Source: a virus. Taken from it: a stretch of DNA of 29,217 nt. The translations under genes and the position numbers were made by a program. Positions within the stretch are counted from its first letter, which is position 1, and every line of letters begins with the position of its first letter. The DNA lies in IMG/VR virus record IMGVR_UViG_3300007511_001876, positions 1 through 29,217 of that record. One strand, given 5' to 3'. Shown in pieces: positions 1 to 29,217 of the stretch. The notes beneath the pieces were generated by a model. It had not been told where the DNA came from. It worked only from the letters and a program-made list of their open reading frames with translations, and ran no database searches.

Positions 1-25
1 AATGCCGCCGACCCAACATTTGATA

Positions 26-1027
26 TTAGGTATCACCTAATTCTTTCATAAACTCTTCCACACTCATAATCTCTTCATCCTCTTCAGGAACTTTCGGAGG
101 ATCGGGATTAAAGGGTGGCTCCTCTACTTTAGGAGTTTCGGCTTTTGGGGTTTCGGCTTTTGGGGTTTCAACAGTAGTCGCTGTTTCTACTGCTGCGGCT
201 GCTGTTTCAACGGCAGCACTACGAACACCACCACTACCATCGTGACCGTATTCTCTCGGATCAAACTCACTGTCATCACCTGCCACTATTCCCAAGTGCT
301 TCTTCAATTCCAGCCTTAATTCTTCAGGCTCTTTGAGGTTTCTCAACTCTGCGAGAACGTGAGCATTCGCCAGAAGTGTTTCAACTTCATCTGGTTCAGC
401 CAAAGGAGAAGGATCATCGAAATAAGATTCATCATAATTCGGGAACTTCTGACTTCCAGATTTGACAAGTTTCTTAACCACGATAAAATCGCGGCCTTCC
501 TTGCCGGTAGTATCAAAGATATTACCCAAGGCTTTAATGGCGGCAATGTTTTTGTCACCAACACAAGCCTTCAAAACTTTCTGCTGCACTTTCTTGCCAC
601 ATGAGTAGATTTTAACACCAACTTGGCTGGGGTCGCCTCTAACAACAGCATTGTAATAGAATCTCTCTACCGGCTTAATGTCTCTTGCCAATGCAATGTA
701 TTCATCAGCTTTTTGACCCGTGGTTTGATTAGCTTCATTCCACAGCCAGTTGTAATAATCACAAATAGGACAAACACCAACTTTGCCTTGCCAACGTCCA
801 TTGGTGAGTTCTTTACGGCAATGGAAGCTCTTTCCATTAACTCTGTGAACGCGGGTGGCTTGCCAGGGCAGACTCAGGCCGTGAGTCGGCGGTAGAAATC
901 TAAGAGTGACACTGCCCTCTTCTTTTGGCATCTGCACGAATTTAGCGAGAAATTCATTTTGTTGTGCATTGTTGTTGTCAGTTAAAATACGATCTGCTTC
1001 TTGTTTTAGTTCATTTAAAAAGTCCAC
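26..1027 (-). CDS. 32: gp32-type single-stranded DNA-binding protein
   Basis: This 333-residue protein matches the T4 gp32 family, which coats single-stranded DNA during replication, recombination and repair and recruits partners through an acidic tail. Seen here: a zinc-binding knuckle (H69, C70, then C86-P-I-C89), aromatic and basic residues through the core expected of the OB-fold, a low-complexity Ala/Thr/Pro/Lys linker at about 270-310, and a strongly acidic C-terminus (EEDEEIMSVEEF) like the gp32 partner-binding tail. The start is GTG at 1027, with AGAGGAA a few bases upstream. The linker contains a pentapeptide repeat (E-T-P-K-A) made by a 15-base tandem repeat. It is the last gene of a minus-strand series and is preceded by a 104-base leader with a hairpin. 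The family assignment is firm; details of autoregulation are inference. Confidence 0.9.
   Translation of the reverse strand: MDFLNELKQEADRILTDNNNAQQNEFLAKFVQMPKEEGSVTLRFLPPTHGLSLPWQATRVHRVNGKSFHCRKELTNGRWQGKVGVCPICDYYNWLWNEANQTTGQKADEYIALARDIKPVERFYYNAVVRGDPSQVGVKIYSCGKKVQQKVLKACVGDKNIAAIKALGNIFDTTGKEGRDFIVVKKLVKSGSQKFPNYDESYFDDPSPLAEPDEVETLLANAHVLAELRNLKEPEELRLELKKHLGIVAGDDSEFDPREYGHDGSGGVRSAAVETAAAAVETATTVETPKAETPKAETPKVEEPPFNPDPPKVPEEDEEIMSVEEFMKELGDT
135..170. repeat. 15-base tandem repeat in the gp32 linker
   Basis: The unit gtttcggcttttggg occurs twice in tandem (135-149 and 150-164) and begins a third time. On the minus strand it encodes a Thr-Pro-Lys-Ala-Glu repeat in the flexible linker between the gp32 core and its acidic tail. 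The repeat is likely to vary in copy number between relatives by slippage. Confidence 0.85.
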
Positions 1028-1090
1028 AATAGTTCCTCTTTCAGTAAAAAAAAGTAAATTGGTTTAAGGTTGTTACAGTTTAATGTAGTC

Positions 1091-1109
1091 AGTATTGAAA
1101 GTCAATACT
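1091..1109 (-). promoter_or_regulatory. Leader hairpin and possible promoter upstream of gp32
   Basis: An 8-bp perfect inverted repeat (agtattga / tcaatact, 3-base loop) lies 63 bases before the gp32 start. Between it and the ribosome site is an A/T-rich stretch with no obvious structure. T4 gp32 represses its own translation by binding such an unstructured leader from an upstream pseudoknot, so this could be a counterpart. The same bases also hold a possible promoter on the minus strand: TTGACT, a 17-base spacer, then TAAACT. There is no T-run, so it does not look like a terminator. Confidence 0.4.
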
Positions 1110-1131
1110 TGTCTTATATTATTTAGTAAAA

Positions 1132-1632
1132 TCAGTCACTTTTTTGCTTCAAAACAGCGTCTAATTCTTCTTCTTTTTCTTCTTTTTTCACCACTTCCAG
1201 ACGCCGATCTAATTTGTTTTCAGCGTCCTTAATTCTCTTCTCATAAGCATCTCTAGCATCATTTGAAGCCTGCTCATTTAAGAAGTTCATCTTCTCTTCT
1301 ATAGAATTAAACCCTTCCGCCTCTAAAGCCTCATTGGCGGCTTCTCGCTGCATCACGGATTCCTTATAATCTTCTTCCAACGCCTCCAAGATTTTCATAT
1401 TATGCTCAATCTGAGCCACAATCTCTTCTTGGGTTTGGGGGGCAGGCTCTAGTTTCTCAGGATCTTTGCGAAAAGGAACCAGCTTAGGTTCCGTATCCTT
1501 TTCTAACTTGTCCCTATACTTATCTGCCTTGGCTTCTTTTCTAATTTTAACCCTACGGGCTGAAAGCTCTTTTTCAGTCTCTTTTCTTCTCTTCTTTTTC
1601 TTTGCAAACTTCTTTTGACTAGGTTTGCTCAT
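1132..1632 (-). CDS. Unknown charged coiled-coil protein
   Basis: I do not recognise this 166-residue protein. Its first 60 residues are very rich in Lys, Arg and Glu (for example KKFAKKKKRRKETEKE). The middle and end (about 65-160) are Glu/Lys/Ala-rich with heptad-like spacing, suggesting long helices or a coiled coil. There are no cysteines and no hydrophobic segment. The ATG at 1632 overlaps the TGA of the gene upstream by four bases (ATGA) and has AAGGAG before it, so the two are probably translationally coupled. Lying between an unknown gene and gp32, it may act in replication or be a DNA-associated structural protein, but nothing in the sequence decides this. Confidence 0.65.
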   Translation of the reverse strand: MSKPSQKKFAKKKKRRKETEKELSARRVKIRKEAKADKYRDKLEKDTEPKLVPFRKDPEKLEPAPQTQEEIVAQIEHNMKILEALEEDYKESVMQREAANEALEAEGFNSIEEKMNFLNEQASNDARDAYEKRIKDAENKLDRRLEVVKKEEKEEELDAVLKQKSD

Positions 1633-2498
1633 ATCATTCTCCTTCTTCCGGCTCTAATGTCTTGATTATCTTCACCAACTACGCCATCCCACGCAAGTCC
1701 ATCGCCATGTGCGGCTGATTGGTGAGGTCTACTTTGGAAATTACCCCCAATTAAACCTCCTCCTGCTGGACGAAAACATGGTTCAGGGACAACCGCTTTT
1801 CTACCATTATCATCAATTGTAATATACAAAATAGGCAATGGCCCTTGTGTGCTTTCTCTCGGATCTCTTCGTTCTTCAAAAATAGGGTATTTCTTACCAG
1901 GAGTTAATTTACCCTTAACCATGCCAGCTTGCAACATATCTGGCTCAGGATCAAAAACTTCCGCTTTTATAGGAACCTTCCCTTGTAAATCAGCAGGAAC
2001 CGGAATTCCTTCTGCCGGTTCTGGCATCTGCGGCTGTTGTGGTTGCTGTGGTTGCTGTGGATTGACAGATATAGGAGCGCCTACACCAGCAGAAGCAGCC
2101 GCAGTTCGTGGATCGGCAGCATGTAATTGTTCATGTATTTGCTGTGGAGTTAATGCCGCTTGCGGCATTTGAGGCACTTGCACTTGTTGTGGAACTTGTG
2201 CCGACGACTCTAAAGCTCCAGCAATAGAATCCAAAGTGAATTTCTTATTCTTTAAAACTATCCCGTCCGTAGATTCTTTAAAAGCAATTTCTTGCTTCTT
2301 CAACTCGGTAATTTTAACATCAACTACCCAAATATCTCTACGGGCCATCTGCATTAAAATAGCTGCCGCTAGTTTCTCTAATGGCACATCATCAAACGGA
2401 TCACCAATCTTCTTGACAATTTCCTCCGTGCTCTCACGGTCGTAGCCACCACCATCTTCTTTCTTATTGTGATACAAATATTTTACTTCGTAACCCAT
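1629..2498 (-). CDS. Unknown phage protein with Gln/Pro-rich linker
   Basis: This 289-residue protein is not recognised. An open frame extends upstream to 2606, but that part overlaps the preceding gene. The ATG at 2498 has a GAGG site and follows that gene's stop directly, so it was chosen. The N-terminal 100 residues look like a small folded domain (starts MGYEVKYLYHNKKEDGGG; includes a stretch with W and V residues about 70-80). A Gln/Pro/Ala-rich linker with a repeated QQP unit follows (about 110-165), then a C-terminal part rich in Pro, Gly and charged residues. Its stop overlaps the next gene by four bases. Such modular, linker-containing proteins occur among phage virion and scaffold-associated proteins, but no function can be assigned. 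Confidence 0.65.
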   Translation of the reverse strand: MGYEVKYLYHNKKEDGGGYDRESTEEIVKKIGDPFDDVPLEKLAAAILMQMARRDIWVVDVKITELKKQEIAFKESTDGIVLKNKKFTLDSIAGALESSAQVPQQVQVPQMPQAALTPQQIHEQLHAADPRTAAASAGVGAPISVNPQQPQQPQQPQMPEPAEGIPVPADLQGKVPIKAEVFDPEPDMLQAGMVKGKLTPGKKYPIFEERRDPRESTQGPLPILYITIDDNGRKAVVPEPCFRPAGGGLIGGNFQSRPHQSAAHGDGLAWDGVVGEDNQDIRAGRRRMI

Positions 2499-2508
2499 GT
2501 TATAATCC

Positions 2509-3129
2509 TCATTTCTGAATAATCCCAATACCGTATCTAGTCGAAAAATACTCACCTTCCCTGTTTTTGGCTTGGCAAAAATCAGAAAACGCTTTCTTAA
2601 CCCCAATGGACGATAAATTATCTGATACGATCATGCCGTCATCAGAAATGCTGTTCCAAGCTAAATCTAAAATAGCTCTATGGTAATCATAATCTCGATT
2701 ATCACTTATTATAACAAGATCCCAGTCTCTTGCAATAAACTTATTCTCAAGATCGTCATCATAAATTGTGCCCAAATAAAAATCGACATCACCCTTATAT
2801 GCAGATTTTAAGTTGTGCTTAGCTAAACGAGAAGAATAGTAATCCTCGGACTTCTCCTGAAAAGCCAGGAAGTGCTCCGTGGACCTGCAACCACGGAAAA
2901 AAGAACCGCTTATCAAGCCTAAGCGAAACCCAAACTCAGCAACCCTCTTAGGGGTAACAAGAGAACCTAAATAATAGTAAAAGGGCACATATAAAGGATC
3001 GGTATAAGCAGCCGCTTTCCTAGAGGACTCCTCAATAACCCTAAATTTATCCAAAAGAATTCTGGCAGGTATAAGTTGTTTACGCAACTTATCCACCAAA
3101 GGTCGCTTTATGTCTTGAATCTTTTCCAC
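2509..3129 (-). CDS. SAM-dependent methyltransferase-like protein
   Basis: This 206-residue protein looks like a small class I methyltransferase of the Methyltransf_24 kind. After an N-terminal helical part, VAEFGFRLG (about 64-72) sits where the SAM-binding glycine motif I belongs, although the usual GxGxG is relaxed. FLAFQEKS fits the strand with an acidic residue for the ribose, and DWDLVIISDNRDYDYHRAIL followed by DDGMIVSDNL resembles motifs IV and V of that fold. The start is a GTG at 3129 with only a weak upstream TAGG, so the start is less sure. It lies 24 bases beyond an intrinsic terminator, which would lower its expression from the operon upstream. Substrate unknown; given the sulfotransferase and glycosyltransferase genes nearby, a sugar is possible. 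Confidence 0.55.
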   Translation of the reverse strand: MEKIQDIKRPLVDKLRKQLIPARILLDKFRVIEESSRKAAAYTDPLYVPFYYYLGSLVTPKRVAEFGFRLGLISGSFFRGCRSTEHFLAFQEKSEDYYSSRLAKHNLKSAYKGDVDFYLGTIYDDDLENKFIARDWDLVIISDNRDYDYHRAILDLAWNSISDDGMIVSDNLSSIGVKKAFSDFCQAKNREGEYFSTRYGIGIIQK

Positions 3130-3152
3130 GACCTAAAAGAGAAAGACCAATT

Positions 3153-3188
3153 AAAAAAAGCGAATCAAAGCAACACACTATGATTCGC
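3153..3188 (-). terminator. Intrinsic terminator after the sulfotransferase-TPR-glycosyltransferase gene
   Basis: Read on the minus strand, a perfect 8-bp stem (gcgaatca / tgattcgc, 13-base loop, 3160-3188) is followed at once by seven T (3159-3153). This is a classic rho-independent terminator. It separates the large gene upstream from the methyltransferase-like gene downstream. Confidence 0.8.
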
Positions 3189-3359
3189 CTAGTTCAGTAT
3201 TCGAGGTTGTTTGCCTCTGTGACAGCTTTGACTTTGCCTAAAAGCATCAAGCCCCCATGTCGCTGTATTTTAAACGATCACCCCATTGGCATGGATAAGG
3301 TGAACGTAGCAGAAGATTGTGGGATCTTCTACCGAACCACTTCTATATATCCATCAAAT
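3189..3359 (-). other. Non-coding 3' region with a long hairpin
   Basis: About 170 bases between the stop of the large minus-strand gene and the terminator contain no convincing gene. A 61-codon plus-strand frame (3180-3365) lacks a ribosome site and any recognisable features. On the minus strand, agaagat / atcttct (3311-3330) forms a perfect 7-bp stem with a 6-base loop, extendable by three more pairs including wobbles. This could be a 3'-derived small RNA ending at the terminator, but that is only a suggestion. Confidence 0.3.
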
Positions 3360-5633
3360 TCATAAATTTTCTATAACGCGATCAATAACATCACTCCAAC
3401 TCTCATCCTTGCCCTGCCTGAATAACGTCACATTCTCATACCAAGGTTGATTTACTCCCCACCCCCATCTCCAGTCGCACTTATAAGGAATCAAAGCAAA
3501 AACCCGTTTGCCCATTGCACCAGCAAGATGCAAAACCGCAGTATCAACAGTGATTATTACATCCAAAGCAGAAATTAAAGAGGCGGTGTCTGCAAACCCC
3601 TCCTCAATCAGGTCCATCATATCATTCATCTTCATCACTTTCACATCAGCGTGATCGTTGTGCTTTTTCTGAAGACTCCACAACTGATCGTCCTTTGCCG
3701 CTACAACCGTGCTTAATTTGTAAAACTGAGATAAAGGTATAGACCTTTTTGCATTTTCTGGATGCAACTTACTGCCCTGCCAACACAATCCTATTTGCTT
3801 GCCTTTACATTCCTTTAAAACCCAAGGGTGTTTTTTACTAACGATGTATGGCTTGTTGGAAATGTCGAAATGCTGCAAAAGGTGAGGTATACTTAAAATC
3901 GGCAAATGATAATCATAAGCCATACCTTCATGTACGCCCTTCATAACAACCTCATCCACAGCCTCACACCAAGACATCAAAGTAACCAACTCTGGATCGC
4001 AGCATACGCAAATTTCAGCCCCCAACTCCTTGAGTTTAGGCAAATATCTAGCATACTGAATTGTGTCTCCAACCCCCTGCTCTCCATAAACCACAACCTT
4101 TTTGCCATCTAAACTGGCTTTTCCATCCCACAGCTTGTCAGAATCAAAAGATTCTAAATACCGCCTCATTTGTTCATAATTATAGAGGCGATGCTCCAAA
4201 TGCTCATACCCTTCCTTCCACTGACCTTGAAGTAAAAAGGCGTAAGCTAAATTAACATGGGCACCATGCAGATTGGGGTTAAGAGCGATTGCTGTTTCTA
4301 AATATTCTTGCGCACCTTGAAGATCCCTTTTTTCAGTCAAACAAGATGCTAAATTGACCATTACATGTGGGTCGGGCATCTTATTTAATGCTTGCCTAAA
4401 AAGAGCTTCTGCACGGTCTATGTTCCCAATTCCCTTGTAATACTGTAAACCTAAGTTGTTTATAAAGCTAGGGTTATCAGAATCAATCTCCACCGCCGCA
4501 TGAGCGTGTTTCAAAGCTCGATCATGCTCACCATTTTGTTGATAACAAAGAGCTAAATTACTATGACAAGCTGCATCGTCCTCAATTTCAAGACCTTTTT
4601 TGAAGGATTCAATAGCTTCATTTGTTTTGCCTAAATTACCTTGAACTATTCCCAAAACACAATAAAGATCCACAGGGACAGGCACATTTACCTTCAGGGC
4701 TTGCAACAAAATAAGCTCAGCCTCTTCGTTTTTACCCTGTTTCATCATCTCTGAAGCTGTCCGCACAGCCTTGTGAATCAACGCATCAGTTGCAATGCTA
4801 GATGCATCTTTTTTTGGGATTTCTTCATCATCAACAGGTTTTAATTCGACAGTTCGCCCAAATATCTCCCTACACAAATCATGGACTTCTTCATCAAAAT
4901 AACTTCTGAATTCTGCGTCTTTCTCAAACAACTTCCACCTGCTGTCTAGGTGCATTTTAGAAGGGATAGTGTTCTCAAAACTGCTTCCACGACTGAATTT
5001 CCACCCATCCCTAGAGCCAAAACCCTCATCTGTGAAGTCCCAACCAGCCTTTTCAGAAACCTCTTTGCGATATTCCTCCTCAGCAAACCACTTGTTGAAA
5101 TTCACCTTCACAACATTGCATTTATCCGACCTCAAATAATCGGTTTCCCCCAGGAATTCCCTGGCATATTGCTTCCAAAAATAAATACCGGCTTCTGGGT
5201 CATTACATCTCAAATGAGCTAAATCTTCCGGGTTTTCCGGCTTTTCCCCTATACCTCTTACGATTGCTAACCTACTGGCAATCATATTAAAAGGGTCTCT
5301 AAGCAACAAAACTCTAGGCATAGACCTACGAAGATGCCGCTCAACATACTGTAAATTATGATCCTCAAATATCACTAATCTCCATATTGGATTGGCAATC
5401 ACATCATCGGTGGGGGAATTATCTCCTGCGCTATCGTGATGGCCCACGACAAAATCTATATGATCTCGGAGAACATTCATTGTGCCATCAGGCAAAAGCT
5501 GAACATTATTGTAAATTGCCCTATCAAAAACAAAGTGACTGAGCATCCAATCAGCCACCCCATGTATCCCGCTTCTGCGAATACCAAACAATTGAATGTC
5601 TGACCGCCTCATATTAAAATTAATTCGTTCCAT
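3360..5633 (-). CDS. Sulfotransferase-like / TPR / glycosyltransferase fusion protein
   Basis: This 757-residue protein appears to join three modules. Residues 1-260 resemble a sulfotransferase: GIRRSGIHG (17-25) fits the 5'-phosphosulfate loop, and LLLRDPFNMIASR (109-121) fits the 3'-phosphate-binding strand and helix. Residues about 285-490 are tetratricopeptide repeats, with typical segments such as NEAIESFKKGLEIE. Residues about 510-757 resemble the glycosyltransferase domain found after TPRs in many bacterial proteins (GEQGVGDTIQYARY at 517-530; a late ITVDTAVLHLAGAMG segment typical of GT-B/heptosyltransferase-like folds). The ATG at 5633 has GGAAG upstream. The N-terminal module is clearly related to the product of the minus gene 28204-28884, sharing the GIxRSGxH loop, a GSSF/GSTF segment and the C-terminal W-(K/E)-L region. 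A role in making a sulfated glycan, or in modifying phage or host surface, is inferred. The protein could instead use the TPRs to bind a protein acceptor. Confidence 0.75.
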   Translation of the reverse strand: MERINFNMRRSDIQLFGIRRSGIHGVADWMLSHFVFDRAIYNNVQLLPDGTMNVLRDHIDFVVGHHDSAGDNSPTDDVIANPIWRLVIFEDHNLQYVERHLRRSMPRVLLLRDPFNMIASRLAIVRGIGEKPENPEDLAHLRCNDPEAGIYFWKQYAREFLGETDYLRSDKCNVVKVNFNKWFAEEEYRKEVSEKAGWDFTDEGFGSRDGWKFSRGSSFENTIPSKMHLDSRWKLFEKDAEFRSYFDEEVHDLCREIFGRTVELKPVDDEEIPKKDASSIATDALIHKAVRTASEMMKQGKNEEAELILLQALKVNVPVPVDLYCVLGIVQGNLGKTNEAIESFKKGLEIEDDAACHSNLALCYQQNGEHDRALKHAHAAVEIDSDNPSFINNLGLQYYKGIGNIDRAEALFRQALNKMPDPHVMVNLASCLTEKRDLQGAQEYLETAIALNPNLHGAHVNLAYAFLLQGQWKEGYEHLEHRLYNYEQMRRYLESFDSDKLWDGKASLDGKKVVVYGEQGVGDTIQYARYLPKLKELGAEICVCCDPELVTLMSWCEAVDEVVMKGVHEGMAYDYHLPILSIPHLLQHFDISNKPYIVSKKHPWVLKECKGKQIGLCWQGSKLHPENAKRSIPLSQFYKLSTVVAAKDDQLWSLQKKHNDHADVKVMKMNDMMDLIEEGFADTASLISALDVIITVDTAVLHLAGAMGKRVFALIPYKCDWRWGWGVNQPWYENVTLFRQGKDESWSDVIDRVIENL

Positions 5634-5662
5634 ATCGGTCTTCCAGAAAATTTCCTGTGATG

Positions 5663-5670
5663 TATAAATA
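5663..5670 (+). promoter_or_regulatory. T4-type late promoter TATAAATA
   Basis: The octamer TATAAATA matches the T4 late promoter consensus exactly. It stands 35 bases before the ATG of the gene at 5705, with a normal leader and a ribosome site in between. No other exact copy was found in the window on either strand. Confidence 0.65.
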
Positions 5671-5693
5671 ATAGTAAGATTTGCAAATCAATC

Positions 5694-5699
5694 AAGGAG
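5694..5699 (+). promoter_or_regulatory. Ribosome binding site AAGGAG
   Basis: AAGGAG lies five bases before the ATG at 5705. It rules out a longer reading from a TTG at 5681. Confidence 0.8.
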
Positions 5700-5704
5700 T
5701 AAAA

Positions 5705-6109
5705 ATGGCTAACACAAGATATTCCGCCGATTTAAGGTTGAACACAACGGAAAAGGTTGGACCTAAAACTAACAGTAGGGATGTTGGCATCCTGCATCCT
5801 GACATGCATCAGGATAGTGCAGACAGGGGCAGACTCCATAAGAGTTATCGCCCAGCACATCGTTCTACATGGCTTCCAGGTAAATTGGGCGCTACTAATG
5901 TTAATTTAAAGAATCTAACTGACGAAAATGGCGATGCCAGAGATGGTATGGACACTCAAGGCAACATAGATAGAAACAAGAAAATCCATGTTGATAAAGT
6001 GGCCGAAAGTGCAGAAGCAGTTTATATGAACGAGCAATACGCACACGAAACCGATGGCACTACCCACATCCAACAGGATGAAGACAAAAAGCTATACAAA
6101 GAAGACTAG
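5705..6109 (+). CDS. Unknown late phage protein
   Basis: This 134-residue protein is not recognised. It is very hydrophilic, with many Asp, Asn, Lys, His and Gln residues, no hydrophobic segment and no cysteine, so it may be largely extended or disordered. It has a consensus late promoter and a strong ribosome site, and is followed by a bidirectional terminator, so it is a single-gene transcription unit expressed late. That fits a virion or head-assembly component rather than a replication protein. It stands alone on the plus strand among minus-strand genes. It does not carry the FKEWL-like motif seen in other likely late genes. Confidence 0.7.
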   Translation: MANTRYSADLRLNTTEKVGPKTNSRDVGILHPDMHQDSADRGRLHKSYRPAHRSTWLPGKLGATNVNLKNLTDENGDARDGMDTQGNIDRNKKIHVDKVAESAEAVYMNEQYAHETDGTTHIQQDEDKKLYKED

Positions 6110-6117
6110 GCAAGAAT

Positions 6118-6180
6118 AGGGCGAAAAAAATTAAAGGCCGCAGATTTCTAGAAGTCTGCGCCTCGTTTCTTTTTCGCCCT
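6118..6180. terminator. Bidirectional intrinsic terminator between convergent genes
   Basis: An inner stem (ggccgcaga 6136-6144 with tctgcgcc 6155-6162, one bulge) is enclosed by an outer 11-bp stem (agggcgaaaaa 6118-6128 with tttttcgccct 6170-6180). On the plus strand the inner hairpin is followed by TCGTTTCTTTTT, and on the minus strand by TTTAATTTTTTT. It can therefore stop transcription of both the 5705 gene and the minus operon. The last codons and stop of the minus gene lie within the hairpin. Confidence 0.8.
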
Positions 6181-6490
6181 TTCTTGGTTTATACCCACTT
6201 CCTCTTGACGGCCACTCATCGCACGCATCAATAATTTGAGAGGCCAAATCTGATGTTAGATACACCAGAGATGCGGCTTTATCAAATCTCTCTAAGCTAA
6301 CCACGCTTCCGGTTACTTCTTTGACATAAGCGGTGAGGGGATCATATGCATTTGTATCTTTTTCGTCTTTGGCAATTCCCCGAATCTCGTTCATGGTAAC
6401 ACCACCACGTTCTTTGGAATCTAAATACCAGTCATACCTTGAAGAGATCGACTCAAAATCAGACAGAAATCTGTTGATGTTCCTGATCAT
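6131..6490 (-). CDS. Unknown small phage protein
   Basis: This 119-residue protein is not recognised. It is mostly helical in character and mixed in charge, with a basic C-terminal part (YKPRKGEKETRRRLLEICGL). There is no membrane segment. The ATG at 6490 lies just behind the stop of the DNA glycosylase gene, whose last codons (GGA-TAA) also supply the weak ribosome site, so the two are probably co-translated. It is the last gene of the replication and repair operon, and its 3' end forms part of the bidirectional terminator. A supporting role in DNA repair is possible only from context. Confidence 0.6.
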   Translation of the reverse strand: MIRNINRFLSDFESISSRYDWYLDSKERGGVTMNEIRGIAKDEKDTNAYDPLTAYVKEVTGSVVSLERFDKAASLVYLTSDLASQIIDACDEWPSRGSGYKPRKGEKETRRRLLEICGL

Positions 6491-6495
6491 TGTAA

Positions 6496-7128
6496 TTATC
6501 CGGTGGAACCTTTAGGTTTCACGCTATATTCATTCCATATCTCAAGATCAAATTCAGCAATACTTTTTTTTGCTTCCTTAGCTAAACGAATAAACTCCCT
6601 CTCAATTTCTTTATATTTTTTACCAGTTGGTGTAGATTGAGGAGCATCTACCCCCTTGGCTCTCATAAACTTCAATATATGAGTATCGAGACAAGCATAC
6701 TGCTGATTGGGTCTACTGTGAATTAAAAAAGCTCTTGCCGTTTTAGGCCCTATACCGTGAATAGATTCTAAATTATCTACACTGCAAACACATAAATCCA
6801 AGCCGCTATAAGCCAATTCTAAGAAAGATTTAGATTTACTCTTAGAACAGCCAATCCCACAAATTTTCATACCAGCAGTGATCCATTTGCCGCCCGATCC
6901 TGGTCGGCCCTTATGTAGCTCATTCTTTTTTTTAATTGCCAGAAAGGGGCTTCTGGGACAATTGATTCGATTGGTCTTATACCACTCTCGAACCAACGAC
7001 ATGAATTTATCTAAACACTTGGCAGCAGTGCGACCATTCTTGCCTGCTGCACATACCCAAAAGAGAAGCCGTTCTTCAAGCTGATATTTATTCAATTTGA
7101 AGTCAGTGATATTTGAAGGATCAACCAT
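6496..7128 (-). CDS. HhH-GPD DNA glycosylase / AP lyase (endonuclease III-like)
   Basis: This 210-residue protein has the core of the helix-hairpin-helix GPD superfamily, which excises damaged bases and may cut the resulting abasic site. Residues 122-133 (SIHGIGPKTARA) are the hairpin, with K129 at the position of the endonuclease III catalytic lysine. C-L-D148-T-H places the essential aspartate at the expected distance. Having both suggests a bifunctional glycosylase/lyase. The C-terminal four-cysteine iron-sulfur cluster of endonuclease III is absent; cysteines at 90, 94, 113 and 115 lie before the hairpin instead. The protein is similar in length to endonuclease III (211 residues). The ATG at 7128 follows AAGGG. 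It lies in the minus-strand replication operon, consistent with repair of phage DNA. The damaged base recognised cannot be read from the sequence. Confidence 0.75.
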   Translation of the reverse strand: MVDPSNITDFKLNKYQLEERLLFWVCAAGKNGRTAAKCLDKFMSLVREWYKTNRINCPRSPFLAIKKKNELHKGRPGSGGKWITAGMKICGIGCSKSKSKSFLELAYSGLDLCVCSVDNLESIHGIGPKTARAFLIHSRPNQQYACLDTHILKFMRAKGVDAPQSTPTGKKYKEIEREFIRLAKEAKKSIAEFDLEIWNEYSVKPKGSTG

Positions 7129-7171
7129 GACATGCCCTTATTTAATTGCGATGAAATCATTATCAATAATT

Positions 7172-7297
7172 TCATGGGCCATGTTGACCTCGACTAAAAC
7201 TAATAGTCCCACTGTCAACCCTATTCATGCGGCCTACGATTTTCAAAACCAAATTCGCTAGAAACTTTCCTACCCTTCTTTTTTCTAGTCTACCCAT
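7172..7297 (-). CDS. 41-residue basic small protein
   Basis: A short gene in the gap between the UvsY-like gene and the glycosylase gene. It begins ATG at 7297 with a very strong ribosome site (AGGAGGAA, six bases or less upstream) and ends TGA at 7172. The product starts MGRLEKRRVGKFLANLVLKI and is basic, with one amphipathic or short hydrophobic helix around residues 11-21. No family is recognised. The strong ribosome site and its place inside an otherwise continuous operon are the main support. It could be a small regulator or a membrane-associating peptide. Confidence 0.6.
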   Translation of the reverse strand: MGRLEKRRVGKFLANLVLKIVGRMNRVDSGTISFSRGQHGP

Positions 7298-7329
7298 GAC
7301 TTCCTCCTAAAAGTTCATTCATTGTTCTG

Positions 7330-7812
7330 TTATGTAGTGCCACCTTCTATTAAATTTTGCACTCTTTTATCCGCGTCCCCAGACTGCCTAATATCGAAAC
7401 CTAATTTGTCCATTTCCTTTCGGAGCATGTGTCCAAACGACTGCGCATTGTCATGGTTTCTGTCCCACGCCCGCAGGTGAGACTTCAATAATTCGACCGC
7501 CCTTGTGGCTGCTATCACCCTCTTTGAAGCGGCCACAACCTCTTCATCGGTGGATACATGGGCTTCCACCAAAGGGATGGGTCCACTCACGGTTTCTTTA
7601 TAATGAACAAACTTTCGAGCCTCAATCTCGTCAAATCTGTTTTTCAATAACATTAATTGAGCTTGTGCCTCAACCAACATCTGTCCAAAATAATTGTATT
7701 TCGCAGCTTCCACTTGCATATATTCGCTGAGAGTCGCCTCATTGAACTCTAACGCCGCAGGATCTAAAACAACATCTTGTCCCGCAATTTTAACAGTAAC
7801 AGGTTCATTCAT
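7330..7812 (-). CDS. UvsY-like recombination mediator (putative)
   Basis: This 160-residue, cysteine-free, mostly helical protein has the layout of T4 UvsY, which loads the UvsX recombinase onto gp32-coated DNA. Matching features are a leading helix with Leu/Tyr/Ala spacing, a long Ala/Gln/Lys helix ending near K-F-V-H-Y-K-E, then a conserved-looking S-T-D-E-E-V helix and a final helix ending in a short basic segment. The length is close to UvsY (137 residues in T4, longer in cyanophages). The ATG at 7812 was preferred to 7818 because AGGAG is directly adjacent to 7818 and correctly spaced from 7812. It overlaps the helicase stop by eight bases. In T4 uvsY is also a recombination gene linked to replication functions. 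The match is by pattern, not by strong identity, so it is tentative. Confidence 0.5.
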   Translation of the reverse strand: MNEPVTVKIAGQDVVLDPAALEFNEATLSEYMQVEAAKYNYFGQMLVEAQAQLMLLKNRFDEIEARKFVHYKETVSGPIPLVEAHVSTDEEVVAASKRVIAATRAVELLKSHLRAWDRNHDNAQSFGHMLRKEMDKLGFDIRQSGDADKRVQNLIEGGTT

Positions 7813-9346
7813 TTTCATCTCCTGTGTGGTTGTTGGGATCGTTATCGTTATCGTCTTTCTTCTTCTTATCTTTTTTGCCTCTGTCCAGTCCGGTTAGGTC
7901 ATCAAACCTTTCGGCTGTCCTAGTGGCGGCTGAGTCTACCGATGTACTGAGCTTAGTTCTGTAAAGTTCGTGACTAATCTCACCCATAGCTAGTGTTCTC
8001 GGATTAAACCCTATGTAAAAAGGAACCCGACTTTTTCCATTCCTAGACTTAACTATGAAACCTCTCGCTATATCAGCATTCTTCTCTTGAGTGGTCTGGT
8101 TAATTGACCACAACATATCAAGCGGACGAGTCTGCCCGTATGCATCAGCTAAATTATCATCATCAATATAACTGTTGAGAGCATCTTCGCCCTTCTCAAG
8201 TTCTCTAGCTGCACGATTAGGCTGCATAGCTGTAAGCCCTAAAAAATTATCTTCGGTTGCCCAACCTCGTAAATCTCTAACGATACGAAATCTTGACTCA
8301 TAGGTTTTAATACCAGGGGCATCTTTCATTTCCCCAACATAATCTATAATGACAACATCAGGAATAAAACCCATCATATTCAATCGAGCGTGATATGATC
8401 TAAAAGTATTTATATCAGCACTTCCAGCAGGAAAATGCTGAATGATCAACTGCCTGGGGTCATCCAACTCCTTAGCGTGATCTTTGAGAGAAACGATGAC
8501 CAGATTTTTATTATCATACAATGTGGAAATACTCTCACCAGAAAGTTGCGCATCAAACCTTTCTGCCACCTTCTCCCTGTTCATCTCACAAGATAAATAA
8601 GCAACTTTGTGTCCAAGTCCCATGTTCTTAATGGCACCAGCTACCAAAGCCAAAGACTTACCTGTTCCAGGCAAACCCATCACCGAAATAACTTCTCCTC
8701 TGCTTGGAGTTCCACCAGTAAGTGTGTTATCTATAAATTCTATTCCTGTAGACAACTTCTCTTTATCTGCCATCATTTCTTCCATCAAAGCATACCTTTC
8801 TTCAATTTGCCCAAAATAATCTAATCCCATATCATAAGTTCTATCAACCGTGATCGCCTCTTTGTAAAATTCTTCAATCTTCGTCCAATGTTCATCTGAC
8901 TCAAAATCTTTACTTAGAAGCTCGAAGGACTTCTGAAATGCTTGTCTGAGTGCTTGTGTTTTAGCGAACTTGAGGATTTTATTTTGAACAGCATCCCTGG
9001 CGTCCAACCCTGGAACATAATACTCGTAAAGAGCATCTAGTTCCCCTAATGTCTTGATAATACGAGTGGAATCTTGAATTCTGTCTCGTACTGCTTGTCG
9101 CATTATAAATGTAGCAGGCAATTTTTTATGCTCATCATAATAATCCACAATGATCCTAGCCAATGTGCGATGAACGTCATCTGTGAAGAAAGTTGGTCTA
9201 ATTAAATCCACACTTTCCATCAAAAATTGTCTGTCTGAAACCATCAAGGCTAAAATATACCTTTGATAGTCAACTTCCATGTTGTATCTGGTGTTCTCTA
9301 ACGACTCGGAATCTCTCAACCGAGCAATAATTTCACTGTTATCCAT
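7805..9346 (-). CDS. 41: Replicative DNA helicase (DnaB / gp41 family)
   Basis: This 513-residue protein is a hexameric helicase of the DnaB/gp41 type, which unwinds DNA ahead of the fork and works with primase. Residues 1-150 form the helical N-terminal domain. The RecA-like ATPase domain follows, with Walker A GLPGTGKS (224-231), a catalytic-glutamate region after LSCEMN (251-256) and Walker B VVIIDY (331-336). A Q-P-N-R motif near 378 fits the sensor region (H3/Q loop) of the family. The C-terminus ends in a very acidic/basic tail (KKDKKKKDDNDND), perhaps for partner contacts. The ATG at 9346 has GGGAGG upstream and lies inside the end of the Nudix gene (ATGGATAA), so translation is coupled. 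The length is slightly greater than T4 gp41 (475). Confidence 0.9.
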   Translation of the reverse strand: MDNSEIIARLRDSESLENTRYNMEVDYQRYILALMVSDRQFLMESVDLIRPTFFTDDVHRTLARIIVDYYDEHKKLPATFIMRQAVRDRIQDSTRIIKTLGELDALYEYYVPGLDARDAVQNKILKFAKTQALRQAFQKSFELLSKDFESDEHWTKIEEFYKEAITVDRTYDMGLDYFGQIEERYALMEEMMADKEKLSTGIEFIDNTLTGGTPSRGEVISVMGLPGTGKSLALVAGAIKNMGLGHKVAYLSCEMNREKVAERFDAQLSGESISTLYDNKNLVIVSLKDHAKELDDPRQLIIQHFPAGSADINTFRSYHARLNMMGFIPDVVIIDYVGEMKDAPGIKTYESRFRIVRDLRGWATEDNFLGLTAMQPNRAARELEKGEDALNSYIDDDNLADAYGQTRPLDMLWSINQTTQEKNADIARGFIVKSRNGKSRVPFYIGFNPRTLAMGEISHELYRTKLSTSVDSAATRTAERFDDLTGLDRGKKDKKKKDDNDNDPNNHTGDENE

Positions 9347-9851
9347 TCATTACCTCCCAAAATTTCATTGGGACTGTTATAGTGAAAGTGTGATTTTTTT
9401 CTTCCCATTTTGGGGCTTGATCTTCTATCGTCCAACCCTTAATCCCATACTGCATAAGGGGTATGATTACTTTTAAATTTGGCATTAAAAGTTTGTTCTC
9501 CCGTATATCCCAACCATTAGTCCAATGTGAAACTTCCGTTTCGCCTTCTGCCGGTTTTATCGGACCTCTTATGGTAATCGCCTTAACACAGTAGACCCTT
9601 GCCGTGTGACCCTGTATTGTGCCCATAACCTCAACCCTGCTTGCCTCAATAGGTCGCAACCCCGTTTCTTCTCTCAACTCCCTTATGGCAGCGTTCTCAG
9701 GCGTTTCTCCCGGCTCAATTCGTCCACCGGGTAAATTCAAATGACCAGCTTGCCATTCAGGACGATCTTTCAAAGTAAGAACAAATTGAGGCGGCGCACC
9801 ATCATTGAAATGCTTCATTGCCTCAGCATAAACAATCACGTATTCAACCAT
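9339..9851 (-). CDS. Nudix hydrolase
   Basis: This 170-residue protein carries a complete Nudix box at residues 43-65: G43, E49, then R57-E58-L59-R60-E61-E62 and G64. This is the metal-binding catalytic motif of enzymes that hydrolyse nucleoside diphosphates linked to another group. The sheet before it (YVIVYAEAM, then PQFVLTLKDR) and the strand after it fit the family. A C-terminal extension of about 60 residues contains several Trp residues. The start is ATG at 9851, with GGAGG upstream and overlapping the small gene before it by eight bases; an in-frame TTG at 9875 was rejected. T4 has a Nudix protein (NudE) of similar size. The place in a replication operon suggests cleaning of the nucleotide pool or a nucleotide cofactor, but the substrate is unknown. 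Confidence 0.88.
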   Translation of the reverse strand: MVEYVIVYAEAMKHFNDGAPPQFVLTLKDRPEWQAGHLNLPGGRIEPGETPENAAIRELREETGLRPIEASRVEVMGTIQGHTARVYCVKAITIRGPIKPAEGETEVSHWTNGWDIRENKLLMPNLKVIIPLMQYGIKGWTIEDQAPKWEEKNHTFTITVPMKFWEVMNG

Positions 9852-10020
9852 CCTTACGTTTCTCCTCCAAATCAAGAATTACAATTCCATGCCCTGAGAC
9901 CATATGGTGATTTTCTAAATCGCTCCAATAACCAGGAGCGGGCTTCTTTTCAGAATGGAAAACCACATTGTCTGTCATTGGCCTGTCTAAAAGAAGTTGG
10001 ATCAATTCTTTGACTTTCAT
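9844..10020 (-). CDS. 58-residue small protein, first gene of the replication operon
   Basis: A short gene: ATG at 10020, stop TGA at 9844, with GGAG seven bases before the start and a good promoter just upstream. Its stop overlaps the Nudix ATG by eight bases (AAGGATGGTTGA), a sign of translational coupling. The product begins MKVKELIQLLLDRPMTDNVV, which is the pattern of a family of small phage and bacterial proteins of unknown function that start with (M/T)-V-K-E-L-I-x-x-L and are followed by a short beta-rich part (HGIVILDLEE here). No biochemical role is known to me. Confidence 0.75.
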   Translation of the reverse strand: MKVKELIQLLLDRPMTDNVVFHSEKKPAPGYWSDLENHHMVSGHGIVILDLEEKRKDG

Positions 10021-10037
10021 AATATTTCTCCGACTGA

Positions 10038-10066
10038 ATTATATCACGTAAGTCCTTATGCGCCAA
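10038..10066 (-). promoter_or_regulatory. Sigma70-type promoter for the replication operon
   Basis: On the minus strand TTGGCG (10066-10061) is followed by exactly 17 bases and then TATAAT (10043-10038). The start of transcription would fall near 10031, leaving an 11-base leader that begins at the ribosome site of the gene at 10020. This is an early-type promoter read by host polymerase. Confidence 0.65.
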
Positions 10067-10073
10067 TTAGAAA

Positions 10074-10703
10074 TTAACATCTCGCAAAGACTTGCCAAGC
10101 ACCAACATCATTTACCCGGTCCCATTTTATTATGGGGCTATACGTGATGCTTTTCCTTTTAGAACTACGACCTATGTAAGATTCGTAATAACCTCGAACA
10201 TTGATGTTTTGTGGGTGTGCAGGGGGCTTGCATTGTTTGAGATAAGATGATGTAACCCAGAAGAAATTAAACCAAACCCACCCTCCAATAGCAGGAGCAG
10301 CCCCTACTAAATCCACATCGTTTTCTTCAAAGATTTTTACTATCTCCCTGAAGTTCTGTATTGTTTGTCTGGCTAGTGGTTCCCAACCACGTTGATTCCT
10401 GCTAATTCCCCGTGAATGATGGTAAAGAATTAACGATTCGCCCCGTTGCCCTAATTCATGCGTTGTTTTTAAACCTGGATATTCAAACAAGTTTTGGCCA
10501 TAGATGTTTTGAAGTCGTATATCTGGATACTTAGCCATGAAACGCCTGAAGTTAGGTAAACGATTGGGATTATCACTTGATGTTGATACATAAACGTCTG
10601 CAAGATCGTATAATCCACACTTTTTAAGGACGTTCATTTGATTTTTAAAATAACGCCTCCAATACTTCGTCAAATATAAGAGATATACCACCTTGAGTCT
10701 CAT
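10074..10703 (-). CDS. Glycosyltransferase-like protein (putative)
   Basis: This 209-residue protein resembles a group of polysaccharide-biosynthesis proteins of bacteria and large viruses. It begins with a beta strand (KVVYLLYL), then a helix and a segment with VYVSTSS. In the middle is LILYHHSRGIS, similar to the Y-(F/Y)-H-(T/S)-(K/R)-G-(I/V)-S motif of those proteins. VDLVGAAPAIGGWVWFNFFW followed by a Y-E-S-Y-I-G segment corresponds to the part of the family where a G-N-F-W-W-type motif precedes Y-x-E-x-W-I. The ATG at 10703 has no evident ribosome site and follows a terminator. It is placed between the replication operon and the polymerase, away from the other sugar genes. The enzyme activity is inferred from this resemblance only. 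Confidence 0.5.
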   Translation of the reverse strand: MRLKVVYLLYLTKYWRRYFKNQMNVLKKCGLYDLADVYVSTSSDNPNRLPNFRRFMAKYPDIRLQNIYGQNLFEYPGLKTTHELGQRGESLILYHHSRGISRNQRGWEPLARQTIQNFREIVKIFEENDVDLVGAAPAIGGWVWFNFFWVTSSYLKQCKPPAHPQNINVRGYYESYIGRSSKRKSITYSPIIKWDRVNDVGAWQVFARC

Positions 10704-10715
10704 ATAAGTATGTAT

Positions 10716-10746
10716 AAAAAAAAGAGGCGTCTACGAGACGCCTCTT
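10716..10746 (-). terminator. Intrinsic terminator after the sigma-like gene
   Basis: A perfect 11-bp stem (aagaggcgtct 10722-10732 and agacgcctctt 10736-10746) with a 3-base loop is followed on the minus strand by T residues (10721-10716, eight in a row counting the end of the stem). It ends the polymerase and sigma-like transcript. Confidence 0.88.
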
Positions 10747-10765
10747 CAATTTTAACAATAGTTTT

Positions 10766-11326
10766 TCAGTTAGTCACCAGATAATCGAACTCACTCAGAG
10801 AAACTTGACCTGAGCGTATCGTCTTCTCTCTAGTAATTTTCTTTCCTATTGTTTTTTGACAATTCCACGCAATGGCTTTGCAGTAGGTTGCAAACGTAGA
10901 ATCTATCTGCAATGGGGCTTGTTTAGAGGGTCTTCGTGAAGAAGGAACCACTGTCTTTACGATCTTGTCCAAAAGTTGCTCTTGGAAAGGACCGAACTTC
11001 TGCCGGTTGGCTCCGTGACGCTTCCTGTTCTTCCATAAATTATCAAGCTCCCCTAAGACAAATCTAATAAATCTATCCTTAGCGAACTTGTCGCAAATCT
11101 CCAAACAGTTCTCGATATAAACCTGTCGTTTGTGATATGTCCCTGCGATCAACAGGTGCATTCTCAATTCTTGCACAACATCATCAAAATCATTGGTGTG
11201 GTTGTTTTTCGTATTCTTCTTCAAAAGTTGCCACGCTTGAAAATTACATAAATCTCCGAACTTCTCATCAAGCAAGGCATATTCTTCTGGCGTTACTTCA
11301 AAAGGGTTTTTTCCCTTCATTTTCAT
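10766..11326 (-). CDS. Possible sigma-like transcription factor
   Basis: This 186-residue protein is basic and helical. Its segment N-D-F-D-D-V-V-Q-E-L-R-M-H-L-L (about 46-60) resembles sigma-70 region 2.1/2.2, where the pattern D-(L/I)-x-Q-E is common, and a Tyr/Trp/Arg-rich part follows (ELDNLWKNRKRHGANRQKFG, about 91-110) where the promoter-melting region would be. Its length is nearly that of the T4 late sigma factor gp55 (185 residues), but direct similarity is not obvious to me. The start is the ATG at 11326, seven bases after AGGAG; an upstream TTG at 11344 was rejected. It lies immediately behind the polymerase gene and before a strong terminator. The presence of a T4 late promoter in this window means that such a factor must be encoded somewhere in the genome. 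An alternative is a DNA-binding protein of unrelated type. Confidence 0.35.
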   Translation of the reverse strand: MKMKGKNPFEVTPEEYALLDEKFGDLCNFQAWQLLKKNTKNNHTNDFDDVVQELRMHLLIAGTYHKRQVYIENCLEICDKFAKDRFIRFVLGELDNLWKNRKRHGANRQKFGPFQEQLLDKIVKTVVPSSRRPSKQAPLQIDSTFATYCKAIAWNCQKTIGKKITREKTIRSGQVSLSEFDYLVTN

Positions 11327-11336
11327 ATTCAATCTC

Positions 11337-12593
11337 CTATTCAAAATTCAAATTAGGACCGATTTTACAAGCAACCTTCAATTTAAGTCCTGGTAACATT
11401 TCACTTGGAGATTCTAAAGTTTCAATCGCCTTACGTGTAAAGTAATTTGTTTGTTGTATTGGTGTGTAAAGACAGTAGCCGTCATGTAAATGAAATCCAA
11501 TGTCAGTATCGGTGTTGTCTAACATTCTTTTTAGGGCAATTAGTTTCTCAAAGCATAGTGTCGCTGCGGGCGACTGGACTACAAAATTCCTAATTTTGTG
11601 GTATTGATCAAAATCTCTTGTTCGACCCAAATAATCACTTGTCACTCTGCCATCTTGTTGTTTCTGCACATAGGACAGCGCAGACGGAAACAACGTATGT
11701 ATCTTATTTATTATGTAATCGGCAAATTCTCTCGATATTTTTTGCCTCTCAGAAAGTGTGGCCGATGCCATCCCAAACACCACAGGCAAGAAAATACTTT
11801 TGCTAAAACTTCGATGTTTGGGATTTTCGCACTCCTTCCTTGTTATTAACTTAAAGAGGGCAGCGTAAAAATCATCAGATTTATTTAATATTTCTCCCAA
11901 ATACTCGTCTTTCGACAACCATTGTAAAACTGCTACCTCCATGTTGCGAAAATCCAAATATAAAAACCTGCGATTCTCGCCCACGGCCCGAAATTTTTCC
12001 TTTTCCTCTGGCTTTAAACTGTGAGGATTATATCCATCTGAGAAATTAAGAAGGCACTTGAATCGACCGTGTTTTTGCCCTTCAATTTCGTAGTAGGCTC
12101 TCAAAGTCTTCCGAGATTCAATGTCTAAAATACCGATATTCTCAAGCTCTGGAACCACCTCTTCAATTAATGGAAGATGAATTTTATTGTAAACATCCTT
12201 CCAATTATCGTTTTCGCGTATTAATTTGATCCTTCCCATCAATTCATCGTGACTAGCTGGACAGGTTTCTCTTACGCCAAGATAAGACTCGATGACTTTC
12301 AAATCTAAAACTTTAATAGATGATTCAAACCTTCGACCTGTAATGAATAAAATGTAACTATAGAAAACCTTGGCGTTCCACCAAAAAACAGGGCCTTTGA
12401 CAATATTTTTGAGAGTAGCCAACAATACCCAAAAATCCAAATCCTTCTTCAGACTGATTTTGACCGAACCATTCCTGCCCATTACTACAAGATTCGGATC
12501 GCCACCCTCAGCCAAATCTAAAACATCGGGCGATGTGTAAAGAAAAAGAGGCGATTGCAGTTGCTCTAGTTGCAATATTAGAGAATCATCCAT
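11337..12593 (-). CDS. Family A DNA polymerase, short form with degenerate exonuclease region
   Basis: This 418-residue protein has the polymerase motifs of the Pol I/T7 family. Motif A is LDFRNMEVAVL (213-223, D214). Motif B shows the family spacing R261, K265, L269, F273-G274. N336 to A344 fits the conserved N-x-x-x-Q-x-x-A-A helix, and motif C is H370-D371-G372, with glycine where most have glutamate. The N-terminal 200 residues are short; WWNAKVFYSYI (71-81) and VLDLKVIESYL (95-105) look like remnants of the proofreading exonuclease (usual N-A-x-F-D and D-T-x-x-A-x-Y-L), but the aspartate after the N-A-K is replaced. It is much shorter than T7 polymerase (704). The ATG at 12593 has no ribosome site and lies seven bases beyond a TATAAT. 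T4 itself uses a family B polymerase. Confidence 0.78.
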   Translation of the reverse strand: MDDSLILQLEQLQSPLFLYTSPDVLDLAEGGDPNLVVMGRNGSVKISLKKDLDFWVLLATLKNIVKGPVFWWNAKVFYSYILFITGRRFESSIKVLDLKVIESYLGVRETCPASHDELMGRIKLIRENDNWKDVYNKIHLPLIEEVVPELENIGILDIESRKTLRAYYEIEGQKHGRFKCLLNFSDGYNPHSLKPEEKEKFRAVGENRRFLYLDFRNMEVAVLQWLSKDEYLGEILNKSDDFYAALFKLITRKECENPKHRSFSKSIFLPVVFGMASATLSERQKISREFADYIINKIHTLFPSALSYVQKQQDGRVTSDYLGRTRDFDQYHKIRNFVVQSPAATLCFEKLIALKRMLDNTDTDIGFHLHDGYCLYTPIQQTNYFTRKAIETLESPSEMLPGLKLKVACKIGPNLNFE

Positions 12594-12600
12594 GACATTG

Positions 12601-12629
12601 ATTATAACGATGTTTTATACCTTTTCCAA
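12601..12629 (-). promoter_or_regulatory. Sigma70-type promoter giving a near-leaderless polymerase transcript
   Basis: On the minus strand TTGGAA (12629-12624), a 17-base spacer and a perfect TATAAT (12606-12601) precede the polymerase ATG (12593) by only seven bases. Transcription should therefore begin at or within two bases of the ATG. Confidence 0.65.
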
Positions 12630-12715
12630 TTGCTTCCTCATATAAAATTAACATGAAAGAACCAATTACCAACACTACATACAGTTCAATCTCTCAAATA
12701 TGGAAAGGGGGGACT

Positions 12716-12934
12716 ATGAAGAAGACTACAGAACAAAAACTGTCAGCCATCGTCGTTGACACCCTAGTGAAACTCGGCATCGAGTATGGCCATGATGGTC
12801 TAAGAGATGCGCTGAAAGACGCTGTGTTCAATATTCATGTGACGATGAAACAACATCGTTGCGATCCTAAAATGTGCTTTACCTGCAATCGTGCTGATTG
12901 TCCTTTGGAAGAGTGCTATCACAAGGCTGGCTAA
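12716..12934 (+). CDS. Small Cys-rich (zinc-finger-like) protein
   Basis: This 72-residue protein begins with an amphipathic helix (KKTTEQKLSAIVVDTLVKLG) and ends with a cysteine cluster: C-x4-C-x2-C-x4-C-x4-C near residues 50-68 (CDPKMCFTCNRADCPLEEC), preceded by a His. Four of these could bind zinc. The ATG at 12716 was chosen because AGGGGGG lies directly upstream; the frame continues to an ATG at 12653 that has no ribosome site. It is divergent from the polymerase gene. Small zinc-finger proteins in phages often act as transcription or host-takeover factors, but no family is recognised here. Confidence 0.6.
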   Translation: MKKTTEQKLSAIVVDTLVKLGIEYGHDGLRDALKDAVFNIHVTMKQHRCDPKMCFTCNRADCPLEECYHKAG

Positions 12935-12939
12935 GCCTT
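12923..12939 (+). terminator. Weak hairpin at the end of the Cys-rich gene
   Basis: A 6-bp stem (aaggct / agcctt, 5-base loop) spans the stop codon and is followed by an imperfect T-rich stretch (AATTCTATTTATTT). It may be a weak terminator; readthrough into the structured region beyond is likely. Confidence 0.3.
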
Positions 12940-12941
12940 AA

Positions 12942-13301
12942 TTCTATTTATTTAGTACAGACCGAGGCCCCTGATTAGAAGGAGTTTGGTGTAAAAAAAT
13001 ATAAGATAAAGTGTACTAGAAGGTACTATCTAATTAGCTTTATCTTATAGATCATTATGCTTCACTTCTTTTAACTTGTGCCTCTGTTTAGTACACCAGT
13101 TGTAGAACTACTAAAAGCCCTATTCCTTTCATCAGGGTTTTAGGAATAAGATAACCTCGTTCTTGTGGAAAACCTAATGCCTCGGAACATTGGTCGATTG
13201 CGCAAGTTAGCAGCACTCCACGGTTTGAATCAGATTACTTGCGGGTGTAGGCTTTTATCTGATCCTCGACTATATTATAGAGATCAAGGAAATAAAATCA
13301 A
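12942..13301 (+). ncRNA. Structured non-coding region upstream of the radical SAM gene
   Basis: This 360-base stretch has no convincing gene but is dense with inverted repeats on the plus strand. An 11-bp perfect pair, ataagataaag (13001-13011) with ctttatcttat (13038-13048), encloses a smaller GTAC stem. A stem ctaaaagccc / agggttttag near 13110-13141 has a loop tattcc that can pair with ggaata just downstream, which would make an H-type pseudoknot. cgcaagt (13201-13207) pairs with acttgcg (13237-13243), and atcagat with atctgat (about 13230-13263). An AAGGAG near 12979 has no gene after it (TTG-GTG-TAA). No tRNA, tmRNA tail or group I intron core was recognised. It may be a phage small RNA or a long regulatory leader. 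Confidence 0.4.
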
Positions 13302-14264
13302 ATGAAAAAATGCACATTCATGTCTGGTCAGGTAACACTGAATTTTCAGCTAAATGATATAGGCCCATGTTGCACAAATCACTCTAATGAAATCTCTCTT
13401 GCCTTGACAAATGAAATTTCCAGCTATAATGGTGATTACAGTAAATTAGTTGATGATATTGTAGCAAATCGTCAAAAAGTAGCAACTTGGCAACAAGAAC
13501 CAAAGAATCCATGTGATGGATGTAAATACTGGAAAGAAGACGAAAAAGTAGGTGATCACGTATTTGCAAATCCGATACAGCGCCTCATTATAAACAATTA
13601 CAGGACTTGCAATCTAAAATGTGTTTATTGCCCTAGAGTAGACTTAAAAAGACCCCCAGGTTATGAAGTCTATCCAATTTTAAAAGCTATGATCCAGAAA
13701 CCTGGATTTTTTGCTCCTGAACAAACTTGGCTCACATGGGCGGGAGGAGAACCGTCTCTATATCCAAAAGATGATATGAGAAGAAGTGTAGACTTAGCGA
13801 TGGGGGCAAGAATGCTTGTCAGATTCAACACTAATGCAGTGTCGTATTCCTCGCTAATCGCTGAGACATTGGCAGATTATGAAGATGCTGTTATAATATG
13901 CAGCCTCGATTCCGGCAATAAAGAAAACTATGCAAAGATCAAAGGCGCAGATAGATTTGATAAAGTTTTAGAAAACTTGAAAAGGTATCATAATATCTGC
14001 CAGAAAAGCCAACTCCATATAAAATTTATTGAATGTGAAGAAAATTCTGACTCTGTTGAAGGTTTCTTGAAATTAATTGATGAAAACGACTTCAATATGG
14101 TTTATGTTGAGGATCGTCAAAAAGGAATCAGAGTAGGTGAAAAACGAAAGCAACGGGAAGAGAACCTAAGAAAACGGCGAGAGAATCTTAAACGGAGAGA
14201 GGAGCTTAAGAAGAAAAAAGATGGACAGGCTTTACCAAATTCTCGAATACAACATGACTCATGA
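13302..14264 (+). CDS. Radical SAM protein with charged C-terminal tail
   Basis: This 320-residue protein has the radical SAM iron-sulfur motif C103-x3-C107-x2-C110 (TCNLKCVYC) and the GGEP SAM-binding motif (148-151), followed by strand/helix units of the partial TIM barrel up to about residue 265. Extra cysteines upstream (C23-C24 and C71-x2-C74 in PCDGCKYW) could bind a second cluster or zinc, an unusual place since auxiliary clusters of the SPASM type are C-terminal. The last 45 residues are a highly charged Lys/Arg/Glu helix (KRKQREENLRKRRENLKRRE). The ATG at 13302 follows AAGGAAA. The gene end overlaps the next by 44 bases. Such enzymes modify peptides, nucleic acids or sugars by radical chemistry; the target here is not known. 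Confidence 0.85.
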   Translation: MKKCTFMSGQVTLNFQLNDIGPCCTNHSNEISLALTNEISSYNGDYSKLVDDIVANRQKVATWQQEPKNPCDGCKYWKEDEKVGDHVFANPIQRLIINNYRTCNLKCVYCPRVDLKRPPGYEVYPILKAMIQKPGFFAPEQTWLTWAGGEPSLYPKDDMRRSVDLAMGARMLVRFNTNAVSYSSLIAETLADYEDAVIICSLDSGNKENYAKIKGADRFDKVLENLKRYHNICQKSQLHIKFIECEENSDSVEGFLKLIDENDFNMVYVEDRQKGIRVGEKRKQREENLRKRRENLKRREELKKKKDGQALPNSRIQHDS

Positions 14265-14916
14265 TCAGGCGTTAGCTTTTAAAATCGCCCTTATATGGGA
14301 GGAATTAACGCCTCGATATTTTCCGAAAGAGAATTGTGGTAAATTAACTAAAAGAGGCGACCCTCGTGACTGCAACCTGTTCAGATATTGTCTTAAACTG
14401 GTCACGGAAACACGGGGATTAATTCCCATAGACCAATATCGTTATTACATCCGTGCTCAGTTTGACATTTTAAAAAGCATAAAAAATTCGCGCGGCGAGC
14501 ACGCCAACATCACACCACTTTGTCTGACTGGTAAAAAAGCATGGATCAGATGGAAAATGTGGTTGCGGAAGTTCAAAAACTCTCAAAAATCGGGAACAAT
14601 AGAGCCGGATATATTGCAGTCCAAAGTGGTAGATAAAATCAAGAAGACCAAAGGGTTCTTATTTAAACAATATAAAGGTGCGCCAACCCAGGATGATATA
14701 TGTAAAGCCATCGACAATAGGACTATGATAAGATGGGTAACACTGGGAAAGGTGTGCGGATACTATATGGTGTTGTCACCGTATGTGGCTAAATGCCTTA
14801 ACATGGAAGAATTTGAAGAGAGGTATTATTTCGACTTAGCAATTTACAAATCCCACCTTACTCCTGAGAGTGTGGATTTGTTTAATGAGGAATTCAGCCA
14901 TGAATTTGAACATTAA
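14221..14916 (+). CDS. Unknown basic phage protein
   Basis: This 231-residue protein is not recognised. It is basic and helical with many aromatic residues (for example DQYRYYIRAQFDIL and KKAWIRWKMWLRKF), which would suit nucleic acid binding. The start is ATG at 14221, preceded by a purine-rich stretch (AAGAAGAAAAAAG) and overlapping the radical SAM gene by 44 bases; an ATG at 14254 is an alternative that would reduce the overlap to 11 bases. The T4 helicase loader gp59 (217 residues) was considered because of size and basic helical nature, but no motif supports it. It is followed by a small membrane protein gene that overlaps its end. Confidence 0.6.
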   Translation: MDRLYQILEYNMTHDQALAFKIALIWEELTPRYFPKENCGKLTKRGDPRDCNLFRYCLKLVTETRGLIPIDQYRYYIRAQFDILKSIKNSRGEHANITPLCLTGKKAWIRWKMWLRKFKNSQKSGTIEPDILQSKVVDKIKKTKGFLFKQYKGAPTQDDICKAIDNRTMIRWVTLGKVCGYYMVLSPYVAKCLNMEEFEERYYFDLAIYKSHLTPESVDLFNEEFSHEFEH

Positions 14917-15082
14917 GAAGATTTCGTTTGTAATGTTTTGTGTGTCATTAGGTGCAGCTATTATAGGTCACTCTGCCTATCTTTTAGGCAAACCAACAGG
15001 TGATTTGGCTTTGCCTTGGATTATGACTGTGTTTTGGTTAATTGTGTTAAAATTCGGCTGGCCTAAGAATCCTTTTGACTAA
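14900..15082 (+). CDS. Small membrane protein with two transmembrane helices
   Basis: This 60-residue protein has two hydrophobic segments (about residues 9-30, FVMFCVSLGAAIIG and following, and 37-54, LALPWIMTVFWLIVLKFG) joined by a short loop, with a basic N-terminus (NLNIKK). It should sit in the inner membrane as a hairpin. The ATG at 14900 has GAGGAA upstream and overlaps the gene before it by 17 bases; a longer GTG start at 14870 was rejected. A holin-like or host membrane-modifying role is possible, but nothing specific supports it. Its 3' end overlaps the convergent methyltransferase gene by 20 bases. Confidence 0.6.
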   Translation: MNLNIKKISFVMFCVSLGAAIIGHSAYLLGKPTGDLALPWIMTVFWLIVLKFGWPKNPFD

Positions 15083-15761
15083 CAATGATAGAAGTCTGGA
15101 CGTTGTATCCTCGCTCAATACAATCTAAAACGTTAAAGTATTTGCTGATTTCTTTGAGAAAGCGATCCCTTTTGAAGAAGGAACATGAGTGAGAGACTAT
15201 GATAAAATCCTCTTTTAAAGGTTCCTCTAATACTTTCAAAGATTTTACAATAGAGGGCGGTAACTTCTCGCCTCTTTTTCCTTTCTCTATTGTGTGTTCA
15301 TCTAATATGGTGAAATAAAATACGCCAGTCTTACTTAGTATCCTTCTGAGTTCCATCAGCCAAAATAGATAATCAGCTTCACTGTGAGTAAAGACTGAAA
15401 ATGCTAAAATAAAATCGAAATATCCATCTGGAAAGGGAAGGTGCGGGTGAGATTGTGAGTGGATAAAATTAAGATCATGACTTAGGTTTTCTCTACACCA
15501 TTTAATTGCTTTATGGTTCTTGTCTATTCCCCATACTTCTTTGTTTTTGAAGTCAAAATGTTGTAAAATCCTGCCAGTTTCGCAACCAAAGTCTAAAATT
15601 CTATTGGCTGAATCTAAATCGAATTTGTTTTTTCTTAATTGCTTTTTAATTGCCAGATAGCTTCTTTCGCTATGCCTCCAAGGACCGCCTCTGCTTAATT
15701 CTGGTGGTGGTGGCCAACCTTTGCCGTGATTTATTTCAACGTGCTTGATTTTCCCGTACAT
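15063..15761 (-). CDS. Class I SAM-dependent methyltransferase
   Basis: This 232-residue protein has a canonical SAM-binding fold of the Methyltransf_11/25 type. Motif I is ILDFGCETGR (55-64), D80 at the end of VWGID is the ribose-binding acid, and FDFILAFSVFTHSE gives motif IV and the following helix. A Pro/Gly-rich N-terminal part (GKGWPPPPELSRGGPW) precedes it. The ATG at 15761 has GGAAG eight bases upstream and overlaps the end of the epimerase gene, so the two form an operon. Coupling to a sugar-nucleotide epimerase suggests methylation of a sugar in a polysaccharide or glycolipid, but a different small molecule is possible. Confidence 0.85.
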   Translation of the reverse strand: MYGKIKHVEINHGKGWPPPPELSRGGPWRHSERSYLAIKKQLRKNKFDLDSANRILDFGCETGRILQHFDFKNKEVWGIDKNHKAIKWCRENLSHDLNFIHSQSHPHLPFPDGYFDFILAFSVFTHSEADYLFWLMELRRILSKTGVFYFTILDEHTIEKGKRGEKLPPSIVKSLKVLEEPLKEDFIIVSHSCSFFKRDRFLKEISKYFNVLDCIERGYNVQTSIIVSQKDS

Positions 15762-16647
15762 AATCTTCCAACCTATATTCAGGTTCCCAATTTAATTCTT
15801 TTCTGGCTAAACCAATTTCAGCTAAGGTAGTTAAAGCCTCACCGGGACGTTGTGGAATATATTTTACCAAACCCGTCTCTTTTAGAAAGTTTTCAAGCCC
15901 AATTACTGAAAAATCCTGTTTTTGACCATGTATCATACCGTGATAATCCAAAAACAGTTCGGCCACTTCATTGATTGAATAATTTACTCCAGTTCCTAGA
16001 TTAAATACTTCATCTCCCCAATCTTTGTCACTCATTGCGATTAAGCCTGAGACAATATCATATACATGCGTGAAGTCCCTTCTTTGTCTGCCATGCCAAG
16101 TGATTGTCAGGGGTTGTTTTTCTCTTAATTGTTTTTCAAAAATACCGATAACTGTAGCGTAGGTGCCCTCTTCGATTTGTCTTGGGCCATACACATTGAA
16201 GAATCTAGCTATGCTTATGGGAACCCCATATACTTTATTGTAAAGTTTACAGTATTCCTCTCCAAACCATTTAGTAAACGTATATGGGTTGGCGTATTGA
16301 TCGTGATAAAAAGAACTAGACCCTGCATAAACGAATCTTGCCCCATTTTTTCTTGCTAACTCTAGCATAGCCAGTGTGCCGACAACATTAGAGGCATTTG
16401 TTTTAAACGGGTTTTTGAAACTGGGTTGGATACGTGCTTCAGCAGCCAGATGAAAAATGACATCACACTCTATTTTTTCACATGGGCAACATACGCATTG
16501 TTGAATGAATTCGGCTTTAGGATTTAAGTTATCTCTTATTCCGGTGGACAAGTTATCAAAGATAACAACTTCGTGCCCTAGTTTGATTAATTTATCTGCT
16601 AGGTGACTGCCTACAAAACCAGCACCACCTGTAACTAATGCTTTCAT
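15736..16647 (-). CDS. NAD-dependent sugar-nucleotide epimerase/dehydratase
   Basis: This 303-residue protein is an extended short-chain dehydrogenase. It has the nucleotide-binding G7-x2-G10-x2-G13 motif (TGGAGFVGSHL), the FHLAA segment (65-69), a Ser-rich strand before the active site (GSSSF, 109-113), catalytic Y122-x3-K126 (PYTFTKW), and RFFNVYGPRQ, which is characteristic of GalE/RmlB-type enzymes. These convert UDP- or other activated sugars. The length is normal for the family. The start is ATG at 16647 with GGAGG eight bases upstream; the open frame extends to 16740 but that part lies across the divergent gene. The exact sugar is not determined. It probably supplies the glycosyltransferases encoded elsewhere in the window. 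Confidence 0.88.
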   Translation of the reverse strand: MKALVTGGAGFVGSHLADKLIKLGHEVVIFDNLSTGIRDNLNPKAEFIQQCVCCPCEKIECDVIFHLAAEARIQPSFKNPFKTNASNVVGTLAMLELARKNGARFVYAGSSSFYHDQYANPYTFTKWFGEEYCKLYNKVYGVPISIARFFNVYGPRQIEEGTYATVIGIFEKQLREKQPLTITWHGRQRRDFTHVYDIVSGLIAMSDKDWGDEVFNLGTGVNYSINEVAELFLDYHGMIHGQKQDFSVIGLENFLKETGLVKYIPQRPGEALTTLAEIGLARKELNWEPEYRLEDYVRENQAR

Positions 16648-16663
16648 AAAATCAACCTCCACA

Positions 16664-16671
16664 CATAAATA
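16664..16671 (+). promoter_or_regulatory. Late-promoter-like CATAAATA directly before the gene at 16679
   Basis: CATAAATA differs from the T4 late consensus by one base and ends seven bases before the ATG at 16679, with no ribosome site. It lies in a 31-base gap between divergent genes. Confidence 0.4.
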
Positions 16672-16678
16672 AGTAATA

Positions 16679-17779
16679 ATGAGCATTTTAGAATTTAAAG
16701 CGTTTTTAGAAGAATACGATTTTTCCGAAGTTTTTGACATGAAACATAAGGTTGATGGTCATTGGATTCAAAAGCCAAATGCCCATTCTTTTGTGTTTAG
16801 CCTACCGGGGGAGGATCAGTGTTACGGTCCAGGTGGACAACAACCATGTTGGTCTGCGGATTTTGCTGGAAATCCTGAATCAGCAGTAGAGGTTTCCTTT
16901 GCCCACGCTACAACAAAGTATGATGATAGAGATATGGGCCGTGCAAATGCAACCATAATTGGCACAGCAGTAATTCAAGCTCTTCAAGAATATATTACCA
17001 AATTTAATCCGGCCATGTTGCATTGGGGGGCAGCACAAAAGACTAGAGAAAAAACAGCAGATACCACAAATAACGACAAAGCACGACAAAAAATTTATGC
17101 TCTGTGGTTTAAGAAAAACATGTTTCCATCCAGATATGTGCCTATTCCAAAAATAGCTGAAACTGATTTTGATGATTCATCAATGGACAGCAACCCTCAA
17201 ATGTGGGTGAGAAGAGATTTATACGATTCTAATTATGTCCCTAAAGGTTATCCACAAGTGCCGCAAGGAAACGGTTCTCGTGTTTATAAGCAATTCATAG
17301 ATAGTTTGCATAGCAATGTGAATAATCTCAATCAACAAGCGCAAAATGCACGCCAACAGCAGGCCGCACAACAACAGGCCGCAGCAGAACAGGCGATTGG
17401 AGATCCTAGATATAATCCTCAACGCCTTGGTAACTGGGAAACAGTGATGGATATGAACCCAGCAGCGTCAGGAGGCATGATGTATCAATCTACTTATGGT
17501 CACATTGGAAAAATTACAGGATTCAGCATGAGTAATGATGGCCAATTGATGGCTCATGTTTCGTGGGAACAAGACAAAGAGGGAAATCCCGCAGATAGTA
17601 ATAGTTTATCCCCGACTGTTCCAGTTAGTCACCTTAAGCGTGTTAATAAAAACAAGCAAGTTAGACGGGCTAGAAACATAATGCAACAACAGGCTCAACA
17701 GCCACAACAAGCTGCTCCTGCGCCTGCCGCACCGGCACAATCTTGGCCGGATGGAGCACAGCCCTTGGGAGTGCATTAA
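16679..17779 (+). CDS. Putative internal virion protein with capsid-targeting-like N-terminus
   Basis: This 366-residue protein begins MSILEFKAFLEEYDF, a form of the F-K-x-(W/F)-L-x-E motif shared with other proteins here. Residues about 25-175 look like a folded domain with many aromatic residues (GHWIQKPNAHSF; PAMLHWGAAQK; ALWFKKNMFPSRY). A Gln/Ala-rich linker follows (about 218-240), then a second small domain with the pattern of a beta-rich SH3-like fold (GHIGKITGF, LMAHVSWEQD), and a Gln/Ala/Pro-rich tail. Function unknown. The ATG lies seven bases after CATAAATA without a clear ribosome site. The last bases are shared with the stop of the convergent gene. If the N-terminal motif is a targeting signal, this is an internal head protein. 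Confidence 0.65.
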   Translation: MSILEFKAFLEEYDFSEVFDMKHKVDGHWIQKPNAHSFVFSLPGEDQCYGPGGQQPCWSADFAGNPESAVEVSFAHATTKYDDRDMGRANATIIGTAVIQALQEYITKFNPAMLHWGAAQKTREKTADTTNNDKARQKIYALWFKKNMFPSRYVPIPKIAETDFDDSSMDSNPQMWVRRDLYDSNYVPKGYPQVPQGNGSRVYKQFIDSLHSNVNNLNQQAQNARQQQAAQQQAAAEQAIGDPRYNPQRLGNWETVMDMNPAASGGMMYQSTYGHIGKITGFSMSNDGQLMAHVSWEQDKEGNPADSNSLSPTVPVSHLKRVNKNKQVRRARNIMQQQAQQPQQAAPAPAAPAQSWPDGAQPLGVH

Positions 17780-18558
17780 TACCATTTCATATTTGTGGCG
17801 ATTGCCTCAGCTATTTCATCTCCCGTTTGTGTTGGAAAGAAGTTCCAGTCCATATCGCTGGGCATGATTCCCCAATCAACACTACGCCCACAATGATTTT
17901 CTATGTTCGTATTTATTAATCGGATCACTCCGGTTTTATGGTCATAACTTATATCTGTGAGATTTTCCAAAACGCGCTGTTGGTCTTGCGTTTCTACTCC
18001 ATGACCTCGCAACTCCATCTTGATGATATAATTAGAGTCGGATATTTTTTTGATGCCCTCAAATATGAAGATGTCTTTTGCTGTTCGCCTCATTTTATTT
18101 GCCATATTGACAACAAGGTTTTCCAGCATTTGTTCATCGAACCCTTCTTTTTTAGGACTGTCTAAGGGTTGTTTGTCAATTAACTCTACGAATTCAAAAA
18201 GTTCTTGGGCTACTTTTTCTTCATGCCCACCATAGCCAGCACGGTTGATTTGGAAGAATTTTTTCATTGCCCAAACAGGCTTGTGTTCTAGGCTTATGCC
18301 TAATCTTTCGATACCCATTTGCAGGCCGGTTCCTGTCCAAATCCTGATGGCACCAACTCCTTCTCCCCATTGGATTTGATCCATGAATTGCAAGTGTGCT
18401 CTCTTGCCCGGCAACTTCAATTCATACAGGTGCTCCATCATTTTTTCTAGATCGAATCGGTTGACAGGAGTATCAGATTCTTCTTTTTTATTATCTTTGT
18501 TAATATCCTTCTCGAACCCGAAAATATCAACACCTTCAAACCATGTCTTAAATTCCAT
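17776..18558 (-). CDS. Putative internal virion protein with capsid-targeting-like N-terminus
   Basis: This 260-residue protein begins MEFKTWFEGVDIFGFE, with the F-K-x-W-(L/F)-E motif followed by a glycine, which matches the T4 head-protease cleavage pattern (x-E|G). A charged linker (KDINKDNKKEESD) separates it from a mixed alpha/beta domain from about residue 35 to the end, rich in Trp and Met. No catalytic motif was recognised. The ATG at 18558 has GGGTGA upstream, and a TATATATA-containing divergent region lies a further 30 bases back. Its stop (TAA) overlaps the TAA of the convergent gene within a single TTAA. Its role is unknown beyond the suggested packaging. Confidence 0.62.
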   Translation of the reverse strand: MEFKTWFEGVDIFGFEKDINKDNKKEESDTPVNRFDLEKMMEHLYELKLPGKRAHLQFMDQIQWGEGVGAIRIWTGTGLQMGIERLGISLEHKPVWAMKKFFQINRAGYGGHEEKVAQELFEFVELIDKQPLDSPKKEGFDEQMLENLVVNMANKMRRTAKDIFIFEGIKKISDSNYIIKMELRGHGVETQDQQRVLENLTDISYDHKTGVIRLINTNIENHCGRSVDWGIMPSDMDWNFFPTQTGDEIAEAIATNMKWY

Positions 18559-18590
18559 ATTTCACCCAAAATTTAAATGTCTGACTCAAT

Positions 18591-18598
18591 TATATATA
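18591..18598. promoter_or_regulatory. Palindromic TATATATA between divergent genes
   Basis: TATATATA lies between the genes at 18558 (minus) and 18607 (plus). It reads the same on both strands and is a one-mismatch match to the late consensus, so it could be a shared bidirectional -10 element. On the plus side it ends eight bases before the ATG at 18607. Confidence 0.35.
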
Positions 18599-18606
18599 GA
18601 GGTATG

Positions 18607-19023
18607 ATGAAAACGTTTCGAGTATGGTTAGAAGAAAAGGATGATGGCGACATTCAAGCCACAATCCTAGATCGGCTAGGTTTAGACAAAAACACTGGCT
18701 TGGGGACTTCGTTGGGTCATTTTGACCACGACAGCAATGGTGAACCATTTGTTTTGCGACAGCTTCAAGATTTGGGATTTTGGAAATCACTTCCCCCAGA
18801 AAAGACGGCTGAAGCAAGAAATATGATAATGAGTGGTGACAAAACTGTTGGTGAATTAATTCAATCATTAAACAGCAGCGTTGATCCTACTGAAAAAGTA
18901 GGTGTTTCCCCACCTGAAGGTGAAGAGCCAAAGAAAGAGAAGCCACCTGAACCTCAGTCACAACCATCTCAGGCACCCGTACCTCCTCAAGGTGGTCAAC
19001 AACAATTGCCCGCCCCCATGTAG
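18607..19023 (+). CDS. Putative internal virion protein with capsid-targeting-like N-terminus
   Basis: This 138-residue protein begins MKTFRVWLEEKDDG, with the shared F-x-x-W-L-E-E motif. Its start M-K-T is the same as in T4 internal proteins I and III. A small domain of about 80 residues follows (DILDRLG-like helices, GHFDHDSNGEPF), then a Pro/Gln/Glu-rich disordered tail (about 95-138). The ATG at 18607 was chosen from two adjacent ATGs because of AGAGG upstream; an in-frame ATG at 18577 would add ten residues and place the motif internally. Its stop is eight bases before the phosphatase gene, with which it forms an operon. Confidence 0.65.
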   Translation: MKTFRVWLEEKDDGDIQATILDRLGLDKNTGLGTSLGHFDHDSNGEPFVLRQLQDLGFWKSLPPEKTAEARNMIMSGDKTVGELIQSLNSSVDPTEKVGVSPPEGEEPKKEKPPEPQSQPSQAPVPPQGGQQQLPAPM

Positions 19024-19031
19024 GGGAGAAT

Positions 19032-19673
19032 ATGGAACTGATCTTAATTAGACATGGCGAGAGTCACTTTAATACTAAAGATACTCACGACTTAGATAGT
19101 CCCTTGACACAAAGAGGACGGCAACAGTGTTTCTCTTGCGGTGCGTTCTTGCGCCGAAAATTCGATAACATGAGAGACTGGAAAGGTTTAGCTAGTCCCT
19201 TTATGAGAACTCTCCAGACTGCTGATATTTTAAATCGTTATACTGAATGTGGTTTTGAAATAGAATGGCAAGCGAGAGAATTTGCTCACATTTCTAGTGG
19301 GTATAGCGGAGAAACCATATTAAAACTGCCATGTCACAAGAAAAAGTTTCCCGATTTTTACCCCGAAAATCTTCCTGATAATTATGTTTTCACTCAAAGG
19401 ATGGAGACTAATGAGGATTTAATTGATCGAGTTAGTGAGTTTGTAACAGAATTACGGGATGAAGATGGAAAGTATATAGTGGTGTCCCACGGTCAGATGA
19501 TATACACCATGATCTATGTGCTGAATGGGTCTTATTGTGTTCCCATGTGGGATAAAAAGGTTTTAAATACCAGTGTTACATATTTTCAAGATGACAACAT
19601 GGTTTATTTCGCAAGATATGTGAACGGAGGAAAAGACCCCCGTAAAGAATCTTGGGAATATGTTATGCTTTAA
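19032..19673 (+). CDS. Histidine phosphatase family protein (phosphoglycerate mutase-like)
   Basis: This 213-residue protein belongs to the histidine phosphatase superfamily. It has the catalytic L-I-R-H-G-E motif (residues 5-10, H8 phosphorylated in the family), the typical D-S-P-L-T-x-x-G-R-x-Q segment (22-32), S-P-F-x-R-T-x-Q-T-A (second arginine region, 55-64) and the second catalytic histidine in VVSHG. Family members dephosphorylate small molecules, sugars or proteins. The ATG at 19032 has GGGAGA upstream. It follows the motif-bearing gene by eight bases but has no FKEWL-like N-terminus itself. Its TAA overlaps the stop of the convergent kinase gene within TTAA. Pairing opposite a kinase-like gene is notable but may be coincidence. 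The substrate is unknown. Confidence 0.85.
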   Translation: MELILIRHGESHFNTKDTHDLDSPLTQRGRQQCFSCGAFLRRKFDNMRDWKGLASPFMRTLQTADILNRYTECGFEIEWQAREFAHISSGYSGETILKLPCHKKKFPDFYPENLPDNYVFTQRMETNEDLIDRVSEFVTELRDEDGKYIVVSHGQMIYTMIYVLNGSYCVPMWDKKVLNTSVTYFQDDNMVYFARYVNGGKDPRKESWEYVML

Positions 19674-20233
19674 ATATAACCACCTTCATATTTATCATCT
19701 TTTAGAAAATCTTCAATTTTTGGGTCATTGTGCCAATTCTGCAACATAGGAAGAATTGCTTCGGGAGGAATCCCATGTTGGTTCAATCCTGATAATTCAG
19801 CAGCCGCAGCCTTCATCTTCTCAGGGTCTTTAAAATACAGCATCTTTTTGATTTTTTCCCATTGAGGGCTTTGCGGTTCCACGAATCTTATTTCGTATTT
19901 ATGTTGCAGACCCAAATCAACATAAGGCTTCATAGCCCATTTAGTTATGTTGGTGTTATCTACCACAATAGGTGAAATCCCTTGCTGCATAGCCTTCATA
20001 ACTCTGTCTTGGTTGAGTTGGTGATAAAATGGCATTAATTCCAATTTCCTAGCTCTCGTCATTTGGGACGTATACTCTTCTTTATCTTTGGAAAAGTAAT
20101 CATCTGTGGAGAATGTGGCTCCACCGTCTTTAATGAGTCTCATTACGGTGCTAGATTTGCCCGTGCCGGAAGGCCCACGCATGATGTAAAGCATCTTTCC
20201 TTCTGATTCTGTCAACCAATGTTTGAAACTCAT
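19670..20233 (-). CDS. P-loop polynucleotide-kinase-like ATPase with capsid-targeting-like N-terminus
   Basis: This 187-residue protein is a P-loop kinase of the AAA_33 / N4BP2-like group that includes polynucleotide kinase domains. Walker A is GPSGTGKS (20-27), S-T-D44-D45 fits the catalytic acid site after the second strand, and I-V-V-D-N-T-N (89-95) is the hallmark segment of the N4BP2-like kinases. The helical C-terminal third contains an R-F-V-E-P strand. The N-terminus, MSFKHWLTESEGK, is the FKEWL-type motif followed by S-E-G, and is separate from the kinase domain, which begins at about residue 14. The start at 20233 lacks a ribosome site; TATATATG stands two bases upstream. It may end-phosphorylate nucleic acid or another hydroxyl; the motif suggests it may be packaged in the head. 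Confidence 0.8.
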   Translation of the reverse strand: MSFKHWLTESEGKMLYIMRGPSGTGKSSTVMRLIKDGGATFSTDDYFSKDKEEYTSQMTRARKLELMPFYHQLNQDRVMKAMQQGISPIVVDNTNITKWAMKPYVDLGLQHKYEIRFVEPQSPQWEKIKKMLYFKDPEKMKAAAAELSGLNQHGIPPEAILPMLQNWHNDPKIEDFLKDDKYEGGYI

Positions 20234-20278
20234 AACATATATAAATTACTTGTATTGATAATTTTTTGGAGCATAAAG

Positions 20279-20398
20279 ATGGGATGTGGTAGTTGTAGTG
20301 GATGTGGTGGTGGTGGCAAAGGCCGAAGTCGCTTAAAGAAACGCAAAGTCATCCCTAATAAAAAGGTGGTCAGCAGTGCGAAAAAAGACAAAAAATGA
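20279..20398 (+). CDS. 39-residue Cys/Gly-rich basic small protein
   Basis: A short gene with ATG at 20279, ten bases after GGAG, and stop TGA at 20396. The product begins MGCGSCSGCGGGGKGRSR and continues with a Lys/Arg-rich tail. Three cysteines in a glycine-rich N-terminus and a basic remainder suggest metal or disulfide chemistry together with nucleic acid binding, or a lipid-like N-terminal modification (M-G-C). No family is assigned. It overlaps the next gene by 23 bases in another frame, so the genes are probably co-translated. Confidence 0.6.
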   Translation: MGCGSCSGCGGGGKGRSRLKKRKVIPNKKVVSSAKKDKK

Positions 20399-20618
20399 TG
20401 CCAGCACCAGTGTTGTAAACGCCATAACAGCTATGGCTAAATCAATGAGTGGAGTTTTTGGTAAATACAGCCGTCAAACCAGAACGAAGGCTTGGAAGAG
20501 ACTCTCCAGTGCCAAAGGCGATAAAGAAATGGCCAAATTAGCTCTGAACCCTAAACGACCCCTAAGTAATTTTAGAAAGTTGCAGTTTAAAGAATGGTTG
20601 AATTCACAAGATGGCTAG
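20376..20618 (+). CDS. 80-residue basic protein ending in a capsid-targeting-like motif
   Basis: This protein starts with GTG at 20376, seven bases after AGGTGG, and is very basic (about one quarter Lys and Arg) with small helices, which suits DNA binding or head filling. Unlike the others it carries the motif at its C-terminus: K-L-Q-F-K-E-W-L-N-S-Q-D-G, just before the stop. The bases that encode this motif are also used, in another frame, to begin the next gene, whose own N-terminus again has F-x-x-W-L. This may be a C-terminal targeting signal, or a sign that gene boundaries have moved. The function of the body is unknown. Confidence 0.6.
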   Translation: MRKKTKNDASTSVVNAITAMAKSMSGVFGKYSRQTRTKAWKRLSSAKGDKEMAKLALNPKRPLSNFRKLQFKEWLNSQDG

Positions 20619-21106
20619 AAATGAGAGATAGACTCTTTCAATATTTGCAATCTCTAGTTCCTAATTGGCCTCCTTATGTGGTTAAGGATTGGATTTATCA
20701 GGCCCATAAAGGAAAAGATGAATTCTACCGTCGCGATCCAAATCAAGCTGCTGAGTTTTTACAATATGTTGCCACAAATAGCGGGTATTCCGATCCGAAA
20801 CAAATACAATGGCAATTACAGGTTTTGCCAATGAGAATGGATTTGTTTGATAAAAACACAAGAGCACAATTAGAATCCAGAGTGGGAGGTCAATCACACA
20901 ACGCATACAACAGCGATCAAAGACATGCTACACAAGCCAACATGGTTGCCAATGCCCCTTCACAAGAACCTGTTATTATGGCTATAACCCCAAGTGGGTA
21001 TTGTTTGATAGAAGGCTGGCATAGAACAGTAGAATCATTAAAAAATTGGCCACAAGGGTATAATCAAAAAGCGTGGACTTATAAATCTCTTAAAGATTTA
21101 ACCTAA
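20594..21106 (+). CDS. ParB/sulfiredoxin-like protein with capsid-targeting-like N-terminus (putative)
   Basis: This 170-residue protein begins MVEFTRWLEMRDRLF, a variant of the shared motif. A helical domain with several Trp and Gln residues follows (about 15-90). Near the C-terminus, E-P-V-I-M-A-I-T then L-I-E-G-W-H-R-T-V-E (about residues 124-147) resembles the ParB/sulfiredoxin fold, where a conserved (G/E)-G-x-H-R motif binds nucleotide. Only this part is recognisable, so the enzymatic state is uncertain. The ATG at 20594 lies inside the upstream gene and has no good ribosome site. The gene ends nine bases into the UvsW-like gene on the other strand. Confidence 0.45.
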   Translation: MVEFTRWLEMRDRLFQYLQSLVPNWPPYVVKDWIYQAHKGKDEFYRRDPNQAAEFLQYVATNSGYSDPKQIQWQLQVLPMRMDLFDKNTRAQLESRVGGQSHNAYNSDQRHATQANMVANAPSQEPVIMAITPSGYCLIEGWHRTVESLKNWPQGYNQKAWTYKSLKDLT

Positions 21107-22528
21107 ATCTATTTCTTCTCGTATTGCCACTGGATGACCTTCTTTACTTAGAATTTTCACTCTGGTCTCAGCATGATCTCTTAAATATCCGTTGATGTTA
21201 AAAAAGAAGTCGTAATACTTAAGAACATCTTTATCACCTGCCGTCCTCAAACCACGCCCCATTCTTTGAATCACACTGCTTTTGCCTTTGCCACCTGCTG
21301 CATTGATTAAATTGTGAATCTTGACATTTAAGCCCTTGGAAATAATCTTCTGACTGACTATGGCAATTACGTTTTCCGAGCTTTTTAATTTATCAATGAC
21401 CTCTTTTCGATCATCAACCTTGTCCTTGCCTTGAATCCAATGAGCACCTGGAATCATAGCCGCCAATGCATCTCCCTGTTTTAGCCTTTCAACTAAAACT
21501 AAGGTTCGCCCCTTGCATTTGGTGGCTACGGTTTTAACCATATCGTGCAAGTGGGGATTTTCAGCTATACCTGCTGTAACTGCATCTTGGAATATTTCAT
21601 AAGGCAACTGGGGTTGATTGACTTCAAAAAACACACATTCTGAACCTGATAGGATGCCTCGCTCTTGAAGCTCCGCAGTAGTTAATTCACCCGATTCTGT
21701 AGCTGAAGTCCTGAATATAGATCCAAAGTAACCCTTGACCTTATATTTTTCTTCTTGATTATCGTATGGAGTAGCACTGATAGCAATGCGAACTGGGGTG
21801 TTTTTTAATTTCCTGTATACTGAAATAGGAACATCACTCATACAGGCATGAATTTCGTCTACCAATACAGCTCGTATTTTTGGGAATATCTTTTCTAATT
21901 TTCTAACTGATTGAGTTGTAGAACAGGTGATTACATTAGGTTCTTTCTTCTTGCCATGAAGCACTCCTACATTCGGTATCCCCGCCTTGATAAGTTCATC
22001 TCGGTTTTGCTCTGTTAAATCTATGGTATCGGTAAGAACCAGGGTTGGAGTGTTAGGCGGGAGTGCCCTCATAATACCAGCGAATACAAAGGTCTTACCA
22101 GCAGCCGTTGGAGCTTTCACTATGCCCCTTTTATACTTAGCTGCGGCATTAATTAGATCCACTTGATAGTCGTATAATTCAATGTCCCCACCATCATCTG
22201 CTAAACTGTGATCCCATTGATTTAAAAATAGGCTATCCACTTCCTTGTGGTGGAAATCAAAAACCTTTCTTTTGTCTTGTATTTCGTATCTGACTTTGAA
22301 TTTGTGCTTCAAAGCAAAGAATACTTCAGGAAGCAAACCTGTTAGAAATCGACCTGTTTTAGGACTGAAGAAATTAACATATCCATCCCACTTTCTCTGG
22401 CGATAAGCAGGCGAAAATATATAGCCTTCTCTGCGGGCACGCAAAGCCTCATGCAATATCTTCTTGATTTGCATGTCACGAGTGAGAAGCTGAGAGTAAT
22501 TATTGTTTATTGATACAACGTAATCCAT
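21098..22528 (-). CDS. uvsW: UvsW-type SF2 DNA/RNA helicase
   Basis: This 476-residue protein is an SF2 helicase. Walker A is APTAAGKT (139-146), motif II is DEIH (224-227), motif III SATP (251-254), and motif VI QRMGRGLR (421-428). An N-terminal domain of about 115 residues with an F-S-P-x-x-R-x-R-x-W-D-G segment precedes the helicase core, as in T4 UvsW (503 residues). UvsW remodels stalled forks and unwinds R-loops, and so helps the switch from origin- to recombination-dependent replication. The ATG at 22528 lacks a ribosome site; the -10 element of a sigma70-type promoter lies six bases upstream. It also overlaps the convergent ParB-like gene by nine bases. Confidence 0.87.
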   Translation of the reverse strand: MDYVVSINNNYSQLLTRDMQIKKILHEALRARREGYIFSPAYRQRKWDGYVNFFSPKTGRFLTGLLPEVFFALKHKFKVRYEIQDKRKVFDFHHKEVDSLFLNQWDHSLADDGGDIELYDYQVDLINAAAKYKRGIVKAPTAAGKTFVFAGIMRALPPNTPTLVLTDTIDLTEQNRDELIKAGIPNVGVLHGKKKEPNVITCSTTQSVRKLEKIFPKIRAVLVDEIHACMSDVPISVYRKLKNTPVRIAISATPYDNQEEKYKVKGYFGSIFRTSATESGELTTAELQERGILSGSECVFFEVNQPQLPYEIFQDAVTAGIAENPHLHDMVKTVATKCKGRTLVLVERLKQGDALAAMIPGAHWIQGKDKVDDRKEVIDKLKSSENVIAIVSQKIISKGLNVKIHNLINAAGGKGKSSVIQRMGRGLRTAGDKDVLKYYDFFFNINGYLRDHAETRVKILSKEGHPVAIREEIDLG

Positions 22529-22534
22529 GAAGAT

Positions 22535-22563
22535 ATTATAATGAAATTTATATCAAATTTCAA
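22535..22563 (-). promoter_or_regulatory. Sigma70-type promoter giving a leaderless uvsW transcript
   Basis: On the minus strand TTGAAA (22563-22558), exactly 17 bases, and a perfect TATAAT (22540-22535) lie in front of the uvsW ATG (22528), with only six bases between. The first transcribed base would be at the ATG. The -35 element reaches into the end of the preceding gene. Confidence 0.65.
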
Positions 22564-23897
22564 CCATAAGTTCCAGTTTGAGGAACGACTTTCCCGTGGT
22601 TTTGACGCAACCAACGTTTTAAGTCATCTGGGGCCATAACAGGGAGGCCGCAATCTTTACATATTGGCCCAAGTTCATTGTCATATTCCTCTTCGGTGCC
22701 GCCACACGGATGCCCTGGCCACCCTGGACATGCTGTTGTTGGTTCTGGTGCTGGCTGTTTGTGTAATGGAGAGTTTATTAAATGTGCCCCTGGTTGATTA
22801 GGGTCTTGAGCTAATGTGGCTGTCCTGTCGTTTCGTGGACGACCTTTGCCCCATTTTAAAAGCACGCCTCGTTTGTATGTGCCTCTTCTTTTAGAAGTTG
22901 CAATATGTTTTTCACTTCCTGCGCCCCAATCCTTAGAAGACTGTTGGACGACCCAATTCATAACATCATTTCTTCTGTAGTCTCTATCTAAAAAATTAGG
23001 ATCTCTAGTGTTTCGCAACCAATGATCTAATGACCTTTTAAATATTTCCTCTCTCCTCTCTAACATCCCTGGATAAGAATGGTGTCTTCGTAGCTTTTTG
23101 AGAGCAACATCAATACCCCAATTAACATCTTCTTCTAATTCTTCTCTGCTAAAAATAGGAGCCTTTCCTAGTCCATGTCCACGAACTTCTCTATCCATCC
23201 TGTTGGGGTCATATGATTGATAATCTGCTGTTTCTTTACCACTGCGACTCAATAAAGGTAACGGCAATAGTTGAAAACCAGTCTTTTGAATCCACGCTTC
23301 AAGCCCACGACCACTAGGCATACGAGACTTTCCATGCTTAGTGCGACCCCCTTCTCTTCCTAATGTTGCTTCAACATCTATACCTCGTTGTTCGGCAGAC
23401 CACCTAATCCAACCTTTTTTCTTATTTGCTCCATTTAATATGCTTTTAGCTTGGTTTACGTGCATAAGCCTTAAACCTGCTAATTTTGTTGGGTCGTCTG
23501 GCTCTATGTTTCTTAGGTCGAAACCTTGATTTCTTTTTTTGGTTGGTTCTTCTGAAAGGTGTCTTAATTTAGCAATTACTTTTCTTAAAGTTTGGGGGGT
23601 GCCTTTTCTTATTATGATTTTATCATGGGAAGGCTTGATGGCATATTTAAGTCCACTTCCGTATCTCCAAGCTAATTTATTGGCCCAATCATATTTTTCT
23701 GGTGGCTTTTCTAAACCTGGATATGGCCCATTATAATTCATCAAAAAATCAGCGTCCTCTTGGTCTAGCGGCACATATAGTCGTAAGACATCATACATTG
23801 CCATTTCTTGAAACGCCATTTCAAATAAACATCCAAGACCGTCTCTCAAATACAAAGGATCACTTGTTAGCCATTCATTAAAATTCAACTGATGCAT
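22560..23897 (-). CDS. Large putative internal virion protein with C-terminal zinc ribbon
   Basis: This 445-residue protein begins MHQLNFNEWLTSDPL, with the shared F-x-E-W-L motif. The body is basic and rich in Arg, Lys and Trp, with several low-complexity stretches (for example GREGGRTKHGKSRMPSGRG near 180-200). The C-terminus carries C390-x7-C398-x14-C413-x2-C416, a likely zinc ribbon. A middle segment with many charged residues (about 265-335, KKLRRHHSYPG and onwards) has no catalytic motif that I recognise. It may be a DNA-binding head protein. The ATG at 23897 has AGGAAA upstream, and the gene shares a 32-base divergent gap with the gene at 23930. Confidence 0.62.
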   Translation of the reverse strand: MHQLNFNEWLTSDPLYLRDGLGCLFEMAFQEMAMYDVLRLYVPLDQEDADFLMNYNGPYPGLEKPPEKYDWANKLAWRYGSGLKYAIKPSHDKIIIRKGTPQTLRKVIAKLRHLSEEPTKKRNQGFDLRNIEPDDPTKLAGLRLMHVNQAKSILNGANKKKGWIRWSAEQRGIDVEATLGREGGRTKHGKSRMPSGRGLEAWIQKTGFQLLPLPLLSRSGKETADYQSYDPNRMDREVRGHGLGKAPIFSREELEEDVNWGIDVALKKLRRHHSYPGMLERREEIFKRSLDHWLRNTRDPNFLDRDYRRNDVMNWVVQQSSKDWGAGSEKHIATSKRRGTYKRGVLLKWGKGRPRNDRTATLAQDPNQPGAHLINSPLHKQPAPEPTTACPGWPGHPCGGTEEEYDNELGPICKDCGLPVMAPDDLKRWLRQNHGKVVPQTGTYG

Positions 23898-23929
23898 TAT
23901 TAGTTTCCTATTTGATAAGTATATAGGGT

Positions 23930-24625
23930 ATGACTTTGCAATTTAAAGAATGGATTAAGGCAATTCAAATACTTGGCGAAAAAACCACCGGGACCAATTG
24001 GTTGTTGAATATGTGCAGAGCCAATTTCACACTAGAAGTCACAGATAATGGTGAAATATGGAAGCATAGCTGTGTTCCATATTGTAAAGATGTTAAAAAG
24101 ATGCGTCAAGATGTTTTGTATCTACACATATCCAGAAACATCTACATGCTAATAGACTCATTATTCAGAGCAAAATGGCACCAAAAACACATAAGAACCA
24201 TGCCATTTGCTGATTATATTAGAAGTGAGTGGAAGCTGATAGATAAGGGCGATATAGTTCCGGTAGACACCAACCATTATACGAATAGTTTGTTTCCAAA
24301 TGTTGTCCAGATGTTCAATTTTAAAATGAATGAATGGAAGGTCTTATCGGAGAATGTTAAATATTACAAGCACATAAAATACACAGACTTGTTATCTAAT
24401 CCCAGTCAAATGTTGAAAGACATATCAAGGGAATTTGATATTAACTTGAAGCCTGAGATTGTGATAGAAACTGGATACAAGGGGTTCCCAAGAAAAAAGA
24501 AGTTCGATAAAACTAAATATTACTTAAACAAAAGCTATATGAATAAATATCAGCAAAGAGATATTGAGTTTATCAGGTCTCAACTAGACAAAGATATTTA
24601 TGAATTTTACGGTTATGAGGAATAG
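23930..24625 (+). CDS. Sulfotransferase-like protein with capsid-targeting-like N-terminus
   Basis: This 231-residue protein begins MTLQFKEWIK, the shared motif, followed at once by the first strand and loop of a sulfotransferase fold: IQILGEKTTGTNWLL (12-26; G16-E-K-T-T-G-T-N-W24 at the 5'-phosphosulfate-binding position). V-L-Y-L-H-I-S-R69 and the helix that follows (62-80) fit the 3'-phosphate site. HIKYTDLLSNPSQMLKDIS (about 150-168) is the typical late helix. Such enzymes transfer sulfate from PAPS to sugars or other hydroxyls. The gene has no ribosome site; TATATA lies four bases before the ATG. It heads a two-gene operon. A structural homology without activity remains possible. Confidence 0.7.
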   Translation: MTLQFKEWIKAIQILGEKTTGTNWLLNMCRANFTLEVTDNGEIWKHSCVPYCKDVKKMRQDVLYLHISRNIYMLIDSLFRAKWHQKHIRTMPFADYIRSEWKLIDKGDIVPVDTNHYTNSLFPNVVQMFNFKMNEWKVLSENVKYYKHIKYTDLLSNPSQMLKDISREFDINLKPEIVIETGYKGFPRKKKFDKTKYYLNKSYMNKYQQRDIEFIRSQLDKDIYEFYGYEE

Positions 24626-24628
24626 TGT

Positions 24629-25108
24629 ATGCTTTTATTCAAAGAATGGCTACTAACTACAGAAATGTTTGATTCCTCTATGCCTATCCGGTGGACAAAA
24701 AAAACCAGTGCAGATTGGGAAGGTGATTTTCAAATTAATGGTAAACACTATCTCATTAAAATGATGAATGAGCCTCACATGGGGTGGGAAGTTAAATTTG
24801 AACTGCTTCAGGATGGAAAATACACCCAAGATATTACTGGCACTGGCGATGCGGTGGTTGTTCTATCAACAGTTGTGAAAGCAATTCACTATTGGATCGC
24901 TCAAGTGAAACCTCATGCTTTTGCCCTTTCAGCAAGAGAGCCTAGTCGTGCAAAATTATATGCCAGGATGCTGAAGTCGCTGCCTAGAAAGTGGCACGTT
25001 GAAAATATGGGCGGGGTGTTTTTCGTTAGAGACTCAACAGTAGCAGAACCAGCTTACGCTACTGGGTTCGATGATGATGGGTTGAGTGATTTCTACGATG
25101 ATTACTAA
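24629..25108 (+). CDS. Small phage protein with capsid-targeting-like N-terminus
   Basis: This 159-residue protein begins MLLFKEWLLTTEMFD, the clearest form of the shared motif. The rest is a beta-alpha domain: two or three strands (DWEGDFQINGKHYLIK, WEVKFELL), a helix (VVLSTVVKAIHYWIAQV), a strand-turn with A-L-S-A-R-E-P-S-R-A-K-L-Y (about 107-119), and an acidic C-terminus (DDDGLSDFYDDY). The P-S-R-x-K-L-Y signature recalls small phage virion-associated proteins of a GNAT-like shape, but that is from memory and not firm. The ATG at 24629 has GAGGAA upstream and is three bases after the stop of the sulfotransferase-like gene. Its stop overlaps the convergent gene's stop by four bases (CTAA). 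Confidence 0.6.
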   Translation: MLLFKEWLLTTEMFDSSMPIRWTKKTSADWEGDFQINGKHYLIKMMNEPHMGWEVKFELLQDGKYTQDITGTGDAVVVLSTVVKAIHYWIAQVKPHAFALSAREPSRAKLYARMLKSLPRKWHVENMGGVFFVRDSTVAEPAYATGFDDDGLSDFYDDY

Positions 25109-25452
25109 AACCCTTCGGCTTTGACATAGATTTTATCTGGGGCAACTGGAAAATACTTAAACAAAGCCGGGCACAACCAACCTTCTTTTTTAGTGGTCGG
25201 ATCTTGATACCACGTTCCATTATGTTCTTCACGCTGTTTGGTTAATTCTCTTTGAAAATTGGGGAATGGATCGGGCGAGAACAGTAATCTAAACCCCTTT
25301 CTAGCATCAGGAATATCTGCCGTTAGTTCATCGATCATTTCAGGTATGCCCTCAACAAAAGGCTCCTGAACAAGACTGGCTTGTTCGTCGTCAAAGACCC
25401 AAGTTTGAACAGATTCCAGCCAGTAGGGGGAGATAGTGAGGATTTGATTCAT
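25105..25452 (-). CDS. DUF6717-like protein
   Basis: This 115-residue protein has the signature of a family I remember as DUF6717: W-V-F-D-D (residues 18-22), L-V-x-E-P-F-V-x-G (27-35), F-S-x-D-P-F-P (about 58-64) and G-W-L-C-P-A-L-x-x-Y-F near the C-terminus, followed by A-P-D-K-I-Y-V. The family is found in bacteria (planctomycetes and others) and has no known function to me. The start is the ATG at 25452, overlapping the gene upstream by four bases; the open frame extends to 25554 but that part overlaps the upstream gene. The cellular look of this gene and its two neighbours suggests acquisition from a host. Confidence 0.6.
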   Translation of the reverse strand: MNQILTISPYWLESVQTWVFDDEQASLVQEPFVEGIPEMIDELTADIPDARKGFRLLFSPDPFPNFQRELTKQREEHNGTWYQDPTTKKEGWLCPALFKYFPVAPDKIYVKAEGF

Positions 25453-25682
25453 TCGGGTTTTTCTTTTGGGGGAATTTTTGTAATCTGGATCAGGTGCCAG
25501 AGGCCACCACCCATTCCCAAAACAAGTCCACAAAATGTGAAGAGTGGCATACATCCAAGCCAGTTATCTAGCCAGGAACCTCCGATTGGTGGTAGAGCAA
25601 ACATGAAGCAGACAGTGGTTATCTTAGAAACCCACGCCATTGCTTCAGCCATTGGCTGCATTTGATGGTCTTGATCCGGCAT
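25449..25682 (-). CDS. AtpZ/AtpI-like two-helix membrane protein
   Basis: This 77-residue protein has two hydrophobic helices around G-G-S-W-L-D-N-W-L-G-C-M-P-L-F-T (about 35-50). The pattern W-L-D-x-W-L-G-x-x-P-L-F-T followed by a glycine-rich second helix (GLVLGMGGGLW) is that of the AtpZ/AtpI family, encoded beside F-type ATPase genes in bacteria and thought to help assembly or carry magnesium. Such a gene is unusual in a phage. The ATG at 25682 has AAGGA upstream and overlaps the FmdB-like gene by 38 bases. Function in infection is unknown. Confidence 0.6.
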   Translation of the reverse strand: MPDQDHQMQPMAEAMAWVSKITTVCFMFALPPIGGSWLDNWLGCMPLFTFCGLVLGMGGGLWHLIQITKIPPKEKPE

Positions 25683-25935
25683 TGGTAGAGTCCTTCTTTT
25701 TTGGCAATTCCGGTGGTTTTTGCATTTTTGGGACTTCAGGAGGTTTGGGCTTCCTCTTGTAGTCTGTTTCATAGAAACCACTACCCTTGAATATTATAGC
25801 AGCGCCAGCACCAATGAGTCGGCGCAGTCGCATTTTTCCACAAGAAGGACACTTTTTCTTTGGGTTCTCTGTGATCTGCTGGAACAACTCCATAGCATGT
25901 CCACAGCCATTGCATTCGTAGTCGTATGTCGGCAT
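25645..25935 (-). CDS. FmdB family zinc-ribbon protein
   Basis: This 96-residue protein matches the FmdB/CxxC regulatory-protein family along its first 60 residues: M-P-T-Y-D-Y-E-C8-N-G-C11-G-H, then C29-P-S-C32-G, and the typical ending I-F-K-G-S-G-F-Y-E-T-D-Y. The four cysteines bind zinc. The last 35 residues are a Pro/Lys-rich tail. The IFKGSGFYETDY form is common in bacterial homologs, including planctomycetes. A transcriptional role is assumed for the family but not proven. The ATG at 25935 has GAGGAA upstream. It begins a three-gene block of cellular-type genes. Confidence 0.88.
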   Translation of the reverse strand: MPTYDYECNGCGHAMELFQQITENPKKKCPSCGKMRLRRLIGAGAAIIFKGSGFYETDYKRKPKPPEVPKMQKPPELPKKKDSTNAGSRPSNAANG

Positions 25936-25942
25936 AAGTTCC

Positions 25943-27010
25943 TCAATGAACGTGTCTTATGGAGATTATGGGCACTTTCCCTGTCTTGCTTGTAAGTTGG
26001 TAATCTGTGAAATTACCGCCGTCATAATGCAGTATCAAGTATTTGCTGTTGACTCCAATTTCAAACACATCTCTCGTGTCGGCATCTGAAGCCCCCAATT
26101 CTCCTGGTAAGGCCAAGCCCACTGCCCGGCTATAAGATGTGGTTGCCCACAGGCCGCTTGGAACCATTTTGGATTGTTTGGCTCCCATGTAGGTAGCTCT
26201 ATCTCTGCGAGGACGAGCCGTATAAAGTTTCATAGGCTTGCCCCTTGTTGTGCTGCCGGGCTGTCTCAGTTCGGCAATCAAATTGAAGTAATCTGATGTG
26301 GCTTCCGGGGATCTGAAGAAGTCATAATCATCAGAATCTATAATGTCGCCTATATCTTCCACTTTGCCATCTTGGGTAAACAAAGTGAAATCAGGATCAT
26401 ATTCTGCGCTATTGCCAGGAGATTTGACTTTTATGTGGACGGAATCACCCTGTCCTTCAAGCCAATCGTAGTCATGATCGTCTATTTTATAAGGAGTGCT
26501 AATTTCAACCGTGGCATGACTGCTCCAACCCTCTACTCTCGAAATAGCTCCTTTAATTAACTGTATGGTTTGAGAAAGTAGAGCATTGGTCTTTCTCATT
26601 ACTTCTTCATAGGTTTCTTTTACTTGCTCGTCACTGAAACCCTCTTTACTACCACCCAGTTGATCGCCATACATCCTGAATTGCTTTTTGATGTCCTGCA
26701 ATAAATCCCAATTACCATTCCTTTGTTGGAAATAAAAATCGCTTAGCTTCTTTTCCCAAGCGTATCGAGTTTCCCAGTCTTTTATTTTTTGACTTCTTAC
26801 ATCTCGCAATAGCTCTTCTGATTCTGGGAATCCAAATTGACGTAGTTTATGCCTGAAATCCTCTAAATCAAACTTAAATTGACCTAATTGGTAAGCATAA
26901 TCATTAGCCTGATCTGCGAAATTTTGGATATACTGTGTAAGCATCTGTTGATACTTACCCGCATCAACTGTGATGTGTTGGTCTACATTCTCAATTAGAA
27001 ACCTTTTCAT
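25943..27010 (-). CDS. Unknown protein with possible ADP-ribosyltransferase-like C-terminus
   Basis: This 355-residue protein begins MKRFLIENVDQH, then has a long helical part with heptad-like spacing (about 15-165). Its last 90 residues have a pattern (M-K-L-Y-T-A-R-P then V-P-S-G-L-W-A-T-T-S-Y-S-R-A-V, and F-E-I-G-V-N-S-K-Y-L-I-L-H-Y-D) that recalls ADP-ribosyltransferase-type folds, where an arginine on the first strand and an S-T-S-type strand bind NAD. The catalytic glutamate is not clear, so this is weak. T4 packages ADP-ribosyltransferases in its head, which makes the idea attractive. The ATG at 27010 has no ribosome site; GTAAATA stands seven bases upstream, eight bases behind the previous gene's stop. 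Alternatively it is a structural protein. Confidence 0.5.
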   Translation of the reverse strand: MKRFLIENVDQHITVDAGKYQQMLTQYIQNFADQANDYAYQLGQFKFDLEDFRHKLRQFGFPESEELLRDVRSQKIKDWETRYAWEKKLSDFYFQQRNGNWDLLQDIKKQFRMYGDQLGGSKEGFSDEQVKETYEEVMRKTNALLSQTIQLIKGAISRVEGWSSHATVEISTPYKIDDHDYDWLEGQGDSVHIKVKSPGNSAEYDPDFTLFTQDGKVEDIGDIIDSDDYDFFRSPEATSDYFNLIAELRQPGSTTRGKPMKLYTARPRRDRATYMGAKQSKMVPSGLWATTSYSRAVGLALPGELGASDADTRDVFEIGVNSKYLILHYDGGNFTDYQLTSKTGKVPIISIRHVH

Positions 27011-27018
27011 ACATGTAT

Positions 27019-27516
27019 TTACTTATTAGCACTCAATATTCTGGCGGCTGATTCTGATAACATCTCGCCCAGTTTTTCCAAATCAGCAGGATCTAGGTCT
27101 ACTGTGATTTTTACAGATGTGTCATCTCCTTCAAAATCAAACACTAATTCAGGTCTGAATTTATCGCCTTCTATCAATTGCTTACAAGCTACTTCTAGTT
27201 TGGTATCCCCAGGTAAATTTATTTTTACCTTGTCAGCGTAAAGCTCTCCTGTTTCGCTATACCCGTTCTTTGAAGCCGTTTCGTAGAGGTTTTCCCAGGC
27301 TTGATCTGTCGGTTCGCTGTTGAATGTGTTGGTTGGACCTTGACCGTGTTTAACTTCTACATAGAGCTTCCATACGCCTCTTTTATTTTGGGCAACGCCC
27401 TCTTGAATCTTACCTTCTACATCGCACCATTTCCAAAATATTCTATTGGGGCGACTTTCAACGACAACCTCTTCAACTGGCAACATGCAATAACTAGCTA
27501 ATCTGTCTTTCTTCAT
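27019..27516 (-). CDS. Unknown phage protein
   Basis: This 165-residue protein is not recognised. It is acidic and mostly beta in character, with an N-terminal part rich in Trp and Lys (IFWKWCDVEGKI, GVWKLYVEVKHG) and a C-terminal acidic segment (DFEGDDTSVKITVDLDP). No membrane segment or catalytic motif was seen. The ATG at 27516 has GAAGGAA upstream and overlaps the stop of the glycosyltransferase-like gene (TTATGA). It is translated as part of the minus-strand operon that begins at 28884. Confidence 0.6.
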   Translation of the reverse strand: MKKDRLASYCMLPVEEVVVESRPNRIFWKWCDVEGKIQEGVAQNKRGVWKLYVEVKHGQGPTNTFNSEPTDQAWENLYETASKNGYSETGELYADKVKINLPGDTKLEVACKQLIEGDKFRPELVFDFEGDDTSVKITVDLDPADLEKLGEMLSESAARILSANK

Positions 27517-28229
27517 AATTTAAATTCCTTCGTTTCTTGTAGTGTTGGTTTCCGCCAATTACCTTCTCTTCTAAACATATAGGCGCTCACGCAGTCTGGG
27601 TGTAGGCGATAAACAGAGGCGTAAAATGGGACTTTAAGTATGTCCCCGTATGTTCTCTGAATCTTGTGTCGCCCAATCCATTCTACGGACCACTCCCAAT
27701 TATCCATGTTATTGTAGACTATTTTAGAACTCAAAACAACAGAACTTCCACAATGCCTGTTAAAATCTTCTTTGTTGCAAATCAGTTCGCTATCAACCTT
27801 ATAGAAATGACCTCTATCAATAATAAAGACGGGCCTTTTTCTTCTCTTGTTGATGAACTTCACAATCCTATTGGATAACAAATCATCCCCATCCATCATA
27901 AAAAAATGCGTAGGATTAAGACTTTTTACGTCCTCATCTTCAAGCAATGCAAGTCTTTTGGTGGTTTTGTCAAATTTGTGTTCTAAGTAATTTTTATCTT
28001 GTTTGGTGGGTTGATTTATCGGTATTGGGTTTGTGTTGACTATCTTTACCGTTACTTTGGACGTGTCGATGTCTGGATCAAAAGGCAATTCTTTATTGGC
28101 AGCTATAAAGATGTGAAAATCACCTTCATTTGCGAGAATGCTCCTTAGAGTCTGGTTCAGCAACTCCCACAAATAATGGTAACTATTTGAGTTCTGGAAA
28201 TGTTTAATTGGGATTAAAAATGCAATCAT
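27513..28229 (-). CDS. Glycosyltransferase-like protein (GT-A type, putative)
   Basis: This 238-residue protein has features of a GT-A glycosyltransferase. It opens with a strand (MIAFLIPIKHFQ) and a helix, then H-I-F-I-A-A-N-K (about 38-45), and F-F-M-M-D-G-D-D-L (about 109-117), which fits the D-x-D metal and sugar-nucleotide site. R-H-C-G-S-S-V-V-L-S-S-K (about 159-170) fits the strand that follows. The ATG at 28229 overlaps the end of the preceding gene by 26 bases; a TTG 15 bases earlier was rejected. There is no evident ribosome site. It is followed directly by an unknown gene. With the sulfotransferase-like gene upstream it could decorate a glycan. Confidence 0.6.
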   Translation of the reverse strand: MIAFLIPIKHFQNSNSYHYLWELLNQTLRSILANEGDFHIFIAANKELPFDPDIDTSKVTVKIVNTNPIPINQPTKQDKNYLEHKFDKTTKRLALLEDEDVKSLNPTHFFMMDGDDLLSNRIVKFINKRRKRPVFIIDRGHFYKVDSELICNKEDFNRHCGSSVVLSSKIVYNNMDNWEWSVEWIGRHKIQRTYGDILKVPFYASVYRLHPDCVSAYMFRREGNWRKPTLQETKEFKL

Positions 28230-28884
28230 CTGGAATAAAATCAAATAGCTCTTTGGAAATATCTATAAAAATAGGATAACTTAAAATAGCGTCAAGATAC
28301 TCAGGTTCGTCCTTAACTAATTCCCATCTTTGAAATAATTTCATTTTTTGAGCACAGTTGGCATAATCAAATTTATCAAATGTGCTGCCTCCTCCATAAC
28401 TGGCCACTATATTGATGGTTTCATCTGTTTCACACAAATCAAATCTCTTTTCAAGTTCTCTCCTGTAATCAGGACTTGTTACCCAACTGTTGTAATTAAT
28501 AAACTTGTCTGGGTGTGTTTTGACGTATTTGTATAGCTCTAAATACAGGGGAATAAGATTCCTTGTTCCACCGCCTCGGTCTCTAACTATGTTTCTTTCT
28601 TTGAAAAAATTATACGCACTCGCATACCAGTTATAGGGGTCTCTTAATACGATGTAGGGAAGCTCTGTTTCTAAATCTAATTCGCTAAGCATAAAAGGAT
28701 GGATATTTTCATAGGAACAAACAAAATGGTCAAAAGGAACTTCCCCTTCTTCTCTGGCTTGCTCTGGTTTGCCATAATCACTGATATTGTTCCAATAAAC
28801 GTAATTGTCCAAGTGGGCCAAATACCAATTTATGAATGCATGGTTGCCACTGCGTTGAATTCCACAAAATACGTGCCTTAACAT
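28204..28884 (-). CDS. Sulfotransferase-like protein
   Basis: This 226-residue protein has the 5'-phosphosulfate loop G8-I-Q-R-S-G-N-H15, and Y-I-V-L-R-D-P-Y-N-W-Y-A-S-A-Y (77-91) at the 3'-phosphate site. It is homologous to the first 260 residues of the large fusion protein of the minus gene 3360-5633 (shared G-(I/Q)-x-R-S-G-x-H, G-G-S-T-F/R-G-S-S-F, and W-(E/K)-L-x-x-x-x-x-(E/D)-(Y/F) regions). The ATG at 28884 stands six bases after TATATT on the minus strand and has no ribosome site. Its divergent partner begins 33 bases away. It heads an operon with a glycosyltransferase-like gene, in keeping with sulfation of a glycan. Confidence 0.72.
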   Translation of the reverse strand: MLRHVFCGIQRSGNHAFINWYLAHLDNYVYWNNISDYGKPEQAREEGEVPFDHFVCSYENIHPFMLSELDLETELPYIVLRDPYNWYASAYNFFKERNIVRDRGGGTRNLIPLYLELYKYVKTHPDKFINYNSWVTSPDYRRELEKRFDLCETDETINIVASYGGGSTFDKFDYANCAQKMKLFQRWELVKDEPEYLDAILSYPIFIDISKELFDFIPDDCIFNPN

Positions 28885-28906
28885 ACAGATAATATAGTTT
28901 TTGAAG

Positions 28907-28914
28907 TATATATC
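28907..28914 (+). promoter_or_regulatory. TATATATC directly before the gene at 28918
   Basis: TATATATC lies three bases before the ATG at 28918 in a 33-base gap between divergent genes. The same arrangement (AAGTATATA just before the ATG) is seen before the gene at 23930. It may be a late-type -10 element that yields a leaderless transcript. Confidence 0.35.
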
Positions 28915-28917
28915 AGT

Positions 28918-29175
28918 ATGAATTTTAAAGAATGGTTTATGGAAGCAACCGCAAAGACAGACAATCTTGCGGAAGCAATCACAAAAACACTAGAATTTAT
29001 GATTCCTGGTCAGTGGAAGTTTGACTCAAGCGACAATCACCAATGGCACCCTCATAAAGCAATTCGAGTGCATGGATACTTAAAAAATGAGAAAACACCA
29101 CGTCCTTCTCAATATTTCATGTTAGGTGTATTTGCCATTTTTAGAAAAACCCATAAAGACTTACGATTCCATTGA
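28918..29175 (+). CDS. 85-residue protein with capsid-targeting-like N-terminus
   Basis: This protein begins MNFKEWFMEATAKTD. F-M-E-A fits the T4 head-protease site ((L/I)-x-E|A) exactly where cleavage would free the mature part. The rest has a helix (LAEAITKTLEFMI) and a region rich in His, Trp and Lys; no family was recognised. There is no ribosome site, and TATATATC lies three bases before the ATG. The stop at 29175 leaves 42 bases to the window end with nothing to annotate. It may be shortened by a frameshift, which cannot be judged here. Confidence 0.55.
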   Translation: MNFKEWFMEATAKTDNLAEAITKTLEFMIPGQWKFDSSDNHQWHPHKAIRVHGYLKNEKTPRPSQYFMLGVFAIFRKTHKDLRFH

Positions 29176-29217
29176 CGGGCATACCAATATGAGAATAGTA
29201 TGTCACATGCATTACAT

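Follow-up and report, generated by a model that had tools for sequence, protein, structure and literature searches.

The window, a viral DNA stretch of 29,217 nucleotides (IMG/VR record IMGVR_UViG_3300007511_001876, positions 1 to 29,217), encodes a 418-residue family A DNA polymerase (hereafter short PolA) that has lost both the thumb and the catalytic residues of its exonuclease domain. The same architecture recurs in 51 distinct aligned sequences, many of them on contigs of 150–595 kb, and in every locus the gene is accompanied by an orphan gene, which we refer to as the partner. On balance, we consider it probable that the short PolA is an accessory, non-proofreading polymerase working at the replication fork of huge phages beside a family C enzyme. 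Polymerases of this kind have been published as divPolA1 (Yutin et al. 2024, PMC11348598), from which the present clade appears to be distinct; the kind is hereby extended from 14 published phages (155–190 kb) to a broad clade on contigs of up to 595 kb, and a specific, testable partner can be named for it, with linkage in 51 of 51 and, reciprocally, 77 of 77 loci. The clade also sharpens two questions, namely how a family A polymerase works without a thumb, and how synthesis in huge phages is divided between a reduced PolA and an often-split DnaE.

Table 1 Features of the window (positions are those of the whole stretch)
Feature	Position	Strand	Evidence
gp32-like ssDNA-binding protein	26..1027	-	PF08804 E 6.5e-10, phrog_224
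Conserved gene after helicase, function unassigned	7330..7818	-	44/51 loci
DnaB-like replicative helicase	7805..9346	-	phrog_19 E 2.5e-60; 50/51 loci
NUDIX hydrolase	9339..9875	-	PF00293 E 3.1e-14; 20/51 loci
Orphan partner gene, basic all-helical protein	10766..11326	-	linkage, model, sequence
Short family A DNA polymerase, 418 aa, thumb-less and exonuclease-dead	11337..12593	-	ORF, PF00476, model
Motif C, H370 D371 G372	11478..11486	-	alignment
Motif B (O-helix), R261 to F273, Leu at KF F762	11775..11813	-	alignment
Motif A, D214 to E219	11937..11954	-	both residues 51/51
Residues 132-177, thumb base helix and hairpin, thumb proper missing	12063..12200	-	segment length, model DSSP
Residues 1-131, exonuclease-fold domain without catalytic residues	12201..12593	-	alignment, model, Foldseek
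Conserved gene upstream of polymerase on opposite strand, function unassigned	14221..14916	+	46/51 loci
MxxFxxW(L/I/F) genes, first four	17776-18558, 18577-19023, 19670-20233, 20594-21106
UvsW-type helicase	21098..22528	-	phrog_16 E 2.6e-72
MxxFxxW(L/I/F) genes, other four	22560-23897, 23930-24625, 24629-25108, 28918-29175

A family A polymerase with a conserved active site

The polymerase reading frame matches PF00476 (E 1.5e-16, residues 199–414) and, in a phmmer search against the PDB, KlenTaq (E 6.5e-7). A sequence-only reading of the window had called it a short family A polymerase with the family's motif spacing, and alignment to the Klenow fragment (KF) bears it out: R261, K265, L269, F273, H370 and D371 correspond to KF R754, K758, F762, Y766, H881 and D882, and the N336–Q340 pair also lies in the expected place. 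The protein has the palm and fingers homology, the two catalytic aspartates and the motif B arginine and lysine of the family. Across the 51 aligned sequences D214, E219, K265, L269 and D371 are found in all, R177 is invariant, R261 and H370 occur in 50 and Q340 in 49. The glycine that had been noted in place of the motif C glutamate is likewise real, with G372 at the KF E883 position, where 45 of 51 sequences have Gly and the others Ala, Ser or Cys. At the equivalent of KF F762, a point absent from that reading, all 51 sequences have Leu; both this Leu and the missing motif C Glu are therefore traits of the family. Phage polymerases with Leu762 have been associated with synthesis that is slower but more accurate and with a mostly temperate life (PMC6302109). 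The invariance of E219, equivalent to the KF E710 steric gate, argues for the use of dNTPs, and a reading of the protein as an RNA polymerase or primase is disfavoured for the same reason. The short PolA is probably a catalytically competent family A DNA polymerase. In a subclade that includes the polymerases of L002, L014 and L016, an extra O-helix residue lies between the motif B Lys and FLP.

Loss of the thumb and of the exonuclease site

The usual PF00476 thumb subdomain is missing, a deletion that the sequence-only reading had also passed over. The segment from P141 to R177 spans 36 residues in the window protein and 34–37 across the clade, against 135–253 in ordinary PolAs (136 in E. coli Pol I, 253 in T7 gp5 and 135–227 in seven other phage PolAs), and what remains of the thumb is its base helix (132–153) and a hairpin. 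An AlphaFold2 model built with 50 sequences (pLDDT 94.9, pTM 0.93) contains no thumb helices, and Foldseek aligns it over whole Klenow-type structures, including KlenTaq, Bst and the apicoplast polymerase (E down to 4e-19, TMq ~0.75). The short PolA shares the palm, the fingers and the fold of the exonuclease-type domain with the Klenow fragment, KlenTaq and Bst, whereas these enzymes keep the thumb, Phe at 762 and an HDE motif C. The exonuclease domains of Taq and Bst are also inactive.

In the model, the N-terminal domain has the beta-beta-beta-alpha-beta-alpha-beta-alpha order of the exonuclease fold, so the fold itself, which had been taken for a remnant, is confidently predicted, without its catalytic residues. 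T20 and P22 occupy the motif I Asp and Glu positions and F77 the motif II Asp position of the window protein, as assigned by motif and secondary-structure order, global sequence alignment being unreliable there. Among the 51 sequences, position 20 (KF D355) is Thr, Phe, Leu or others, position 22 (E357) mostly Pro and position 77 (D424) Leu, Phe, Ile or Val, and the stretch that bears motif III in the Klenow fragment is shortened away. The motif I–III carboxylates of proofreading PolAs of the Pol I and T7 gp5 type are gone, and the enzyme is not expected to proofread its own product, as had been supposed. Comparisons between close pairs show purifying selection on the short PolA (dN/dS 0.02–0.23), with the exonuclease-like domain constrained too, less than the polymerase part; the domain is therefore retained, presumably as structure, rather than decaying.

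Relatives and the comparison with divPolA1

A first single-sequence pattern scan found no relatives, which were found by profile searches of IMG/VR that returned 22, then 71 loci, yielding the 51 distinct sequences aligned here. Aligned relatives are 30–41% identical to the window's copy; the annotated-phage collection contains a single full-length one, from the 595-kb metagenomic phage LR756511 (35% identical), and the closest relative found is the 527-kb IMGVR_UViG_3300005613_000001, with the polymerase 45% and the partner 76% identical. As all 51 aligned relatives share the same traits, the thumb-less, exonuclease-dead architecture is old and selected, and not a product of recent decay. A scan of cellular genomes gave one match, to a Neisseriaceae MAG scaffold of 13 kb, which does not suffice to name a host.

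In divPolA1 the thumb is truncated and the three exonuclease aspartates are replaced, and the enzyme is additional to a regular polymerase and lies in a replication-gene context (Yutin et al. 2024, PMC11348598). The short PolA has the same truncated thumb, the same exonuclease-fold domain inactivated by replacement of its catalytic Asp, and a catalytic palm with fingers; the two are also alike in length (~410–450 residues) and in their SSB, RecA and DnaB neighbours, and in most relatives of the window the short PolA is likewise extra to another polymerase, DnaE. Simple identity of the two is, however, not supported by sequence: the window polymerase and the Immuto divPolA1 are 16% identical, their profile match is weak and confined to the palm (E 6.9e-5), and the short PolA profile finds the Immuto regular PolA but not the Immuto divPolA1 at E 0.1. 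The active sites differ at KF E710, R754, F762 and motif C (H/Y/F/YDA in divPolA1, E/R/L/HDG in the short PolA clade), as do the genomes, which measure 155–190 kb for the divPolA1 phages (Immutovirus and GOV bins; PMC11348598) against contigs of up to 595 kb, and no homologue of the partner gene was found near divPolA1. The main text of Yutin et al. 2024 (PMC11348598) makes no mention of the LR756 huge-phage records. A core tree joins divPolA1 and the short PolA clade (UFBoot 100) on very long branches, so either one ancient reduction or two convergent ones are possible. The divPolA2 of barbaviruses (PMC11348598) resembles the short PolA in having a palm without an ordinary thumb and, as far as most relatives of the window are concerned, in being extra to a regular polymerase. 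Its N-terminal globular domain is unrelated, however, and an exonuclease domain is lacking, whereas the short PolA retains the exonuclease-fold domain.

An orphan partner gene linked to the polymerase

The partner gene is present in all 51 polymerase loci, always downstream on the polymerase strand, at a distance of no more than 2.5 kb in 49 of them. The reciprocal search returned 80 partner loci, of which 73 have the polymerase directly upstream and four have it overlapping or up to ~3 kb away, the remaining three being cut off by the contig end; none lacks the polymerase, which is present in 77 of 77 uncut loci. In the window the listed reading frame extends to a TTG at 11344, and the likely start is the ATG at 11326; the AGGAG before it overlaps the stop codon of the polymerase. 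Conservation is higher in the partner than in the polymerase (45–64% vs. 30–41% identity to the copy in the window). The protein is basic, with a median net charge of +12, and all-helical in an AlphaFold2 model (pLDDT 85), and sequence and fold searches gave no convincing Pfam or PDB relative. A reading of the partner as a sigma factor is not supported, as Sigma70_r2 matched weakly in only 5 of 47 members (best E 0.016) and there was no PDB fold match. Gene linkage suggests that the partner functions with the polymerase, and we tentatively propose that the two might form a two-subunit family A enzyme in which the partner gives the thumb's DNA grip in trans, together with a family C polymerase, often in two pieces, in the huge-phage replisome.

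Family C polymerases and exonucleases in the relatives

We surveyed 14 records, comprising the window's 29-kb fragment and 13 relatives. No family B polymerase (PF00136, 0 of 14) and no second intact PF00476 gene was found in them, and DnaE (PF07733) is present in ten. A separate profile scan placed DnaE, among its best 80 matches, on at least 15 of the 20 polymerase- or partner-bearing contigs of ≥150 kb, among them IMGVR_UViG_3300005613_000001; in LR756511 it lies ~56 kb from the short PolA. To judge from these relatives, the window's own virus, of which the record holds only 29 kb, probably carries DnaE as well. The equivalents of D401, D403 and D555 are kept in all nine DnaE enzymes examined, and in most of these enzymes the PHP ligand motifs look complete, in contrast to the degenerate ones of E. 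coli. In M. tuberculosis the PHP-domain exonuclease of DnaE1 is described as the proofreader (PMC5636811). Five of the 14 records, LR756511 among them, also encode a separate DEDDh exonuclease (phrog_192, ‘DNA polymerase exonuclease subunit’); the complete-looking PHP sites and this gene are therefore plausible providers of proofreading besides the short PolA.

These results bear on several suggestions of the sequence-only reading. A separate exonuclease gene, one of its two explanations, exists in the five records just named, yet its model for such a gene, Rhodothermus phage RM378, is a different case: RM378 is T4-related and has exonuclease and polymerase on separate genes, but these are of family B (PF03104 E 2.6e-14, PF00136 E 2.2e-33), whereas the window gene is family A. 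The second, complete proofreading polymerase that would have told against it has largely turned up in the relatives, not as a family B enzyme but as DnaE, a family C polymerase whose PHP site looks complete. The intact exonuclease fold that would equally have told against it is there by half, predicted with confidence but stripped of catalytic residues. Its ‘T4-type’ gene set is apt for gp32 and UvsW (PF08804, phrog_224 and phrog_16) and not for the polymerases, a family B gp43 being absent from the window fragment and from the 13 relatives' records.

In many relatives (G001, G002, G004, G005, G006, G010; L085-L090, L185-L246) DnaE is split into two reading frames. The first contains the PHP domain and the first part of the palm and ends just before PDxDxD; the second lies ~3–12 kb away, on the opposite strand in G006, and has an N-terminal extension of ~85–160 residues followed by the catalytic motif. 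A dead DnaE, suggested by the apparent loss of catalytic Asp from the N-terminal pieces, was rejected because PDxDxD sits in the second frame. No intein motif was seen at the junction of the split DnaE; G001N and G005N do have intein-like inserts, at other places. A split Pol III alpha is known from other jumbo phages with a family B polymerase (Iyer et al. 2021, PMC7824862), where it is minimal, whereas the split DnaE here keeps PHP.

Gene neighbourhood and the role of the short PolA

The short PolA lies in a conserved module with DnaB, SSB and RecA genes, and in 50 of the 51 loci the DnaB-like helicase follows the partner, ~3 kb from the polymerase. From a similar context, Yutin et al. (PMC11348598) argued that divPolA1 takes part in replication. 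As an accessory polymerase, the short PolA, composed of palm, fingers and a structural, dead exonuclease-fold domain without a thumb, would work at the fork alongside the DnaB-type helicase and make short, non-proofread stretches of DNA, in primer extension or lagging-strand gap filling. The DNA grip that replaces the thumb might come from the linked partner, from SSB or from the helicase. Most DNA would be synthesised by the family C enzyme, which would also proofread by means of its PHP domain, joined in some genomes by the separate DEDDh exonuclease.

Some findings weigh against this. It is the short PolA, not DnaE, that shares the module with helicase, SSB and recombinase, and a search of the 14 records found no bacterial beta clamp (PF02768) to serve DnaE. 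With the short PolA inside the replication module and DnaE ~56 kb away in LR756511, the roles could be reversed: the short PolA would be the main replicase, processive by means of the partner and the helicase, with the family C enzyme auxiliary, in repair or on one strand only. Fidelity would then depend on nucleotide selection (Leu at KF 762) or on an exonuclease acting in trans. Yutin et al. (PMC11348598) argued from context for a replication role of divPolA1, the role of the regular polymerase being less obvious, and 5 of the 20 long contigs have no DnaE among the best 80 matches, although all five may be incomplete. A main replicase would nevertheless have to do without thumb and proofreading site, while DnaE retains the catalytic residues and, in most cases, the PHP site, and we regard this chief rival of the accessory reading as unlikely. 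Lower still we rate a repair or damage-bypass polymerase, engaged in gap filling or recombination repair and not in normal fork progress: the absence of proofreading and the nearby gp32, UvsW, RecA and HhH-glycosylase-like genes would suit one, but linkage to the replicative helicase (50 of 51 loci) is tighter than that to any repair gene (UvsW 21 of 51, HhH protein 19 of 51). We consider it very improbable that the short PolA has degenerated and lost its activity, surviving as a structural subunit, as the combined loss of thumb, exonuclease residues and motif C Glu might suggest, given the conservation of the catalytic Asp, Lys, Arg and Gln and the steric-gate Glu in essentially all 51 sequences, the low dN/dS, and the example of T7 RNA polymerase, which has HDS and does not need the third motif C carboxylate.

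Other genes in the window and its relatives

Upstream of the polymerase, the window encodes a radical SAM protein (13302-14264, PF04055 E 8.6e-12) that is near the polymerase in 0 of 51 relatives. Positions 3360-5633 encode a large protein that combines TPR repeats with a C-terminus resembling glycosyltransferase family 9, and no homologue was found near the polymerase in the relatives. A second, highly diverged PolA-like protein of 387 residues with an IHDS motif and without a Pfam match is encoded in L002 (18826-19989); in LR756511 its gene and that of the polymerase overlap, in five other loci it is found upstream of the polymerase gene, and the protein has relatives in 634–735-kb phages. 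Finally, 8 of the 38 window genes, encoding otherwise unrelated proteins, share an N-terminal MxxFxxW(L/I/F) motif (0.16 expected from shuffles, maximum 2), which is also found on LR756511 genes. T4 internal head proteins carry a capsid-targeting sequence, and by analogy the motif is possibly such a sequence for internal head proteins, which we offer as a lead only.

Follow-up and report, generated by a model that had tools for sequence, protein, structure and literature searches.

Why would at least nine proteins of one phage, with different bodies, all begin with nearly the same few residues? The question is raised by a 29,217-nt window, that is, the whole stretch of DNA analysed here (positions 1-29,217 of IMGVR_UViG_3300007511_001876), which derives from an uncultured large phage. 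An earlier note had proposed that a short FKEWL-type motif near the N-terminus of nine proteins is a capsid-targeting signal with a varied cargo. This proposal is supported by a T4-like consensus, the head genes gp21 and gp23 in relatives, glutamate sites behind the tag, its absence from the replication orthologues found and a late-promoter-like box, with packaging, cleavage and injection remaining inferred. We consider it likely, from sequence alone and without virion proteomics or processed N-termini, that the tag is a T4-type capsid-targeting sequence (CTS) carried by tens of proteins in each phage.

The pattern tested was that of the earlier note, F[KRTN][EATVHR][WF][LFI], and the gene set consisted of 40 hand-picked window genes with 9371 residues. 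Nine of these genes, at all nine of the positions originally named, carry the motif in the first 12 residues, and there are ten copies in total (Table 1). When each protein was shuffled in 2000 trials, the mean was 0.0085 and the maximum one N-terminal motif gene, and chance is thus excluded as the origin of the N-terminal motif in the window. For the gene named at 18607, the longest ORF begins at 18577 and the start giving an N-terminal tag is 18604/18607. The tag is absent from the window genes that were recognised as replication or repair genes (gp32, DnaB-type helicase, family A polymerase, UvsW-type helicase and 8-oxoG glycosylase), and no head gene was recognised among the genes of this fragment.

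Table 1. Tag-bearing genes of the window, with tag positions, TANATA boxes (distance to the start codon in brackets) and Pfam or PHROG matches (E-values)
Protein	Coordinates	Strand	Tag	TANATA box	Pfam/PHROG
Tagged, 366 aa, MSILEFKAFLEE	16679..17779	+	FKAFL 16694-16708	TAAATA 16666 (-13)	no match
Tagged, 260 aa, MEFKTWFEGVDIFGF	17776..18558	-	18538-18552	none at the start codon	
Tagged, MMKTFRVWLEEKDD	18604..19023	+	FRVWL 18616-18630	TATATA 18591 and 18593	
Tagged P-loop kinase (polynucleotide-kinase-like), MSFKHWLTESEGK	19670..20233	-	20213-20227	TATATA 20238-20243 (-10)	AAA_33 1.4e-13; phrog_2071 (ATPase) 3.2e-24; phrog_505 3.1e-6
Small protein, tag at C-terminus	20376..20618	+	FKEWL 20586-20600 (DNA overlaps start of 20594)		
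Tagged, 170 aa, MVEFTRWLEMRD	20594..21106	+	20603-20617	none	no match
Tagged, 445 aa, MHQLNFNEWLTSD	22560..23897	-	23868-23882	TATATA only at -28	no match
Tagged, 231 aa, MTLQFKEWIKAI	23930..24625	+	23942-23956	TATATA 23920-23925 (-10)	no match
Tagged, 159 aa, domain common to Vibrio phages, MLLFKEWLLTTEMF	24629..25108	+	24638-24652	none	phrog_16075 3.1e-12; phrog_6387 9.4e-9
Probable extra cargo, 355 aa	25943..27010	-	short, degenerate: MKRFLIEN	TAAATA 27016-27021 (-11)	
Tagged, 85 aa, MNFKEWFMEATA	28918..29175	+	28924-28938	TATATA 28907-28912 (-11)	

A tenth copy, said to lie at the C-terminus of the 20376 protein, is real (FKEWLNSQDG, then stop) and recurs in relatives: among five homologues, one has the C-terminal copy (G001), two have it inside a longer protein (G067, G050) and two (G003, G006) have an N-terminal MKSYKEY in its place. 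Among the four homologues of the 19670 kinase, the tag is present in G003 and G067 (the latter with V as last residue), degenerate in G001 and missing in LR756511. The homologues found for the 24629 protein are two genes of G067, both with the tag at the start, and in Vibrio phage nt-1 WKEWLSSVNLTE is internal, at the start of the domain shared with this protein. Additionally, the 25943 protein is, judging by its short tag, a probable extra cargo protein; its sole orthologue found (G050) has an N-terminal MKTFYQFLEN.

In T4, the internal proteins attach to the scaffold core of the prohead through their first ten residues. The gp21 head protease then cuts after hydrophobic-x-E (processing residues 8 and 10), and the mature proteins stay beside the DNA inside the head, from which they are injected. 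The tag consensus, approximately M-K-T-F-[KNR]-E-[WF]-L-E, is close to the T4 N-termini of IPI (MKTFKEF) and of IPII and IPIII (MKTYQEFIAE). As far as sequence can tell, it matches them at the residues reported for targeting in IPIII, namely aromatic positions 4 and 7 (PMC9026906). The likeness includes an N-terminal peptide of about ten residues on unrelated bodies, a glutamate two residues past the first aromatic, in part of the tags a hydrophobic residue and then glutamate behind it, and in some relatives T4-type gp21/gp23 head genes. Unlike in T4, the second aromatic is W instead of F in 56-65% of the tags, the glutamate mostly follows W-L directly (F+5), whereas that of T4 I-A-E is at F+6, and there are tens of cargoes per large genome, in uncultured huge phages for which packaging is not shown.

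Part of this regularity is built into the search. F lies at residues 3-8 in 212 regex-tagged proteins from 16 genomes or contigs, and at residue 4 in 99 of them, but the regex itself restricts F to residues 3-8 and includes F followed by W/F three residues later. The excess of this pattern at N-termini is not built in. In the unbiased genomes, three residues on which the pattern is silent are also enriched, as in T4 MKT-x-x-E: K (F-2), T (F-1) and E (F+2). In this unbiased set (LR756511, the window and G001; 55 tags versus 125 internal copies of the same regex), E is more frequent in tags than in internal copies at F+2 (31% vs 10%), F+5 (35% vs 10%) and F+8 (25% vs 4%); for L at F+4 there is no enrichment (40% vs 46%). 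Further, a hydrophobic-x-E-[AGSNT] site, of the kind that gp21 would cut, directly follows 25% of the tags versus 6% of the internal copies; in the other twelve contigs the figures are 45% vs 6%. The commonest E behind the tag, however, is at F+5 and not at T4's F+6. Further downstream of the tag, such sites show no excess.

The earlier note had held that motifs occurring equally at random positions or in replication proteins would refute its proposal; a scan of relatives found an N-terminal excess instead, and none of the replication orthologues found has the tag. Tagged ORFs number 33 of 1062 in LR756511 (4.4 expected), 22 of 458 in G003 (1.3) and 25 of 393 in G067 (1.1). The excess holds for 12 of 12 IMG/VR contigs, which had been chosen because they carry the tag; LR756511 and G001, both found via a helicase and not via the motif, show it too. 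In the larger relatives, approximately 4-12% of called ORFs are regex-tagged, without subtraction of chance matches, which by the expectations account for about 4 to 11 of 42 in LR756511. There was no clear excess in G092 (0 of 319; 1.1 expected) or G061 (3 of 391; 1.8 expected), both without gp21 and gp23. G067 was fetched as a third negative control for its lack of gp21, yet is the most tag-rich of all. T4-headed RaK2 has no MK-type tag, and cyanophage S-SSM5 has one tag.

The association with head genes is incomplete. Among the matches listed (100 of 119 loci), gp21 occurs in 14 of 49 motif records versus 3 of 50 others and was not seen in the remaining 35 motif records, for which fragmentation is a probable, though unproved, cause. 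LR756511 has gp21 and a gp23 match of 290 bits, and gp23 scored 277-300 bits in all five large gp21-positive IMG/VR genomes searched. We did not find gp21 in G001, G050 and G067, which are or may be fragments; for gp23, G067 gave no more than a partial match (60.9 bits), and there was no match in 10 of 17 records searched, including five of the motif group (G050, G021, G010, G040, G045). No gp21 was seen in several tag-rich contigs, and tagged genes show no clear clustering around the gp21 gene (42 seen, 34 expected). Short terminal peptides with aromatic residues have many docking roles, and among the tagged members there is at least one with a match to tail tape-measure PHROGs. These observations would suit a tag whose docking partner is not the head core but a different protein of phage or host (a tail or baseplate part, RNA polymerase, the sliding clamp, a compartment). 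We regard this as unlikely without being negligible, given that sequence, position and glutamate pattern fit the T4 CTS, that the replication orthologues found are untagged, that G092 and G061, large contigs with neither gp21 nor gp23, have no clear excess, and that a late-type promoter box precedes tagged genes.

The giant Salmonella phage SPN3US and phiKZ also have processed, ejected head proteins (PMC5694885). These use a phiKZ-type S80 protease with A-x-E or S-x-E sites, however, and the SPN3US propeptide quoted in that paper falls outside the tag pattern; the genes seen in relatives in the present analysis are PF03420 and of gp23 type.

If the tag is a T4-like CTS, its bearers could still be mostly scaffold or structural head parts and not injected enzymes. 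Pfam families were matched by no more than 39 of the 132 tagged proteins that were scanned, and in LR756511 two genes beside gp23 bear the motif (516905 starts MEFREWF; in 520504, FKEWY lies roughly 30 residues from the start of the longest ORF). Clear enzymes are tagged, however, namely kinase, PTPase, RNA ligase, C39 peptidase, Acb1-like, ArdC-N and CCA-type nucleotidyltransferase families, and we find this reading improbable as well. Of the cargo labels given before, kinase-like is confirmed for the 19670 protein; sulfotransferase-like, ParB-like and zinc-ribbon are unsupported, as no Pfam/PHROG match was obtained at E<=0.01.

A TANATA box (N = T, A or G), absent from that position in T4, lies at a fixed -11/-10 from the start codon of many tagged genes, and within -12 to -7 it precedes 87 of 190 tagged versus 136 of 2419 untagged genes. 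It may be a late-promoter-like element: the T4 late promoter is TATAAATA, and the TA-rich box with a TAAATA-like core resembles it but sits at -11/-10 from the start codon, which would predict leaderless mRNA. The uvsW gene is late in T4, and its orthologues in G050 and G022 have the box. The exact TATAAATA is not enriched (1 of 201 tagged, 27 of 2612 untagged), and gp55-like sigma factor matches were weak (best E 3e-5) and limited to four of ten records searched, with none in G067, G050, G011, G001, G092 and G061.

The box at -11/-10 leaves little space for a Shine-Dalgarno site, and the motif could accordingly be a mere side effect of how translation begins, in the form of a 'downstream box' in the nucleotide sequence that leaderless late mRNAs favour, with which the deviation of L codons at F+4 from background (p 1.7e-6) would agree. 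This is very unlikely, since 134 of 265 boxed genes carry no motif, canonical or degenerate, F ranges over residues 3-8, the motif also occurs internally or at a protein end, and codon choice for F and E in the tag does not depart from the background (p 0.1 and 0.49), a sign that it is the peptide that is selected. Although the first residues are common to all, divergence of one family with a conserved N-terminal domain is hardly tenable: different Pfam families are tagged, the bodies form 225 clusters (E<=1e-4) among 286 regex-tagged proteins (chance matches and seven from T4 and S-SSM5 included), and the AF2 model of the 17776 protein, whose tag F and W are invariant in six of six aligned sequences, places a short helix (residues 3-9) in the low-confidence N-terminus (1-33), outside the fold.

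Under the preferred reading of a T4-type CTS, tagged genes would be transcribed late with the head genes, as the TANATA box suggests; the aromatic residues would dock each protein onto the scaffold core, by analogy with T4; and a gp21-type protease may cut just behind the tag, an inference from site enrichment. By inference, the virus particle probably contains the tagged proteins and injects them along with its DNA into the bacterium, where the kinase, the Acb1-like protein and others could immediately target the host or its defences. More tentatively, and with slightly more reason for doubt than for belief, we propose a clade-wide modular delivery system. T4-headed huge phages would label about 4-12% of their ORFs (chance matches included) with one peptide, often express them from a late promoter whose transcripts are leaderless, and load them into the head. 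Each particle would inject tens of different enzymes, with anti-CBASS, anti-restriction, nucleic-acid repair and signalling roles, as a counter-defence set made in advance.

Should the targeting reading be correct, a label of ten residues would reveal, from sequence alone, which proteins uncultured giant phages inject, and, as so few of the tagged proteins have a Pfam match, it could lead to novel proteins of counter-defence and enzymes of host takeover. A testable claim on leaderless late genes would follow, and the T4 CTS, otherwise a feature of few proteins in a single group of phages, would become part of a broad cargo system of huge phages.

The earlier note had read a short N-terminal motif of the FKEWL type (approximately M-K-T-F-K-E-W-L-E, hereafter the tag) as a candidate capsid-targeting signal on varied cargo. 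Its pattern, F[KRTN][EATVHR][WF][LFI], indeed falls within residues 1-12 of 9 of 40 window genes picked by hand, against a mean of 0.0085 for shuffled proteins, and outside those nine the only copy in 9371 window residues is the C-terminal one of 20376. A looser pattern, F..[WF][LIMF] required at residues 3-7, picks out 8 of 41 window ORFs (0.11 expected). The tagged genes lie from 16.7 kb onward, and the window also carries a T4-related replication block with gp32, a DnaB-type helicase, a family A polymerase and a UvsW-type helicase. Equal occurrence in replication proteins would, according to the same note, have refuted targeting; among the orthologues of the replication-block genes compared (gp32, helicase, PolA, UvsW, 10766, 7330 and 6496) that were found in up to five relatives, none carries the tag. 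The window's own head genes could not be checked, since the record is a virus fragment of 29,217 bases.

Two relatives were reached via the window helicase and were picked without regard to the motif, namely LR756511, an uncultured phage of 595 kb (38% identity; 589 kb read), and G001, a 63 kb contig. Of 1062 ORFs in the former, 33 have the motif at residues 3-7 (4.4 expected), and of 85 in the latter, 4 do (0.21 expected), with ORFs called by a simple script rather than a gene finder. These two genomes and the window, all found without the pattern scan of viral contigs, constitute our unbiased set. The scan itself, for DNA encoding M-K-x-F-x-x-W-L-E, returned at least 119 stretches, including a 4.8 kb locus with the tag on seven of its eight called ORFs. 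All 12 contigs taken from the matches listed showed a tag excess: G003 (22/458, 1.3 expected), G050 (14/147, 0.47), G031 (9/143, 0.36), G011 (10/181, 0.8), G022 (9/435, 1.4) and seven smaller contigs, the weakest being G039 (2/18, 0.12). Contigs fetched in this way have at least one tag each by choice, and as the scan required M-K-x-F-x-x-W-[LF]-E-type DNA, the frequencies of K, W and E in its loci are biased. As negative controls, three large contigs without gp21 (the head protease) were chosen. G092 had no tagged ORF (0/319, 1.1 expected) and G061 no clear excess (3/391, 1.8 expected), and neither gp21 nor gp23 (the capsid protein) was found in either of them. The third, G067, proved to be tag-rich (25/393, 1.1 expected) and syntenic with the window and was therefore regrouped with the relatives, leaving two controls; it has a partial gp23 match.

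The tag is attached to very different proteins, as the 286 regex-tagged proteins fall into 225 clusters by their bodies (E<=1e-4). Pfam families were matched by at most 39 of the 132 tagged members scanned (from 163 cluster representatives of at least 100 aa), and the 36 families have no more than two members each; examples are included in the table. The set includes chance matches to the regex, in our judgement LR756511 113033 (an aminotransferase) and G031 80967 (sulfotransferase-like). In a PADLOC scan of the 132 proteins, seven families were each matched by a single member, the best E being 6e-12. Tape-measure PHROGs were matched by at least one tagged member, and such a match is at odds with an injected enzyme. 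Among ten window proteins scanned, known-family matches were obtained only for 19670, a P-loop kinase, and 24629, which matches two uncharacterised PHROGs and, below threshold, DUF6934.

Orthologues retain the tag to varying degrees. Those of 17776 carry it in five of five relatives, and the F and W of the tag do not vary in this family, whose members share 26-42% identity with the window protein. In the AlphaFold model of 17776 (pLDDT 70) the tag is a short helix that lies apart from the fold, in an N-terminus modelled with low confidence; neither PDB nor BFVD gave a structural match to the model at E<=0.001. Both orthologues of 24629, each in G067, are tagged, as are two of four orthologues of the kinase, the tag being degenerate in G001 and absent in LR756511. 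The patterns used found no IMG/VR relatives of 19670 or 25943. The latter has a short degenerate tag and an orthologue in G050 with a full one (MKTFYQFLEN); its predicted structure was discarded (pLDDT 44).

The tag is not confined to N-termini. Among five homologues of 20376, the C-terminal tag is retained in G001, reading continues through it into a longer protein in G067 and G050, and in G003 and G006 it stands at the front instead (MKSYKEY). Of two cultured Vibrio phages, nt-1 has an internal tag-like peptide ahead of a 24629-like domain, and in D479 (L271) the 24629 homologue begins MISFREHLTES and is followed by a gene that contains MKTFTQFNEQ; these forms fail the strict regex and were judged by eye. 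We infer that such mobility fits a peptide that is recognised by another protein and cut between two products.

In the T4 internal proteins the capsid-targeting sequence reads MKTFKEF in IPI and MKTYQEFIAE in IPII and IPIII. T4 gp61.1, annotated as hypothetical, also has such an N-terminus, MKTFKEFIKED. According to T4 work reviewed in PMC9026906, incorporation of IPIII requires only its first 10 residues, residues 4 and 7 being important for targeting and residues 8 and 10 for processing. The tag resembles this arrangement in that its F is commonest at residue 4 (99/212), with W or F three residues further on. Set against internal occurrences of this regex in the unbiased genomes, tags are enriched in K at F-2 (37% vs 6%), T at F-1 (25% vs 6%), K at F+1 (31% vs 9%) and E at F+2 (31% vs 10%), residues being counted from the tag F. 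L at F+4 shows no enrichment in these genomes (40% vs 46%) but does in the other contigs (71% vs 44%). Six of the 225 cluster representatives, in which the motif is followed by a hydrophobic stretch, were left out of the logo.

A cleavage-like signature, hydrophobic-x-E with A, G, S, N or T as the next residue, starts at F+3 to F+7 in 25% of tags vs 6% of internal copies in the unbiased set and in 45% vs 6% in the other contigs, with no excess of such sites from F+8 to F+40. The commonest tag register is W-L-E, different from the I-A-E of T4, and the exact cut position is therefore undecided. LR756511 encodes both a gp21-type protease (PF03420, 95.9 bits) and gp23 (290 bits). Its protease and a putative gp22-like scaffold, assigned solely from its position and coiled-coil appearance, are placed at 525018-526621. 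A second, weaker protease match lies distant from its head module; SPN3US also has a diverged protease paralogue (PMC5694885). Close to the N-terminus, gp23 of LR756511, G003 and G022 has FLNE-A and GLLE-G (G003 and LR756511 being 75% identical) and that of G031 has LLNE-A only; these, we infer, fit the kind of site found behind the tags. Among the matches listed (100 of at least 119 loci), 14 of 49 motif records had a gp21 match vs 3 of 50 others, a contrast blurred by true motif records (for example G067 and the record of L024) that sat in the no-motif group. A gp23 match was obtained in 7 of 17 records searched, five of them at 277-300 bits in the five large gp21-positive records (G003, G022, G048, G011 and G031). 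A search of eight relatives for PF04233 gave nothing above cut-off. Proximity of tagged genes to gp21 was dropped as evidence (42 observed vs 34.2 expected in seven genomes).

Upstream of the tagged genes, the strict T4 late promoter TATAAATA was not enriched (1/201 tagged vs 27/2612 untagged); the counts for a looser NATAAATA (22/201 vs 105/2612) led to a late-promoter-like box, TANATA, in the forms TATATA, TAAATA or TAGATA. At -12 to -7 from the start codon it precedes 87 of 190 genes with the tag and 136 of 2419 without it, an odds ratio of 14; at -30 to -7 in the unbiased genomes the counts are 35 of 50 and 113 of 877. Odds ratios of 0.3-2.8 were obtained for four hexamers similar in AT content that served as controls, one of them, AATTAT, being mildly enriched too (2.8, p 0.003). 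In 93 tagged cases the box starts at -11 or -10, and a smaller peak at the same position in untagged genes (94 cases) means that the box is not restricted to tagged genes. Because tagged genes were given the start adjoining the tag and untagged genes the longest start, the untagged count is lowered; with all possible starts among the first 20 codons tried, 161 untagged genes had the box at -12 to -9. Among the untagged genes that it precedes are the uvsW orthologues of G050 and G022, along with genes for proteins whose tags are degenerate. T4, S-SSM5, G092 and G061 show no peak at -11/-10. In the window, the box lies close upstream of five of the nine tagged genes and of the weakly tagged 25943, and none was seen close upstream of 17776, 20594, 22560 or 24629.

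Coordinates of TANATA boxes, tagged proteins and further features
Feature	Record	Position (strand)	Detail
TANATA before 16679	window	16666	at -13
TANATA before 18604	window	18591-18598	
TANATA before 19670	window	20238-20243	
TANATA before 23930	window	23920-23925	
TANATA before 28918	window	28907-28912	
TANATA before 25943	window	27016-27021	
Exact TATAAATA	window	5663-5670	begins 18 bases ahead of untagged gene 5681
20376 and 20594 tags	window	20586-20617	C-terminal FKEWL and N-terminal FTRWL, 17 nt apart, two overlapping frames
25943	window	25943-27010 (-)	355 aa, MKRFLIEN
Gene 61.1	T4	18966-19130 (-)	54 aa
Second PF03420 match	LR756511	242621-242989 (-)	34.8 bits
Acb1-like 2H phosphoesterase	G022	262132; L219:15132-15725 (-)	E 3.2e-9; anti-CBASS candidate; tag MTFRQFLANE
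ArdC N-terminal domain	G011	25493	E 1.2e-5
RNA ligase	G039	1395	
Tyrosine phosphatase	L068		
CCA-type nucleotidyltransferase	LR756511	580680	
C39 peptidase	LR756511	429897	
Flavin reductase	G006	28259	
Two-domain protein	nt-1	L270:733-1653	internal WKEWLSSVNLTE, then 24629-like domain

The tag is apparently not universal among T4-headed jumbo phages, as Klebsiella phage RaK2, for which PMC3622015 reports a protease, a capsid protein of the T4 type and the identification of 54 virion proteins by mass spectrometry, shows no MK-type tag. The only match of a whole-record DNA pattern for such tags was not a tag, and in the first 50 kb the loose motif fits a single called ORF, which is a tail tube gene. 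The remaining 296 kb were covered for MK-type tags only, and with no scan for other tags there, RaK2 was set aside as a proteomics test. We found no report of the tag in huge phages among the titles and abstract openings listed from open-licence PMC literature.

In the respects tested, with the exception of the exact cleavage register, the tag resembles the T4 sequence, and it is most simply explained as a capsid-targeting sequence of the T4 type that has diverged to W-L-E and is carried by a far larger cargo. We consider this the best explanation and a probable one, although packaging has not been shown. Confidence in targeting, and in delivery, is reduced by the several tag-rich records, including G067, in which gp21 was not found, perhaps as a result of fragmentation. 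Both nt-1, where a tag-like peptide sits inside a two-domain protein, and D479, where such peptides occur in neighbouring genes, are possible laboratory models. The near-fixed distance of the box from the start codon suggests leaderless late mRNAs in this clade; if the box acts like a T4 late promoter, transcripts would begin at the start codon. Late expression of enzymes useful early would, we infer, make most sense if they are packaged, and it remains possible, at not quite even chances in our estimate, that a clade of huge T4-headed phages practises modular delivery, with tens of head-loaded enzymes injected per particle.
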